Source: Deltaproteobacteria bacterium
GTDB lineage: Bacteria; Desulfobacterota; Desulfobulbia; Desulfobulbales; Desulfurivibrionaceae
Direction of reading: 5' to 3'
Length of the DNA: 64,000 nucleotides
Assembly (NCBI GenBank): GCA_013349295.1
Contig: DUZW01000014.1
Coordinates: forward strand, 1 to 64,000
Both the position numbers and the translations under genes were made by a program. A model generated the notes under the pieces. That model was not told the DNA's origin and did not search any database. It saw only the letters and a list, made by a program, of their open reading frames with translations. Shown piece after piece: positions 1-64,000 of the stretch. Within the stretch, counting starts at the first letter, position 1; each line of letters opens with the position of its first letter.

Positions 1-21
1 CGATATTATGGAGAAAAGCTA

Positions 22-384
22 GTGGGATTCGATTTACGGTACAATCTGATGCATATTGGCGACAACTTTAGTGATGCAGTTCATAAGACAGCAGACACTG
101 CCATCCAGTGTTCAAAGGCTGTCTTTTTTTCGTATGACATCCAGATGCTTCAGCGGAAAAAAAACAAGGCGGCTCGAGAAGTTGGCGAACGAGTATCAGC
201 GTTGGTCAAAGAGGGCACAGTCGATATATCTCAAGATCTGTTGCTGTCTGGGCTTATTGCCAAGCTTGATCTCATCGAAAAAGAGCTGGCGGCCCAAGAA
301 TCTGCGCGAACCGACTTGATGAGTTTGTTTACGATAAAAAAAACGGCGTGTGCATGCACTGCTAACCCTGCGGGGAAGGAGTAA
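22..384 (+). CDS. small magnetosome-cluster protein; paralogue of 18883..19296 by eye (DLRY..H.GD.F / VGERV / LD.IE)
   Basis: ORF with GTG start, immediately followed by the next plus-strand ORF; motif similarity to the second copy. Confidence 0.6.
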   Translation: MGFDLRYNLMHIGDNFSDAVHKTADTAIQCSKAVFFSYDIQMLQRKKNKAAREVGERVSALVKEGTVDISQDLLLSGLIAKLDLIEKELAAQESARTDLMSLFTIKKTACACTANPAGKE

Positions 385-387
385 TTT

Positions 388-570
388 ATGAGCAAGATAT
401 TGATTGGTGTTTTTTCGGGCATCTTTATTGGCGCAGTCATCTATGAACTGGTCAACAGGGCAAACCCGGATTTCATAAAGAAAATCGAAGATCTGGCCAG
501 CAACAAGGTTGACGAAATGTTAGGCGTTGCTAGTGGTGCTGTCGTAAACGAGACCCATGAAGCGGCTTAA
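388..570 (+). CDS. small single-TM membrane protein
   Basis: ORF with N-terminal hydrophobic segment ILIGVFSGIFIGAVIYEL; overlaps the start of the next gene. Confidence 0.6.
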   Translation: MSKILIGVFSGIFIGAVIYELVNRANPDFIKKIEDLASNKVDEMLGVASGAVVNETHEAA

Positions 571-1561
571 TCTTCTCGCAAATCCGCTGTTTCTGCTGCC
601 GCTGATCGGGGCCTTTATCTACGTTTATTTCTTCTATTTTACTGACGGACCAGTCAGAAGAAAAGACGCCCTCGAAGCAGAAGCCGAGATGGGCTGGCAG
701 GTTGCCCCGCAAAATAACCCCAAGGCCGCGCAGCAAGCTGCCCCTGGAGTTATCATGCAGGAACCGGAACAGCTTAATATGGGCAATGCTCAAGGGCAGA
801 CGAATGCCATGAATGGCGAGCCGTTTTTTGATAATCAGAATCGGCAGCACCAGATGGAATTGCAGGCAGAAAATATGCTCCCTCCGCGCAGCCAAAGAAT
901 GCGCCTCAGCCGTCAGGCTGGTGATCCGATAGCCATGGCCAATCAGAACGTTCAGCCCTTAGACTTCCAGCCTCCGGCTACGCTTGCAAACCCCGTGGTT
1001 CCGGTTGTCGGTGCCGCTATGGGAAAAACCTGGATCGAAGCGCATTGGATAGGTTTGGAGGCTGGACCCTTGCTTCCGGCGGTGGCAAAAGCCAACAATA
1101 TCCCGCCTGACGTATCTGGCGTTATGATTGACGAGGTAACCTTGCTGTCCGCCGATTCAGGATTGCTGGCCGGTGATGTCATTACCGCCGTCAATGGCAA
1201 TCGTGTCAGCGATCTTAAATCATTTCAAAATGCTACCAAATTGGTGGCTCAGGGAAACCAGGCCAAGCTGACCATCTACCGGCGCGGCGCCACCAAAAAT
1301 ATCATGGTTACCGGTCCGGATGAACTCGGATGGGCGCAGGTCGAGGGGGCGCCGATGATTCTTGCTACCGACAGAGCGCCACACGGGAGTTATGGTCCTT
1401 GCGACAAATGTCATGTTATCGCCCCTGGTAAAACCAATACCGGTCAGATGGCGAAAGATCTGGGCGATATCTTGGCTAAAACAGCGCCAAACATCAAGAA
1501 AGGTACGCCTCCACCACACGGCAACCGGGGGGCATGTACCCAATGTCACGTACTTCTTTGA
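557..1561 (+). CDS. mamP: MamP-like PDZ protein with two magnetochrome c-type heme motifs
   Basis: N-terminal TM, PDZ segment (SGLLAGDVITAVNGNRVSDLKSF), two P.H...G.C..CH motifs (APHGSYGPCDKCH, PPHGNRGACTQCH). Confidence 0.82.
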   Translation: MKRLNLLANPLFLLPLIGAFIYVYFFYFTDGPVRRKDALEAEAEMGWQVAPQNNPKAAQQAAPGVIMQEPEQLNMGNAQGQTNAMNGEPFFDNQNRQHQMELQAENMLPPRSQRMRLSRQAGDPIAMANQNVQPLDFQPPATLANPVVPVVGAAMGKTWIEAHWIGLEAGPLLPAVAKANNIPPDVSGVMIDEVTLLSADSGLLAGDVITAVNGNRVSDLKSFQNATKLVAQGNQAKLTIYRRGATKNIMVTGPDELGWAQVEGAPMILATDRAPHGSYGPCDKCHVIAPGKTNTGQMAKDLGDILAKTAPNIKKGTPPPHGNRGACTQCHVLL

Positions 1562-2463
1562 GTCAGTGCAACAGTAACGGCACTCTGCAAGAATGTCTGG
1601 CTTGTGAAAAAAAAGCCATATGGGTTGCCGTTTATGCAAACTTTACGCTGGCCATTTTTAAGGCTTTTATAGGGATTGTCAGCGGCAGCATGGCTATGCT
1701 GGGTGATGCGCTTTTCTCGTTTAAGGATTTTATCGCCTCTCTCGTCGGTGTTATCGGCATCAGGGTTTCAGGTAAACCTGCTGATGAGCAACATCCATAT
1801 GGCCATGGAAAAGTTGAATTTGTCGCCTTGTTTTTGATCAGCATGGGCCTTCTGCTGGCAACACTCTTTCTGCTTTTTCATTCGCTCAAGGGCATATGGC
1901 ATTGTTCACAAGGTTTCGGCCGTGCTCCGAAACTGGTTGTCTTTGGGGCGGCTCTTATCTCGGTAGTTGCCAACTATAAACTGGTGCAGTATCTGAGTTG
2001 TGTCGGAGACAGGCAAAAAAGCCACGCCATTCGTGCCAATACCCGCCAAAATCATTCTGGCGCACTTTCATCGATCATGGTTGCTGTGGCAATACTGGGA
2101 GCCCGCCTCGGCTACGTGTTTCTTGATCCTCTTGTCGCCCTTGTCGAGGCGGTTTGCCTTCTGTTCATGGGCCGGGATATGTTCCTGTCCGCACTCAAAG
2201 GGCTGTTTGATTCTGCGGCCCCTGCTGCGACGGTGGAGCGGATCGAATCGGTTGCCAGAATCGTCCCGGGTGTACGTAAGGTTGCCAAGATTGTTGTCCG
2301 TCAGCAGGGACAGGGACTCTGGATCGAGATGATGATCAAGATCGACCCGGACCTGACGCATCAAGAAGGGTATCTGATTGGCCTGCATGTAAAGGAAAGC
2401 ATCCTGGCCACGTTTGGCAACAAGACCACCGTCAATGTTTCTTTTGAGCCTTACATGCCATGA
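1534..2463 (+). CDS. mamM: MamM-like cation diffusion facilitator (start may be downstream, e.g. 1543)
   Basis: CDF family signatures; GDALFSFKD and HPYGHGKVEF resemble MamM rather than MamB. Confidence 0.75.
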   Translation: MYPMSRTSLSQCNSNGTLQECLACEKKAIWVAVYANFTLAIFKAFIGIVSGSMAMLGDALFSFKDFIASLVGVIGIRVSGKPADEQHPYGHGKVEFVALFLISMGLLLATLFLLFHSLKGIWHCSQGFGRAPKLVVFGAALISVVANYKLVQYLSCVGDRQKSHAIRANTRQNHSGALSSIMVAVAILGARLGYVFLDPLVALVEAVCLLFMGRDMFLSALKGLFDSAAPAATVERIESVARIVPGVRKVAKIVVRQQGQGLWIEMMIKIDPDLTHQEGYLIGLHVKESILATFGNKTTVNVSFEPYMP

Positions 2464-3149
2464 CAGATAACGGCTGGCTTTCAAAACTATTGATGATTAC
2501 CGGCAAATCGCTTCCGGTCATTCAGGCGCAAGTCCAGGAAATGAAGCGTGAATATGAGCTGGCACAGGGCGGCAAGCCTGAACGTTATGTTAATTATGGG
2601 GTCAGCAGCAAACTGATTAAACGGGCCTCCATGAAAACGGCAGCCTTCGGTGGGCTGGTCAGTGTTCCCGCCACGATTCCGGGGGTTGGTCTTATTGGCA
2701 CGTTGTTGGCTGGGATAACGGCAGATCTTGTCTATCTGGTTAGGACGCAGATTGAACTTTGCTACGCCATCTCCATCGTTTATGGCGTGCAGATGGATGA
2801 AGATGAACTTAAGGCTGTTTCTCTGGCCCTACTCGGATTTTCCGGCAGTGCTGAGGCGGCAAAGGGGATTGCGGTCAGAACTTTGCGGGGGGCTGTGGAT
2901 GAAATAACGGTTGCCTATCTCCGGCGGGGGATTCCAGATTCGGCCATGGATGTGTCGGCAAAACTGGTCCCACGCTTTGCGGGAAAAGCGTACCGGCTGA
3001 TTCCGTTTCTGGGCATCCCGATCTCCGCTTCGCTTAACATCGCTTCGACCATGATGGTAGGCAACCAGGCGCGGAAATATTTCAGCACCTGGGAGGATTG
3101 CCCTGAACTTTTGAGTGCTACCGGATGCTTAAGCGAAATCGTCACGTAG
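2460..3149 (+). CDS. EcsC-like membrane-associated protein
   Basis: ORF overlapping the mamM stop; glycine/alanine-rich hydrophobic core VPATIPGVGLIGTLLAGITADLVYLVRTQIELCYAI. Confidence 0.55.
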   Translation: MTDNGWLSKLLMITGKSLPVIQAQVQEMKREYELAQGGKPERYVNYGVSSKLIKRASMKTAAFGGLVSVPATIPGVGLIGTLLAGITADLVYLVRTQIELCYAISIVYGVQMDEDELKAVSLALLGFSGSAEAAKGIAVRTLRGAVDEITVAYLRRGIPDSAMDVSAKLVPRFAGKAYRLIPFLGIPISASLNIASTMMVGNQARKYFSTWEDCPELLSATGCLSEIVT

Positions 3150-3697
3150 TAGTGTTTGTTATCGTTGCCATGCTGCTGTATGTGTTTGCCAGGCACACCA
3201 AAAATGTTTTTGTCGAAGAACAGCATCTGCTCTTTATGGCATCAGGCTTGCTGGAAATCGAGATAAAACGGCGGGCAGACCTGCTTGACGGGGTAAGAGC
3301 GGCCGTGAAGCAGTATACCGAACTGGAAGAAAAGATACATACACATATGGTCGAACTGAATGGCTTGCAGACCCCCCGAAGCACAAACAAGGAACGCCTG
3401 GAAAAGAGCAATGAGATTTTGGCGCTGTTGAGCGAGATGGATGTACTTAAGGAAAAATATCCGGATCTGAAGAGTAATAATCCTTATCTGGCGTTGATGA
3501 AAGAGATGCAGACATCTGGGCTGCGGGTAATGAACTCACGGTTGATATACAACAGAAAGGTGAATGAATTTAATACCTTGCTGAACATATTGCCCTATAA
3601 TTTTTTTGCCAGACCTCTCGGTTTTCACAAGCATCCTTTCCAGCAAGGGGCAGGGGAAAAGTTCCTGAGAAATGAAGATATTCGTCACTATAAATAA
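3125..3697 (+). CDS. mamQ: LemA-family MamQ-like protein
   Basis: N-terminal TM; LemA pattern EIEIKRRADLLDGVRAAVKQYTELEEKI...YPDLKSNNPYLALMKEMQ...NRKVNEFNTLLNILPYNFFA. Confidence 0.8.
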   Translation: MLKRNRHVVVFVIVAMLLYVFARHTKNVFVEEQHLLFMASGLLEIEIKRRADLLDGVRAAVKQYTELEEKIHTHMVELNGLQTPRSTNKERLEKSNEILALLSEMDVLKEKYPDLKSNNPYLALMKEMQTSGLRVMNSRLIYNRKVNEFNTLLNILPYNFFARPLGFHKHPFQQGAGEKFLRNEDIRHYK

Positions 3698-3714
3698 GCG
3701 GCTGACATGATACT

Positions 3715-4587
3715 ATGAAGTACACTGATTGTTTAAAATGTGGAGAAACCTCCCCGCGCTGGAGCTTCTTCGGTAATACCCTGGCGGCAATCTTCAAGGT
3801 GCTGATCGGTACTCTTACCGGGAGTAAGGGACTGGTGGCCGACGGTGTTCATTCGCTGGCTGATGCCATATCATCGCTGTTTATCATGGTCGCCCTCAAG
3901 GTCGCCGACAGGCCGCACGACGAGAAGCACCCTTACGGCTACGGCAAGATCGAGTACGTCAGTACGATATCTGCCAGTCTTTTTCTCTTTGCCGGAGCTG
4001 GCGCCATTTTTATTGAAGCCCTCAAAACCTTCAAGCATGGTGGCCATGAATTGCCGGGCAATGCAGCGCTGCTTGCCACGGTCATCTCGCTTTGTTTTAG
4101 TTATTTGATGTATATCTCGAATACCTGTGCCGGCACCCAGCTTGGTAGTCCGGCTATTCTTGCCGATGCCAACGAGAGCAAGGCGGACAGCATTACCTCC
4201 GTCGCTGTTTTGCTCGGATTGATTGGCGGAAAGCTCGGCTATCCGAGTGCCGATACCTTTGCCGCCATAATCGTCTCGCTCTTTATTTTCAACATGAGTG
4301 TCGAGATGTTTCTGCAAGGGACAAACGGCTTGATTGATATGTCGGTTGATCCTGAGGTCATGCAGGAAATTGTCGCGACAAGCATGAAAGTTGAAGGGGT
4401 TGCCGGGGTTAAATCGCTTAAAACCCGGCAGATGGGGCAAAAAAACTGGGTTGATATCGAAATATCCGTGTCAAAGAAGTTATCGGTGTTTGAGGTTCAT
4501 GGCATTATTGAAAAAGTTCGTGAAATGATAATGAGCGACGTTGATGGTATCAGAGGTATATCGGTTTCTACATATCCGATTTCTTAA
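3715..4587 (+). CDS. mamB: MamB-like cation diffusion facilitator
   Basis: CDF signatures; N-terminal MKYTDCLKC, DGVHSLAD, HPYGYGKIEYVS and NGLIDMSVD resemble MamB. Confidence 0.8.
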   Translation: MKYTDCLKCGETSPRWSFFGNTLAAIFKVLIGTLTGSKGLVADGVHSLADAISSLFIMVALKVADRPHDEKHPYGYGKIEYVSTISASLFLFAGAGAIFIEALKTFKHGGHELPGNAALLATVISLCFSYLMYISNTCAGTQLGSPAILADANESKADSITSVAVLLGLIGGKLGYPSADTFAAIIVSLFIFNMSVEMFLQGTNGLIDMSVDPEVMQEIVATSMKVEGVAGVKSLKTRQMGQKNWVDIEISVSKKLSVFEVHGIIEKVREMIMSDVDGIRGISVSTYPIS

Positions 4588-4608
4588 CGTGCAGGGGGCA
4601 AATTTTTT

Positions 4609-5007
4609 GTGATGACCAATGAAGCACTTTGCGAAATTTTCGGCATACTATGCTTACTGTTGTTCGTGTTTGCTAATGTATATTATCCGGCCCGATTGAT
4701 CGCCTATCAGTATCGCCCTTGGCCCAAGGATATCGTGATGTTTTTTAAAAAATATCGCGAACTCCACATGTCCGTAAATATTTTTGCATTCGTTGCCATG
4801 AGCATTCACGCGTATTTTTCCGATGAGCGCAACATCTTCCTGTACGCGAGTCTGCTGGTGACCGCCTGGTTGACGTTTGCAGGAATCCTGATGCGGTCCA
4901 AGCGTTTTTCCGGCGATACCAAAAGACAGATGCGGCTCATTCATACCCAGCAGACGATTTTTTTAGTATGGCTGGCATTGTTGATATTTGGTCACGTTGT
5001 CGAATAA
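4609..5007 (+). CDS. multi-TM membrane protein, possible b-type cytochrome (paired His in two helices)
   Basis: ORF between mamB and mamA; HMSVNIFAFVAMSIH (H-x13-H) and HTQQTIFLVWLALLIFGH (H-x16-H) helices. Confidence 0.6.
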   Translation: MMTNEALCEIFGILCLLLFVFANVYYPARLIAYQYRPWPKDIVMFFKKYRELHMSVNIFAFVAMSIHAYFSDERNIFLYASLLVTAWLTFAGILMRSKRFSGDTKRQMRLIHTQQTIFLVWLALLIFGHVVE

Positions 5008-5049
5008 TTTAATTTTTAACAAATCAAATACACGCGGAGGGGTTTTTTC

Positions 5050-5694
5050 ATGGCGATCAACATTGACACAAGTGAGCTTCAGTTTTTTGTAAAAGCATTA
5101 ACCATAAATGCCAAAAAACTGGTCGACAAGTCCATTGACGCTTACAACAGCCTGCTCCAGATAGATCCTCAAAGCGCTATGGAAATCCATAACGAACTTG
5201 GCGATGATCTGGAGAAAAAAGGCAACTACGATGGCGCCATAAGAGCCTACCAGAAGATCCTTTTGACTGATCCGAACAATGTCGCCGTACTTTTCAAACT
5301 GGGCAAGATCTACACCCGACTCGGCTTAAGTAGCGAAGCGCTGGAAACACTGCGTAAAGTTACCATCCTTGACGAACAGATCCCTGAAGCATTTTACCTG
5401 CTCGGGTCGGTTTATTTTTCTGCCGACAATAACACCGAAGCCCAGGAGGCTTTAAATCGGGCAATCGCCCTTAATCCAGGGTATGCCGATGCTTACTACA
5501 AGCTTGGCCTCATTGCCGATGCCCGCCATGATCAGGATGCGGCCATCAAGAACTACCTGAGAACAATCGACTTGAAGCCTGATTTTGTCAAAGCGTATCA
5601 GAGCCTCGGTTTCGCCTATGAAGCAAAAGGACAGCGTGACGAGGCCGTTAAATATTTCAAGAAATCTTTGGAGTTGGAGCAGAAAAAGAGCTGA
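5050..5694 (+). CDS. mamA: TPR protein, MamA-like
   Basis: Serial TPR repeats (PNNVAVLFKLGKIYTRLGLSSEALETLRK etc.); position between mamB and mamI; RBS cggagggg. Confidence 0.82.
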   Translation: MAINIDTSELQFFVKALTINAKKLVDKSIDAYNSLLQIDPQSAMEIHNELGDDLEKKGNYDGAIRAYQKILLTDPNNVAVLFKLGKIYTRLGLSSEALETLRKVTILDEQIPEAFYLLGSVYFSADNNTEAQEALNRAIALNPGYADAYYKLGLIADARHDQDAAIKNYLRTIDLKPDFVKAYQSLGFAYEAKGQRDEAVKYFKKSLELEQKKS

Positions 5695-5719
5695 TTGGTA
5701 TTATAATTAAAATCGAATC

Positions 5720-5744
5720 GGGGACAAATTTTAAATCTGTCCCC
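5720..5744. repeat. REP-like palindrome GGGGACAaattttaaatcTGTCCCC
   Basis: Near-perfect inverted repeat in the mamA-mamI gap. Confidence 0.6.
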
Positions 5745-5783
5745 AGAAGTTCAAAGGATCATTTTAAGTAAAAAGGAGAAGGC

Positions 5784-6008
5784 ATGTTAAGTATCGTATT
5801 TGGGCTTATTGCACTGTGTCTCGGGTTTTGGAGTGTTATCCGCTACTGGTGGTACATGGTTGATGTGCTGATCGCCATCCTCCCGCTGCTGCTTATCGCG
5901 GGTGGCTCCATCGCCTTGTTGGCCGGCATCAAAAATACCGGCATTAGAACTTCTATCCAAAAAAATGTCCCAGAAGAAGAACCAGTCGCTAGAAAAACAG
6001 ACATATAG
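5784..6008 (+). CDS. mamI: MamI-like small two-TM protein
   Basis: LSIVFGLIALCLGFWSVIRYWWYMVDVLIAILPLLLIAGGSIALLAGI resembles MamI; located between mamA and mamE. Confidence 0.75.
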   Translation: MLSIVFGLIALCLGFWSVIRYWWYMVDVLIAILPLLLIAGGSIALLAGIKNTGIRTSIQKNVPEEEPVARKTDI

Positions 6009-7883
6009 GTGTCGCTGATGTCATCAGAGAAAAAAGCTGAGAATACAGCAAAAACTATCCTGCAACCTGAGCGGAAATGTGACCGTGAATACAAACCGTG
6101 GATATGGACACTGGTGGCAATGTCACTGGTTACCATCGTCTGGGCATTGTACGAAGGTTCGCAGGAGCAAGGGTACGTCAATAACTTCCTCAGCAACCAG
6201 CCTGAAGTCAATAAGGCGTTACCTGGAACGGGTACTCAGGTCATGCCGGCCCCTGGTGCTGTTGGTGATGTTCAGATCTCCTATCATGGCATCATCGATG
6301 CGATCAGGCCTGCAGTGGTGAGCATCGACGCCGCCATGAAAATCGTGCCGAACGCCGCCAATCAGGGCATGGTCGATCAGTTCCCCAATGACGTTGCCTT
6401 CAACAAAATTGGCTCTGGTGTCATTATTGATCCAAACGGCTATGTCCTGAGCAGCTACCACGTCATTGCTGGCGCGGAGGCCTTGAAAGCCACGGTTTAC
6501 GGCCCAGGCGGAGCCACGGAATACCCGCTGAAAATGGTCAAGGGTGATCTGCGTACCGACATGGCGCTGTTGCGCATTCAGGGCACCGGTCCGTTTCCTC
6601 ATGCCACTCTCGGTGATTCTGACGCGGCCAGAACCGGTGACATGGTGCTTACCGTCGGCAATCCGTTCGGTTTTGAACAGACCGTCACCTCCGGCATGAT
6701 CAGCAGCCGCAACCGGACCTTGCAGGTTGGCGACGCTATCTTTGAAAACCTTATTCAGACTGACTCCGCTATCAACCGTGGCAGCAGCGGCGGCCCGATG
6801 CTCAACGTTCGCGGGGAAGTAATCGGCATCAACACCGCCATCTTTGCCCCGACCGGCGTGTTTAACGGGATCGGTTTTGCAATTCCGATCAACCGAGCAG
6901 CCGAACTGGTTGGCGGCGTTGTCGACTTCAACAACACGGCTCCTGCCGGGATAACCGGTCAACTGGTCGCCATGACCAGCCAGGGTAGACAGGTAGGTAA
7001 CGCCTACCGCATGCCGAACGGGCAAATGGTTACCCCGCCTCATACTCCACGGGGGTCATGTGTTGACTGCCATCCGCAGCTCTTTTTACAGCAGCATACG
7101 GCGCAACCTGGTGTAGCTGCAAACGCAGATCCATTTTTTATGATGCCGCAGCAACAACAAGGAGTTATGCCGCTTGGCGCTGGCGCCGGACCGGGAAGAG
7201 GACTTTTTGGCCGCACCAATGGCGGGCCGATAACCGGTAATGGGCAATTTATTTTTAACGGTCAGCAGATGACTTTCACTGAACCGCTGATGGGAGTAGG
7301 ACTTGTCGATGTCGACGATATAATCTGCCGTCAGGCTCAGATGTTGCACCCGGAAGGCGTCATGGTTGTCAATGTCATCCCGAACTCTCCGGCTGATATT
7401 GCCGGTATTCAGCGTGGGGATATCATGGTGCGTCTTGCCGGCCGGAAAATCCTCAATATCGTCAAACTCAACGACCTGCTGTCAACACAAAATATCGGGC
7501 ACAAGTTCGATATCGTCTATCTGCGTAACGGCTCACGCATGACAACAAAGGTGAAAACCGGCTTCAAGAGTCAGGCTCAACAATTTCAACAGCTTGGCCC
7601 GATGCAACAAGCTATATATCAGTGGCAGCTCGGAGCCACGATAACTCCCCTGCCCCCGGCATTTGCTAATGTCACAAATGCCGGGGTGTACGTCCAGAAC
7701 AGCGGTGGTTTGCTTGCAGCCAACGGCCTGAGAAGCGGCGACATCATCAGGGGAATTAACGGGGTTCAGGTCGATACTCTGGATGCTTTTGTCAAGCAAA
7801 CCAAAAAGGTTGATAGCACCAAGGGCTTTGTTCTGGATGTCATTCGTTCGGGCAACTCCATGTACCTGACAATAAGAGGGTAA
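6009..7883 (+). CDS. mamE: MamE-like HtrA/DegP serine protease with magnetochrome motif and two PDZ domains
   Basis: Trypsin-like triad regions (SSYHVIAG, TDMALLRI, NRGSSGGPML), CXXCH magnetochrome (PPHTPRGSCVDCH), two C-terminal PDZ segments. Confidence 0.88.
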   Translation: MSLMSSEKKAENTAKTILQPERKCDREYKPWIWTLVAMSLVTIVWALYEGSQEQGYVNNFLSNQPEVNKALPGTGTQVMPAPGAVGDVQISYHGIIDAIRPAVVSIDAAMKIVPNAANQGMVDQFPNDVAFNKIGSGVIIDPNGYVLSSYHVIAGAEALKATVYGPGGATEYPLKMVKGDLRTDMALLRIQGTGPFPHATLGDSDAARTGDMVLTVGNPFGFEQTVTSGMISSRNRTLQVGDAIFENLIQTDSAINRGSSGGPMLNVRGEVIGINTAIFAPTGVFNGIGFAIPINRAAELVGGVVDFNNTAPAGITGQLVAMTSQGRQVGNAYRMPNGQMVTPPHTPRGSCVDCHPQLFLQQHTAQPGVAANADPFFMMPQQQQGVMPLGAGAGPGRGLFGRTNGGPITGNGQFIFNGQQMTFTEPLMGVGLVDVDDIICRQAQMLHPEGVMVVNVIPNSPADIAGIQRGDIMVRLAGRKILNIVKLNDLLSTQNIGHKFDIVYLRNGSRMTTKVKTGFKSQAQQFQQLGPMQQAIYQWQLGATITPLPPAFANVTNAGVYVQNSGGLLAANGLRSGDIIRGINGVQVDTLDAFVKQTKKVDSTKGFVLDVIRSGNSMYLTIRG

Positions 7884-7890
7884 AACGCCA

Positions 7891-8595
7891 TTGAAAGAGA
7901 TTATTGAAAAACTGTACGCTAAAGAGTTGAACCTTATCACGCCCAAACCGGTGGAGCTTAAGGAGACAAGGCGGCCGTTGGCAATAAGAATCAAAGAAAT
8001 AGCCTGGGACAGGCAGACGACTGCGGCTAAAATCGCAATGGTCTCTTTTGTCCTCCTTATTATAAGCTGCGGTGTCTACTACTATAACCTTTTCACGACA
8101 GAATCTTACATGGTTCGTCTTGAGGCGGCGCAGATCGAGGCGGAACTCCAGCGCAGAAAAGACCTCATTCCCGGCCTTGTCAAGGCGGTCAACGATTATA
8201 TGGCATATGAGGGTAAGGTTTTTGTCCATGCGGCAGATGTCCGTAGCGCACTTGGTTCGTTGAAAGAGATGACCACGGCTACTGCGGCGGCGCCCGCTCT
8301 ACCGGCGGACAAGGATCTTGCCAGTTTCAAGGCGGCAATTTCAAAGTTTCAGGCGGTTGCCGAAAACTATCCTGACCTAAAATCCTCGGTGACCTATCAG
8401 CATCTCATGGCCGAGCTTGCCAACACCGAAACAAGACTGGCCCTGGCGCGGGCAAAATACAACATCGCCGCCAATATTTACAATACGAGCATGGAGCTGA
8501 TACCCGGTGTTTTCTTTGGCTACACTCTCGGGTTCAGGCATGCAAAAACCTTTATTGCTGATAAAGAGGTCAAGCTTCCGTCTGCTGTGAAATGA
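7891..8595 (+). CDS. second LemA/MamQ-type protein with longer N-terminus (TTG start)
   Basis: TM plus LemA pattern AELQRRKDLIPGLVKAVNDYMAYEGKVF...YPDLKSSVTYQHLMAELANTETRLALARAKYN..YNTSMELIPG. Confidence 0.75.
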   Translation: MKEIIEKLYAKELNLITPKPVELKETRRPLAIRIKEIAWDRQTTAAKIAMVSFVLLIISCGVYYYNLFTTESYMVRLEAAQIEAELQRRKDLIPGLVKAVNDYMAYEGKVFVHAADVRSALGSLKEMTTATAAAPALPADKDLASFKAAISKFQAVAENYPDLKSSVTYQHLMAELANTETRLALARAKYNIAANIYNTSMELIPGVFFGYTLGFRHAKTFIADKEVKLPSAVK

Positions 8596-9707
8596 AACAA
8601 ATAATCAAGTATCTGTTATTTATAGTTTTTTTGGTGGCAGCCTCATTTGCGGCCAGCAATTATGATCTGTCTGCCATCTTTGCGGCAAAGACAGCTTCGA
8701 TGGCAAAGGGGGCAACGAAGAAGCCTGCTCTCAGCAGCCCCGGCATTGCGAAAAAAAGATCTGCCCTGTTAAGCGGGCTTTCCGGACAGGCAGAGATTGA
8801 TTACAGCCCGTTGTACAACCTGACCGTAGCCGCAGCGGATGATCAAATCTTGGTGTGGAAACTGCCGGATACCGTTGCCCAGCAGGAGATCAACAGCGGT
8901 GAAGGCTTTCAGGCGTTGACGCTTCGTTTTATTCCGACAACCTCCCTGGTGGTGGTCGGCGGAATGACCAAAGCATATGCTGGAAGCATCCGTTTTTTTG
9001 ACGCGGCGACCGGCAACCCGCAGATACAGATTGATGAGCCTGAACCGATCCTGTATCTCGATCCGCACCCGGCCGGAAGGTATTTGCTTGCGACCTGCGA
9101 AACATACATCAAAGTGCTGGACATGAAAAACGGGAATACCGTTGCCATCATGCAGAAAAGCACCCCGACTGCCAGAGGGTATTATTACGGCAACGGACAG
9201 TATGTGTTGCAGTCCGACACTCTGGCGCTGTTTGATCTGAAAAAGCGGAGCGTGGTCGCCCCGCTTGATGCTGCCAAACCGCTTCTTTTCAAGAAGGGGC
9301 TTGATGGAGTAACCTTTTCCTGGGTTTCGGCAGAGGGTGTCACTGTGGTACCGGCAGCCGGTGGCGGCAAAAAGTTTTATCCCCTGGATACCAATGGAAT
9401 AAGCGCCTTTGATATTGAAGCAAACGGTGCCTGGGGAATATTCTTGCTTGATACGCAAAAGCTGGCGGTGATTGACCTTGCCGCCGGAAAGATCGTCAGG
9501 ACGATTGAGACAACCCTGCCGGTCGCGGATGTCACTTTTAGCGCGGATGGATCAAGTGTGTATTTGCAGCATCCGAGTGGCTCTATCTCTGTTTACGACA
9601 TTGGCCTGCGTAACATAATCAAAGGAATGCAGGTTGATCTTGCCAAGCTGTTTGGCGCCATGAAGAGTAAATTCGGACCGGCAGCAAAGCCGGAAACGAA
9701 ACAATAG
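8592..9707 (+). CDS. secreted/membrane-anchored beta-propeller (WD40/YVTN-like) protein
   Basis: Signal/TM, repeated blade-like segments (DDQILVWKLPD, GSIRFFDAATGNPQIQI, SVYDIGL). Confidence 0.6.
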   Translation: MKQIIKYLLFIVFLVAASFAASNYDLSAIFAAKTASMAKGATKKPALSSPGIAKKRSALLSGLSGQAEIDYSPLYNLTVAAADDQILVWKLPDTVAQQEINSGEGFQALTLRFIPTTSLVVVGGMTKAYAGSIRFFDAATGNPQIQIDEPEPILYLDPHPAGRYLLATCETYIKVLDMKNGNTVAIMQKSTPTARGYYYGNGQYVLQSDTLALFDLKKRSVVAPLDAAKPLLFKKGLDGVTFSWVSAEGVTVVPAAGGGKKFYPLDTNGISAFDIEANGAWGIFLLDTQKLAVIDLAAGKIVRTIETTLPVADVTFSADGSSVYLQHPSGSISVYDIGLRNIIKGMQVDLAKLFGAMKSKFGPAAKPETKQ

Positions 9708-9715
9708 AAGGGCTT

Positions 9716-10600
9716 ATGCTCTACAGGTTTATCAGCTCAAACTACACCGACATCTTTGCCTATGCCTCGGCGGTGGTTGCGGCTCTCTGGTTGTATGCGG
9801 TGCGCCAGCAGCTTGCGCAGATGCCCGCATTTGTGGCTGGTTATCTGACCGCCGTGCCGCCTGAGTATGGCATTGCGGTTGCCTCCTTTGCCGGGGCGCT
9901 GCTGCTTGGCAAATATATTTGCCAGGATGGAACTGCGCAGATTATTGATACGATTAACGAAGAAAAAGCCAGCCTGGAAAGGGTTGTCAAAAAACGTAAT
10001 TTGACGGTTACGGAATTAAAAGAAAAAGCGGCGGCCCTTGCCTCGGATATTAGCGTACTGCACAACCGGATCAAGGATATGGAGGAAAATTCTCCAAAAG
10101 CTCAGTTGAGCAGCCTACGGATAAAAATGCGTACCGCCGAAGAAGACAGCAAGTCGGCATTGTCGGTTCTGCTGAAAAATCTTCAGACCCGGCTGGCAAT
10201 GATCATGGATGTTAATGATTCCCAGCTGCTTTTCGCCGCAGACGTTTTGCGCCAGGAGATTGATCTGATCGAAAACGAAATCAAGCGGGGCGAACGTACC
10301 TATTACGAATTGTGCTTGAAGATTGTCGACATCAACGAGAAAATCTTCGAATTGAAAGAGATCGCTCTTGCCGTAAAGGTTGAGAGCAAGGCCTCTGATG
10401 GCACGGCTGTTGAGGCCTGGCTTAATTTTATCCGGGTTAACGATAATGATGATCAGGATGCGGTTGATCGCTCATTCAAATTTTTCAAGGTTGCCTTTCA
10501 TCCGGACAGATTTCCTTCAGATTCGCTTAAGGCCGAAGCAACCAAGTATTTTCAGCATAGCATCAACATGCACAACAACATAAAGAAGATGGATAACTGA
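9716..10600 (+). CDS. membrane-anchored coiled-coil protein with C-terminal J-domain-like HPD segment
   Basis: Two TMs, coiled coil, C-terminal FKVAFHPDRFPSDSLKAEATKYFQHSINMHNNIKKM. Confidence 0.55.
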   Translation: MLYRFISSNYTDIFAYASAVVAALWLYAVRQQLAQMPAFVAGYLTAVPPEYGIAVASFAGALLLGKYICQDGTAQIIDTINEEKASLERVVKKRNLTVTELKEKAAALASDISVLHNRIKDMEENSPKAQLSSLRIKMRTAEEDSKSALSVLLKNLQTRLAMIMDVNDSQLLFAADVLRQEIDLIENEIKRGERTYYELCLKIVDINEKIFELKEIALAVKVESKASDGTAVEAWLNFIRVNDNDDQDAVDRSFKFFKVAFHPDRFPSDSLKAEATKYFQHSINMHNNIKKMDN

Positions 10601-10605
10601 GTTTT

Positions 10606-11508
10606 ATGAAAAAATATATTATCTCTTTATTCATCTTGCTCGTGTTTGCCAGCAGCGCTTATGCCGGGCCGGTGGCCTTTGACGGCCATGCGGTGGTTGC
10701 CGATCTGCCAGAGGCGTTGCTGCTGATCATCTTCGGTTGCGCGGTCGGTTTGATCGGCACGCTGATCGGAGCTGGCGGCGGCTTTATTCATGTGCCGGTG
10801 CTGATGGTGTTTTTCGGCTTTTCTCCGCAAATGGCCATCGGCACCTCGATAACTGCCGTGTTCATGAACGCGCTTTCCGGAACCTTATCCTATGTCACCC
10901 ACAAAAGAATCGACTACGAGCTCGGCATCAAGTTTGCCACGGTAGCGGTTCCCGGCGTTATCATCGGTGCCATTATTTCCCAGAATTTCACCTTTACCAG
11001 TTTTTCGATTCTATTCAGTATTATCCTGATTACTCTTTCTCTGCACTTTTTCGCGGAACAGGATATCACCATTGTTCAGACAAGGGCACTGGAATCTCCG
11101 AAAGAGCGCCAACTGTACGATTCTGATGGCGAACTGCATTCCTATGCGCCAGATATGGGCATCGGAATGGCTGGGAGTTTTTTCATCGGGATATTTTCCG
11201 GTCTGTTCGGGATTGGCGGTGGCATCCTCCATGTGCCTCTGATGTGCTCAGTGCTTGGCATGCCGGTTCATGTTGTTACGGCGACTTCACATTTCATCCT
11301 TGCCATTACAAGTTTCATTGCCGTAATCATCTTTACCGGAATGCATGAGATTGATTTTGACTTTGCCGTTTTAATCGGCATCGGCGCTATTCTCGGGGCA
11401 TATTTTGGCGCATATATTTCGCTTAAAACCAGCCCTCGTTTAATCAAGGTGTTAATTGCGATCTGTTTGTTGCTGCTCGCCCTAAAACTGATCAGCGGTG
11501 TGATGTAG
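10606..11508 (+). CDS. TauE/SafE family permease
   Basis: GLIGTLIGAGGGFIHVPVLMVFFGFSPQMAIGTSI and second repeat GLFGIGGGILHVPLMCSVLGMPVHVVTATSH, typical of TauE/SafE. Confidence 0.8.
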   Translation: MKKYIISLFILLVFASSAYAGPVAFDGHAVVADLPEALLLIIFGCAVGLIGTLIGAGGGFIHVPVLMVFFGFSPQMAIGTSITAVFMNALSGTLSYVTHKRIDYELGIKFATVAVPGVIIGAIISQNFTFTSFSILFSIILITLSLHFFAEQDITIVQTRALESPKERQLYDSDGELHSYAPDMGIGMAGSFFIGIFSGLFGIGGGILHVPLMCSVLGMPVHVVTATSHFILAITSFIAVIIFTGMHEIDFDFAVLIGIGAILGAYFGAYISLKTSPRLIKVLIAICLLLLALKLISGVM

Positions 11509-11511
11509 TCA

Positions 11512-11571
11512 CTTTAGGGGCCGTTAATAAATAATCTATACTTTTTATCCATTCCTTTACGGCCCCTTATG
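11512..11571 (-). repeat. dispersed approx. 60-bp inverted-repeat element, copy 1 (second copy at 58053..58113)
   Basis: Reverse complement CATAAGGGGCCGTAA...TAACGGCCCCTAAAG aligns to 58053..58113. Confidence 0.75.
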
Positions 11572-11649
11572 CCGTTCATGAGACTAAAAAGTATGATTTT
11601 TTGTTTGAACAACGGCTTATTTCAATGAGAGAAGGGAGGGGACAAAGCC

Positions 11650-12744
11650 ATGGGAAGTGATTCAATCTTGCTGAATGCGATTACCAAGATGTTGAATGTC
11701 GGTGGCTCGGCTATTGTTGCCGCCTACGATATCGGTGCCGATACGTTTAACGCCGCCATATCGACAGTTTCTCCCGGGGAAAAGATACAACTCCGGGTCA
11801 AAGTCAAGGAAACCGAAAGAAAGGTTCAGTCCCTCTATGCAGAACTCGGCAAGTTGTCGGCAAAATACGACGATCCGGTTGAGGCGATGTCCTCGGAAGC
11901 GGTTGTCGCCATTGTTGGCAATATCAAAGAGCTCAACAAAGACATTGAAGCGATAAAGCAACGGATCATTGAGATTGAAACCACAAAACCGGAGCAGGCA
12001 AAGCCGGCTGCGAAAAGTGCCCCGATGGATACCCGCGCGGTGGTTTCGTTTTTCGGCAAGGCGATCTCCAACTCGATGGCCGCTTATCTGCCGAGTGAAC
12101 GAAAAGCCTTTGAGCAAAAAATTGCCGAACATGAGAAGAATATCCATTCATTATATGGCGAACTCGGCAAAGTCACGGTAGGTTTCGAGGATCCTGCTGA
12201 GGCTCTTCATGCAGAGCCGACAAAAGATATTATTGCCAGGATCAATGTGCAAAAAGACGCAGTTGAGACACTGAAGGCAAAGATTGCCGCACTTTCGCCT
12301 GTGGAGAAAGCGCCAGTAAAAGCGAAAAGCGGTGCCGCACCCGTACAGAAGACGGCTGTGCCTGAAACGGCCGAAGAAGATGAAGAGAGTCTGCCGCCAT
12401 CACCGGTTTGGCCTGAAGCCGCTGAGGAGGTTGATGCACCTGAGATCGTTGCTGATAGTGAAGATTCTGCTGAAGTGCCTGAGCAGGCTGAGCAATCCGA
12501 GGTGGTTGAATCAGTGGAAACCGTGGCTACCGCCGGTGAAGAAGAATCTGTTGAGAAGCCAAGTGAAACCAGCAACGGGCTGAACATTGGTGTTGGGGGT
12601 CAGCAAGAAGCTCAGGAAAAAAATCCAGAAAAAAAAGCAGCGAAGAAACGTGCCGCGCCAAAGAGTAAAGCTGCCTCGGCAACCTCTGGAAATCTCGAGC
12701 CCAAGCCAAAACGGGTACGGGCAAAAAAAACTGTGGATAGCTGA
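11650..12744 (+). CDS. magnetosome-cluster protein with duplicated LYxELGK coiled-coil domain and acidic-basic tail
   Basis: Internal tandem repeat; E-rich segment followed by K/A/P-rich C-terminus. Confidence 0.65.
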   Translation: MGSDSILLNAITKMLNVGGSAIVAAYDIGADTFNAAISTVSPGEKIQLRVKVKETERKVQSLYAELGKLSAKYDDPVEAMSSEAVVAIVGNIKELNKDIEAIKQRIIEIETTKPEQAKPAAKSAPMDTRAVVSFFGKAISNSMAAYLPSERKAFEQKIAEHEKNIHSLYGELGKVTVGFEDPAEALHAEPTKDIIARINVQKDAVETLKAKIAALSPVEKAPVKAKSGAAPVQKTAVPETAEEDEESLPPSPVWPEAAEEVDAPEIVADSEDSAEVPEQAEQSEVVESVETVATAGEEESVEKPSETSNGLNIGVGGQQEAQEKNPEKKAAKKRAAPKSKAASATSGNLEPKPKRVRAKKTVDS

Positions 12745-13193
12745 TGGATCCGGATAATTCCATATTGGATGACAGCAAACGCAAATTTATCAGCACCTGT
12801 CTTGGTGGTTTGGCCATCCTTGCCGTTACCGGCGGGGCTGTGGTTACCTCTTCGATTTTTCGTTATTATCTGATACCAAGACCAACCACTGACAACAAGG
12901 GTAAGATCACCATCCCGGTCAAAGATCTTGCCGCAGGTGCTGCAAAATTTTTCGAATACAACGGCTATGCCGCCGTGCTCGTAAAAAAAATGGATGGCAG
13001 ACTGGCCGTCCTTTCCGCTGTCTGCACTCACCTCGGTTGTATTGTTCAGTGGGATGCAAAGCGGCAGGAATTTATCTGTCCCTGTCATGCCGGTTATTTC
13101 ACTCCTGATGGCGAAGTCATCTCTGGCCCGCCACCAAGCCCCTTGGACAGGCTGCCCTTCAACGTCGCCAATGGCATAGTCACAATCGGCTAA
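12744..13193 (+). CDS. Rieske [2Fe-2S] protein
   Basis: CTHLGCIVQW and CPCHAGYF Rieske ligand motifs with N-terminal TM. Confidence 0.9.
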   Translation: MDPDNSILDDSKRKFISTCLGGLAILAVTGGAVVTSSIFRYYLIPRPTTDNKGKITIPVKDLAAGAAKFFEYNGYAAVLVKKMDGRLAVLSAVCTHLGCIVQWDAKRQEFICPCHAGYFTPDGEVISGPPPSPLDRLPFNVANGIVTIG

Positions 13194-13243
13194 AGATGAG
13201 TAATCGTTTACCCGGAACGGAAAAACGTTGTTAAAACTCGGCA

Positions 13244-13353
13244 TGTAACCGTTCAGCAGCATCACATCTGGCTTTGTCATCGGCCTACACATGTGGACCT
13301 AGCACACTTTGCAGGCCTCTTCCGCGCATCTGCGGCAATGCTGAACGGTTACA
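13244..13353. repeat. 15-bp perfect inverted repeat bounding a structured insert between the Rieske and cytochrome b genes
   Basis: TGTAACCGTTCAGCA / TGCTGAACGGTTACA. Confidence 0.7.
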
Positions 13354-13381
13354 AATGACATGATACCACAAAGGTCTTGCT

Positions 13382-14488
13382 TTGATATACCTGTTAAAGC
13401 ACATATACGAATGGATTGACGTCCGTCTCGGTGTGCATGAGATAATCAACAAAAAGCGCACCAGCTACCTCATGCCGCGCAACATCAATGCCTGGTATTC
13501 GCTTGGCAGCGTGCTGTTGGTGAGCTTTGTCTTGCAGATCACCTCCGGTCTGCTGCTCATGCTTTACTATGTCCCTGACGTTGACAAGGCCTTTGCCAGC
13601 GTCTCTTTCATTATGAACGAAATCCCCCTTGGCCGGTTGGTCCGCCTTTTGCACGCCGTTGGTTCCAGCATGATGATCCTGGTCCTGCTGATGCACATGC
13701 TTTCGGTACTCTTCATGGGGAGTTACAAAAGCCCCCGCGAATTCCACTGGCTTACCGGTTTCACCCTGTTGCTCCTGGCCATGGGGATCTCGCTTACCGG
13801 CTATCTGCTCCCTTGGAATCAGCTTTCTTTCTGGGCCACCACCGTGGCCACCGACACTGGCAATGCAATCCCGCTGGTTGGCGAGTACCTTGTCGAGTTG
13901 CTTCGCGGCGGCCATCAGGTTGGCCATCATACCCTTGGCCGCTTCTATACCCTGCATGTCGGCATAATTCCGGCAACCATGGCGGTTCTCATTATCATCC
14001 ACATCCTGCTTGTCCAGCGAACCGGCATCTCCACCCCGCCATTTGGTCTTGAAGATACCACCAACAAGTGGAAAGATGATAAATTCGTCTACGAAGAACA
14101 CCCCGACGGCATCCCGTTTTTCCCCAATTTTCTGCTCCAGGATTTGATTTCCATCTCGCTTTATCTTGCCTTTTTTATGACCTTTGTCTTCTTTTTCCCC
14201 AACCTGTTTATCCCAGCGGCCGCATACATGCCGGCTAATCCTCTGGTTACGCCGTCCCACATCAAGCCTGAATGGTATTTTCTTGCCAACTACCAGACAT
14301 TAAAGCTTTTCCCCAGCGAAATAATCGGGATCACCATCCAGCTGGCGGGCATATTCTTTCTGGCGATGCTTCCCTTTTTTGACCAGGGAGCCGAAAAACA
14401 CCCGCTCAAGCGGCCAGTGTTTACCTGCACAGCCATAAGCGTCATCTTGATTTGGGTAGGTTTCACCATTTGGGGACTATACTCATGA
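13382..14488 (+). CDS. cytochrome b (bc-type complex)
   Basis: GSVLLVSFVLQITSGLLLMLYYVPD, HAVGSSMMILVLLMHMLSVL, WATTVATD, PEWYFLANYQTLK motifs. Confidence 0.9.
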   Translation: MIYLLKHIYEWIDVRLGVHEIINKKRTSYLMPRNINAWYSLGSVLLVSFVLQITSGLLLMLYYVPDVDKAFASVSFIMNEIPLGRLVRLLHAVGSSMMILVLLMHMLSVLFMGSYKSPREFHWLTGFTLLLLAMGISLTGYLLPWNQLSFWATTVATDTGNAIPLVGEYLVELLRGGHQVGHHTLGRFYTLHVGIIPATMAVLIIIHILLVQRTGISTPPFGLEDTTNKWKDDKFVYEEHPDGIPFFPNFLLQDLISISLYLAFFMTFVFFFPNLFIPAAAYMPANPLVTPSHIKPEWYFLANYQTLKLFPSEIIGITIQLAGIFFLAMLPFFDQGAEKHPLKRPVFTCTAISVILIWVGFTIWGLYS

Positions 14489-15258
14489 GATGCTTGGGAG
14501 TAATACTGCTGGCGCTCGGCATCCTTATCACGTCGCAGGCAGACGCGGCCGTAAAACCGGTTATCGTCTGTATTCAGTGCCACATCGCACAGCCGACCAA
14601 GTTCAGCCAACCGGTCAAGCTCTGGGAAACCAGTATTCATGCCGAACATGGTGTCGGCTGCAACGCTTGTCATGGTGGCGACCCCATGGACTCAGCCCAG
14701 GCCATGAGCCCGGCAAGAGGCTTTCGCGGCGTACCGATCCCCACCGCTATCCCTGCGCTCTGCGGCGGCTGCCATGTGGGGGTTACAAAACATTACACCG
14801 ACAGCGCCCACGGCAGAACCCTTGGCAAGGGTGGCCCAACCTGCGTCACCTGCCACGGCAGCCACGACATCCAAAAAGCATCGCTTGATCTCATCAGCAA
14901 AAAGAAATGCTCGACCTGTCACACCCCGGAAAAAGCCTGGCTGATCAGAAGCACGATGCTGAAACGAGACACCATGCTCAATGCCATTGAAAAGAAAATC
15001 AAGACCCTCAGGAGCCAGGGTGTGGAAACAGACCAGCTGGAAAAACGGCTCTTCTCGCTGCGCAACCGCTTCCATGCCATGTTCCACAGCCTTGACATCA
15101 AACTGATTCTCCAGGAATCTGAGCATATCCAGGCAGCACTTGAAAAAACCAGTGGTGCGGGTGGGGTTGGCACAGGGCCGTTGACCGGAGTAGTTGCGGT
15201 TGGTTGGGCGCTCATTGCGGCTTTGCTATTTTACTTGATCAAGAAAAATCTGGATTGA
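14485..15258 (+). CDS. membrane-anchored pentaheme cytochrome c
   Basis: ATGA overlap with cytochrome b; five CXXCH motifs (CIQCH, CNACH, CGGCH, CVTCH, CSTCH); signal peptide and C-terminal TM. Confidence 0.85.
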   Translation: MRCLGVILLALGILITSQADAAVKPVIVCIQCHIAQPTKFSQPVKLWETSIHAEHGVGCNACHGGDPMDSAQAMSPARGFRGVPIPTAIPALCGGCHVGVTKHYTDSAHGRTLGKGGPTCVTCHGSHDIQKASLDLISKKKCSTCHTPEKAWLIRSTMLKRDTMLNAIEKKIKTLRSQGVETDQLEKRLFSLRNRFHAMFHSLDIKLILQESEHIQAALEKTSGAGGVGTGPLTGVVAVGWALIAALLFYLIKKNLD

Positions 15259-15299
15259 GCAGAATATTGGCCGTCCCTCTTGATGCCGGAATTGTCCTG

Positions 15300-15332
<33 letters not shown>

Positions 15333-15423
15333 TGATTTGACTATTATGCTATGAAATAGCTATGAATACGTGCTAAAATTTTTACAGTTATAAATAATAT
15401 TACCATCAGGGAGGCGATACCGT

Positions 15424-15666
15424 ATGCTACCAGTAGAAGAGTGTCCATTTGTAATAACCGTAGCTGGCCATAATGCACATCATGGTATGGCGCATCATGG
15501 TATTGGATACAAAGCGGCTTCTTGCGGCAAGGCAATCGGGACGGGCAAGGGCCTTTGCTTAGGTCTTGGCCTCGGCTTAGGGATTTGGGGGCCGATCGCC
15601 CTGGTCGGGATTGGCATTGCCGGAGGATATTATTATTGGAAAAAAGCCTCTGATATGCTGGATTAA
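15424..15666 (+). CDS. small membrane protein with LGLGLGLG repeat (Mms6/MamD-like feature) and His-rich N-terminus
   Basis: AGHNAHHGMAHHGIGYK...LCLGLGLGLGIWGPIALVGIGIAGGYYYWKK. Confidence 0.6.
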   Translation: MLPVEECPFVITVAGHNAHHGMAHHGIGYKAASCGKAIGTGKGLCLGLGLGLGIWGPIALVGIGIAGGYYYWKKASDMLD

Positions 15667-15722
15667 CAGTAAATTATTGCCTGGCCGTTTATGGCCACTT
15701 TGAAAAATGGGAGAATCTGAAA

Positions 15723-16265
15723 ATGGAAAAAGACAGCACAGAGCAGGTTGCTGTTGATGCGACCGCTAATCTGAATAATGCCGAAGCTGAGAGCATGGAG
15801 CCAGATTTTGTGGAATATTTAAAAGTACAGGCACCCGCAGATGTGCGTAAAGCCTTGCAGCAACTTGAAAAAGATCATTCTAGCCTTAACGAAGGCGTGG
15901 CGACTGCACTTGGCGCTGGTACCGGCGCAGCAGGATCCCTGGCAGCCTTATCCTCACTCGGCACAGTTTCCGGTCTTTCCGCAGCCGGAGTTGCGACAGG
16001 CCTTTGGTCAGCCGGTAGTCTGGTTGGCGGGGGAATGCTTGTGGGTCTTGGCGTTCTTGCCACTCCGGTGGCAGTTATGGGAGCACTCGGATACACCGTG
16101 GCTAAAAAGCGCAAGAAAAACAAGGATGCCGTAGCCGTTGGTTTGGCGATCAAGAAGATACTCGAAATTCAGGCTCTTTTGAACAAGCATAAGGAGAGCT
16201 TCAAAGAAGAGCTTACCTATATCAGGACCACACTCGAAGTGCTTGCCAGCATGAAGCATGCCTGA
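15723..16265 (+). CDS. glycine/alanine-rich membrane protein
   Basis: Central LSAAGVATGLWSAGSLVGGGMLVGLGVLATP hydrophobic region. Confidence 0.6.
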   Translation: MEKDSTEQVAVDATANLNNAEAESMEPDFVEYLKVQAPADVRKALQQLEKDHSSLNEGVATALGAGTGAAGSLAALSSLGTVSGLSAAGVATGLWSAGSLVGGGMLVGLGVLATPVAVMGALGYTVAKKRKKNKDAVAVGLAIKKILEIQALLNKHKESFKEELTYIRTTLEVLASMKHA

Positions 16266-17092
16266 TGGTTCTAAATGCTTGGGGCTTGAATCATGGCCAA
16301 GGGAAATATGATCGACAGCCTAAATCAACCATTCTCTGTGTAGCTGAGGCCTCTGATGTTTTGGCCGCCCTGCAAGACACTTTAAAGGATACCTATAAGG
16401 TAAAGACCGCCAGAAACGGTCAGGAGGCGTTGGATATTTTTCTTGCCGAAGATATATCCTTAGCCATTGTAGATCAATGGCTGCCAGAGATGGCCGGCGC
16501 TGAATTACTGAACAAAATTAACAGCATTAAGCCGTTGTGCAAGAAAATTCTTCTCATCGGCGATACCGAGGTCAATGCGGCCATCGAAGCAATCAACTCC
16601 GGCACCGTAAATAAATATATCAGCAAGCCTTGGGACAAAGCCGAGCTTCGGCGATTGGTCGAAATTCTGCTGAAAAATATTTCAACAGACGATTTTCTGG
16701 CGAGGATATCCGGTGGTTACATCCGGCCGCAGATTAAAGACGGTGGCGCAACAAACTTCGAAGTTACCTATCCTGAATTTCTCGAAACCTTTTCGGCCGG
16801 AGTTGTCTTGGTTGATGAGGCCGAGCGGATTGAATTTGTTAACCATAAGGGACTTGAGCTCTTAAGATGCGACGACTTTGCCCGGATTAACGGCCGGTCA
16901 TATCTTGATTTTTTTGCCCTGACCGCCGCTCGACGGGAGTTGTTTCATCTTAAATATAAAAACCTGGACTGGACCCCTGAAATACTGGAGGTGATCCTGT
17001 TCGACAAAACAAAAACCAGCGTGCCGGTCAACATCACATTTTTTGATGACTCCGAAAAAATTACCGGCTTCTTTTTTGATGTCCAAGCATAA
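16265..17092 (+). CDS. response-regulator receiver plus PAS-like protein
   Basis: Receiver pattern (LAIVDQWLPEMAG...YISKPWD) followed by a PAS-like region; start uncertain. Confidence 0.65.
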   Translation: MVLNAWGLNHGQGKYDRQPKSTILCVAEASDVLAALQDTLKDTYKVKTARNGQEALDIFLAEDISLAIVDQWLPEMAGAELLNKINSIKPLCKKILLIGDTEVNAAIEAINSGTVNKYISKPWDKAELRRLVEILLKNISTDDFLARISGGYIRPQIKDGGATNFEVTYPEFLETFSAGVVLVDEAERIEFVNHKGLELLRCDDFARINGRSYLDFFALTAARRELFHLKYKNLDWTPEILEVILFDKTKTSVPVNITFFDDSEKITGFFFDVQA

Positions 17093-17246
17093 AGAATACC
17101 TCATAGTCGAGAAAATCTTACTGGACATTGTCTTGTTAACTATATAGGATATCTGAAAATATATTCAGGATTATCAGCATAAGGTAATATGTGACTTTGC
17201 GACGTTATCCGTTATTTATCGCCAAAGGTTCTGAGGAGGTCTGACA

Positions 17247-17771
17247 ATGAGCAAGATAGTTTTTGATCCCAGCTGTTTAAACGAAAACAATCCAGGTCGC
17301 TTCACCTCGGCCTCCCTTGAATATTCGTCCATGGTAATGGCCGCGCTCATGGAAAGAGGCGGCATTACTTTAAGGCAAGGGCCAGTAACTTTCGGCAAGG
17401 CTTCTTTTGGCACAGACTCTCAAGCTATTAAAAACGGGGCGAGAGAAATGTTGTCATCTTTACAAATACTCGGGGGATCAGCCAAAAAACTGTTTACCCC
17501 TTTTAGTTGGACAGCGCGTCAGGTTGCCAGGGTGGGCAATCGTGGCCTTCCTGTCCATTTGGACAGCGACAGCCTTGGCGCAATCAGGGTTGGTTTGGCC
17601 CGGATTGAAGAAAGGCTTGCTCGCATCGAAGAACGGGGCATCTCAATTTCTCGCGGATTTGAGCATCCCGGTGCGGACGATTTCAAGGAAAAACCGAGTC
17701 AGGAAAAAAACATGCTTATGCGGGCCATTCTTGAAGACAGCAAAGGTATGCTGAAAGATTCTGCAGAATAG
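17247..17771 (+). CDS. magnetosome-cluster protein of unknown function
   Basis: ORF with RBS-like gaggagg upstream, located just before mamK. Confidence 0.55.
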   Translation: MSKIVFDPSCLNENNPGRFTSASLEYSSMVMAALMERGGITLRQGPVTFGKASFGTDSQAIKNGAREMLSSLQILGGSAKKLFTPFSWTARQVARVGNRGLPVHLDSDSLGAIRVGLARIEERLARIEERGISISRGFEHPGADDFKEKPSQEKNMLMRAILEDSKGMLKDSAE

Positions 17772-17787
17772 ACACAGGATTGACTAA

Positions 17788-18858
17788 ATGAGGGAGAATA
17801 GATTGCTTAACGTCGGAATTGATTTAGGGACATCTCGAAGTGTCATCGCCTGTGACAATGGTGTCCGGACCTATGTGGCAAGTTGTGTGGGATACCCCAA
17901 GGACGCCATCTCGCAGAAGTTTATCGGTGATAATATGATGGTGTTTGGCGAGGATGCGCTCAAACACCGGATGGCCCTTAACATCTTCCGGCCTTTTGAG
18001 GGCGGGATGTTAAAGTACACCGATGATTCCGTTGATCCTGACGGCTATCAAAAGGCCGTTGCCACGGCCAGGGAAATCTTGAAATATCTTTTAACCAAGC
18101 TGTCGGCGGATCATTCGGTTCCCACCCATATCCGTGGGGTAATCGGAACCCCGGCCCTGGCCAGCAAAAAAAACAAGAAGTCCCTCATGTCTCTTTCCAA
18201 GGGACTTTTGGATTCCGTGATGATTGCCTCGGAGCCCTTTTGTGTGGCCTATGGTCTTGATATCTTTCATAACGCCATTGTTGTTGATATCGGGGCGGGA
18301 ACTGTTGACCTGTGCAGGATGAGTGGCTCTCTGCCAACAGAGTCTGACCAGATAACTACCCATCTGGCAGGGAACCATATCGACCAGGTATTTCTTGATT
18401 TGATTAAAGCGAAATATCCTGAGGCCAACCTTAACACCAACATGGTGAGAAAATTCAAGGAAGACAACGCTACGATCACTAGAATGTCGGAAAAGCTTGA
18501 GATTGTTCTGCCAATTAACGGCAAGCCGACCAAACTTGATGTTACTGAAGAGATTAAAAAGGCCTGCGCCTCGATTGTTCCTGAAATTGTTGGCGGGATA
18601 CAGAAGCTGGTGGCCACATATGATCCCGAGTTTCAGCTGGAGTTGCGCAACAACATAATCCTTGCCGGTGGCGGTAGCCAGATGATTGGCCTGCGGCAGG
18701 AAATCGAACAATACATGATCGAACATCTCGGTTCAGGCCAGGTTACTAAGGTTGAAGAACCACTGTATGCCGGTGCCAATGGCGCCTTGAAGCTATGCAA
18801 GGAAATGCCTGAGGCATATTGGAAAGAACTTGAGACATCATCGTTAACTACGGAATAA
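17788..18858 (+). CDS. mamK: MamK actin-like filament protein
   Basis: GIDLGTSRSVIA, VVDIGAGTVDLCRM, ILAGGGSQMIGL; MamK-like. Confidence 0.88.
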   Translation: MRENRLLNVGIDLGTSRSVIACDNGVRTYVASCVGYPKDAISQKFIGDNMMVFGEDALKHRMALNIFRPFEGGMLKYTDDSVDPDGYQKAVATAREILKYLLTKLSADHSVPTHIRGVIGTPALASKKNKKSLMSLSKGLLDSVMIASEPFCVAYGLDIFHNAIVVDIGAGTVDLCRMSGSLPTESDQITTHLAGNHIDQVFLDLIKAKYPEANLNTNMVRKFKEDNATITRMSEKLEIVLPINGKPTKLDVTEEIKKACASIVPEIVGGIQKLVATYDPEFQLELRNNIILAGGGSQMIGLRQEIEQYMIEHLGSGQVTKVEEPLYAGANGALKLCKEMPEAYWKELETSSLTTE

Positions 18859-18882
18859 AGGCTCAAAGACAGGAGGTGGAGA

Positions 18883-19296
18883 ATGGAAGGTGATCTGCGC
18901 TACAAGGTGGAACATGTCGGCGATTTGTTCGTAGAATCGCTGGAAGAGTTTGGGCGGGCGATAAAAAGACGCTTTTCCTTCTGTGGAAACATAGGAACCT
19001 TTCGCGGCGTAGCAATTACCCGCGATATCCACAAACTGGAAAGAACAAAAATGCAGGTGGTTTATCGGGTTGGGGAGCGGGTGCTGGAAATCAGGCGGGA
19101 AGATCCCGCCTTGTTTAACGCCGATCAGCCGATGACTGCTATTTTTTCTGAGCTGGATACGATTGAAGGCAATATGGACACCCTGATCAAGGAACGCGAA
19201 CAACGTCTTGATCGGATCAGGGGCAAGATTGAGGCTACCAAGGTTGAAGTTGAAGTGGCTGCTGATCTCGGCGATGCGATGCCAGCGATGGCATAG
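18883..19296 (+). CDS. paralogue of ORF 22..384
   Basis: DLRYKVEHVGDLF and YRVGERV...LDTIE shared with 22..384. Confidence 0.6.
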   Translation: MEGDLRYKVEHVGDLFVESLEEFGRAIKRRFSFCGNIGTFRGVAITRDIHKLERTKMQVVYRVGERVLEIRREDPALFNADQPMTAIFSELDTIEGNMDTLIKEREQRLDRIRGKIEATKVEVEVAADLGDAMPAMA

Positions 19297-19350
19297 TGGC
19301 CGGTTTTGTAATGAGCCCTCAGCAAACGATTGTAATAAAAGGCACTGAAC

Positions 19351-20055
19351 ATGGTAATTGAAAATCCTGCAATCCTACTGGACAAGGTTAAGGAAGTAAT
19401 GTGCCAGGTACAGGCCAAGGTCCGGGAGAAGGAACGTTCGATAGAGAGTTTGATTAACTCCGTAGGATCAACCCATAGCAAGGTATTGCTGATGCTCAAT
19501 GATCAAATTGATCATCTTGAGCTGGAGAAAATCAGACTACAGGACGAACTCAACATTCAGCTTGTCGCAAATGATGATTGTGTTGAAAGGTTGGGGATAG
19601 CGGAAGAAAAGAGTCAGGCAAGCAGTTCAAAAGTAGAGCATCTCGAGAGAGAAAAAGAAGGGCTTTTGGGGCAGATCGAAAACAATAGAGTCGAGAATAA
19701 AGAGCTTCATAAACAAAATAGTGAAATTGAAATCAAGCTCGATGATCAACAGAAGACCATCACGAAGCTTGAGCATGAGAAATCCGCACTGGCCGAGGAA
19801 AATGACCGCCAGAAAAAGAAGCTGCAAGGGGAGCTGCACCAGGCAAGCACGGAGATTAGCCAGCTCAATACCCGGGTAGCTGATTTGCAAGCCGAGCTTC
19901 AAAGGGTCAAATCTGAGGCGAGCGATCAGATACGCCAGCTTGCCGCAGAAAACAAGGAGCTATCCTCCGGCCTCGAGAAGGCGCTCCGCGATAAACGAAT
20001 TGCTGAGGCCCGAGCCCAGAAGATTCAGGAATCATGGGATCAGTTGGAAAGCTGA
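19351..20055 (+). CDS. coiled-coil protein
   Basis: Heptad-rich E/K/L/Q composition. Confidence 0.6.
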   Translation: MVIENPAILLDKVKEVMCQVQAKVREKERSIESLINSVGSTHSKVLLMLNDQIDHLELEKIRLQDELNIQLVANDDCVERLGIAEEKSQASSSKVEHLEREKEGLLGQIENNRVENKELHKQNSEIEIKLDDQQKTITKLEHEKSALAEENDRQKKKLQGELHQASTEISQLNTRVADLQAELQRVKSEASDQIRQLAAENKELSSGLEKALRDKRIAEARAQKIQESWDQLES

Positions 20056-20125
20056 ACACGGACTATTCTTGGGGGCTCCCCCTTGGCAAACGGTTCTAGA
20101 TAAACCGGGATAAAAAATAAACGGC

Positions 20126-21145
20126 ATGAACCAACCCAAAAAAGACATAATGGACTGCATCCTGTCATCCGGAAAGGATGTTAGCCATGATGGTGGCCAG
20201 ACGCTAGCCGAGCGGGAAGAGACCTTGCAGGATCTGCTCCAGACCCAGCAGGCTCTTGAGGCCAAGCTTCTCAACCTCAGGAATGAACTGGGTTCACGGG
20301 ACTCCTATCTAAAGGAACTGAACGTCAATTATGCCGCGTCTAAACGGGATGTCCCCCGATTGCGAGCGGACCTCTTCGCTTTAAAAGCAAAAATTGATAA
20401 TCTGACCTTTGCGACGGAACGCTGGAACACGTTGCTTGGTAAACAGGAGCGACAGATTGACCTGCTTGAGGCGGATGCGCGACGATTGACCGCGGCAACC
20501 ACCCAAGAGCAAGAAGATTTTGCCTCCCTGGAAAAAGAGATTTCCGAGGCTGAACGAGATTTTCAATCTTTTACCGAAGTTCGGGACAAATATACTGTTA
20601 TCCTGCGGGAACATGGGATCGACCACTTGGATCCCACGGTCTGCAAGACCTTACCCGAAGAATTTTCCGACCAGGAAATCCCCGACATTTCCTCTGCCAT
20701 TGAAATGTCGCTTACCACCATTAAGGATGAGCATTGCCAGATAGATGCCGCAAAGGCAAGGCAAGACAATCTGGCCTTGGCCCTGACGCAACTTGCCGCA
20801 AAAATCAGCGATACTCGCGAACAACGGGACAGTCGGCAGCAGGAATTAGACACCTTGCAGGCAGAAGTGGCTGAATGTGTCAAAGAAAACGACCTGAGAT
20901 TAGAAAAAATACGTACCCTGAAGGAACAATACCGGGCATATGAGAAAATTTTCCTGGAGAGTTTCGAAACCAGAGAGGAGTATGAGTCTTTGGCAAATCA
21001 GGTCAATGCGGCCTGTAACGAGCTCAAGGATTCTCTGGTCGCCAACAGCAGGCTGGAACTTTCCTTGCGGCTGGAGGATTTGAAGGCAAAACTCCAGATA
21101 AGTGAATTTACCAAAATTGGTTTTGTGATTCCTGCTTGCACATAA
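20126..21145 (+). CDS. coiled-coil protein
   Basis: Long heptad-rich ORF in the cluster. Confidence 0.65.
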   Translation: MNQPKKDIMDCILSSGKDVSHDGGQTLAEREETLQDLLQTQQALEAKLLNLRNELGSRDSYLKELNVNYAASKRDVPRLRADLFALKAKIDNLTFATERWNTLLGKQERQIDLLEADARRLTAATTQEQEDFASLEKEISEAERDFQSFTEVRDKYTVILREHGIDHLDPTVCKTLPEEFSDQEIPDISSAIEMSLTTIKDEHCQIDAAKARQDNLALALTQLAAKISDTREQRDSRQQELDTLQAEVAECVKENDLRLEKIRTLKEQYRAYEKIFLESFETREEYESLANQVNAACNELKDSLVANSRLELSLRLEDLKAKLQISEFTKIGFVIPACT

Positions 21146-21234
21146 AAAGCAGAAACTCTACAGAAGATACAGTCCGTTATCGGAACTATCCAGCTTGATG
21201 CCTGAGCCGTCGTAAAAAACAACATGGCCGAGTT

Positions 21235-22260
21235 GTGCAAAGAGAACAGATGCTGATGAGCAATTTAGAAACCACATTGTTAAATAGCCGACCAAAAGAG
21301 GAACTCCTTGGTATTATTAAGGATGTTACCGCCTTGATGGTGGATCGGCGAAAAAAAATATCTGTTTTGGTGGAGATCGATCGTTGCCGCCTGGAACTCT
21401 CTTTTCTTGAACAACAGGTAGTCAGGGCAGAGGCAGAACTCGCTGAGTTGAATGACAATATTCGCCAGAGAGAGGCCGTGGCTAAGGAGCCTGCGGATGT
21501 ATTGCTCAATCTCAAGGCTGCCAAGAAGACCTTTGAGCATGAATATGATAGATTTATGGCGATAGAGCAAAAAAGTCGCGTGCTCGTACAGGGGCGCAAC
21601 CTGGAGCTGATTGACCAGCTTACAGAAAAGAACACTTTTCTCGAACAGCGCCGGGCGATGATTCGTAATGGCAAGCAGGCTGCCGAAGCTCGACAAGATA
21701 ATCTGGCAATTCGTCAACAACAGCTTCGCGCAGAGTATAAAACCTTGGCGTATTACTTTGCCAATATTGCGGCCCAGGTAAAAGAGGAACTTGTAGCTCA
21801 GGAGAATGCGGCCAACGCCCTTGAAAATGAGCAGTCCGAAATGAACTCCCAGGTGCAAGGTTTGATGACGCAGGAGCAAGAAATTGTTGCCGGCCTGGAA
21901 AAACTTACGGAAGATCTTGCTGGCCAGAAAGACCTTGCCGGAGAATATCAGCGAACCATAGCTCATCTTGAAAAAGTCAAAGTCCGCCTGGACAAACTTG
22001 AAGATCCCAGCGAATATATCGATCAACTTATTGTCCGGCTGGAAAAAGAACGTTTGGGGACAAGAGCGAAAAAGGATGTTTTGGTAACCTTCGCCAATGT
22101 TATTAACGAAGTTAAGGAAATTAACCGCTCTCTGCAAAAAGAGATTCGTGATTACAGCATGGTTACCACCAAAATAGAGACGTTGCTCGGTACTCCTAAT
22201 CAGGATTTAGAAGCATGCGAGCCGGAATTGAACCAAAACTCCGGGAATGTAACTTCTTAG
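21235..22260 (+). CDS. coiled-coil protein
   Basis: Long heptad-rich ORF in the cluster. Confidence 0.65.
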   Translation: MQREQMLMSNLETTLLNSRPKEELLGIIKDVTALMVDRRKKISVLVEIDRCRLELSFLEQQVVRAEAELAELNDNIRQREAVAKEPADVLLNLKAAKKTFEHEYDRFMAIEQKSRVLVQGRNLELIDQLTEKNTFLEQRRAMIRNGKQAAEARQDNLAIRQQQLRAEYKTLAYYFANIAAQVKEELVAQENAANALENEQSEMNSQVQGLMTQEQEIVAGLEKLTEDLAGQKDLAGEYQRTIAHLEKVKVRLDKLEDPSEYIDQLIVRLEKERLGTRAKKDVLVTFANVINEVKEINRSLQKEIRDYSMVTTKIETLLGTPNQDLEACEPELNQNSGNVTS

Positions 22261-22295
22261 CAGTTTACCGGTTAAGATCAGGGAGAATTAAATTT

Positions 22296-23948
22296 ATGAA
22301 CGCCAATAACGACAATCAAATAAGGCGGTCTTCTGTTTTGTGGGGTATTGCCGCCGCTTTGAACGGCTGTGGCACGGCAGTAGTCGTATCCTTTGACACC
22401 GGGGCCAAGATGGTAGATAAGGTGATTGGTTCAGCTAAACATATTCCTGATCTGACCGGCAAGGCCAAGGGGCTTGTTACCGGAGGACTCGGAATCATCA
22501 GGCCGGCCGGAACCGCCAGGTTGTACGATAATATTCAAGAATATGAAGAGAAGGTCGGTAAACTCTATTATGAAATTGGCAGGGCAAGCGCCAACTTGAC
22601 TGCAAATGGCGAGGAAAACGAGGATACTGTCAAGAATTCTCAAGCGGTGAAAGAACTTTTCAACCAGGTTCAAGAGTATGAACGCCATATCAATGAGCTG
22701 AAAGTAAAGATTGTCGAGCTTGAGGCTGAAAAGAAATTAGAAGCAGAGAAGAAGCTTGCCGCAGAAGAAAAGATGAAAGCAGAAAAGAAAATGGTTGCGG
22801 AAAAGAAGGCGGCTGCTGAAAACCGTGAGCAGCAGGAAAAGTATCGTCGGGCAACATTGATAGTCAATCGCAACATTAAAGAAAAATCGCCTGAAGATCC
22901 TCGTAATGCGGTTATCGAGGTAAATGCTGCGATCAAAGAGGCGCTGGCTCATGGAAAATTTGAGTCAGCTTCTGATCGGGCTATCTTTGATAAAGTTGCC
23001 AAGGATTTACTGGATAAAGAAACCGAGATCAAAATGCTGGCTGCGGCAGAATTAGGCAAGATGGGAAGCACTTCGGTGGTTCCGGTGCTGCATGCCGCCA
23101 TTGGCCTTGGAGACCCGCATCTCACCAACGAAATAATCAATTCATTGGTAAACCTGGGAGATCAGCGGAGCAAAGCTGTTTTTTTACATTGTGCCAGTGA
23201 TCGCCATGAACGTGTCAGAGTAAGCGTTTTGCGAGGTCTTTACAAATTGGCCCCGGAAGATACTGCGGTGCGGTCGGTTTTTTATAACGCCCTGAGCGAT
23301 ACCAATCATGAAGTGAGAAAAACCGCAGCCACCCTGCTTGGTTGGCTGGATGATAAAGACGCAGTTCCCGCCTTGGTTCAGTGTCTCGGCGATGAGGATG
23401 CCCGCGTTCGGAAAGCGGTGGTTTCGGCACTGGCCAATATTAGAGATAATTCCAGTATGTTGCCACTCATCAGGCAGTTGCGTGATGATGACCTTGAAGT
23501 TCGAGAAAAGGTCTTGGGGGCTATCCGGGTACTGGCGGGTGAAGAGGTTGTCTTTGATAAGAGTGCCAGTGGCGATGTTCTGACTGCTGAACTGGATCGC
23601 TTGAAAAAATGGTGGCAAACGGAACGAATCGAGTGTGAAGGTGGCGGCAAAGCCAGAGCTGCCGCAAATAAGGCGGAAATTGACGATGAGCCGATGGGAA
23701 GAATCCCCGTGCAATCGGCGGAATTATTAAACGAGGCCTCGGCAGTTGTTTTAAGCGAAGCGCCAACCGTGGTGTGCAATTCTTCAGTTAAGGAGATTGA
23801 GATAACGGAAGATGCTGCTCAGGCAGAAGAAAATGTGAGCGTGCAGACGGAACCAGAAGCTGAGATAGTCAAGGAAGAAGCCAGCCAAAGTCAAGGCGAC
23901 TCCTCCTCAAACATAACCGACGCTGGAGAAGATCACAGTGCCGAATGA
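22296..23948 (+). CDS. magnetosome-cluster HEAT-repeat protein with N-terminal LYxEIGR coiled-coil domain and acidic tail
   Basis: ATG at 22296 preceded by gggag; HEAT repeats (DTNHEVRKTAATLLGWLDDKDAVPALVQCLGDEDARVRKAVVSALANI); N-terminus aligns to ORF 11650..12744. Confidence 0.7.
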   Translation: MNANNDNQIRRSSVLWGIAAALNGCGTAVVVSFDTGAKMVDKVIGSAKHIPDLTGKAKGLVTGGLGIIRPAGTARLYDNIQEYEEKVGKLYYEIGRASANLTANGEENEDTVKNSQAVKELFNQVQEYERHINELKVKIVELEAEKKLEAEKKLAAEEKMKAEKKMVAEKKAAAENREQQEKYRRATLIVNRNIKEKSPEDPRNAVIEVNAAIKEALAHGKFESASDRAIFDKVAKDLLDKETEIKMLAAAELGKMGSTSVVPVLHAAIGLGDPHLTNEIINSLVNLGDQRSKAVFLHCASDRHERVRVSVLRGLYKLAPEDTAVRSVFYNALSDTNHEVRKTAATLLGWLDDKDAVPALVQCLGDEDARVRKAVVSALANIRDNSSMLPLIRQLRDDDLEVREKVLGAIRVLAGEEVVFDKSASGDVLTAELDRLKKWWQTERIECEGGGKARAAANKAEIDDEPMGRIPVQSAELLNEASAVVLSEAPTVVCNSSVKEIEITEDAAQAEENVSVQTEPEAEIVKEEASQSQGDSSSNITDAGEDHSAE

Positions 23949-24627
23949 TGCAATAGTTATGACGGAAAGCACTTGGCTGGAAAAGAAAACCGAGCTTCTG
24001 CAGCGCAATTTGCCGCGAAAAATCCAGGAACGGATGATGAGCTGGATTGACAAAAAAGATGAGCTGCTCACCCGGCTGGTAGAATACAAGGGCTTTAAGA
24101 AGGATGGCGAGGATAGCGTTCTGCTTGAAAAGCAGGCGTTGATTGATGAATTGGACCATCTGGAAGAAGAGAACAGCCTTCTGTTGACACGGCTCCATGA
24201 TTTACAAAGGGATCTGGTACAGCGACGCAATAAGGCCAGACAGTTGTTTGACCAGCTTGCCGAAGCCAAGGACGACTATTTGCAAAGTTTGGCAAACGAG
24301 AGTTCTCTTAACTCGGAGATCAATTTTCAGGTAGCCGAACAGCAACAGGTTGAAAAGACTTTACAGGAAAAGCGCCAGCGCTTTGATAATAATATGGCCA
24401 CCCTTAGTCAATTGGTGGAAGAGATCAGATTTGTCAGCGGTGAGATCGAGATCTGGGCCGAAAAAATGATTTCTGTGGAAGCTGAAGTACCTGAACAGTA
24501 TCGGGAGGTGGAATTCCTCAATCATCAGATCGGTCATGCGCAAAAATCCATCATCGGTTTGAGTGACAAGCTGAAGCAAATGGAGCATAATGTCAAAATC
24601 AGCTATTACAGGTACAGGGACAAATAG
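23938..24627 (+). CDS. coiled-coil protein
   Basis: Heptad-rich ORF overlapping the previous gene. Confidence 0.6.
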   Translation: MPNDAIVMTESTWLEKKTELLQRNLPRKIQERMMSWIDKKDELLTRLVEYKGFKKDGEDSVLLEKQALIDELDHLEEENSLLLTRLHDLQRDLVQRRNKARQLFDQLAEAKDDYLQSLANESSLNSEINFQVAEQQQVEKTLQEKRQRFDNNMATLSQLVEEIRFVSGEIEIWAEKMISVEAEVPEQYREVEFLNHQIGHAQKSIIGLSDKLKQMEHNVKISYYRYRDK

Positions 24628-24711
24628 AGGCATTACGGATGTTTTTTTGCTTATAAAAAGCGATCACACCCGGACTGGCTTGATGTTTTACGGACACAAG
24701 GAGAAGGTGCT

Positions 24712-25488
24712 ATGAGTCCAGCAGCGACCACGGATTGGAAAAAAAGTGCGAAATTTACAGAGCAGTCTGTTGAGCAAGGATCGTCCAGAGTCTCTGTTTT
24801 GCCAGAGATAAAGGGCGTTGATTCCTTAAGGGATGTCTCCTACAATGTTGATCTGGAAAGATCCGTTGAGGAAATGGCCCATATTATCAGTAATATGGAG
24901 ACTCAGCTTGAACGTGTCCTGTTATTGAACTCTGTATTGGAAACGGACCTGAATGCCTCCAAGGAGATTATCGCTAATATCCTGTCTGAAAAGGAACAGC
25001 TGGCAAAAAAGATTGTCAGGATGGAAGCGGAAATGCCATCCAAGCGTGAATTTCAGATGGAGATCGACCAGCTGATTGACGAGCGGACAGCGGTGCAGAA
25101 TAAGGTTCATGAATTAAACGCCCGCTATGCCAAGCTTCAGGAAAGCTTGGATGAGTCACGCAGTAAGATCGCCCGCTTGGAGACAGAGAAAGAAGACGCG
25201 GTTTCTGAAATAAACTTTCTCGAAGCGCGTCAAAATGCGACCAGGCAACAGCACAATAACCTGCAGGAGAGGATTGACCAGCTAAAGGAAGAGAAGGTCG
25301 GTTATCAAAGAAAGATTATTGTCCTGCAGGAGGAGTGCCAAAAGGTGATGGAGGACAAATACTCCCTCATTAAAGAGTTACAGGAAGCAAGAGAAGAAAT
25401 TGCAGACCTGCGGGCAGCGTTTACTGATAACAAGGTAAGGGTACGGAAGGATTATTATGCTTCTGCTGACCTGCTTCGCAAGAGGTAA
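24712..25488 (+). CDS. coiled-coil protein
   Basis: Heptad-rich ORF; RBS aaggagaagg. Confidence 0.65.
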   Translation: MSPAATTDWKKSAKFTEQSVEQGSSRVSVLPEIKGVDSLRDVSYNVDLERSVEEMAHIISNMETQLERVLLLNSVLETDLNASKEIIANILSEKEQLAKKIVRMEAEMPSKREFQMEIDQLIDERTAVQNKVHELNARYAKLQESLDESRSKIARLETEKEDAVSEINFLEARQNATRQQHNNLQERIDQLKEEKVGYQRKIIVLQEECQKVMEDKYSLIKELQEAREEIADLRAAFTDNKVRVRKDYYASADLLRKR

Positions 25489-25491
25489 CCG

Positions 25492-26079
25492 ATGAGTCGT
25501 GGGGAGATGAAATCCGTGCCTGCCGAAGAGAAGGAACTCGAGTCTTCTATCGATGTGATCCGCGCCCTGTATGAGATCAAAAACATGCGCGATCTCTTGC
25601 GGAAGGAAAACGCCAAATATCGGCGGGAGATTGAAGCGGTAACCGCTGAGCTTGATGGCTTGGCGGTAATTGCTTCCGAGACCGATGAATATATTGCTGG
25701 ATATGCAGCCAAGCGTGAAACAGTCTTGGCTCGGATAGAAAAGATGCCGGTGCGGCAGACCCCGTTGGCGGAAAATCTCAATTTCCAGCGAATGCAATTG
25801 AAGGCGGTTAATGATGATCTTGAAAATAGTTCATCCATGCTGGAAACAATGGCCGGGGAACTGGAAAACATCAAAAATGAAAAAGAGATCATGATCAGCC
25901 GGTTGAAAGCGATCGATACCGGTATTCAAGGGATCTGTAAGGAAAAAGAAAGTAAGCTGCCAACCATTATGGGGCACGACAAAGTTCTGAAAAAGGCTTA
26001 CCGGGTATTTAAGGATGCTGAGAACAGGATGGAAGTCGCCATTCAGTTTCGTTCCTCTCCCAAACGGGGGGGAAATTGA
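25492..26079 (+). CDS. coiled-coil protein
   Basis: Heptad-rich ORF immediately after the previous stop. Confidence 0.6.
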   Translation: MSRGEMKSVPAEEKELESSIDVIRALYEIKNMRDLLRKENAKYRREIEAVTAELDGLAVIASETDEYIAGYAAKRETVLARIEKMPVRQTPLAENLNFQRMQLKAVNDDLENSSSMLETMAGELENIKNEKEIMISRLKAIDTGIQGICKEKESKLPTIMGHDKVLKKAYRVFKDAENRMEVAIQFRSSPKRGGN

Positions 26080-26100
26080 TCAGATGCAAAAAATAACCAG

Positions 26101-26490
26101 ATGACAACTGATGTTCTTGGAAATACTCTCTCTCAGATTGAGGAGAGTCTCGATTTAATTACTGCCACCGGGCTGTTGACCCGAGAGCAAAAGCCTGTCC
26201 TCTTAAAAGATATAAAGTATTTGCTCCTTGATAATATTGCCAAGGAGATCAAGTTGATTTTTTATAATCCTGATCGGCCGGATCAGGTTTTTTTAGAGTA
26301 TGTTTATACGTCATCTATGATAAGTGAGCCTCGTAATATGTTGGATGACATCTTGTCTTCCGACCCTTCTGCGGTCGCTTTTGATGTGTATATCGAGTTT
26401 ACCCGTGCCTTTCACGGCTTGGACAGGAACTTGCGGGATTTGTTGCAGAAGAATACGGAGTTTGAGTGGTATCCAGTTGAGGGTAGTTAA
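26101..26490 (+). CDS. small protein of unknown function
   Basis: Plus-strand ORF in operon context. Confidence 0.5.
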   Translation: MTTDVLGNTLSQIEESLDLITATGLLTREQKPVLLKDIKYLLLDNIAKEIKLIFYNPDRPDQVFLEYVYTSSMISEPRNMLDDILSSDPSAVAFDVYIEFTRAFHGLDRNLRDLLQKNTEFEWYPVEGS

Positions 26491-26544
26491 GAACTCATCT
26501 CCCCAGAGTGAGACTTCAGCATCGAATCAAGCGGCTAAGGTGAG

Positions 26545-27036
26545 ATGAAAATGGAAAATAACAAAATTTTAATTATCGATGATGAAGAGATTGTACATGA
26601 AAGTATCAACGATGCCTTGGAGGATGAAGGATACGAGGTGATCAGCGCCTATAATGGCGAAGAGGGCCTTAAGGCTTATGAGGTGCATAAGCCTATTTTG
26701 CTTATTCTCGATTTGAGAATGCCGGTCATGAATGGTAATGAGTTCTTGGTTAAGCTTCAGGTTAAGCCGGATGCTCCCTATTCGGTTATAGTGCTTACCG
26801 GTCATGGCTGTTCTGAGGATATGGAAACTTGTTACGACTTGGGGATAAGGTCTTTTTTGCAAAAGCCTTTTAATATTTATGAATTAAGATCCCTGGTACA
26901 GTCGTGCATCAATTTGAAACGAACAGAACTTAAACTTACCTCGGATGTTGCCAGACGTGAAGATGCGGAAACGCAGCTTGGCGAGTATCGGAAGCATCTG
27001 AACAAGATGTTTGATTCTCTTAAGATAGATATCTAA
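26545..27036 (+). CDS. response-regulator receiver protein
   Basis: KILIIDDEE...LLILDLRMPVMNG...LTGHG...FLQKPF. Confidence 0.85.
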   Translation: MKMENNKILIIDDEEIVHESINDALEDEGYEVISAYNGEEGLKAYEVHKPILLILDLRMPVMNGNEFLVKLQVKPDAPYSVIVLTGHGCSEDMETCYDLGIRSFLQKPFNIYELRSLVQSCINLKRTELKLTSDVARREDAETQLGEYRKHLNKMFDSLKIDI

Positions 27037-27079
27037 TACAGAAAAACAGACACTGTTAAGACGGAAGGAGGCGAGCTGT

Positions 27080-28276
27080 ATGGCGGATGAAATGGAAGAT
27101 CGAGTCGGCGGAGCAGAAGGTTCATATGGACTCAATGGGGAAAATGAGGCGCCTAAACTATTGGGTGCATTTGAAAGTGGCGGCCAGAGAAATGCCGAGC
27201 CTGATAGTACGATGGTCAAGGTTGCCGCATCTGCGGTAGAAGGTGCGGCCGGGCTAAAGCGTGATACAGCGGTGAAGAAAGAAGTTATCCGGCCGCAAAG
27301 TCCCTTGGGCGTAGATATTGGCACTGGCGGCATCGTAATTGCGGAAAGTCGCAAAGGTGAAGCACCGGTAGTTGAAATTATCAACTTCTTCAACTCTGTA
27401 TCTTTTGCCACGTTGACCAAAAACACTCCTATTCAAAATGAAATTCCCTATTTTGAGATGACGAACCTTAAGTATCTGATTGGCTACGGCACTGATCAGC
27501 TCACCGAAAAATTTCATACCCATCAATGGCGTCCGGTACCCTCCGAGTATTCTCAAGGGAATGAAGGGATTCCCCTGGTCGAGGCCATAATGCAGAACCT
27601 GATTGGCAGACCGCGTACTCCGGCGACCCCCTTATGTTTTACCGTCCCGGGCCGGCCGCTGGATGGATTAAATACTCTGGTCTATCATACCGAAGTAATC
27701 AGGCGTTTCTTTAATCATCTTGGTTATACGACCATGTCGATTAACGAGGGCCTGGCAGTGATCATGTCAGAACTCGCTGAAAATAATTTCACCGGGATTG
27801 GCGTTAGTATCGGTGCCAGCATGTGTAATGTTTGCGCCGCTTATCTTGCTGTCCCGCTGACTTCTTTTAGTGTTCAGACCGGTGGCGATTACATTGACAG
27901 CATGGTAAGCGCAGTAACCGGAGAGCAGGCTTCCGCTGTCAAGGAAACAAAGGAGAAAATCTTTACTCTGGCCCGTATGCCCAGCAACCGGTTGGAAGTG
28001 GCGCTTCACATTTATTACGAGGACCTGATCAGCAATGTTGTTAATCTTCTTATGGAAGAGTTGGGCAAGGGCTTGCTGTATAAAATTGGTCGGCCAGTGC
28101 CGGTTATTTTGAGCGGCGGAGTTGTGCTTCCTGAAGGTTTCAAGGAGATGTTTGAAAAGAGGCTGGCTAAAGAAACGCGGCTGGCGGCACAGATTTCTTC
28201 GGTGCGGCTGGCTGATAATCCCCTTACCGCAGTGGCAAAAGGCGCCATGTATATGGCTCAGGCTGAAGAGCTTTGA
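27080..28276 (+). CDS. mad28: second actin-like magnetosome protein, Mad28-like
   Basis: LGVDIGTGGIVIAES, VSIGASMCNVCAAYL, VILSGGVVLPEGF; actin/Hsp70 fold signatures distinct from MamK. Confidence 0.6.
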   Translation: MADEMEDRVGGAEGSYGLNGENEAPKLLGAFESGGQRNAEPDSTMVKVAASAVEGAAGLKRDTAVKKEVIRPQSPLGVDIGTGGIVIAESRKGEAPVVEIINFFNSVSFATLTKNTPIQNEIPYFEMTNLKYLIGYGTDQLTEKFHTHQWRPVPSEYSQGNEGIPLVEAIMQNLIGRPRTPATPLCFTVPGRPLDGLNTLVYHTEVIRRFFNHLGYTTMSINEGLAVIMSELAENNFTGIGVSIGASMCNVCAAYLAVPLTSFSVQTGGDYIDSMVSAVTGEQASAVKETKEKIFTLARMPSNRLEVALHIYYEDLISNVVNLLMEELGKGLLYKIGRPVPVILSGGVVLPEGFKEMFEKRLAKETRLAAQISSVRLADNPLTAVAKGAMYMAQAEEL

Positions 28277-28298
28277 CATCCACCGACTAACTCATAAA

Positions 28299-28396
28299 CG
28301 AGAAACAAATAATTTTAGCTGTCGATGATGATTCCACCAACCGCATTCTTCTTCAAGGTATTTTAGGAAAAGATTACGTGGTGTTAACTGGGCGCG
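28299..28396 (+). pseudogene. 5' remnant of a response-regulator receiver gene interrupted by an IS30-type element
   Basis: Frame reads EKQIILAVDDDSTNRILLQGILGKDYVVLTG then ends at the element; no in-frame ATG. Confidence 0.6.
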
Positions 28397-29050
28397 CTCA
28401 AATACCAAGTGCAACATTTTTAGGAGATAATGTTGCATGGGAAAAATCTACGAGCAGTTGAGTATTGAAGAGCGAACGATGATTCAAACACAACTGGAGA
28501 TGGGGATCAAGCCAGCGGCAATTGCCTTGGGATTGAGTCGTTCGGCATCGACGATTTCTCGTGAACTTCATCGAAACAGTTGGGTGCGCCTGAGGACGCG
28601 TCGCAGTCCCGGGCGTCCACCGATGGCGGGTGGCTAACGTTCCGAAGTCGCCCATAAGCGGGCCCGTGTCTGCACGGTCATGCCGCGCGTTGAACGTCGG
28701 TTGGAGCCAGGAACTGCGTTGTGGGAGCGTGTTATGGGGTGTCTGAGAAAAGGCTATTCGCCCGAGCAGATTTCTGGCACACTGTCCATCGTGCATCCAG
28801 ATATGCCCACATTGCAGGTGTCTCATGAAACCATCTATACCGCGATCTACGCCATGCCGCGAGGTGAGCTGCGCAAGGAAGTCATCGGTTGGTTGCGATT
28901 CGGACACGCCAAGCGACGTCCCAGGGCGCGGGGAGAGGACCGACGAGGGCGCATTCCCGGATATGGTTAGCATCCATGATCGTCCACCTGAAATCGAAGA
29001 GCGGCTGGTTCCTGGGCACGGCATGCGGGCGCAACGTTTTCTGCAAGTTC
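28397..29050 (+). mobile_element. degenerate IS30-family element, transposase split over several frames and 3'-truncated
   Basis: YEQLSIEERTMIQTQLEMGIKPAAIALGLSRSASTISRELHRN, then GYSPEQISGTLSIVHPD...VSHETIYTAIYAMPRGELRKE in a separate ORF. Confidence 0.75.
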
Positions 29051-29242
29051 ACTTGCTGTCGACTACAATAAGGGACAAATACTCCAGGCAGTAGCCTCCA
29101 AGCTATCGAAAGAAATTCTCAGTTTAAAGAAAAATCTGAACGATTCTGGCAACGGACCACAGAGCCATACCGCTATACTGAAGAAACTTGCCGCCAAAGA
29201 GGCGCAGTTACAAAGGATCGGGCAGGCACTGAAGGCATGATT

Positions 29243-30151
29243 TCAGGTGGCATGTAAAGTCGGTATTTCAAATACTGCCAGGATGCAATCGATGAAATCC
29301 TTTAACAGCAGATCGGCAGGTTGCGATTTTACTATGAGCGTCCGGTGCTGGGTGTGCTGAAATAAGGGCAAGCGGTGTTCTTTGAGGGTCCCCTGCTGAA
29401 TATGATGGTCCACGAGAGACCGTGAAACAAAGGTAATGCCATTCCCCTCACAAACAGAATTGATTATGAGGTGCAGATCGTCGCACACGATCGTTCGGGA
29501 AAACTCATTCGAATTTCTGTTAATGTTTACCATATTGAATGCGAGTAGCTTGGTGGAGCAACATCCTTCTTTCCTCATGTAAATATCGAAGGCAATAAGC
29601 TGATCGATCGTCGCATTCTGCTTAATATTGAGAGAGGGTGAACTGACGAAGACCACTTTGTCGTCCGGCATGGCCATGCTCTCAAAACCGCTGAAATCAT
29701 AATCTTCAAAATGCTCAATCACCCCCGCCCGATAACTCCCCTCACGCAGACCCTCGAGGACCTTGTCCGGAACCTCAAAAGAAAAATTCATTCCGGTTAC
29801 CGTTGAGTGCGACAGCATGAAAACCTTCATAATCTGAGGAAGATAGGCAATGCCAAATGCGGGACTGCAGCCGAAACCGACACACGCTTTTTGGCGAAGC
29901 ACGTTCAGGTCCTGTGCCAGTTCTTTTTCAAGGTCGAGCATCCTGATCGCTTTTTCCAGGACAATTCTGCCCGCTTCGGTCGGGACAAGTATCGGGCCGT
30001 TTCGGTTAATCAACGAAAATCCGTATTGGTCTTCAAGTTGCTGTATTCTCCGGGAAACGGCAGACTGGGTGACACAAAGAGACTCGGCTGCCTTGGAGAA
30101 ACTGCCTGAGGTAATGGAAATAATAAATGTGTGTAAATAGTCGGATTTCAT
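29243..30151 (-). CDS. LysR-family transcriptional regulator
   Basis: N-terminal HTH MKSDYLHTFIISITSGSFSKAAESLCVTQSAVSRRIQQLEDQYGFSLINR. Confidence 0.85.
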   Translation of the reverse strand: MKSDYLHTFIISITSGSFSKAAESLCVTQSAVSRRIQQLEDQYGFSLINRNGPILVPTEAGRIVLEKAIRMLDLEKELAQDLNVLRQKACVGFGCSPAFGIAYLPQIMKVFMLSHSTVTGMNFSFEVPDKVLEGLREGSYRAGVIEHFEDYDFSGFESMAMPDDKVVFVSSPSLNIKQNATIDQLIAFDIYMRKEGCCSTKLLAFNMVNINRNSNEFSRTIVCDDLHLIINSVCEGNGITFVSRSLVDHHIQQGTLKEHRLPLFQHTQHRTLIVKSQPADLLLKDFIDCILAVFEIPTLHAT

Positions 30152-30306
30152 CTGTTTCCCTTTTTGTGGTCTATTTGCCATGCGCAAAACGCATAGACCC
30201 ACAACTAAATTTCGTTTTTAATATCTGTAGGATATGACTATAGTGCAAATACGGTATTGGGGCAATATGCATAAAAGACATAAAGTGACTGCGAGAAAAA
30301 TCCACC

Positions 30307-30843
30307 TTGATTGATATTACGATCGCCAGAATTACCCATGTGGAGTGGGTTTGTCAGCTTGAAATGCTCCTGCATAGAAGCTCAACCTCAGTCTCGCTTC
30401 CTTCATACCATGATTGTGAGCTTGGCGTCTGGCTCTATGGTGAAGGGTTGCGGGCGTACAAGGAGATTCCGGAAATCGGTTTGCTGGAAAAGAGTCACAA
30501 GTTTTTTCATGTCGCCGCCGATAACGTTCTTAAATGGCATAATGGTTCAAAATTCAACTCACAAAAAACGGCACAGGCCGAGATCGATTTCCATGACGCT
30601 TTGCGAACAAGTAAGGAAATCGTTTATCATCTGACGATGCTGGAATTCAAAATGCTGCAGAAGTATCAGAAATCTCAGGAAGTTGTGCCAAGTGGACTAA
30701 AAAACATGATTAACCATCCGTGGCAGGCACTCAAGTCGGTGATTGATGGCAAGAGTAGGCGGCTTGATGTAGCCAGGGTTTCGTTAGATATGCTAAAGAA
30801 AGACCTTGTTAAGAGCGGCGTTCAAGATTCACTATGTGAATAG
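30307..30843 (+). CDS. CZB (chemoreceptor zinc-binding) domain protein
   Basis: HVEWVCQLE...CELGVWLYGEGLRAYKEIPEIGLLEKSHKFFHVAADN. Confidence 0.7.
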   Translation: MIDITIARITHVEWVCQLEMLLHRSSTSVSLPSYHDCELGVWLYGEGLRAYKEIPEIGLLEKSHKFFHVAADNVLKWHNGSKFNSQKTAQAEIDFHDALRTSKEIVYHLTMLEFKMLQKYQKSQEVVPSGLKNMINHPWQALKSVIDGKSRRLDVARVSLDMLKKDLVKSGVQDSLCE

Positions 30844-30859
30844 TATAGTGCCTCCGAAG

Positions 30860-32073
30860 TGTACAGAGATAGTATTCACCTGACACTGCCACCCTTGGCG
30901 GGGTGAAAAATTACGCCGCTTTTTTTGTATTTCCCTTTACGTCGTTCTTTGGCAACTCGTCAGTAAACGCCCGGTATGGTGTCCGGCCGTTCATATTGCG
31001 CCCCTGGTGGGTACGTTCCGTATTGTAGACCTTGAGGTAAGCATCAAGGTCTGCCTGCATCTGCTCCACGGTTTCATACCATTTCTTGCGGCCTTGGAGG
31101 CGGAAATGCTCATCGAGCAAGGTGCGGTGCAGCCGTTCGACAAAGCCGTTGCTTTGCGGCCTACGGACCCTGGTGGTGCGGTGCTCGATCCCTTCAAGCT
31201 GCAAGAACAGCTCGTAAGGATGACGATCCGGGCGGCCGCAAAACTCCCGGCCGTTGTCGGAGAGAATGGTGGTAATCCGGGCTTCGTGTTGCTCGAAAAA
31301 CGGCAGCACGTTTTCGTTGAGCACATGCACGGCCGTTACCGGCAGCTTGGAGGTATAGAGACGACCCCAGGCATACCGGGAATGGCAATCGATGACAGAC
31401 TGGAGATATACTCGGCCAACCCCCTTGAGGACGCCGACGAAAAAGGTGTCCACCGCCACGAGATCGCCGGTGTGCCGGGTTTCAATGTGCCGCTCACGGA
31501 ACTCCGGGCTGAACCGTTCCAGCAGGCGGACCTGGGTGTCGCTGAGGTCCAGTTTTTGCTCACGGACTGTTTTTTCAAGGCGTAAAAGCCGGTCATGCCG
31601 ACTTTGAAGATTGTGGCGACTCCACACGCCCCGGACTCCACCGGCGCTGACCTGGACGTTTTGCAGGACAAGTTGTTGAGCGACCCTCACCGGCCCGTGG
31701 GTTGGCTGATGCAGGCTGTGTTCCAAAATCGCCTTTTCGACCTCCTCGCTGACCCGATTGGGGTGCGGCCCCTTGGGACCGGGGAGACGATCAAGCAGGC
31801 CTTGGGCTCCATAGGTCTGGAAGTTGCGGCGGATCTCGTAAAACTGCTGCCGAGAATAGCCCATCACCTGGCAGGCCTTGCTGACGTTGTTTAATTCCGA
31901 AGCGAGTTCTAGCAAACTGAGCTTCCTTCGTGCTACTTTGTGTTTGGTGGTCATGACACTCTCCTGTTTTGAGGTTGATGAAGCTTCGCAACTCCATCTT
32001 TACCCCAACCAAGGGAGGCATGACCACCTCTTCATTTAGAGGCTGACTGTCAGGTTATAACCATCTCAATACA
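30860..32073 (-). mobile_element. IS481-family insertion sequence, apparently intact
   Basis: DDE transposase, imperfect terminal IRs (TGTACAGAGATAGTATTCACCTGACA vs TGTATTGAGATGGTTATAACCTGACA), 7-bp TSD TCCGAAG at 30853-30859 and 32074-32080. Confidence 0.85.
30911..31954 (-). CDS. IS481-family DDE transposase
   Basis: AVDTFFVG, ILSDNGREF, SNGFVERLHRTLLDEHF. Confidence 0.88.
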   Translation of the reverse strand: MTTKHKVARRKLSLLELASELNNVSKACQVMGYSRQQFYEIRRNFQTYGAQGLLDRLPGPKGPHPNRVSEEVEKAILEHSLHQPTHGPVRVAQQLVLQNVQVSAGGVRGVWSRHNLQSRHDRLLRLEKTVREQKLDLSDTQVRLLERFSPEFRERHIETRHTGDLVAVDTFFVGVLKGVGRVYLQSVIDCHSRYAWGRLYTSKLPVTAVHVLNENVLPFFEQHEARITTILSDNGREFCGRPDRHPYELFLQLEGIEHRTTRVRRPQSNGFVERLHRTLLDEHFRLQGRKKWYETVEQMQADLDAYLKVYNTERTHQGRNMNGRTPYRAFTDELPKNDVKGNTKKAA

Positions 32074-32139
32074 TCCGAAGATTATGATTTTAAAGAAGTT
32101 CTCGTAGTTGCAATATATAATATAGAAAAGGAGATTGCC

Positions 32140-32433
32140 ATGATTGCAAATTGTCCGAATTTAATTGGCAGCGTTAAAACAGTGGCCTGGGGAAATGGCG
32201 CGGGTGGCGGCTATGGTGCCGGTTACGGAGCCGGGTGCGGAACTGGCGGCGGCATGGGAATGCATACAATGGCCGGCGGTTGCAAGGCTGCCTGTGGTGC
32301 TGTTCTGGGACATGGATTATTGCCGTTGGCCCTTATTGCCGCAGTCGGGTATCTGGGCTACAAAGTATATGCCATCTCGAAAAACGAGGTGACCGGTGGT
32401 CCCGTGAAATCGGTAAGTGCTGCGTTAGGTTGA
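32140..32433 (+). CDS. glycine-rich small membrane protein
   Basis: GNGAGGGYGAGYGAGCGTGGGMGMHTMAGGCKAACG then TM LLPLALIAAVGYLGYKVY; RBS aaggaga. Confidence 0.6.
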   Translation: MIANCPNLIGSVKTVAWGNGAGGGYGAGYGAGCGTGGGMGMHTMAGGCKAACGAVLGHGLLPLALIAAVGYLGYKVYAISKNEVTGGPVKSVSAALG

Positions 32434-32769
32434 GCAACGAGTGAAATGCTGCTTACGGAAGAACTTCCGGCCCAACTCGACAAAGGTTGGATCATGAACG
32501 ATAATGCCGCTTCAATTCGTTGCCAGAGGCAGGCCCTGGCTGCTTGGTGTGAGTCGGAGCGGTAGATTTCAAGGAATTGTTCTTTGGGCAGTATGGCCGA
32601 GCAGACGGTTCGTTGAGTTCAACCTATTGTTTTAGAGATGATGAGGTGTGTCGGATTTCTCCTCTCTGTTATGGCTCGGTCTGGAAGCAAAACCTGAGTA
32701 AAGTTGGTTAAACCGGATGCATTTTTCATGTTTTTTACTAATGAACCATTTTTTTTAATTTACCTCAAG

Positions 32770-33183
32770 TTAGGAAAAATTATCAGCGACGGATGTAAGC
32801 CCGTGTTTCGCCAGCTCCCCAAACAGCCTTACTTTAGTTATCGGTTTGATCAGATAGGCATCGCAACCCGCTAAGGCTGCCTTTACCACATGGTCTTTAT
32901 CAGATGAACTGGTTGTCATAAATATCTTTGCTCCCTGTTCCCGTTGCAGCTTAAAAAACCCTTCCAGTCGACGAATTTCCGAAAGAGCCTGCTGGCCATC
33001 CATCTGCGGCATCATGATATCCAGGCAGATCAGGTCATATTTCCCATTATTTTTAAGCTCTAACTGTACGGCGTTGACTGCCTCCACGCCGTTCACGGCA
33101 ATATCAATCTCTCCCACGGTGGATAAATGTTTTGTGAGAAGCTTGCGTGATAAAAAATCGTCTTCAGCTATCAGGATTTTCAT
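32770..33183 (-). CDS. CheY-like response regulator
   Basis: KILIAEDD...LICLDIMMPQMDG...TTSSSD...YLIKPI. Confidence 0.88.
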   Translation of the reverse strand: MKILIAEDDFLSRKLLTKHLSTVGEIDIAVNGVEAVNAVQLELKNNGKYDLICLDIMMPQMDGQQALSEIRRLEGFFKLQREQGAKIFMTTSSSDKDHVVKAALAGCDAYLIKPITKVRLFGELAKHGLTSVADNFS

Positions 33184-33565
33184 GATAGAGCTGCCTCCAT
33201 AGGGCAGAAGGATCTTTGCCTTCCTGTATGTGGGGCTTGAGGCTTAATTTTTTCAACCTACACTACCCCACAAGGGTAGTAGGGAGGTATGTAGATATTA
33301 AAAGTGGTTCCCAATTATGATTCTACGGTGATCGCTCCGCGGTGCTTCCTTATGATCGTATCGCACACGACGATTGTCAAGATAGTTGTTACCTGTACTA
33401 TGCTCTGCCGCTACTTCTCTAGTTTCGATTTGTTTATCAGCTTCCGGATTCTCCGGGTTAAACAGGTTCACATTTTTATTTTTACAGAAATTGTGCTATC
33501 TTATAATAAGATCAGCTAAATATTAGCCAGGGTTGCCCTAATGTTCATAATTAACCTCAAACCAA

Positions 33566-34180
33566 ATGCTCACACTTAAAGAATTGTCAGGCCAGACCGG
33601 CCTGACCGAAAATAGTATAAGGAAATATCTGCGCCTGTTTGGTGCATTCCTTCAGCCTTACATCAAAAGGGGGGTGGCGAACAAACTCCTTTTTGATCCA
33701 AATTGCGTGGTGATTTTCAGTGAAGTTAAAAGGCTTCGTGATGAAGGTAAAATTGCCAGAGAGATTATCGCCTCGCTCAAGATAGCCCCGTCTTTCCCCA
33801 GCGAACTCAGCTTTCACGAGCCCATCTATCAACAGATCAGAGCCGAACAAACTGGTCAGGCCGGCCAGTTCGATGCGTACAACCGTAACCTCCAATTGCT
33901 TTACCAAAAACTTCTGGATGAAAAGGAAAAACGGATTCAGGAGCGTGACGAACGGGATATGCGCATCGTGCGCCTTGAGATACAGAACGTCAAGATGCAA
34001 GAGGCCATGAAACTCCTTCCTGATGGGAAAAATCCTGCTCAGATTAGAAAGGAATGGAACCTGGCAAGGAAAAAAGCACAAGTTGCCGCCGGGATTATTG
34101 CGGACATCAAACGACTCTCCTTCTTTCGTTTTTTGAAAAGAAAAAAGCACCTGGAAAGGCTTCAGAAGCTTCTTGTGTGA
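33566..34180 (+). CDS. MerR-like HTH DNA-binding protein with coiled-coil C-terminus
   Basis: LTLKELSGQTGLTENSIRKYLRLFGAFL...LLFDPNCVVIFSEVKRLRDEGKIAREI. Confidence 0.65.
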   Translation: MLTLKELSGQTGLTENSIRKYLRLFGAFLQPYIKRGVANKLLFDPNCVVIFSEVKRLRDEGKIAREIIASLKIAPSFPSELSFHEPIYQQIRAEQTGQAGQFDAYNRNLQLLYQKLLDEKEKRIQERDERDMRIVRLEIQNVKMQEAMKLLPDGKNPAQIRKEWNLARKKAQVAAGIIADIKRLSFFRFLKRKKHLERLQKLLV

Positions 34181-34196
34181 TTGGCGGAGGGCGGTG

Positions 34197-35501
34197 CTAC
34201 TGAACTGTGCCGGTTATCTCCTTAAAAGGATCGGTAGACGCCTTTCCCTTGATCCATTCCTCTTGTTTTGGAAAACCGGCAAATTCAAGCACGCGGTCCT
34301 TGAACCGTCTGGCGCTTACGGTTGACAATAGTTTGAAATCGCGGCCATACATTTTTTCACTTTCCTGGGCAGCCTCATTTTTGAGGGCGGTAATCCTGTC
34401 ATCGGGGAATTCCTTGAGACTTTTCTGAAAAGATTTTTCCCGTTCCTCGTTATACTGCTGATTCAGCCTTTCCATCTCTCGCTTCTGTTGCCTTTCATCC
34501 TGCTGGGCCTTTTGTTTTTCTGTTTGCTCAAGTTCAAAAAGATTGGGCTGGAAGCAGTAGTTTTCCTGGATGGCTTTCATAGTATAGGCCCCAATGGTTC
34601 TCACTTTTCCTTCCCGGATTTTCCCTTCGACATAGCGAAGGTTCTCCAGGATGGCCTCTTCTTTATAGGAGGCCAGGATTTCATTCGCCTGAATGGATGT
34701 CAGGTGAAAATAATCTTTGAGACGTTGGTAGATTTCCATATTTTTTATGCCCGCAGCCGAGTGATCAAAGAGAAGCGCCGGATTGTTTTTTTGGGGTGAG
34801 ATGTGGAATTTCAAGGCCACAACTTTTCGCTTTTCCTTTTTGTATTCAACTCTGACCAGCAGGTCGGATTTAATATTTATTTCTGACAGCGGTTTTTTGA
34901 TAATCCACTGTTTTAAAAATTTGAATTCTTTGTATTCATGGTCGTTAATGCCCATCACCTTGCGGAAAGCCTCCAGGGGGATGAATGGAGACTGGCCTTG
35001 ACATTTCCGGGCGATAAAATAATCCACACACAGCTCATAGAGGGCCAGGGCATGCTTGCTGCTGAATTTGTTCTGCATGCTCAGGCTGATGCGAGCGTAT
35101 AGGCTTGGGTTGAAGAGTCGGTGGCGCAGTTCGTGGCTGTAAGTGTAGTGGATCTTTTTCCGGCCATTGACTCTTTTGATCACGGCGCTGGCTAGAAGCC
35201 CGGTAGCTCCCCATTCCGAATCCCAGTTCTCTTTCGAGACTTTACCGAGGACATTCCATTCAATTCTGGTGCTGATGAGGCCTCCGAGGTACTCCTCCAC
35301 ATACCGTCGGTTTCTTCGTTTGGCGATCCCCAGTACCTGCATGTATTCATCGTAATCGACTTCAAAGACTTCCCGGTTGGGTAGGTCATAATAGGCATTG
35401 GCGAGAAGGACGTTCCAGGCCCGGCGCTGGAGCAGGTTGATGGTGTTCGATATCTGCACGGCAGCGCTGTGCTTGATGATTGACTTGTTGCTTAACTCCA
35501 T
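34197..35501 (-). CDS. Rep_3/RepB-type plasmid replication initiator
   Basis: MELSNKSIIKHSAAVQISNTINLLQRRAWNVLLANAY...KFSSKHALALYELCVDYF...FRKVMGINDHEYKEFKFLKQWIIKKPLSEIN. Confidence 0.85.
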   Translation of the reverse strand: MELSNKSIIKHSAAVQISNTINLLQRRAWNVLLANAYYDLPNREVFEVDYDEYMQVLGIAKRRNRRYVEEYLGGLISTRIEWNVLGKVSKENWDSEWGATGLLASAVIKRVNGRKKIHYTYSHELRHRLFNPSLYARISLSMQNKFSSKHALALYELCVDYFIARKCQGQSPFIPLEAFRKVMGINDHEYKEFKFLKQWIIKKPLSEINIKSDLLVRVEYKKEKRKVVALKFHISPQKNNPALLFDHSAAGIKNMEIYQRLKDYFHLTSIQANEILASYKEEAILENLRYVEGKIREGKVRTIGAYTMKAIQENYCFQPNLFELEQTEKQKAQQDERQQKREMERLNQQYNEEREKSFQKSLKEFPDDRITALKNEAAQESEKMYGRDFKLLSTVSARRFKDRVLEFAGFPKQEEWIKGKASTDPFKEITGTVQ

Positions 35502-35620
35502 AAAATTATTAAATATAAATATATTTTTAGTATAGCAAAAAGGTTGAGAACCGTCAAAGGATGGTGTTAACCTTTCCAAATTTGTGGACCGATATCTGGT
35601 CCCTTTCCGGGAGGGTATTT

Positions 35621-35694
35621 GCACAAATGTCATTACCTTTGTTGCGCAAATTCTTTAACCTTACGGCTGAAAACTGCGCAAATTTCTTAACCCT
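35621..35694. repeat. iteron-like direct repeats upstream of rep
   Basis: GCACAAATGTCATTACCTT / GCGCAAATTCTTTAACCTT / GCGCAAATTTCTTAACCCT starting at 35621, 35644, 35676. Confidence 0.6.
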
Positions 35695-35915
35695 CAACCT
35701 GGATTATGGCCGAAGCTTGGCTAAAACTTACGCCCGTAAATATATATAACAGTTAGTAATAACAACGTTTTTTGTTGTTTGTTTTTGATCTGACTGATTG
35801 CTTGGCCCTGATGTTTACGGGCTACAAAATGGTATTTGAAAGGGGATGATGGTTTGTAGAGGCTATGGCAGGGGAGGGAAACTTATTTGTCGCTAAACTT
35901 AGCGGAATCTGGTTG

Positions 35916-36019
35916 CCCCACTTGTTGCGCGCTCATGCGCGACCCCGCTTCTGCCATATCCGGTTTTACAACCTGTCAGAACCGGGGTCGCGCCTGGAAA
36001 ACCTGCGCAACAAGTGGGG
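35916..36019. repeat. nested long inverted repeat (15-bp outer, 11-bp inner stems)
   Basis: CCCCACTTGTTGCGC(35916-35930)/GCGCAACAAGTGGGG(36005-36019); GCGCGACCCCG(35937-35947)/CGGGGTCGCGC(35983-35993). Confidence 0.85.
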
Positions 36020-36149
36020 CCTGGTTTTTGACCGGTTTTGTGAACTGGCTCAATCTGGCTTTGGCGTACTGGCCGCTTGAGCCTCATGGCCTTCCGAGAT
36101 GTAGGGCGGTATGCTATACTATGAATGTATTATTCATAACTGAAAATGT

Positions 36150-37133
36150 ATGCCCCAATTTCACATCCCTCGGCGACCGCGTTACGAACGGATTGCGCCG
36201 TCTGCTCCCTTCAAGGTCACTGACCGTGACCTTGAAATTGTTCACTACGTTTACCAGCACCGTTTTTTGACCTCGGACCAGATTACTGCTTTAACAGGCG
36301 GGAGCCAGCAGGGTGTTTCTAGAAGGTTGAACCTGCTTTTTCATGCCGGTTGGCTTGATCGACCACGGGCGCAACTGCTTATGCCGGACCGGCTGGATAA
36401 GCGCTGCAACCATACCATGATTTATGCCCTTGGTAATAACGGGGCAAAGTATCTCAGCGGGGAACTGGACCTGCCGCTCTCCACCATTAACTGGACGGCA
36501 AAGAACAGTGGCCTGAAGAATGGCTTCTTTTTTGAGCACACCCTTTGGGTGGCTGAATTTATGGTCATGGTCAGGCTGGCCTGCCGGAAGGAGAAAAGGC
36601 TTGAGTTTATCAGCCAGGAGGAGATCGTGAACAGCAGAAGGACGCTGCCTGCGGCACCTTCTAAAGAACTTGGTTTTGAGGTGGAAGTGCTGCTGCGGAA
36701 AGACCAGCGTAAGCCCTATACGGTTCCCGTTGTGCCGGATGCGGCTTTTGGCCTGCGGCGCTTGGGTAGCTCCAAGGAGCAGGAGGAAATGTATTTCTTT
36801 TTGGAGGCGGACCGGGCGACGATGCCGATCCGGCGAGCAAGCCTTTACCGAAGTTCTTTTTACAAGAAGATGCTCGGCTATTACCATGCCTGGAAAACAG
36901 GGGCTTGGGGTGCGACTTTCCACTTCAAGAATGCCAGGGTGTTGACCATTACCACCAGTATGGAACGTATTGGTAATATGGTCTCCATGGGAAAGGAAAT
37001 TGATCCCTGGAAAAAGGGCCTGGGGATGTTTCTCTTTGCCCCAAGGGCAAGCTTCAGTCTTGATCAACCTCAGCAGGTTTTTGAGCGTGTCTGGATTGCC
37101 GGAAATGGCAAGAAAGTGAGTATTCTTGACTAG
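36150..37133 (+). CDS. replication-relaxation family protein
   Basis: N-terminal wH (TDRDLEIVHYVYQHRFLTSDQITALTG) and C-terminal VVPDAAFGLRR...YFFLEADRATMPIRR. Confidence 0.75.
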   Translation: MPQFHIPRRPRYERIAPSAPFKVTDRDLEIVHYVYQHRFLTSDQITALTGGSQQGVSRRLNLLFHAGWLDRPRAQLLMPDRLDKRCNHTMIYALGNNGAKYLSGELDLPLSTINWTAKNSGLKNGFFFEHTLWVAEFMVMVRLACRKEKRLEFISQEEIVNSRRTLPAAPSKELGFEVEVLLRKDQRKPYTVPVVPDAAFGLRRLGSSKEQEEMYFFLEADRATMPIRRASLYRSSFYKKMLGYYHAWKTGAWGATFHFKNARVLTITTSMERIGNMVSMGKEIDPWKKGLGMFLFAPRASFSLDQPQQVFERVWIAGNGKKVSILD

Positions 37134-37391
37134 TTGCGTATTGTGTGCTAGGTTTTTAAGTTGCCATGCCAGCAAGGCTTTAGTTCAGGGCACTGACCGC
37201 CAGGGTCTTTCCGGCGGGTTTACGGATTGACCAGGCACCGCCTTGTAAACTGGTGGCGGGACGTCACAGGGACCTGTGACCGACTAAAAGCCCATCTCTC
37301 AGGCCGCACGTTCTCCCAGGTTGCATGCCTAAGGAAGGTTCCTGTCTTCTGGCATGCGGTTGCTTTGCATCACGGGGTGGCAACAAGAAAA

Positions 37392-37414
37392 AAGACACCT
37401 GTAACAGGTGTCTT
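37392..37414. terminator. strong hairpin, terminator-like
   Basis: AAGACACCTG taa CAGGTGTCTT perfect 10-bp stem. Confidence 0.5.
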
Positions 37415-37718
37415 GTAAAACTTAGAAATAGCAGTTGTGGCAATAGAAATCGCCTTTTGTGGTGATGACCAGGGTATTGCTGAACGGATGGAGGCAGAAA
37501 CGGTGCCCGCAGTCCAAGTAAAGAACTCTATCTTTCAAAACTTTTCTCAATTCGATCGCGTTCATTTCCTTTCTTCTCTTTCTCTTCATAACGTCTCCTT
37601 TTGGGTTGAAAGCTCATCCAGGTCACTGCCTGGCCAGGGTGTAGTCCGACAATAGGTAAGCCTATTTATCTACAAGGCGTGGTTGTCGGTGTGAAAACAG
37701 ATGGAAACAGCGGGGGGA

Positions 37719-38726
37719 TCAGATCAGGGATCTGAATTGCTCGGAAGTCAGTTGGCAGGGTGTTTCGGCGAATGGGGCGATGTCGATTTTTTTGACGAAC
37801 AGTCGCCCGGAAAACAGGTCCAGACATTCATCGGCGCATTTCTGGCTGTATTCCGAAGCTCCAAAGAGGAGAATCAGTCTGCCAGCAGACCCCGCATGGG
37901 CCAAAATTGCCTCTTCCTGGCCTTTTCCGATGTTGGAGCCCATGAGGGCCACAACTTTTTGAAAACCGCCCTGGTGGGCCTTAAGGGCTGAAATGAAGTC
38001 TTCCACGACAAGCAGTGGAGCCTCATCTATTTTCAGCCGGTGAAGGTTGAACACCAGGGCCGAGCGGACAAAGCCCTTGGGCATTTTGTATTTGCCCTCC
38101 AGCTCTGCCTGTTCGTCGTTAATGCTCCGACCACAGTAGGCGACAAGCCTGCCCTGGTGGTCGTGGATTGGGATGACGATCCTATCCTTGAGCAGCCCCT
38201 TTTTGCAGAACCCCATGCCGAAATAGGTTGCCGTCTCTTGGCTGATTCCGTTTTCGGCAAAGAATGGGTGATCCATGTGCAGGCTTTTCAGGGTAAAAGG
38301 AAGCGGTGGATTGACCTCTTCCTTAGGCGGGGCCATCTTTTCTTCCGTTGTGACCGGTTCTTGCCGGTCGTTTTTTGTTTCCGTTTGCGTGCCCTCCTGA
38401 ATTGGAGGGCTTTCTACTGGTTCCAGAAAAAGTCTTTTCAGGAGCAGGGCTGCATCGCGGATTGAAATACCGCCTTCGATCATCCTGATGAAGTCGAGGA
38501 CATTGCCTCCGGTATTGCAGGAGCCGAAGCAGCGCCAGATGTTCCTGGTCAGACAGACGGAGAACTGATGTGGATCAGTGCCCTTATGGATCGGGCAGCA
38601 GCCGAGGGCATTTTTCCCCTCGACTTTTTGCAGTGCCTCAAACACCCCATAGTGTTTGAGCACCATTTCCATGGTGATGGTGGACTTGATTTCTTTATAG
38701 TCCACCCAGTTTCGTCCTTTTTGCAT
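37719..38726 (-). CDS. DNA primase-like protein (CHC2 zinc finger + Toprim)
   Basis: GCCPIHKGTDPHQFSVCLTRNIWRCFGSCNTGGNVLDFIRM; DRIVIPIHDHQGRLVAYCGRSI; LLVVEDFISALKAHQ; RBS aggaggt upstream. Confidence 0.85.
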   Translation of the reverse strand: MQKGRNWVDYKEIKSTITMEMVLKHYGVFEALQKVEGKNALGCCPIHKGTDPHQFSVCLTRNIWRCFGSCNTGGNVLDFIRMIEGGISIRDAALLLKRLFLEPVESPPIQEGTQTETKNDRQEPVTTEEKMAPPKEEVNPPLPFTLKSLHMDHPFFAENGISQETATYFGMGFCKKGLLKDRIVIPIHDHQGRLVAYCGRSINDEQAELEGKYKMPKGFVRSALVFNLHRLKIDEAPLLVVEDFISALKAHQGGFQKVVALMGSNIGKGQEEAILAHAGSAGRLILLFGASEYSQKCADECLDLFSGRLFVKKIDIAPFAETPCQLTSEQFRSLI

Positions 38727-38993
38727 AATAACCTCCTTTGTTTGTTGTTGATCTGAAAGGACAATTGTTCTGTGTGCAGAACTATAAAGTATTGAATATA
38801 TTATAAAATTTGTCAATAGGTGGGGCCTTGACTTGGCTAGGGTTAGAGAATTTTGCTCTTGAGGGGTTGGTGTCGTGGCTATGTTTTCTGAAAAAATGAT
38901 GTATGTTGCAGTGTGCTTGCTTGCTGGAGTCGCAGAAGGCCAGGGTGGTCCTAAAGCGAGGAGGAAAATGCCGAGAATTGGAGGCTGCTGGAG

Positions 38994-39194
38994 ATGAAAT
39001 TTTTTAAATACCAAATCCGGGACGGAAGGGAGATTTGGGTTTGTGGGGCCTGCAAGCGGGCACACGCCGATCTTATCCTGCTGAAAACGTGGCGGCTGAT
39101 CGACAGTAAGGAGGATGATTCTGCGTGTGAGCACTGCTCCTCTGCGATATTCACGTCACAAACTCCTGCCTTCGCGTTGGCGTCCGAGACCTGA
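38994..39194 (+). CDS. small zinc-ribbon-like protein
   Basis: CxxC pairs (WVCGACKRAH...CEHCSS). Confidence 0.4.
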   Translation: MKFFKYQIRDGREIWVCGACKRAHADLILLKTWRLIDSKEDDSACEHCSSAIFTSQTPAFALASET

Positions 39195-39373
39195 CCACCC
39201 CTTTGTCGGCGTAACATAATCCTTGTCGGTGTCCGCACGGTCTTGCGGTGTCAACGCGCCGGGCAATACCTTTTTTAAAATCCACCCTCATTAAGGGAGA
39301 GCCCCACCGGGGACTCCTCTTGCCCGCCCGGCCTGTCTTACCCTGGTTGTCTGGATGCGACGTGACCTTCCTT

Positions 39374-39566
39374 CCTCATCTTCTTCCATTGTAGCAACAC
39401 CTCACGGCCCATCAAGGGTAGTCTGCCCACAACCTCCATTCCGCTTCGCTTTACTGCGGATGGGGACAGCTCCACCCTTGACAGACCGCAAGGTCTCCGT
39501 TGCTGTCATTTCAGCAGATGAGGAAGCAAGGCGAACTTGTTCATCTGAGTTTTATTTACTTTCGCC
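39374..39566. repeat. 193-bp structured direct repeat, copy 1
   Basis: Gapless near-identity with 40542..40734 (about 7 differences by eye); TCAAGGGT/ACCCTTGA stem. Confidence 0.9.
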
Positions 39567-39576
39567 AGTCAAAAAT

Positions 39577-39897
39577 ATGGAATTATTAAACATGGAGCTT
39601 TTGGACAGGTTCCAACAGGTTGGTAGCCAGGAGGAAGAGAAAAATCCTCTGGTTATCGCAAAATTCTTTAATCCAACGGGAATCGGCACATGGTATGCCA
39701 CCGAGTACGATCCAACGACCAAGACCTTTTTCGGGTTTGTTTCTCTCTTTGGAGACCACAACGATGAATGGGGCTACTTCTCCCTGGATGAGTTGGAACG
39801 CTTCAAGGGCCATTTTACCTTGGGTATTGAGAGAGATATCTTCTTTACTGAAAGAAGGGCAAACGAAATCCCGGCGCTCAGACATCAGGAAGTATGA
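39577..39897 (+). CDS. DUF2958-like protein
   Basis: NPLVIAKFFNPTGIGTWYATEYDPTTKTFFGFVSLFGDHNDEWGYFSLDELERFKG...LGIERDIFF. Confidence 0.75.
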   Translation: MELLNMELLDRFQQVGSQEEEKNPLVIAKFFNPTGIGTWYATEYDPTTKTFFGFVSLFGDHNDEWGYFSLDELERFKGHFTLGIERDIFFTERRANEIPALRHQEV

Positions 39898-39937
39898 GCG
39901 ATCAGAAATAGTCGGTAAGGCTAATGCCTCATTGACG

Positions 39938-39973
39938 AAAAGGCCCTTGGCTTAAAGGCCAGGGGCCTTTTTT
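39938..39973 (+). terminator. rho-independent terminator
   Basis: aaaaggcccttggc ttaaa ggccaggggcctttttt. Confidence 0.7.
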
Positions 39974-40137
39974 GAATTCGGCAGCGGTGATGAGCGGAGG
40001 TGGGAGGCAACAGCATGGCACGGGCAGCGCGCAGCCAAGGCTGCCAGCCTCACCATTCCCGCCCTCGTGACAGCAGCTCTCGCAGCCATTAGTGGCAGTC
40101 AGTTGTCCGCATACAGTAATTATTAAGCCACCACCCC

Positions 40138-40250
40138 AATGAAGGTAGAGCCCCACCGGGGGCTCCTCTTGCCCCCCGGTCTATCAAGGATCGTCTACCC
40201 CCAGGCTTCACTCCGCTTACGCTCCATTACACCTGGGGGCATTCAACCCT
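40138..40250. repeat. diverged member of the structured repeat family, with GAGCCCC/GGGGCTC and CCCCCAGG/CCTGGGGG stems
   Basis: Alignable to 39374..39566 but with a replaced inner stem. Confidence 0.6.
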
Positions 40251-40290
40251 TCAAAGACCTCACCGCCTATCAGCGTAACAACAGCTCGCA

Positions 40291-40400
40291 TCCCATCAAT
40301 GCTAGTCTGCCCCAACCCGCATTCCGCTAACGCTCCATTGCGGATAGAGACAGCCTACCCTTGATAGACCGCTAGGTCTCCGTGGCTATCTGGATTTCTG
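40291..40400. repeat. diverged member of the structured repeat family
   Basis: CCCATCAATGCTAGTCTGCCCCAACCCGCATTCCGC...TACCCTTGATAGACCGCTAGGTCTCCGT. Confidence 0.6.
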
Positions 40401-40541
40401 CTGAGAAAAAGATGGCCGCGTTGTCCGCAGGCCAAATTATTAAAGACACCACCCCAATGGCGGTGGAGCCCCAGCGGGGGCTCATCTTGCCCGCCCGGCC
40501 TGGCTTACCTTCGTTGCATGTATGCGCAGTCTGCCATGCCT

Positions 40542-40734
40542 CCTCATCTTCTTCCATTGTAGCAACACCTCACGTCCCATCAAGGGTAGTCTGCCCACAA
40601 CCTCCATTCCGCTTCGCTTCACTACGGATGGGGACAGCTCCACCCTTGACAGACCGCGAGGTCTCCGTTGCTGTCATTTCAGCAGATGAGGAAGCAAGGC
40701 GAACTTGTTCATCAAAGTTTTATTTATTTTCGCC
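40542..40734. repeat. 193-bp structured direct repeat, copy 2
   Basis: See 39374..39566; constant offset 1168 bp. Confidence 0.9.
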
Positions 40735-40747
40735 GACAAAAAAACAT

Positions 40748-40978
40748 ATGGAAAACGAAAACAAAAAAGACTTCATGACTGAGGTCATCGAGACGCTTGC
40801 CGATGTATTCAGCAAGCACAAGGTCACTTGGCCAGACAAGACTGAAGAGAAAGCCTTCAAAGAGGAATTGGTGACGGTGGTCAAGGACTTGATCAAGGGG
40901 TCTTTCAAGAATGGCCTCAGGATCGGACGTGTCCGAGCAGAACAGGGGGGAGATTACAAAAAAGGTGGGGCTCATTAG
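40748..40978 (+). CDS. small protein of unknown function
   Basis: MENENKKDFMTEVIETLADVF; ATG just after the repeat. Confidence 0.5.
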   Translation: MENENKKDFMTEVIETLADVFSKHKVTWPDKTEEKAFKEELVTVVKDLIKGSFKNGLRIGRVRAEQGGDYKKGGAH

Positions 40979-41144
40979 CCTCTCCTTTTTTTATAGTCGG
41001 CATCCCTGTTGTTGTTGAATCTGGATAAAGAAGGCCGGGCTTCTCTTTTGATACCCTGCTCGCGGCAAGCAGGGCAACTGCAAGAGAAGTAGTTGTTCCT
41101 CCTCCATAAAAATCAGGAACCTCCTAATTTTTACTCCAGAGGAA

Positions 41145-41405
41145 TTCATCTCCTCATACCCTAAAATAAAACTTCATTTTCAGGGGACCCCGCCCTAAAA
41201 ACAAAATTTTATTTATAAAAAATCTATCGTCCCCCTTGCCGGTTTCCCCCTTTCCGAACCTATCCCCCTTTGGGCTTACCCCGGAAAAGTAGGGAGCTCT
41301 TGTTTAATATCGGAAAGGGGGGAACCTCAAAAGTGGGACTATTTTTTCGAGCCTCCCCCTGCCCCTCTAAAAAATTAGATTTTTAAACGGGTATGAGGAG
41401 ATGAA
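41145..41405. other. 261-nt long imperfect hairpin (structured ncRNA, MITE or replication/transfer origin candidate)
   Basis: 17-bp perfect terminal IR TTCATCTCCTCATACCC/GGGTATGAGGAGATGAA plus nested complementary arms. Confidence 0.7.
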
Positions 41406-41900
41406 GATATTAAGGTTGTTGTCTTGATTGATTGCATGACGGGTGTACCTTGTGCGTAGCTGGGTGGTTGTTACGTCCGCCATTGCTGTTCAGTTATTTT
41501 GCGATGGCTGGAGCGCGGACGTTGTCCAGTGCGGTGGTTGGAACCGTGGTTGTGCGTGGGCTTGCTGTTGCTGTGTTAGCTGAGTATTCTGGCGCCTGAT
41601 GTGCTTTGAATGAGTTTGATGGGTTTTGGAAATGGTTTTGTGTTTTGAAGAATTTGGCTCCCGGCGCCAGGCTGGTGACTTGTTTTCACGGTGTGTCTTT
41701 TGGCTGAGGATATAGCTGATATTTTTTAGCTTTTTTTTATTTTGGTTTTTCTGTTTTCAGGGTAGATTTTTTCAGGATTTGATTATTTTTGGTTCGTATG
41801 ATTTTGATAGGGATGGTGGATTTAAGATTGCATTTTTTTTGAGGGCGGTGTGACCTAGGCAGTTGGTGAGTAGAGAGAGGATGGTGGGGTTAATATACCC

Positions 41901-42053
41901 CTGTAAACCAAATAATTTTTCTAGTAATTGAAACAGGTTGATCAATCAGGCCTGTAATTGTATTTTTTACCTGATTGATGGCCTGTAAATTTCTAACTAA
42001 CTGTAATTACAAGGTTTTATAATTGTGCTTGACGATTTTTTACAGACCTGTAA
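41901..42053. repeat. CCTGTAAw iteron-like motifs with a 10-bp inverted repeat
   Basis: CTGTAAA/CTGTAATT at 41901, 41952, 41983, 42001, 42048; ATCAATCAGG(41941-41950)/CCTGATTGAT(41970-41979). Confidence 0.55.
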
Positions 42054-42720
42054 AGAGGAATTACAGCCCCTTTGCTCTCTTGGCAGCGGTGGCAGTTGGC
42101 AATTAATGGTTGATATGCTCTATCACATCCGCCTGTTCAGATACGCCACCCAAGCCCAGATAAAACAAATTAATTCCCGATACGAAAAGATTTGCGGGAA
42201 GAAGAAACTTGACAAGCTCGTGCAACTTGGAATGCTGGCAGGAGAATATCGAGCCACCCCAAAGACCACAAAACTCTTAAAGGAATTGGGATATAATGTA
42301 AATCTACTTCAACCAGAACCGACAGGAGACGGGGGAGTGGATAGCATTTTAAAGACAGACGTTTTTATAAAGGCCAGGAAGATGACGAACTTTAAGGCTT
42401 TGCTGTTTCCGAGATTTCCAAAAGACACGCCATATCTAATCCCAGACGCTTTATTAGTTCTGGCTGAAGATAACCGTTATCAACTCAACTTCCTTGAAAT
42501 CGAAACAGACAAATTTTATCACGATGAGTATTTAGAAAATAAGCGCCAGAATTATGAACGGTTGGGAAAGGATGATCAAGTTTATCGGTATTGGGAAAAT
42601 GTAAGCGAGCAGTTAGGACTTAAGAAGCCGAGTAAGGAGCAGTTTAAATTTTCGGTTACTTGTGTTGGGAATATTAAAAAGGAGTTTCGGGCATGGGATT
42701 TCGTAAAAGAAATATCTTAA
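42025..42720 (+). CDS. replication-relaxation-like protein, second copy
   Basis: Winged-helix-like N-terminus and YLIPDALLVLAEDNRYQLNFLEIETDK, parallel to PDAAFGL...FFLEAD in 36150..37133. Confidence 0.55.
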   Translation: MLDDFLQTCKEELQPLCSLGSGGSWQLMVDMLYHIRLFRYATQAQIKQINSRYEKICGKKKLDKLVQLGMLAGEYRATPKTTKLLKELGYNVNLLQPEPTGDGGVDSILKTDVFIKARKMTNFKALLFPRFPKDTPYLIPDALLVLAEDNRYQLNFLEIETDKFYHDEYLENKRQNYERLGKDDQVYRYWENVSEQLGLKKPSKEQFKFSVTCVGNIKKEFRAWDFVKEIS

Positions 42721-43361
42721 CTTGCTTGTTAGTTATAGTGGCAACGGCATTGTTCGGAACTGCCTCACCTGGTGATGTGTCAGCGAGAGAAAAGATAGTA
42801 TTTGTTTCTCTATTTGAAAACTTATCAAAGATAAGGTCATCCGTTTCCTACGATACTGGCCCAAAGAACGACTTAGATTTTAAGAGTAAAAAAATGACAG
42901 TCGATAGGTATTCAGAAATTCCAAGGTCGTTGTTAGAGGATGAACTTACTAATTGGGGTGTTAAAATAGTTGAGCGCCAAAGCTTAAATAAGATGTTGGA
43001 AGAAAACCAATTTGCAATGTTAAGCGGATTGGTAGATAGTTCAACGGCCCTGAAAGTTGGCAAGATGATTGGCGCTAATATATTAGTTTGCGGGACAATT
43101 ATTGATATAGCGGAAAAATCGAAAAATTTTACTGGTTATGGCATCCAAACAAAAACAACTCAAACAATTTGCAACCTTCGGGTTAGAGTTGTGGATATTA
43201 GCACTGGTCGTGTCTTATATTCAAAAACAGTTAAGGGGATATCAAATTCTATGGAGACGCCCCATGGAGGCGAGTCTGATAGTGATGCGGCAGTTACATC
43301 AATAGAAAATTCAATTAAGGAAATTTCTCAAGATGAAAATTTCAAAAAAAGTTTGTTGTGA
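42693..43361 (+). CDS. CsgG-like secreted protein
   Basis: Signal peptide; SLLEDELTNWGVKIVERQSLNKMLEEN...SSTALKVGKMIGANILVCGTIID...VRVVDISTGRVLYS. Confidence 0.75.
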   Translation: MGFRKRNILTCLLVIVATALFGTASPGDVSAREKIVFVSLFENLSKIRSSVSYDTGPKNDLDFKSKKMTVDRYSEIPRSLLEDELTNWGVKIVERQSLNKMLEENQFAMLSGLVDSSTALKVGKMIGANILVCGTIIDIAEKSKNFTGYGIQTKTTQTICNLRVRVVDISTGRVLYSKTVKGISNSMETPHGGESDSDAAVTSIENSIKEISQDENFKKSLL

Positions 43362-44367
43362 TAATTTACCGCTAATTATCTTTTCTATTTTTATAAGTTT
43401 ATTATTTTCAAGTTGTAGTTATGCACCAAACGTTAGAGTCGCCGCCTCTGAAAGTCTCCGCGCCAAGGGATTGGATGACATTAGGGATATCGCGGTGGTA
43501 GTTGATGCAAGTTCTGTTGACGAGAGAAATATTGAGGACGGATTATATGTCGTCCTTTTAAATTATGGATACAACGTAACGGCGAGGTCGGATATTAAAA
43601 CGCTAATGAAAGAAATTAAATTTCAATCATCTGGATTAACAGATGCCGATGCTAGTAAAATCGGGAAAATGCTGAATGTTAAAGTTGTTATGCTGGCGAG
43701 AGGAGAAACGGTACAAAAAAGAGGGGACAAGAGACAAAAAATTAGCCTAAAAACAATCGATGTTGAGACTGGAGAAGTTCTAACGCTCGCTATGAGCGAC
43801 TCTCCTTATTATTCTTGGTTTAGTTTAGCTAGAGGCGCTGCCATAAAGGCAGTCCCCCCGCTCAACAAAACTCTCCCGGATGAAGATGAATTTTTTAAAA
43901 TTTCTGTCGGGTGCGTGGAAAACAAGAACACTATTACATCCCTAGATAAGATTGCCATATTGGTTAAAGATGATAAAAGTAGGAAATCAGCAGATGTAGA
44001 AGATATTTTTACGGGATTCTTAATGTCACAAAAATATAGAATAGCGTCACGTTCTGATGTTAAAAAGGCGTTGGATGAAATAAATTTCCAGAATTCTGGA
44101 TTGACTGAACAAGGGGCAAGCAAAATTGGCAAAATGTTAAACGTTAAAGCAGTTATGGTGGTAGAAACGACAGCGTTTGAGCATTCCAGCGATAGAGGTG
44201 TCGGATATCTTACAGTCGAATTGAGCGCGAGACTTATAGACATTGAGAAAAATAAAGTTTTATGGGTGGCTAATAACTTTGGTACTAGAGGTGGTGGATG
44301 GGATAAAGATACTGATGCATTTGAAAGAGCAATTTCTTCAATGATGAAAGCATTTCCAAAAAAATAA
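43333..44367 (+). CDS. lipoprotein with two CsgG-like domains
   Basis: Lipobox LLFSSC; two copies of ARSDIKTLMKEIKFQSSGLTDADASKIGKMLNVKVVM / SRSDVKKALDEINFQNSGLTEQGASKIGKMLNVKAVM. Confidence 0.75.
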   Translation: MKISKKVCCDNLPLIIFSIFISLLFSSCSYAPNVRVAASESLRAKGLDDIRDIAVVVDASSVDERNIEDGLYVVLLNYGYNVTARSDIKTLMKEIKFQSSGLTDADASKIGKMLNVKVVMLARGETVQKRGDKRQKISLKTIDVETGEVLTLAMSDSPYYSWFSLARGAAIKAVPPLNKTLPDEDEFFKISVGCVENKNTITSLDKIAILVKDDKSRKSADVEDIFTGFLMSQKYRIASRSDVKKALDEINFQNSGLTEQGASKIGKMLNVKAVMVVETTAFEHSSDRGVGYLTVELSARLIDIEKNKVLWVANNFGTRGGGWDKDTDAFERAISSMMKAFPKK

Positions 44368-44813
44368 TGGTGAAATCAAATTTTAGATTAAAAATTATAA
44401 GCCATAGAATAAAGTATAGCGTCCCTGGCGTTATCGTCTCAATATTAGCCCAATGGTTTATAGGTTATGCTTTTAAGTATAACCTGTTATTTTATATATT
44501 CTACCCATTGGTTTATTTTGGGACGCTGACAAATATGGGATATAGTGGGTTAAAAGCTTTATATTTTTTAAGCCAGATACTCTACACAGTAGTTATAGTT
44601 TATTATTCATGGAGGATATTTCCTATCCCCATTATAGAGTTTTTAAAATGCCCATATTGCAGCAAAAATGTTTCTGTTTTTTATAGATGGGCTTGTTCAT
44701 TGTGTATGCAAGGGCAAAACAAGACGAGCTATGTGACAGATAGATGTGATAAATGTAACAACTTGTCTACTACATTTATTTGTGATAACTGCGAAAAGGA
44801 GTTTATTTTGTAA
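44367..44813 (+). CDS. membrane protein with C-terminal zinc-ribbon-like cysteine pairs
   Basis: TM segments then CPYCSKN...CSLCMQG...CDKCNN...CDNCEKEF. Confidence 0.6.
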   Translation: MVKSNFRLKIISHRIKYSVPGVIVSILAQWFIGYAFKYNLLFYIFYPLVYFGTLTNMGYSGLKALYFLSQILYTVVIVYYSWRIFPIPIIEFLKCPYCSKNVSVFYRWACSLCMQGQNKTSYVTDRCDKCNNLSTTFICDNCEKEFIL

Positions 44814-45586
44814 TGCCAACAAGAATTGAATTCGATATGAAAAATTCAACATTGGACATGGACGCAGGAACGACTTTAAGCCAGGTGGTCAAAAGTTTAG
44901 AGCAAAACTTGCAATCCACCAGACCTAGCAAATATACTTTTTTGTGGTCAGGCAATAGGCAAAATAAATTTCAGGAATTAGATATTAGACAACAACAACT
45001 TCATTTAGAACAAATAAGAAATATTGGGTTAACTGCTAATGAGATGGCTATTACAAAAGCTAATCTTTTTCTTATCCCCACGACAGTAAAGTTGATAATA
45101 GAACAAAAGGAAAATGAGACATCCATAGTCAGACAAAAATTTTTAGTAGATATGGCAAGATTAAAAGATGAGATTTTAGCTATTAATCACTGTGCATCCA
45201 TAAGAGCGCAGGAATTAAGAGCAAAAGAAATAGAGAATTTAAGGTCAGAGGCGGAGGTTGCACTTATCCAGGCACGAGGAGATGAAGCAAAAATTAGGAT
45301 TACCTTAATTAAGACGGTAATGGAATGCGTTGATTTCCATAAACTAAGTGAAACCTTACAAACATATATTCTTACAACATTAGCCAATCCGAACGCGGGA
45401 CCTGCTTATAATGAGTTTGAAATGCAGAGTTTGTTAAAGGATATAATTGTTGACGAAAACAAGGCTAAGAAAGATTTAGCAGAACAAAACGCCAAGCTTA
45501 AAGAGCAGGAAGTGGAAGACAAAAAAAGGGATGTGCAAAACAAAGACATTAATCTCGATGCAAAGAGGAAAAAGTTCAGTGGGTGA
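44813..45586 (+). CDS. coiled-coil protein of unknown function
   Basis: Operon context, overlaps both neighbours. Confidence 0.55.
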   Translation: MPTRIEFDMKNSTLDMDAGTTLSQVVKSLEQNLQSTRPSKYTFLWSGNRQNKFQELDIRQQQLHLEQIRNIGLTANEMAITKANLFLIPTTVKLIIEQKENETSIVRQKFLVDMARLKDEILAINHCASIRAQELRAKEIENLRSEAEVALIQARGDEAKIRITLIKTVMECVDFHKLSETLQTYILTTLANPNAGPAYNEFEMQSLLKDIIVDENKAKKDLAEQNAKLKEQEVEDKKRDVQNKDINLDAKRKKFSG

Positions 45587-46826
45587 CTACAGACTTGAAT
45601 TAGGAACGGCTGAAAACCTTAACCATGAGCCACCGTATTTTTTTGACATAAAGGACAGAACACATCATGTTTACATTATCGGTCGTTCTGGAATGGGGAA
45701 AAGCACCCTGCTAGAAAGGATGGCTGATTATGACATGCAGAATTATCCGGTAATCTTTTTAGACCCGAAGGGGGAATCAACTAAAAAACTTTATTTTGCC
45801 AATCAGGATAAGGATATTTTATATATTTCCGTTGATAACCCTATTATTATAAATCCACTAAGAAAAGACGGCTATACAGTCGAGCAGATAGTCGATGAGT
45901 TTTTTTACATTATAGATGCTTTTATTGTTGCTACTACCGCCACCAAAGAATCAACCGTTCTGATGCGTGAGCTTTTAGACCATTCGATAAGAGCTTTAAA
46001 CGAAGAAGATAGAAACGTCGAGACTCTTGCAAGCTTTCTTTTATATGAAGATGTTAGAAAAGAAAAAAGCAGGGGAATGAAAGACGAGTTTTTGAAAAAA
46101 TACTGGAGTACTTTCGATGATTTTGAGAGCGCTAAAAACAACTGGAAAAGAAAAAACCAAGGCAAAATAGAAAGCGCCGCCAGAGTTTCTAGTCGTTTAT
46201 TTCAGGTATGTCGTGGGGGAATGAGACCTTTCTTGTTTGGAAAGAATGAATTTGATATTGAGGAAATAATCAGAAATAATAAAAAAGTTCTGGTTGATAC
46301 TTCAAGACTAGGCAGCGACGGTACGGCTTACCTCTCTAATCTAATCGTTTATTCGATTATCTCATATTGTCAGTTTAAGAAAAAGATAGCGCCTTTGTTT
46401 GTTTATGTAGATGAATTTCAGACAGTAGCCTCAAACTTCTTTTCAGAAGCCCTTGAATTCGCCAGGGGGAAAGATGTCGGATTTACAATAGCCCATCATA
46501 ACTTTAGCCAGCTGGAGAAGAATGGCCTTAACAAGGCTGTATTGGGGGCAGTATTAGGCATAGTAGGTAATTATATTGTCTTTAATTGTGGCTCAAGAGA
46601 ATCAAAAGAAATGTCCGATATCTTCGGATTAAGCGTTAAAGACTTTATGAGCTTAGGAAAGTATACCGCTTGGATTAAAATTGGCGGGAATAATACCCTC
46701 ACCATGACAGACCCTCCTCTAATCGCTGACCTCCCCCCTGATTTTAGTATCCCTAAAGGCGTATTTGAAGAAAACACCCATCCACCCACTGTCTCTTATC
46801 TCCAAGATGGTTGGATTGAGTGCTGA
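45579..46826 (+). CDS. VirD4/TraD/HerA-like P-loop ATPase
   Basis: Walker A GRSGMGKST, Walker B LFVYVDEFQT, NPLRKDGYT, TIAHHNFSQL; probable GTG start at 45579. Confidence 0.8.
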   Translation: MGDYRLELGTAENLNHEPPYFFDIKDRTHHVYIIGRSGMGKSTLLERMADYDMQNYPVIFLDPKGESTKKLYFANQDKDILYISVDNPIIINPLRKDGYTVEQIVDEFFYIIDAFIVATTATKESTVLMRELLDHSIRALNEEDRNVETLASFLLYEDVRKEKSRGMKDEFLKKYWSTFDDFESAKNNWKRKNQGKIESAARVSSRLFQVCRGGMRPFLFGKNEFDIEEIIRNNKKVLVDTSRLGSDGTAYLSNLIVYSIISYCQFKKKIAPLFVYVDEFQTVASNFFSEALEFARGKDVGFTIAHHNFSQLEKNGLNKAVLGAVLGIVGNYIVFNCGSRESKEMSDIFGLSVKDFMSLGKYTAWIKIGGNNTLTMTDPPLIADLPPDFSIPKGVFEENTHPPTVSYLQDGWIEC

Positions 46827-46897
46827 TAAGGTCGCGATGTCGTGCTCGAAGTTGATTTGCTTGTGGGGTATGGTATGGATATGACGTTTCGCGCAGC

Positions 46898-47173
46898 TCA
46901 GTACACTGAATCGTGATCGCCCACGTTTACCGGGATGATCTCCTGCTCCTGAATCAGAAACTCAAGGGTGATGCGATAAGAGAGGGTGATGGAAACTGAA
47001 TGCAAACCCGAGAGACGCCCGGAGAGAGGATGCAGGCGGAGGGAGGGATGGAACGGATTGGCTTCCATCAGTTGCAGTGTTTTGAGATACTGTTTTTCCA
47101 GCTCGGGGTGTTGCTTTAAAAATCGCAGGGCGCGTTTTTCGTACTGCTCGGTAAAGACCAGCGACCAGCTCAC
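46898..47173 (-). CDS. RelE/ParE-superfamily toxin-like protein
   Basis: SLVFTEQYEKRALRFLKQHPELEKQYLKTLQLMEANPFHPSLRLHPLSGRLSGLHSVSITLSYRITLEF; GTGA overlap with upstream gene. Confidence 0.75.
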   Translation of the reverse strand: MSWSLVFTEQYEKRALRFLKQHPELEKQYLKTLQLMEANPFHPSLRLHPLSGRLSGLHSVSITLSYRITLEFLIQEQEIIPVNVGDHDSVY

Positions 47174-47427
47174 GCAGCACCTTTGAGACGGGCTAGGTGT
47201 TCTTCGGCGCTTTCCTTGACAAAACGCCCTTCGGCGAGGTCGGCACGGGTCTGGGCAAGGGCGGATTCCAGCTCGCACTCCCTCAGGTAGTGGTAATGCT
47301 CCATGTCCATCACCACGAATCGTTCCTTGCCGCGCACCGAGATGACTGCTTCTGGCTGGTGGGCAAGGACGGCCTCAATGGCGGAAACACCTTTTGTTTT
47401 TAGGTCATTGGCAGATACGTTAGGCAT
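47170..47427 (-). CDS. Phd/YefM-like antitoxin
   Basis: MPNVSANDLKTKGVSAIEAVLAHQPEAVISVRGKERFVVMDMEHYHYLRE; ATG at 47427 with RBS-like sequence. Confidence 0.75.
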   Translation of the reverse strand: MPNVSANDLKTKGVSAIEAVLAHQPEAVISVRGKERFVVMDMEHYHYLRECELESALAQTRADLAEGRFVKESAEEHLARLKGAA

Positions 47428-47970
47428 GACAATTTCTCCTTGGTATTCTTTACAGCACGCATTATTCACTATCAATGGCACTATAGATGGTATTGCTGAT
47501 AATGTAAAGCCCCTTGTGCGTCAATTTTGTCCGCAATCGGCTCGTTTTTATCGCAGATTGACAATTGCCCCTCAATAAATTAAAAGAAATTCGGCTTCAG
47601 ATTTTGAAATGGTGGGTGGGGTACTAGAGCAATAAAACTCGGACCTGGGATTCGAATTTTGGGAACGATCTGGGGACGGAAAAGTTAGAAAATGGTTAAA
47701 AATGAAGAATATTGTCTGAAAATGTTTAAGCATTTTTCAGTTTGAAATCAGTAAGTTGTTGAATTTGATAGATTTGTCAAATGGCCATAGGGAGGACTTA
47801 AAATCCCTTTCGTTAGTGGCTCTTTTTCCGGATTTCTCGCTAAAGAATGGCTAAAGAAAACTATCGAAATGGCAGAAAATCCGGAATTTTCCAGAAAATT
47901 GTCTATTGATTTTTTCTTATGATTTTAAAGTGTTGAAATATTTCAAGCGGTTGCTTGAAACCCTGGGGAA

Positions 47971-48028
47971 GGATTCAGGGTCTAGTGGGTGCAAGCCCGT
48001 GGAAGTTCGAGTCTTCTCTTCGGCACCA
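47971..48028 (+). pseudogene. orphan 3' portion of tRNA-Leu(CAG), putative attachment-site copy
   Basis: Anticodon loop TTCAGGG, 3' stem TCTAG, long variable arm TGGGTGCAAGCCCGT, T arm GGAAGTTCGAGTCTTCT, acceptor CTTCGGCACCA; no matching 5' half upstream. Confidence 0.75.
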
Positions 48029-48241
48029 TCATGAATTTTTTTGTGGTGAAAAATCTGGTCATGCTTCGGCATGGCCTTTTTTTTTGCCTTGTCTTACGCT
48101 GCTTCCAGCCCGGGCTGAAATGCCGTCTGTCCTTTCGGTCTCTCCGTGTTGTCCGTTTCTCTTTTTGTTGACCGGGGATGGGGGAACCGTGCTATAATAC
48201 GAACATTTCCCCTTGTATAACTCAATGGAGTCGCAGAGCAT

Positions 48242-49024
48242 ATGGACATAGCTACCCTTATCGGCCTGGTTATGGGCTTCGGGGCCGTAATCGGCGGCCA
48301 GATTCTTGAGGGCGGCCATATCGATGCCCTTCTTCAGCCCACTGCGGCCATTATTGTCTTGGGAGGGACGATTGGGGCAACCTTTGTCTCTTTTCCCCTT
48401 CAGGATCTTTTGCGGGCTTTCAGCAGCGCCGCCACGGCATTTTTCCCCCAGGAGGAAGATCCGGAGGATCTGATCGGCAAACTGGTCGGTTTTGCCACCA
48501 CTGCCAGGAAGAACGGCCTGATAACCCTGGAGCAGGATGCGCAGCGGGTCAAGGACCGCTTTCTGGGTCAGGGCCTGGAAATGGTGGTGGACGGGATGGA
48601 CCCTGAGGAGGTCATGGCGGTTCTGCAGATTGAACTCTCCAATTTTGAGGAGCGGCACAAGGTCAGTGCCGAAGTGTTCGAGTCCGCAGGCGGTTTTGCT
48701 CCGACCATAGGCATCATCGGCGCGGTGTTGGGTTTGATCCATGTAATGAATAATCTTTCCGACACCTCCAAGCTTGGCGCGGGGATTGCCGTGGCTTTCG
48801 TGGCCACGATCTATGGCCTGATGACAGCCAATATTGTCTGTATTCCCATCAGCACCAAGCTCAAGAAGAGATTGAAGGAGCAGATTCTCCAGCGGGAAAT
48901 AGTGATCGAGGGACTTCTTGCCATCCAGAAAGGCGAAAACCCCAGGATGATCGAAAAACGCTTGCGGGGTTTTACCCTGACCAGCGGAGTCCTGATCTAC
49001 AGCCGAGGCGCGGGTGGCTCATAA
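48242..49024 (+). CDS. motA: flagellar motor stator MotA
   Basis: MDIATLIGLVMGFGAVIGGQILEGGHIDALLQPTAAIIVLGGTIGAT; ESAGGFAPTIGIIGAVLGLIHVM. Confidence 0.92.
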   Translation: MDIATLIGLVMGFGAVIGGQILEGGHIDALLQPTAAIIVLGGTIGATFVSFPLQDLLRAFSSAATAFFPQEEDPEDLIGKLVGFATTARKNGLITLEQDAQRVKDRFLGQGLEMVVDGMDPEEVMAVLQIELSNFEERHKVSAEVFESAGGFAPTIGIIGAVLGLIHVMNNLSDTSKLGAGIAVAFVATIYGLMTANIVCIPISTKLKKRLKEQILQREIVIEGLLAIQKGENPRMIEKRLRGFTLTSGVLIYSRGAGGS

Positions 49025-49113
49025 GCAGCAGCCGCTCGCTGGATGCGATGCGGCCTCTTGAGCGGTTGTTATTCTGTGACTGTCGATTTTAGTACCCTTG
49101 GGGAGGGATTGCC

Positions 49114-49908
49114 ATGAACAGGCCGAAGAAAAAAAAAGCGCATGAGAAGGAGCCGAATCTGGAGCGGTGGCTTGTTTCCTATGCGGACTTCATCACCCTG
49201 CTTTTTGCCGTTTTTGTAATGCTTTATGCCATGTCCATCGTGGATCAGAAAAAAATGGAGGAGGTCCAGGCCTCCATCCAATCTTCTTTCTCCGGGCCTC
49301 AGACTTTAACCCCGGCTCTCAAGGTAATCGGCAACAAGGATTTTGGCCTGATCCCCGAAGTGATCGAGCCGCCGGTGCCGCCCCAGTCCCAGGATGAGGC
49401 GGCTTCCGCCGCCGAGGCCCAGGAATTCAGCCAGATCAAGCAAGATATCCAGGACCAACTTCAGGGGTATGGCGCCAAAAATGAGGTGCAGTTAGCCGTT
49501 AACGAACGTGGTCTGGTCATCAGTCTGAAGGAGGCGGGATTCTTCCCCTCCGGCACCGCCAGGGTGCAGGCGGAGGCTTTGCCGCTTCTGGATAAGATCG
49601 CCACCTCCATCTCCCACTACGCCAATACCCTCCGCATCGAAGGGCACACGGATAATGTGCCGGTCAACTCCCCGGCCTTCCCCTCGAACTGGGAACTGTC
49701 CACGGCCCGCGCCAACACCATTGTTCACTATCTCATCGAGAAACACGGCTTCAAAGGCGCCAAGCTGTCGGTGACCGGGTATGCTGAATACCGGCCCATT
49801 GCGGATAACGCCACAGACGAAGGCAGGCGGCTTAATCGGCGGGTTGATATTGTCATGCTCTCCCGAAAGGGGGTCCAGGGTGAGGCGCTGAAATTCGGCG
49901 GGGAATAG
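49114..49908 (+). CDS. motB: flagellar motor stator MotB (OmpA-like domain)
   Basis: RWLVSYADFITLLFAVFVMLYAMS; IEGHTDNVPVNSPAFPSNWELSTARA. Confidence 0.92.
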   Translation: MNRPKKKKAHEKEPNLERWLVSYADFITLLFAVFVMLYAMSIVDQKKMEEVQASIQSSFSGPQTLTPALKVIGNKDFGLIPEVIEPPVPPQSQDEAASAAEAQEFSQIKQDIQDQLQGYGAKNEVQLAVNERGLVISLKEAGFFPSGTARVQAEALPLLDKIATSISHYANTLRIEGHTDNVPVNSPAFPSNWELSTARANTIVHYLIEKHGFKGAKLSVTGYAEYRPIADNATDEGRRLNRRVDIVMLSRKGVQGEALKFGGE

Positions 49909-49911
49909 CGG

Positions 49912-50865
49912 GTGGACGTCCATTATTGGGATTTGCCTGTGCACGATCATGATAACCAGTCGAAGCGGGTGGTTGTCGGGATTACTCCCGAAGCAGACCT
50001 GGCCCATCTCTGGTCCCTGGTGTTGCATGCCGCGAATATCGATCATGGGTTGCATCATGGTGCAGCCGGCTGGCAGCTCATGGTCGCAGAAGAAAGCTGT
50101 TCCCGCGCCGTGGAAGAGTTGCGACTTTTCACGGAAGAAAACCATAACTGGCCGCCGGAACGGGAGGGACGATCCGACCGGGAGGATATTGTTGAAAAAT
50201 CGCCGCCGGTACTGCCGGTTATCGGCGGTCTGATTGTTTTTTATGCCATTACCGGCGGATGGGGGGAGACCAACAGTCACTGGTTTGTCAGCGGCGCCCT
50301 CGACAGGGCTCGGGTGATGAGCGACGGGGAGTGGTGGCGGCTGATTACCGCCCTGACCCTGCATGCGGACAGTGTGCATCTTCTCGGCAACATCTTCTTC
50401 GGCGGTCTGCTGGTTTATGCCCTTTGTAGGCATCTTGGCAGCGGTATTGCCTGGTTCTCGGTGCTCCTTACCGCTGTTCTCGCCAATGCTATTAATGTCT
50501 TTTTTCATGATGATCTCTATCGTTCCGTTGGGTTCTCAACTGCGGTTTTTGGCATGGTCGGCATATTGAGCGGCATGCGTCTGCGCCGAATCGGCGGCTG
50601 GCAGGAAATGCTGCTTGCCTTGGGCAGTGCGGCAAGTCTGCTTGCGCTCATGGGCTCTTCCGGAGAAAGGACCGATCTTGGCGCGCATTTTTGGGGGGTC
50701 GGCGTTGGCCTTCTGGTCGGGATGATTCTTGCCGCTCTTGGGTTTGCCGGGAAACGGGTGCTTGCCCCCGTTGGGCAATGGCTGCTCTTTTTCGGCAGTC
50801 TGTCGATGGTATTCGGGTGCTGGCTGTATGCCTTGTATTTTCCCCTTGGGCAGGCGCTGAAATGA
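49912..50865 (+). CDS. rhomboid-family intramembrane serine protease
   Basis: WWRLITALTLHADSVHLLGNIFFGG, GFSTAVFGMVG, GAHFWGVGVGLLVG. Confidence 0.85.
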   Translation: MDVHYWDLPVHDHDNQSKRVVVGITPEADLAHLWSLVLHAANIDHGLHHGAAGWQLMVAEESCSRAVEELRLFTEENHNWPPEREGRSDREDIVEKSPPVLPVIGGLIVFYAITGGWGETNSHWFVSGALDRARVMSDGEWWRLITALTLHADSVHLLGNIFFGGLLVYALCRHLGSGIAWFSVLLTAVLANAINVFFHDDLYRSVGFSTAVFGMVGILSGMRLRRIGGWQEMLLALGSAASLLALMGSSGERTDLGAHFWGVGVGLLVGMILAALGFAGKRVLAPVGQWLLFFGSLSMVFGCWLYALYFPLGQALK

Positions 50866-51048
50866 AGGGGGGAGCGTTGTGCTGGATTTTGTCTTGTTAA
50901 GTCAGGTGGATAGCTAATTAAATAGTACTTCCGCCTTGAACTGTCATGGGAAGACTGGTAGGGTCATGGGTCAAAGTTGGGCATGGGGCGGATATTGCCC
51001 CTGCTGCAAGGAAATCCGGTAAGAATTTTAAAAAAAGGAGTCGAGCCC

Positions 51049-52185
51049 ATGGCCTGGGATGATCAGGATCAGCAGCCACCTTGGGGCAAGAAGAAAGGTC
51101 CGCAAACCCCGGAAGAGCTTATTGCCCTTTTGCTCAACAAGCTTAAGGAGTTTTTTGAGGGGGGAGGGACCGGCGGGAAGAAGGGCGGAACCGGCAGAGG
51201 CGACAGTCCAGCTCCGAATATCTCCGTTTCGGGGCTTTTGGGTGCCATCGGCAGGCCAGGTATGGTTATCGGTATTTTTTTTCTGGGCTATATCGTCTTT
51301 TCCGCTTTTTATACCATTGCTCCGGGCGAACAGGGTGTGGTGTTGCGTTTTGGTAAATACACCAAAACCGCCATGCCGGGCTTGAATTTCAAGCTGCCGC
51401 TCATGGACGAGCTCATCAAGGTCGATGTGGAAAATGTCCGCAAGGAGGAATTCGGCTTCAGGACAAGTATCCCGGGGCAGCGCACCGAGTATCAAAAGAC
51501 CGGCTTTGACGCCGAGTCGCTCATGCTCACCAGTGACCGCAATGTCATCGACCTGGAGTGGATCATTCAGTACAAGGTGCAGGACCCCATCTTTTTTGCT
51601 TTCAAGGTCAAGGATGTCAAGCAGGCGGTCCGTGATATTTCCGAGGTTGCCCTGCGCCGCATCGTCGGCAACATGACCTTCGACTATGTGCTCAGCAATC
51701 GGGAAATGTTGGCGGCGGCCACCCAGCGTGAGGTTCAGGAGTCATTGGACCGGTATCAGGCCGGGGTGAAGATCGTCACCGTCCAGCTGCAGGATGTTAA
51801 TCCCCCGGAAAATGTCAAGCCGGCCTTCAATGAGGTCAACGAAGCGGATCAAGATATGAAGCGGTTGGTAAACGAGGCGGAGGAGGCCTATAATAAGGAG
51901 GTGCCCAAGGCGCGGGGTGATGCGAAAAAGATGCTGGAAGAGGCGCAGGGCTACGCAGTGGAGCGGGTGAATCTGGCCCAGGGCGAGGCTTCCCGGTTTT
52001 TGGCCATCCTTAAGGAATACAAGGGGGGGCAGGATGTCACCCGCAGGCGAATGTATCTTGAGACCATGCAGGAAGTTTTACCCAAGGTCGCCGAGATCTA
52101 TGTGGTTGACGGAAACAAGGGGGGGCTTTTGCCGTTTCTTGATGTAAGGGGCGGGTCCAAGGCTACGCCTGTGGAGCCTCGGTAA
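51049..52185 (+). CDS. hflK: HflK
   Basis: SPFH domain; AFYTIAPGEQGVVLRFGKYTKTAMPGLNFKLPL; start MAWDDQDQQPPWGKKKG. Confidence 0.9.
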   Translation: MAWDDQDQQPPWGKKKGPQTPEELIALLLNKLKEFFEGGGTGGKKGGTGRGDSPAPNISVSGLLGAIGRPGMVIGIFFLGYIVFSAFYTIAPGEQGVVLRFGKYTKTAMPGLNFKLPLMDELIKVDVENVRKEEFGFRTSIPGQRTEYQKTGFDAESLMLTSDRNVIDLEWIIQYKVQDPIFFAFKVKDVKQAVRDISEVALRRIVGNMTFDYVLSNREMLAAATQREVQESLDRYQAGVKIVTVQLQDVNPPENVKPAFNEVNEADQDMKRLVNEAEEAYNKEVPKARGDAKKMLEEAQGYAVERVNLAQGEASRFLAILKEYKGGQDVTRRRMYLETMQEVLPKVAEIYVVDGNKGGLLPFLDVRGGSKATPVEPR

Positions 52186-52258
52186 AAACCGGGTATTTTC
52201 GTCTGGAAACCAGTACGGGCCGAAGCAGCACAGGCCGAGATAAAGACAGGGGAAGCCA

Positions 52259-53185
52259 GTGAATAAGATACTGCGTGGTGTTGGAGTAGCGGTGGTGGTT
52301 GCGGCGGGAGTGGCGCTGTTCAATGCGTTTTTTGTTCTGCCCGAGGGCCAGCAGGTGGTGATCACCCAGTTTGGCCGGCCGGTGGGTAAGCCCATTACCG
52401 AGGCAGGGTTGAAATTTAAAATCCCGTTTATTCAGGATGTGACTTTTTTCGACAAGAGAATTCTGATCTGGGACGGGGATCCGAATCAGGTTCCGACCAA
52501 CGATAAGACCTTTGTCTATCTCGATGTCACGGCACGCTGGCGCATCTCTGATGCCCTGGTGTTCCTGCAGGCGGTCAACAACGAGCAACGGGCTCAGACC
52601 ATCCTTGATGATATTATTGATGGCACGGTTCGGGATCTGGTCAACAAGAATGATCTGGTCGAAATCATCCGCAGTTCTGATTGGGATCCGGAAGGCATGG
52701 GTTTTGGACCCGCGGGCGAGGAGGATCAGATCCGCTATGGCCGGGACAAGATTACTGCCTTGATCCATGCCAACGCCTCCATGGTCACGCCCAAGTATGG
52801 CATCGAGCTGGTGGATGTGATGTTCAAGCGGGTCAACTACATCGACACGGTCCAGCAACGCGTTTACGAGCGGATGATTTCGGAGCGTAAACGGATCGCG
52901 GCGGAAAAACGCTCCACCGGCGAGGGATTGAAATCGGAGATTCTCGGCAAGCTCGAACGGGAGTTGCGGGAGGTGAGTTCCTTGGCCGTTCGCGAAACCC
53001 AGAAGATCAAAGGCAAGGCCGATGGCGAAGCATCCAGGATTTATGCGGAAGCCTATAATCAAGATCCCGAGTTCTACGCCTTTTCCAAAAGCATGGATGC
53101 CTACCGGCTGACCATGGGTGAAAACACCCGGCTGGTGGTTTCTCCGGATTCGCCGTTTTACCGTTACCTGAAAACGCTTAAATAG
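52259..53185 (+). CDS. hflC: HflC
   Basis: SPFH domain; FFVLPEGQQVVITQFGRPVGKPITEAGLKFKIPF; follows hflK. Confidence 0.9.
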   Translation: MNKILRGVGVAVVVAAGVALFNAFFVLPEGQQVVITQFGRPVGKPITEAGLKFKIPFIQDVTFFDKRILIWDGDPNQVPTNDKTFVYLDVTARWRISDALVFLQAVNNEQRAQTILDDIIDGTVRDLVNKNDLVEIIRSSDWDPEGMGFGPAGEEDQIRYGRDKITALIHANASMVTPKYGIELVDVMFKRVNYIDTVQQRVYERMISERKRIAAEKRSTGEGLKSEILGKLERELREVSSLAVRETQKIKGKADGEASRIYAEAYNQDPEFYAFSKSMDAYRLTMGENTRLVVSPDSPFYRYLKTLK

Positions 53186-53189
53186 GCGT

Positions 53190-53226
53190 AACTGCCTGCA
53201 ACGCCTCTGCGGCGTTGCAGGCAGTT
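53190..53226. terminator. 16-bp perfect hairpin after hflC
   Basis: AACTGCCTGCAACGCC tctgc GGCGTTGCAGGCAGTT. Confidence 0.7.
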
Positions 53227-53286
53227 GCCGTTTGGATGTTTCTGTCGTTGTTTCGGTTTGAACCTGACTGGGCTGCAAACAGACGA

Positions 53287-53991
53287 TTATTGCAGGTCCA
53301 ATGGGGTGATGGGGTAGGCGGGCCGGTGTTCCTCGGCGGAGAAGGGGGTCCGGCCCTTTTTGTTGAGTTGCATCAGCAGCTCTTCCAGCTGGGTTTCGCT
53401 TTTCAGGTCCGATCGCCCGAGCAGTGTGAAGCGGCAGGAGCAGGAGGTCAGTTGCCCGCCGCACCATGGACAGATCTCCACCGGGCAGCCCAGGGTATGG
53501 AGCTCGCCGTCCGCCACATGGCAGAATGGGCAGAGATCGTTGTGGAGGTGGGCCGGTACATAGACCGGGAAGGTGCTCAGGTCCGCATGCTTTTTGAGGA
53601 AATCCTCGCGGTTTTCATAATTGAAAAAATCCAGCACCTCTTCCTCCCAGATGCCCTCGGAAAGGGGCCCCAGGAATTCTGCCTGTTCGCCGGTGGCCAG
53701 GTAGAGATAGTCGTTTTGCGCGGTGGTGGCGCAGATCAGGAAGGTTCCCTGCCTGCGATCCAGCAGGCGCAGAACGGTGATGGCGTCTTCCAGCCCCTCG
53801 GGCAGATAGCTGTAAAAGGCGTGAAAGATGTTCAAGGCCACGCTGTCCGTGTCGTGTTTTTCCACCAAGGTGGTGGCCTTGGTCAGATCAGCCAGAGGCA
53901 CGGCGTATTGCATGAGCAGCTTGATGTCGGCGAGTCGTTGGTTCAGGGTGGGCACGATTTTTCCTTTGTATTTAATCCTTGCTTCAGGCAA
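53287..53991 (-). CDS. zinc-ribbon-containing protein of unknown function
   Basis: CPFCHVADGELHTLGCPVEICPWCGGQLTSCSCRF. Confidence 0.7.
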   Translation of the reverse strand: MPEARIKYKGKIVPTLNQRLADIKLLMQYAVPLADLTKATTLVEKHDTDSVALNIFHAFYSYLPEGLEDAITVLRLLDRRQGTFLICATTAQNDYLYLATGEQAEFLGPLSEGIWEEEVLDFFNYENREDFLKKHADLSTFPVYVPAHLHNDLCPFCHVADGELHTLGCPVEICPWCGGQLTSCSCRFTLLGRSDLKSETQLEELLMQLNKKGRTPFSAEEHRPAYPITPLDLQ

Positions 53992-54667
53992 GCGTTGTCC
54001 GGTCTTTGATCGCGTTCAGCCAGGACTTGGTTTCCGCGGCGATATCGTCGGCACAGGTCAAGGCCGTGACCACGGCCAACCGTCTTGCTCCCATTGCGGT
54101 CAATTCCGGGATATGTTCTTTCTTGATGCCGCCCATCACCGTAAAGGGCAGGGGGCATCGGGCGCTGAATTTTTGTATGGCCGCAGGCCCGAGAAAGGCG
54201 GAGAGGCCGTCCTTGGTTTGGGTAGCGTAGATTGGGCCGATGTTGAAGTAGGAGGCTCCGCGCTGCTCGGCTGTGGCGGCCTGCTCTTCGGTGTTGCAGG
54301 AGACGCCGATGATGAGTTCCGGGGCAAAAGCGCGAACCTCTGCCGCCGGGAGGTCGCTGTTGCCGAGGTGAACGCCGTCGGCACCGCTTAAGAGCGCAAT
54401 ATCCACCCGGTCATTGACGATGAACAGGGCTCCGGCTTCCAGGGTTTTCCGGCGGAAGATCCTGGCCTTTTCAAAAAGGCGCAGGGTGTCGGAATCTTTG
54501 TCCCGCAGCTGAACGATCTTTGCCCCACCGGCCAGGACGCCATCCAGCCAGGCAAGGTCGTCGCGTCCCATGGCCAACCGCTCGCAGGAGACCGGGTACA
54601 GGGTGACCTCCTCAATGAATTTTTTGAGCCGTTGCCGGTACAAATCGGTTTTCTCTTGCATTGTCAC
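53984..54667 (-). CDS. thiE: thiamine-phosphate synthase
   Basis: KIVQLRDKDSDT, FIVNDRVDIALLSGADGVHLGNSDLP, VMGGIKKEHIPEL. Confidence 0.85.
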   Translation of the reverse strand: MTMQEKTDLYRQRLKKFIEEVTLYPVSCERLAMGRDDLAWLDGVLAGGAKIVQLRDKDSDTLRLFEKARIFRRKTLEAGALFIVNDRVDIALLSGADGVHLGNSDLPAAEVRAFAPELIIGVSCNTEEQAATAEQRGASYFNIGPIYATQTKDGLSAFLGPAAIQKFSARCPLPFTVMGGIKKEHIPELTAMGARRLAVVTALTCADDIAAETKSWLNAIKDRTTLA

Positions 54668-54990
54668 GGCTCTCCTTGCGGACGGGGGATTCCAGGTTCT
54701 TACTTGTTGAAAAAAAAAGGTATCACAGTATATTAAACGATTTGAGGCGATCTTTCATTATGCTTTTGTGGCTCTTTTTGTGCAGGGTTATAGTGTTCAG
54801 TCACACTATGATGCGTAGTAATGATGGAGGAGGGGTAATGCCTGGGTGAGGTTTTTCCCCATCCAATCAGCAAAGAAGCAGGTTGAAAAAGTAGACATCA
54901 AAGCGCTGTGTAATGAAATAGCCTTTGGGATGACAACCGCATGTCCGACTGGCGGATGTGTCCGGTTTAAACGAAAAAATACAGGCAAGC

Positions 54991-55017
54991 CGCCGTTGTA
55001 AGGGCGGTGCAACGGCG
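54991..55017 (+). promoter_or_regulatory. hairpin in the citrate synthase leader, next to the RBS
   Basis: CGCCGTTG(54991-54998)/CAACGGCG(55010-55017) with overlapping alternative GCCGCC/GGGCGGT pairing. Confidence 0.5.
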
Positions 55018-55027
55018 AAGGGTACTT

Positions 55028-56341
55028 ATGGAAAATGTGGTTGTTGGTCAAGAAAAAGCAGAGTTGAAAATCGACGGCAAGGTCTATCAGCTGCCGGTCG
55101 TTGTCGGCAGTGAGGGAGAGAAGGCCATTGATATCCGGTCGTTACGCTCTAAGTCCGGCTATATCACCTTGGACAGCGGTTTTATGAACACCGGTTCCTG
55201 TTGCAGCAGCATCACCTTTCTCGACGGTGAGCAGGGGATCCTCAGCTACCGCGGTTATGGCATCGAGGAACTTGCCGAAAATTGCACCTTTGTCGAGGTT
55301 GCCTATCTCTTGGACCACGGCAGTCTGCCCACCCAGACGGAACTGAGCAAGTTCAGCCAGATGCTCGGCAAGTACGCCATGGTTCACGAGGACATGATCC
55401 GTTTTTTCGATGGCTATCCGCCCAACAGCCCGCCCATGGCCATTCTTTCTTCCATGGTGAATTCGCTGTGCAGTTTTTATCCGGAAATGCTTGATAATCC
55501 TTTGGAAAATATCGACGAGATGACCGCTCGCTTGCTTTCCAAGGTGCGGACCATCGCGGCTTTTTCCTACAAGAAATCCATGGGCCAGCCCCTGGTTTAT
55601 CCACGTCATGATCTGAGCTACTGCGCGAATTTTCTCAACATGATGTTTGATTCGCCGGTCGCGCCATACGAGATCAACGATACGGTGGTCAATGCCTTGT
55701 ACAAGCTGCTGATCCTGCACGGCGATCATGAGCAGAACTGCTCCACCGCCACGGTGCGGGTGGCCGGGAGCGCCCGGGTGAACCTGTACGCCTCGATTTC
55801 CGCCGGGATTAATGCTCTCTGGGGGCCGCTCCACGGCGGGGCCAACCAGGCAGTGATGGAAATGCTCACCCAGATCCACGAGGAAGGCGGGGACTATAAA
55901 AAGTATATCGCCAAGGCCAAGGATCCGGCTGATCCTTTTCGCTTGGTCGGTTTCGGGCACCGGGTGTATAAGACCTTCGACCCGCGGGCGAAAATCATTA
56001 AAAAGGCGTGCGATGATGTCTTGTCGGCCTTGAATATTTCCGATCCCCTGCTGGATATCGCCAAGGAGCTGGAAGAGGTTGCCCTCAAGGACGAGTATTT
56101 CGTGGAACGCAATCTCTATCCCAACGTGGATTTTTACAGCGGGATCATCTATCGGGCCATCGGCATCCCCACCAACATGTTCACGGTGATGTTCGCCCTT
56201 GGCCGTCTGCCGGGGTGGATCGCTCACTGGAAAGAGATGTGGGATGATCCCGATTGGCGGATCAGCCGCCCCAGGCAGATCTATGTCGGCGCCAAGCGGC
56301 GGCCTTTTGTGCCTCTTGCCCAGCGAACCGGGAAAGAATAG
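55028..56341 (+). CDS. gltA: citrate synthase
   Basis: ILSYRGYGIEELAE, LWGPLHGGANQAVMEMLTQI, GFGHRVYKTFDPRAKIIK, ILHGDHEQNCSTATVR. Confidence 0.93.
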   Translation: MENVVVGQEKAELKIDGKVYQLPVVVGSEGEKAIDIRSLRSKSGYITLDSGFMNTGSCCSSITFLDGEQGILSYRGYGIEELAENCTFVEVAYLLDHGSLPTQTELSKFSQMLGKYAMVHEDMIRFFDGYPPNSPPMAILSSMVNSLCSFYPEMLDNPLENIDEMTARLLSKVRTIAAFSYKKSMGQPLVYPRHDLSYCANFLNMMFDSPVAPYEINDTVVNALYKLLILHGDHEQNCSTATVRVAGSARVNLYASISAGINALWGPLHGGANQAVMEMLTQIHEEGGDYKKYIAKAKDPADPFRLVGFGHRVYKTFDPRAKIIKKACDDVLSALNISDPLLDIAKELEEVALKDEYFVERNLYPNVDFYSGIIYRAIGIPTNMFTVMFALGRLPGWIAHWKEMWDDPDWRISRPRQIYVGAKRRPFVPLAQRTGKE

Positions 56342-56362
56342 TCGGTAAAAAAAACAGGGAAA

Positions 56363-56402
56363 AGCGGGTTGGCCACAGGTTGTGGCCAACCCGCTTTTTT
56401 TT
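56363..56402 (+). terminator. rho-independent terminator of gltA
   Basis: AGCGGGTTGGCCAC aggtt GTGGCCAACCCGCT followed by T tract. Confidence 0.92.
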
Positions 56403-56538
56403 AGCAATCACGTCCCTAAGGCGCAACCATTCCATCCTTAAAAAAATAAAAACAAAAAATGCTCAAGTTTTGCGCGCGGGGTGTCGATAAAGAAACAGGT
56501 AGTTCTTTGTCCGTTTCTTCTGTCGTATCGTTACAGTA

Positions 56539-57570
56539 GTGGTGAGGGAGATTATGCGGCTCAATGCACTTCTTTCAGGTTTCAGTCCTGTCGCGCTCAG
56601 GGGGAACGAAGGTTCTCGGCCGTCTGTCGTCGGCGGGGTGGAGGGGCGCGCCAGGCAAGACACTCTCCCCGCTGATGTTTTTGAGCAGGGGCAAGCGTGG
56701 AAGAATCTGGCCGCTGCAAGCAAAACAGGCGTGGCGGGGGGCAGGGCCTGTGCTTGCAAAACGTGTGCTGCTTGTGCGGCGCAGGCCTATACTGAACAGG
56801 CAGGCGGAAAAGAAAATATTGCAGTGTCCGCCGCGGCTGCTGTAAAAAAAGAAGAAAAGGCTGCGCCGGTTGCAGGCGCAAGCGGAGAGGGAAAAACCGG
56901 AACTGTCGGCAATGCGCCACAGGGTGCGGGCCAGGATGGGGGTGAGCCGGTAAAGGAAAAAACTTCGCAGCAGGCCCTGGGCGGACCAAAAGGGGTGGAC
57001 GGCAAGGCGCTCACCCAGGCCCAGCGGCTTCAGGTTGCTGAGCTCGTGGTGATCGACACCAAGGTGCGGGCTCACGAAATGGCGCACTTGGCCGCAGCCG
57101 GATCCTATGCCACCGGGGGCGCCAGTTTTCAGTATGCCAAGGGGCCGGACGGCAAACAGTATGCCGTTGGCGGTGAGGTTGGGATCGATACCGGAAAGGA
57201 ATCCAGCCCCGAGGCAACCATCAGCAAGATGCAGACGGTGCGGGCTGCGGCCCTTGCCCCGGCGGACCCCTCCCCTCAAGACCAGAAGGTGGCGGCCAGG
57301 GCTTCCCTGGTGATTGCCGAGGCCGGCCAGGAGCTGCAGATGGTCCGTTTGGAGCAGGCCAAGGAAAAAGCGGCGGGTAAGGAGATCGGCCAGGCCGGGT
57401 CTGGAGAGTCGCTTGTCGCTGCGACAGATGAAAAGGGGGGCGTACCCGAGGAACAACCGGTGGGGGAGGGCGGTTCCGAGCAAAAGCCTCCGGCAACAGC
57501 GCAAAAAGCCGTGGCAGCCATCATGGTCGGACTGATGCGGCCTGCCTCCAGCATTAATATTGCCGCCTGA
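56539..57570 (+). CDS. putative metalloprotease of the SprA/CJM1_0395 type
   Basis: [49 protein letters not shown]. Confidence 0.75.
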
Positions 57571-57587
57571 TCAAGCGCGCTTATTTT

Positions 57588-57791
57588 TCAAAGCGATCCG
57601 CACATGGCCTGATAATTTTCGCATTCCCGCAGACAGAGAAAGGGGCAGGGCTCCTTATTGAACCATTTTTTCTTCGGGCACCAGTAACGATTCTTATAAG
57701 GTTCGTTGCAGCCGCTGCTCGTGATCTTTTGTCGTTCCCTCGCCCCGAAGTGAACCACCTCGCCGAGAATCGAAAACCGAATGATTGCCAT
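57588..57791 (-). CDS. small cysteine-rich protein
   Basis: MAIIRFSILGEVVHFGARERQKITSSGCNEPYKNRYWCPKKKWFNKEPCPFLCLRECENYQAMC. Confidence 0.5.
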   Translation of the reverse strand: MAIIRFSILGEVVHFGARERQKITSSGCNEPYKNRYWCPKKKWFNKEPCPFLCLRECENYQAMCGSL

Positions 57792-58052
57792 TCCGATACC
57801 TCCTGCCTGCGTGGGTTGATCATGGGCCTGTCCGCCCACCTGTTACCTTCTCTATCGGCAATGTTGCGGACCCGGTAAAGGACTTATTGACTTCTGGTAA
57901 TGGCTGGTGTTAATAAATGTCCTTTATCCTTGCGCCTGGGGGAGGTGTGCAGCCACACCGCAGATGGTGTTTTCCTGATTTGTTTGCCGATCCCGCCCGT
58001 CGCAATGAGCCGTTATTTAAAAATAATTGTACCATTGAAATGTCGTGACCGG

Positions 58053-58113
58053 CATAAGGGGCCGTAACGAAGTGGTCGGAAATGTAATGGTTATTTCATA
58101 ACGGCCCCTAAAC
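58053..58113 (+). repeat. dispersed approx. 60-bp inverted-repeat element, copy 2
   Basis: CATAAGGGGCCGTAA...TAACGGCCCCTAAAC; aligns to reverse complement of 11512..11571. Confidence 0.75.
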
Positions 58114-58147
58114 ACAGCCATGATTTTTTAAAAGGGAGATTGCGTGC

Positions 58148-59452
58148 ATGCGTACTGATATCCTGCATAGCGGCGCCGGGGAGCTGACCTACGAGATCCG
58201 CAATATCGTCATTGTCGGCGAAAAGTTGCAGAAGCTGGGGATCAAGGTGTACTGGGAGAATATCGGCGACCCCATTGCCAAGGGCGAAGAGATTCCCCTG
58301 TGGATGAAACAGGTCGTTGCCGATCTGGTCATGGAAGACGCCACCTACGGTTATTGCCCGACCCGGGGTATGCTGGCCACCAGGGAATTTCTGGCCGCCA
58401 AGACAAACAAGCGCGGCGGGGCGCAGATCGGACCCGACGACATCATCTTTTTTAACGGCCTGGGCGACGCGATCAGCAAGGTTTTCGGCTTCCTGCGGCC
58501 CACCGCCCGAGTGGTGGTGCCCTCGCCCAGCTACACCACCCATTCCTCGGCGGAAGCAGCCCACGCCGGAGACCGGCCGGTAACCTACTGGTTGAATCCC
58601 AATAATTACTGGTATCCGGATCTCGATGATCTGGAAAAACGGATCAAGTACAACCCCGCCGTGGCCGGCATCCTGATCATCAACCCGGACAACCCCACCG
58701 GCGCGGTCTATCCCGAGGAAATCCTGCGGGGCATGGTGGCGCTGGCCAGGAAATACGACCTGTTCGTGATCTGCGACGAGGTGTACCAGGCCATCATCTA
58801 CAACGGGCAGAAAACCTTGCCCCTGGCCGAGGTGATCGGGGATGTGCCGGCCATCTGCATGCGGGGCATCTCCAAGGAAATGCCTTGGCCCGGCTCGCGC
58901 TGCGGCTGGATTGAAGTTTACAATGCCGATCGCGATCCCATGTTCGCCAAGTATGTGACCTCCATCCTCAACGCCAAGATGGTGGAGGTCTGTTCGACAA
59001 CCTTGCCGCAACGGGCGATTCCGGCCATTCTCAGCCATCCGCAGTATGTTCCCTATCTGCAGGAAAGGATCAATCGCTATGAGAAATTCTCCAATATCGC
59101 CTACGATGCCTTGAAGGATATCGACGGCGTACTGGTGAACCGGACCAACGGCGCATTCTACATGAGCGTGGTTTTTAAGGAAGGGAAGTTGAACAGTCGA
59201 CAGACCTTGTCCATCGGCAATAAAGAGGTTCGCGCCCAGGTGGAGAGTCTGGTGAGCGGGGCGAATGTTGCCTATGATAAACGGTTTGTTTATTACCTGC
59301 TGGGGGCCACCGGCGTATGCGTGGTGCCGCTTTCTTCGTTCGCCACCGAATTGCAGGGTTTCCGGATTACCCTGCTTGAGCGCAACGAGGAGCGGTTCAC
59401 CGAGATTTTCAAGATTATTGCCGATGGGATCAAGCAGTACTTGAATTCATAG
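58148..59452 (+). CDS. PLP-dependent aminotransferase class I/II (alanine aminotransferase-like)
   Basis: IINPDNPTGAVYPEEIL, VICDEVYQAIIYNG, GISKEMPWPGSRCGWIE. Confidence 0.88.
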   Translation: MRTDILHSGAGELTYEIRNIVIVGEKLQKLGIKVYWENIGDPIAKGEEIPLWMKQVVADLVMEDATYGYCPTRGMLATREFLAAKTNKRGGAQIGPDDIIFFNGLGDAISKVFGFLRPTARVVVPSPSYTTHSSAEAAHAGDRPVTYWLNPNNYWYPDLDDLEKRIKYNPAVAGILIINPDNPTGAVYPEEILRGMVALARKYDLFVICDEVYQAIIYNGQKTLPLAEVIGDVPAICMRGISKEMPWPGSRCGWIEVYNADRDPMFAKYVTSILNAKMVEVCSTTLPQRAIPAILSHPQYVPYLQERINRYEKFSNIAYDALKDIDGVLVNRTNGAFYMSVVFKEGKLNSRQTLSIGNKEVRAQVESLVSGANVAYDKRFVYYLLGATGVCVVPLSSFATELQGFRITLLERNEERFTEIFKIIADGIKQYLNS

Positions 59453-59468
59453 TACTGAGTGGGTGCCC

Positions 59469-59510
59469 CAAAAAAATCCTCTTTCCTTGTCGGGAAGGGG
59501 ATTTTTTTTG
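59469..59510 (+). terminator. rho-independent terminator
   Basis: aaaaaaatcctctttcc ttgtc gggaaggggatttttttt. Confidence 0.75.
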
Positions 59511-59535
59511 CCTGGGGTTTGCTTGCGGTCCGATG

Positions 59536-60339
59536 TTACGGCTTTCTCGTGGAGAGCACGATCTGTTGCATTTCAAGCTTGAGTTGTCGGTTTTTCACCT
59601 CGGACAGGCTGAATGAGGCAACCTTGTCCTCGATGAAGATATGCTGCACCAGGATCTGGCCGGGAAGCTGTTTGTGGCGGCATTTTTGAACAACCACCCC
59701 GCCATTGTTCCCCCGATAACGCTTTTCGATGATGAGGTTTGGAAAATGTTTTTGGGTCAACAGCACGTCAATGGGTGTTTTTTCCTGCGTTATCTGTTTG
59801 TTCCCGAGGCCGAGCATGGTTTTTAATCTTGTGCCGATTGTTCCGGTGAGGCTGTCTTCCGGGGCATAAAAATACCCTTTTTGCGCGCCCTTGTCTTTGT
59901 TCGTGGTCAGGGTGGCAAAACGGGCGGTCAGCTGGGAATGTCCGTCCCTGCCGAGCACTGGCCCCTCTCCCTGGGTTGAGACCAGATGCCAGGGCCGTTG
60001 GTAGGTAAAGGAAAGGCCCGTGTTGTAATCCGTGAAAACCAGGGGCTGCGGTTGGGGCTGGGGTGGAGCAGGCTGTGTGTCCGGAGGCGGGGCGGCGACC
60101 GTCTTGTCCTGTGGCGTTACCTTGGCTGGCTTTGCCGTATCCTCTTTGGGGATCAGGGAAACACGTTTCCCTTTTGTCTCGGGACGAATCGTAGCGGCGG
60201 GTTTTTCCGGCTGGATGCTTTCTTCTGCCGGTTTTTCCTTGTCCGGGTGGGGCGCCGAGCCTTTCACCGCAGGCATGGTGCATGCGGTGACAAGGAAAGC
60301 AAGGGCGAATATCGCAGGGAGATAGGTGTATTTTTTCAT
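59536..60339 (-). CDS. lipoprotein of unknown function
   Basis: Lipobox FLVTAC; P/K-rich linker then globular domain. Confidence 0.7.
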   Translation of the reverse strand: MKKYTYLPAIFALAFLVTACTMPAVKGSAPHPDKEKPAEESIQPEKPAATIRPETKGKRVSLIPKEDTAKPAKVTPQDKTVAAPPPDTQPAPPQPQPQPLVFTDYNTGLSFTYQRPWHLVSTQGEGPVLGRDGHSQLTARFATLTTNKDKGAQKGYFYAPEDSLTGTIGTRLKTMLGLGNKQITQEKTPIDVLLTQKHFPNLIIEKRYRGNNGGVVVQKCRHKQLPGQILVQHIFIEDKVASFSLSEVKNRQLKLEMQQIVLSTRKP

Positions 60340-60682
60340 GGGATCTCCATTGGATCAATCGGTTGGGAATGCATGCAAAGATGTAACGTTGGCGGATAAA
60401 GCTGTCAATCGCAAAAAAAATCAGCCAAGGATCGCGGGGTGGAAAAAGATTGTTGAAATCGCAAAAAGACGCGATTACAACAGGTATTGCTTGGGAACTC
60501 TTTGACTTTATGTTACGGACATGTGGTCTTTTTCCCTTTTTGCGAGTTCGTCAAGATTGCCGCCCCGGCCTTTTTTTGAACTGCACTGCCTCCGGGAATA
60601 TGTATGAGGCAGTGTGATAATCCGGCGGATTTACGCCCGGGTGGGTCCATTTTCCGCCTGTCAGTTACCAAGAGAGAACCTA

Positions 60683-61648
60683 ATGAGAATCTTATCCGGG
60701 ATCCAGCCCTCTGGCCAGCTTCATATAGGCAACTACTTCGGCATGATGCGCTCCATGATCAGCAGCATGGATTCAAGCGAGCTGTACGCTTTTATCGTGG
60801 ATCTCCATGCCCTTACCTCGGTGCAGGACCGGGAGCGGTTGTCGCGCGGCACCCTTGAAGCGGCTACCGATTTTCTTGCCCTGGGGCTTGACCCGGACCG
60901 CTGCATCTTTTGGGTGCAGTCCGATGTGCCCGAGGTTACCGAACTGACTTGGATTCTTTCCGTCCTTACCCCCATGGGGTTGTTGGAACGCTGCCATTCA
61001 TACAAAGACAAGGTTGCCAAGGGCGTTGCTTCAAGCCACGGGCTGTTTTCCTATCCGGTGCTCATGGCGGCCGATATCCTGCTCTACCAGGCCGAACGGG
61101 TTCCGGTTGGCAAGGACCAAAAGCAGCACCTGGAGGTGGCCCGTGATATCGCGATCAAGTTCAACAACACCTATGGGGATACCTTTGTCGTGCCCGAGCC
61201 GGTCATTGACGACAACCTGGCCACCATCCCCGGGTTGGACGGCCAGAAGATGTCCAAATCCTATGGTAACACAATTCCCATCTTTGCCGCCGAAAAGGAG
61301 TTGAAGAAAAAGGTCATGGCCATTGTCACCGACGCCACCCCGGTGGAAGAGCCCAAGGACCCGGAGAAGTGCAACCTCTTCAGCCTTTATAAGCTGTTCG
61401 CCCCCGCGGATCGGCTGGCCGAGGTGCATGGCCTTTATGTGAACGGCGGGGCCATGTACGGCAAGATCAAGCTGGAGCTGCTTGATCTGCTCTGGGAGTA
61501 TTTCCGCGAGGCCCGGGAAAAGCGGGAGCAATTGCTGGCCGACCCAGGTCAGGTACGGGATATCCTCCATCGGGGCGCGGCCAAGGCCAGGGAAAAGGCG
61601 GCCATTACCCTGGATCTGGTCCGCGATCGGGTTGGCCTGAAGTATTGA
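60683..61648 (+). CDS. trpS: tryptophanyl-tRNA synthetase
   Basis: RILSGIQPSGQLHIGNYFG (HIGH-like), DGQKMSKSYGN (KMSKS). Confidence 0.93.
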   Translation: MRILSGIQPSGQLHIGNYFGMMRSMISSMDSSELYAFIVDLHALTSVQDRERLSRGTLEAATDFLALGLDPDRCIFWVQSDVPEVTELTWILSVLTPMGLLERCHSYKDKVAKGVASSHGLFSYPVLMAADILLYQAERVPVGKDQKQHLEVARDIAIKFNNTYGDTFVVPEPVIDDNLATIPGLDGQKMSKSYGNTIPIFAAEKELKKKVMAIVTDATPVEEPKDPEKCNLFSLYKLFAPADRLAEVHGLYVNGGAMYGKIKLELLDLLWEYFREAREKREQLLADPGQVRDILHRGAAKAREKAAITLDLVRDRVGLKY

Positions 61649-61824
61649 GGAGCACAAGGTCTCCGTGGCGCCCTGGTATCTCGAGCCCCTGCCGTGTTGC
61701 GCTTGGCGGGAAGGTGGAATCCTGTAAGATCCTGGAGCCATGCTTCAGGGTCAATGCCAGGCCTTTGTTTAACGTGGTGTATTTCTGCTCATATCTTTTT
61801 GGGCGATTCCCGTAATTATCTGCG

Positions 61825-63033
61825 TCAGGTTTTTGCTTCCTCCTGCTCTTCCTCTCTTCTCTCCACCAAGGTAGCCGGAACAATGCTTCCGCTTCCATAC
61901 CGGTCGCTGATGGTATCGATCGCCTGATAGAGCCGGCAATCTTTCTCCCTGGTTCGGCTCTTGCCGAACAGGGCCAGCTGCCCGTGAGCCTCGGCAGGAC
62001 AAAGGTTCGCCAGCGATATCCCCAGTAATCGGATGGGGCGCGAGCCGATCTCGGTCTTGGCAAGAAGCAGGCGCCCTGTCTGGTAGAGGGCTTTGTCGTC
62101 GGCCACCGGCTCGGCCAGGGTGAGCGAGCGGGTCACCTGCACAAAATCCCGGTATTTGACCTTAATGGTGACGGTTCTGCCGGCCATTCCTTTCTCCCGC
62201 GTCCGTTTTCCCACCTTGAGGCACAGGGCCAGCAGTTCCTGTTCGAGTCTTTTTCTGTCGTGCAGATCCTCGCTAAAGGTTTCTTCGTGGCCGATGGACT
62301 TGACCTCATGCCTCGGTTCAACCGGGCGGTGGTCGATGCCTTTTGCCGATTCGTGCATCAAGAGTCCGGCCTTGCCGAACTTGGTGGTGAGGATGGCGAG
62401 CGGTATGCGGCTCAGGTCACCGATGGTTTTTACCCCGATCAGGGCCAGGGCCTGCTGGGTGGCCCTCCCCACCCCCCACAGGCGACCGATGGGCAAGGGC
62501 GCCAGAAAGGGCTTTTCCTGGCCGGGGGGGACAATGGTCAGCCCGTCCGGCTTGTTGAGATCGGAGGCGATCTTTGCCACCAGTTTCGAAGTGCCGACCC
62601 CGGCTGAAACGGTGAGGCCGATGGTTTCCCGGACCAACGTCTTGATCTTTAGGGCGATATCCTCCGCCGCCCCCATTAAGCATCGGCTTGCCGTGACATC
62701 CAGAAACGCCTCGTCGAGAGAGAGCGGTTCCACCATCGGGGTAAATTGCAGGAAGATCTCCATGATTCGCTGGGATATATCCTGATACCTGGCCATGCGG
62801 ACCGGAAGAAATACCCCGTTCGGGCAGAGTTTTCTGGCGGTAAGGATGGGCATGGCTGAATGCACCCCGAACTTCCGGGCTTCATAGGAGGCGGCGCAAA
62901 CCACGCCTCGGTTGCCGTTGCCGCCCACAACCACGGGCCGCCCCCGGAGGGTGGGATTGTCGAGAGTCTCGACGGAGGCGTAAAAGGCATCCATGTCGAG
63001 ATGGATGATACGACGGGTGGGATAAATCGGCAT
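61825..63033 (-). CDS. dinB: DNA polymerase IV (Y-family)
   Basis: IIHLDMDAFYASVETLDNPTLRGRPVVVGG, SLDEAFLDVT, VSAGVGTSKLVAKIASDLNKPDGL. Confidence 0.92.
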   Translation of the reverse strand: MPIYPTRRIIHLDMDAFYASVETLDNPTLRGRPVVVGGNGNRGVVCAASYEARKFGVHSAMPILTARKLCPNGVFLPVRMARYQDISQRIMEIFLQFTPMVEPLSLDEAFLDVTASRCLMGAAEDIALKIKTLVRETIGLTVSAGVGTSKLVAKIASDLNKPDGLTIVPPGQEKPFLAPLPIGRLWGVGRATQQALALIGVKTIGDLSRIPLAILTTKFGKAGLLMHESAKGIDHRPVEPRHEVKSIGHEETFSEDLHDRKRLEQELLALCLKVGKRTREKGMAGRTVTIKVKYRDFVQVTRSLTLAEPVADDKALYQTGRLLLAKTEIGSRPIRLLGISLANLCPAEAHGQLALFGKSRTREKDCRLYQAIDTISDRYGSGSIVPATLVERREEEQEEAKT

Positions 63034-63329
63034 AAATGCGGGACGCTCCCTTGACTGAGCTGGATGGCGATTGTTTTTTTCATGATATCCGCTTCGTTGG
63101 CGGATGCAAGCAAACGATTGCCCGGGTTGCGTAATGCAGTGATGTTGTGATCGTGCCAAGGTTTCCTGGTGTCAACAACCCGACGCCTTGTGGAGGGAAT
63201 TTATTTCCCTCTGCAAGGGGGGAAGGTTGTTTCGCAAGAACGGGTCTTGATTTTTTAGTTCTTGATTTTTCTTAGTTATTTTAAGATCATACGGCGTGTG
63301 TTGGCGGCGAGCCTTGCGGTTTATGGCTT

Positions 63330-63395
63330 TTAAAAAGAATGTTTCACCGATCTGGCATGAAAATAGCAAAGGTACTGGTCAAACATTCTTTTTAA
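63330..63395 (+). promoter_or_regulatory. 15-bp perfect inverted repeat directly upstream of the GGDEF gene RBS
   Basis: TTAAAAAGAATGTTT(63330-63344)/AAACATTCTTTTTAA(63381-63395). Confidence 0.75.
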
Positions 63396-63412
63396 TAAAA
63401 GGAGCCGTTGCA

Positions 63413-64000
63413 ATGAACACAGCAATCTCTCTCTCTGATAGGGAACTCGCAGGACCGATGAATCTGAATCATCTGATGGTGGAGCTTGATCGTTACCGCC
63501 GCCAGTCGGAATGGTTGAAACAGGTGAATGAGCTGCACGCCAGACTGGCAGGCGCCACTGATCTGCAGGGCATGATCGAGGCTTTTTCCGTATGGCTGAT
63601 GCCCCTGGTTGAGCATGACCTTATAGCCTACCGCAGCCTCGACCGGAGCCGGATGCATATTATCTGCTCTTGTCACGGGCCGGACCGGCGTCTTGCCATG
63701 CAGACAGCCGAAGAGGTTTTTGAGAAGGTGGATTGTCAATTGGATGACACCTGCTGTGCATGGGGCCCGTTTTTCGTGCAGCAATGGCGGATGTCATTGG
63801 CCGGTGACTCTGTTGCCGCCAATAAGGGCTGTCTGATGCTGTTGCGTCGGGGAACCTCCATTGAAGAAGAGGAAAGCCACATCCTGCGGGATGCCCTGGA
63901 TATTTTGGGCGAGTCCTTGCAGCGTGCCCTTATGTATGAGGATCTTTTTGCCCAGGCCAGGCGGGACATGCTCACCGGCCTTGACAACCGGCGGGTTTTT
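63413..64000 (+). CDS. GAF-like/GGDEF diguanylate cyclase, truncated by window end
   Basis: RRDMLTGLDNRRVF at C-terminal edge; 196 codons open to the end of the window. Confidence 0.8.
   Translation, partial: MNTAISLSDRELAGPMNLNHLMVELDRYRRQSEWLKQVNELHARLAGATDLQGMIEAFSVWLMPLVEHDLIAYRSLDRSRMHIICSCHGPDRRLAMQTAEEVFEKVDCQLDDTCCAWGPFFVQQWRMSLAGDSVAANKGCLMLLRRGTSIEEEESHILRDALDILGESLQRALMYEDLFAQARRDMLTGLDNRRVF

What the first reader, a model, noticed from the sequence alone, without database searches (positions are those of the whole stretch)
1..28276. Near-continuous magnetosome gene cluster of deltaproteobacterial mam/mad type
Seen: MamP, MamM, MamQ, MamB, MamA, MamI, MamE, MamK and a second actin-like protein on one strand with few gaps, plus many coiled-coil genes. 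Known: mamABEIKMPQ are core magnetosome genes, and extra coiled-coil and Mad28-like genes are typical of Desulfobacterota clusters. Inference: the host is magnetotactic or carries a silent cluster, and the cluster continues left of the window.
Basis: partly seen in the sequence, partly recalled or inferred. Interest (0 to 1): 0.75.

Follow-up and report, generated by a model that had tools for sequence, protein, structure and literature searches.

The report
Chimeric magnetosome cluster on mobile island
A bacterium whose close relatives have no magnetic-organelle genes carries a full set of them, stitched together from two unrelated versions, on a piece of foreign DNA whose exact insertion point in a leucine-tRNA gene can be read, which shows how such an organelle can move between bacteria.

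Summary
The magnetosome gene cluster (MGC) is real: 35 genes on one strand, 95% coding, with mamA/B/E/I/K/M/P, two mamQ and mad28. The "deltaproteobacterial mam/mad" label is only half right. The host is Desulfobulbales (Desulfobulbia), but the cluster is chimeric. The mam core (1-12.7 kb) is Nitrospirota ("man") type in gene order, and its MamB, MamM and MamE trees agree. The MamK-Mad23/24/25/26-Mad28 block (17.2-28.3 kb) matches another Desulfobulbales genome (MamK 78%), and grouping it with Nitrospirota is rejected. Between the two lies an intact Rieske/cytochrome b/pentaheme-cytochrome module seen in no other MGC examined.

The larger finding lies outside the given coordinates. The MGC rides on a genomic island inserted in tRNA-Leu(CAG). 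A tRNA 3' fragment (attR) sits at 47974-48028, next to motA. The complete tRNA-Leu, a tyrosine integrase and the other junction (ribF side) are on contig C9. Fourteen congeners show the empty site; none of 16 has MamK or magnetochrome. The island carries a plasmid Rep_3 initiator and other plasmid-type genes.

Man-type MGCs in Desulfobulbia and magnetosome islands are known; I found no published example with this vehicle, junctions and chimerism. The C9-C14 gap is unresolved; magnetosome formation is inferred.

The parts
1..384 (+). mad10-like gene, 5' end cut by the contig edge; 38-39% to the gene downstream of mamK in Nitrospirota L068
388..570 (+). small membrane protein in the man3 position (60% over 45 aa to Nitrospirota L069)
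557..1561 (+). mamP: PDZ plus two magnetochrome CXXCH
1534..2463 (+). mamM, in the Nitrospirota MamM clade (100/99)
2460..3149 (+). mad31 (EcsC-like), 62% to Nitrospirota L069
3125..3697 (+). mamQ copy 1 (mamQ-2 position)
3715..4587 (+). mamB, in the Nitrospirota MamB clade (100/100)
4609..5007 (+). mad2-position membrane protein (43% to L071)
5050..5694 (+). mamA (TPR)
5784..6008 (+). mamI
6009..7883 (+). mamE protease, Nitrospirota clade 100/100, active-site contexts intact
7891..8595 (+). mamQ copy 2
8592..9707 (+). beta-propeller (WD40-like) protein in the man4-6 position
9716..10600 (+). membrane coiled-coil protein with C-terminal J-domain-like HPDR motif; homolog in the same position in Nitrospirota N638
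10606..11508 (+). mamO-Cter (TauE/SafE), 57% to Nitrospirota N638
11650..12744 (+). Mad23 N-terminal homolog without HEAT repeats (best match Nitrospirota N638 Mad23)
12744..13193 (+). Rieske iron-sulfur protein, both cluster boxes intact
13382..14488 (+). cytochrome b (fused b6/IV type), PEWY and haem histidines intact
14452..15258 (+). membrane pentahaem cytochrome c (5 CXXCH)
15424..15666 (+). Mms6/MamD/MamG-type LG-repeat protein (LGLGLGLG-WGPI)
15723..16265 (+). hydrophobic glycine/alanine-rich membrane protein, no homolog found
16265..17092 (+). receiver-PAS protein (40% to L070, Nitrospirota MamK locus)
17247..17771 (+). gene upstream of mamK, 49% to its counterpart in G252
17788..18858 (+). 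mamK, 78% to G252 (Desulfobulbales)
18883..19296 (+). second mad10-like gene, 46% to G252
19351..22260 (+). three coiled-coil genes (mad20-22 position, inferred): 19351-20055, 20126-21145, 21235-22260
22215..23948 (+). mad23 with HEAT repeats, 46% to G252
23938..24627 (+). mad24-position coiled coil
24712..25488 (+). mad25-position coiled coil
25492..26079 (+). mad26-position coiled coil
26101..26490 (+). unknown gene shared only with G252 (43%)
26545..27036 (+). receiver protein, 71% to G252
27080..28276 (+). mad28 (Volactin-family actin), 47% to G252
30307..30843 (+). CZB-domain protein, 45% to a gene in the Nitrospirota MGC region N641
32770..33183 (-). receiver protein, 45% to a gene downstream of mad26 in Nitrospirota N639
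34197..35633 (-). plasmid replication initiator Rep_3; homologs in 377 plasmid records
36150..37133 (+). replication-relaxation protein
37719..39134 (-). DnaG-type primase-like protein (CHC2 zinc finger)
42025..42720 (+). second replication-relaxation-like protein (weak match)
45531..46826 (+). HerA/TrwB-VirD4-like ATPase
46898..47481 (-). toxin-antitoxin pair (YafQ-like 46898-47278, Phd/YefM-like 47170-47481; weak matches)
47836..47856 (+). 21-bp sequence repeated exactly just inside the other junction (C9:7820-7840): candidate integrase arm site
47974..48028 (+). attR: 3' fragment of tRNA-Leu(CAG), 98% to the complete tRNA on C9:7902-7988
48242..64000 (+). host chromosome: motA, motB, citrate synthase, trpS and others (named by eye); 82-88% DNA identity to most congeners over 47970-50600; GC 0.555

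Best explanation
The window carries a complete-looking magnetosome gene cluster as cargo of a genomic island that a tyrosine integrase inserted into the 3' end of tRNA-Leu(CAG) of a Desulfobulbales bacterium. Shown by sequence: both junctions, the reconstituted tRNA on C9, the integrase beside it, the att repeat, the empty site in congeners, and plasmid-type genes on the island. Also shown: the cluster joins a Nitrospirota-type mam core to a mad23-26/mamK/mad28 chain-organising block whose nearest relative is in another Desulfobulbales family. Inferred: the island was taken up horizontally, probably as a plasmid-like or conjugative element, and gave a non-magnetic lineage the genes to build magnetosomes. 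In that reading MamI/Q/B/M/E build the vesicle and load it with iron, the MamP/MamE magnetochromes set the Fe(II)/Fe(III) balance, and MamK, Mad10, Mad20-26 and Mad28 line the crystals up. The Rieske/cytochrome b/pentahaem module in the middle most likely passes quinol electrons to periplasmic or magnetosome c-haems; this last step is conjecture.
For: MGC identity. Junctions: congeners align from 47970 (in the genus search most start at query base 275 = 47974); complete tRNA-Leu(CAG) on C9:7902-7988 beside ribF; C9/C14 att copies 98% over 56 bp. Integrase C9:6747-7817 (Pfam 1e-13) and ArdC-like gene. Its nearest relative (64-74%, broken) in another family also sits beside tRNA-Leu(CAG). A 21-bp repeat lies inside both junctions. 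Empty sites: 14 congeners with the complete tRNA followed by motA. Absence of MGC: MamK in 0 of 16 congeners, magnetochrome in 5 of 258 class genomes and in no congener. GC: island 0.477 (C14) and 0.472 (C9) versus host 0.555-0.571. Plasmid genes. Chimerism: gene orders and identities; trees. AU tests reject MamB with Desulfobacterota (p 8e-4) and MamM likewise (9e-9), and reject MamK (3e-9), Mad28 (7e-14), Mad23 (5e-6), Mad24 (6e-7), Mad25 (3e-4) and Mad26 (6e-3) with Nitrospirota.
Against: The genome is a draft MAG (66 contigs, 88% complete), and the stretch between C9:1 and C14:1 is not assembled, so the island is shown by its two ends, not as one molecule. No relaxase or mating-pore gene was recognised, so self-transfer is unproved. 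Nitrospirota clusters also contain mad23-26 and mad28, so the chimera claim rests on trees with some long branches, and the AU p-values assume that the groups were named beforehand. Both G000 att copies share a variable arm that differs from all congeners, so which tRNA bases came from the island is unclear. Expression and magnetosome formation cannot be seen.
Confidence: 0.85

Rival explanations
1. An ordinary vertically inherited Desulfobacterota mam/mad cluster.
For: Host is Desulfobulbales; mad23-26/mad28 block in the Desulfobacterota order.
Against: No MamK or magnetochrome in 16 congeners; empty tRNA site in 14; MamB/MamM/MamE group with Nitrospirota and the AU test rejects Desulfobacterota for MamB and MamM.
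Confidence: 0.04
2. A whole Nitrospirota-type man cluster was transferred as one piece, and the mad/mamK block only looks different through divergence.
For: Nitrospirota clusters also hold mad23-26 after mamO-Cter; L068 and L069 MamK are 58-62% to the window.
Against: The window has a second, HEAT-less Mad23 at the Nitrospirota position (11650-12744) besides a full Mad23, and two mad10 copies; MamK is 78% and the receiver 71% to G252; AU tests reject grouping with Nitrospirota for MamK, Mad28 and Mad23-26.
Confidence: 0.08
3. Assembly or binning artefact: MGC and plasmid sequence wrongly joined to Desulfobulbales chromosome.
For: Draft MAG; composition shifts at the junction.
Against: The join falls exactly at a tRNA 3' end, the reciprocal junction with integrase and ribF is on a second contig, a 21-bp repeat lies inside both, and congeners give the empty site.
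Confidence: 0.04
4. The island and chimera are as described, but the cluster is a silent or decaying passenger that does not make magnetosomes.
For: IS30-like remnant at about 28.4-29.1 kb (by eye), transposase at 30911-31954 and IS3 on C9; a silent MGC on a tRNA-adjacent island is documented in Rhodovastum (PMC9938234).
Against: All 35 genes open; MamE, MamP and Rieske/cyt b motifs intact; tight operon spacing.
Confidence: 0.25

Closest known systems
Man-containing MGCs of Thermodesulfobacteriota (Uzun et al. 2022, PMC9376291; includes three Desulfobulbia MAGs and Ca. Belliniella magnetica)
   Same: Nitrospirota-type core order (mad10-man3-mamP-mamM-mad31-mamQ-mamB-mad2-mamA-mamI-mamE-mamQ) in a Desulfobacterota host, attributed to interphylum transfer
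   Different: The sections read describe no integration site, integrase or plasmid genes. Here these are mapped, and the mamK-mad23-26-mad28 half has a different nearest relative. I could not compare with those MAGs directly.
MGC of Nitrospirota (e.g. L069/N638, L068, L071; Ca. Magnetomonas LBB01)
   Same: Gene order and roughly 40-60% protein identity of the core; J-domain-like gene before mamO-Cter shared with N638
   Different: No Rieske/cyt b module in the Nitrospirota loci examined; a truncated Mad23 instead of the full one at that place; second mad10 and second mad block
Magnetosome island of Desulfovibrio magneticus RS-1 (PMC4287615) and of Magnetospirillum
   Same: MGC on a genomic island with mobile genes
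   Different: The RS-1 island is flanked by 2.4-kb IS66 repeats; here the ends are a tRNA-Leu att pair with a matching integrase and an empty site in sister species
Rhodovastum atsumiense G2-11 silent MGC (PMC9938234)
   Same: MGC beside a tRNA gene, proposed as an island
   Different: The passages read report no att repeat, and no congener was available for an empty site

Membership tests
Magnetosome gene cluster | Core mamA, B, E, I, K, M, P, Q together | tested here: met
   all present in 1-18.9 kb
Magnetosome gene cluster | Magnetochrome (MCR) domain | tested here: met
   PF18509 30.9 and 28.7 bits in MamP; 0 of 14 control genomes
Magnetosome gene cluster | Makes magnetosomes | not testable with these tools
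   needs cells
Nitrospirota/man-type MGC | Conserved order mad10-man3-mamP-M-mad31-Q-B-mad2-A-I-E-Q-mamO-Cter-mad23 | tested here: met
   (with insertions)
Nitrospirota/man-type MGC | MamB, MamM, MamE in the Nitrospirota clades | tested here: met
Nitrospirota/man-type MGC | man1-man6 genes | tested here: inconclusive
   only the man3-position gene is supported by similarity; the man4-6 position holds a beta-propeller and a J-domain-like gene; man1/man2 would lie beyond the contig edge
Desulfobacterota mam/mad-type MGC | mamK-mad10-coiled coils-mad23-24-25-26-mad28 block | tested here: met
Desulfobacterota mam/mad-type MGC | Core Mam proteins in the Desulfobacterota clades | tested here: not met
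tRNA-integrated genomic island | Integrase next to a complete tRNA, tRNA 3' fragment at the far end | tested here: met
tRNA-integrated genomic island | Empty site in relatives | tested here: met
   14 congeners
tRNA-integrated genomic island | The two ends belong to one continuous element | tested here: inconclusive
   C9:1 and C14:1 are contig ends; the stretch between is not assembled
Integrative and conjugative element | Relaxase and type IV secretion genes | tested here: inconclusive
   only a VirD4/TrwB-like ATPase seen; not all ORFs tested and part of the island is unassembled
Plasmid-derived element | Replication initiator | tested here: met
   Rep_3, best matches 37-41% to plasmid initiators
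Plasmid-derived element | Iterons at the origin | tested here: inconclusive
   only two 18-bp copies at 35643 and 35675

The most novel reading that the evidence does not exclude
The island is a still-mobile plasmid/ICE-like element that delivers a ready-to-use magnetosome kit between distant bacteria. The kit includes its own quinol-oxidising Rieske/cytochrome b/pentahaem complex that wires the recipient's quinone pool to the magnetochromes, so that a lineage without such a complex of its own could make magnetite at once.
Probability: 0.2. Interest if true: 0.88.

Novelty: new variant of a known kind. Interest (0 to 1): 0.68.

Why it matters
Magnetosome clusters are scattered across phyla, and transfer between phyla has been inferred from trees, but in the papers read the vehicle is unknown or reduced to repeats and nearby transposases. 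Here the element's ends, integrase, target tRNA and empty site can be named, so excision and transfer become directly testable. The chimera shows that the mineral-forming core and the chain-organising block can be exchanged as modules. Within one order (Desulfobulbales) the core CDF genes of the MGC-bearing genomes fall with three different sources (Nitrospirota-like, Desulfobacterota-like, Pseudomonadota-like), which weighs against simple vertical descent.

Tried and rejected
Vertical Desulfobacterota cluster: rejected by trees and empty sites. Binning artefact: rejected because both junctions are exact and reciprocal. Most MamK hits in the class lie in genomes without magnetochrome (56 genomes with MamK, 5 with a magnetochrome hit), so MamK alone is not evidence of an MGC there. 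The G197 insert at the same tRNA (about 8.7 kb) encodes a TonB receptor, sensor kinases and others, and no integrase was recognised; not the same element. Integrase and MamK against PLSDB plasmids: no match. Rfam on the window: nothing. PADLOC on island genes: only weak matches. The family and genus of the host could not be named, only the order, through named records of the same order. Looking for an unassembled second mamK: only one MamK in the genome at E 1e-60.
Full report
Observation. The window is the first 64 kb of contig C14 (76,454 bp) of a draft genome of 2.90 Mb, 66 contigs, 88% complete. Thirty-five tightly packed ORFs on + fill 95% of 1-28276. NCBIfam names MamP, MamM, MamQ (twice), MamB, MamA, MamI, MamE and MamK. 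Pfam finds magnetochrome motifs in MamP, TauE (mamO-Cter), Rieske, cytochrome b and multihaem c, and a Volactin-family actin that corresponds to Mad28. MGC-type genes continue to about 33.2 kb.

Host. The MamK search drew 258 genomes of the host's class, nearly all of one order. The finer name is not known.

Sparse presence. Magnetochrome is found in 5 of 258 class genomes (one of them a weak single hit) and in no other member of the genus; MamK is absent from all 16 congeners.

The island. Composition falls from 0.555 GC in the host part to 0.477 left of about 48 kb. At 47974-48028 lies the 3' part of a tRNA-Leu, and ARAGORN finds no complete tRNA in the window. The same sequence occurs once more in the genome, on C9, as a complete tRNA-Leu(CAG). 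There ribF lies upstream, as in the congeners, and downstream come a tyrosine integrase (6747-7817), a small gene that by eye resembles an excisionase (6438-6674), an ArdC-like gene, an IS3 element, an AAA+ protein, an iron-dependent DtxR-FeoA regulator and a kinase end. In 14 congeners the complete tRNA is followed at once by motA, and the C14 and C9 sequences align to the two sides of it. A 21-bp sequence is repeated exactly, about 117 bp inside one junction and about 60 bp inside the other. The integrase's closest relative, a broken copy in another family, also stands beside tRNA-Leu(CAG). The DtxR-FeoA protein near the integrase is of the kind found in MGCs, best matched (46%) in the Nitrospirota genome (N638, the genome of L069) whose core is among the closest to the window's. 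Thus both ends of the island carry MGC-linked genes, although the middle joint is not assembled.

Plasmid-type genes. A Rep_3 initiator with homologs in 377 plasmid records, replication-relaxation proteins, a primase-like protein, a HerA/VirD4-like ATPase, DUF2958 and a YafQ/Phd-type toxin-antitoxin pair lie between the MGC and attR. No relaxase or mating pore was recognised, so 'plasmid-derived or mobilisable' is the safest wording.

Chimerism. From 1 to 12.7 kb the order mad10, man3-like, mamP, mamM, mad31, mamQ, mamB, mad2-like, mamA, mamI, mamE, mamQ, (two genes), mamO-Cter, Mad23 start follows the Nitrospirota clusters, at about 40-62% protein identity for most genes, and matches the published order. 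MamB and MamM fall in Nitrospirota clades at 100/100 and 100/99, MamE at 100/100. From 17.2 to 28.3 kb the order gene-mamK-mad10-three coiled coils-mad23-24-25-26-gene-receiver-mad28 follows Desulfobacterota loci. Each gene is closest to G252, another Desulfobulbales genome (MamK 78%, receiver 71%), although in G252 mad28 stands apart from the block. AU tests reject placing MamB or MamM with Desulfobacterota and placing MamK, Mad28 or Mad23-26 with Nitrospirota. Two mad10 genes and a HEAT-less second Mad23 at the seam are what a join of two clusters would leave. The direction of the core's transfer is not resolved; Uzun et al. (PMC9376291) discuss both directions.

The redox module. Rieske boxes CTHLGC and CPCH, cytochrome b haem histidines and PEWY, and five CXXCH in the third protein are intact. 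The nearest cytochrome b in the class is 43% identical, in another family; in the genus only one 36% partial match exists. In the other MGC genomes searched, cytochrome b hits reached at most 42%, and none was seen within the MGC loci. A paper search for 'magnetosome gene cluster', Rieske and cytochrome b gave none. That the module serves the magnetochromes is inference.

Function. In RS-1, Mad20, Mad23, Mad25 and Mad26 assemble subchains, MamK spreads the sites of mineralisation and Mad28 places subchains (PMC12748827). The window holds counterparts of these and of the vesicle and iron genes, so magnetosome formation is likely but unshown.

Novelty. Magnetosome islands, man-type clusters in Desulfobulbia and interphylum transfer are known (PMC4287615, PMC9938234, PMC9376291). 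In the literature that could be searched here I did not find a magnetosome cluster with a mapped integrase, att pair and empty site, nor this chimera. Hence: new variant of a known kind.

Noticed in passing
window 15424-15666: An 80-aa protein with LGLGLGLG-WGPI like Mms6/MamD/MamG (NCBIfam MamD 4e-11, Mms6 3e-9), although mms6 is reported absent from Desulfobacterota and Nitrospirota (PMC9840458). A similar protein lies in L072:1629-1934.
   Followed up: partly
G220:C54 (L065) and C52 (L066), G186:C29 (L060, L061), G252:C2 (L062-L064): Three other Desulfobulbales genomes have MGCs; MamB/MamM of G220 fall with Pseudomonadota, those of G186 and G252 with Desulfobacterota. G186 is in the host's own family.
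   Followed up: partly
window 47700-47808; G000:C30:18425-18506 (L048); G208:C1:73710-73818 (L045): Sequence near the island's right end recurs beside other tRNA-like 3' ends in this genome and a congener; the C30 copy has a similar antitoxin/toxin pair. Possibly a family of tRNA islands sharing an end module.
   Followed up: partly
L049:7902-7988 (C9) and window 47974-48028: Both G000 att copies have variable arm GGGTGCAAGCCC while the congeners have GGGGGTTTCCTC or close variants; origin unexplained.
   Followed up: no
window 39250-40750: Repeat-rich stretch: a 210-bp direct repeat (93%) and several palindromic repeats with ACCCTTGAYAGACCG.
   Followed up: no
window 42693-44367: Two adjacent CsgG/LpoB-like lipoprotein genes in the lowest-GC part (0.35-0.39) of the island.
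   Followed up: no
class of the host (258 genomes): MamK-family actins, often as tandem pairs, in 56 of 258 genomes, almost all without magnetochrome: possibly a non-magnetosome use of MamK-like actins.
   Followed up: no
window 32140-32433: Glycine-rich small membrane protein after the transposase, without detectable relatives in the loci held.
   Followed up: partly
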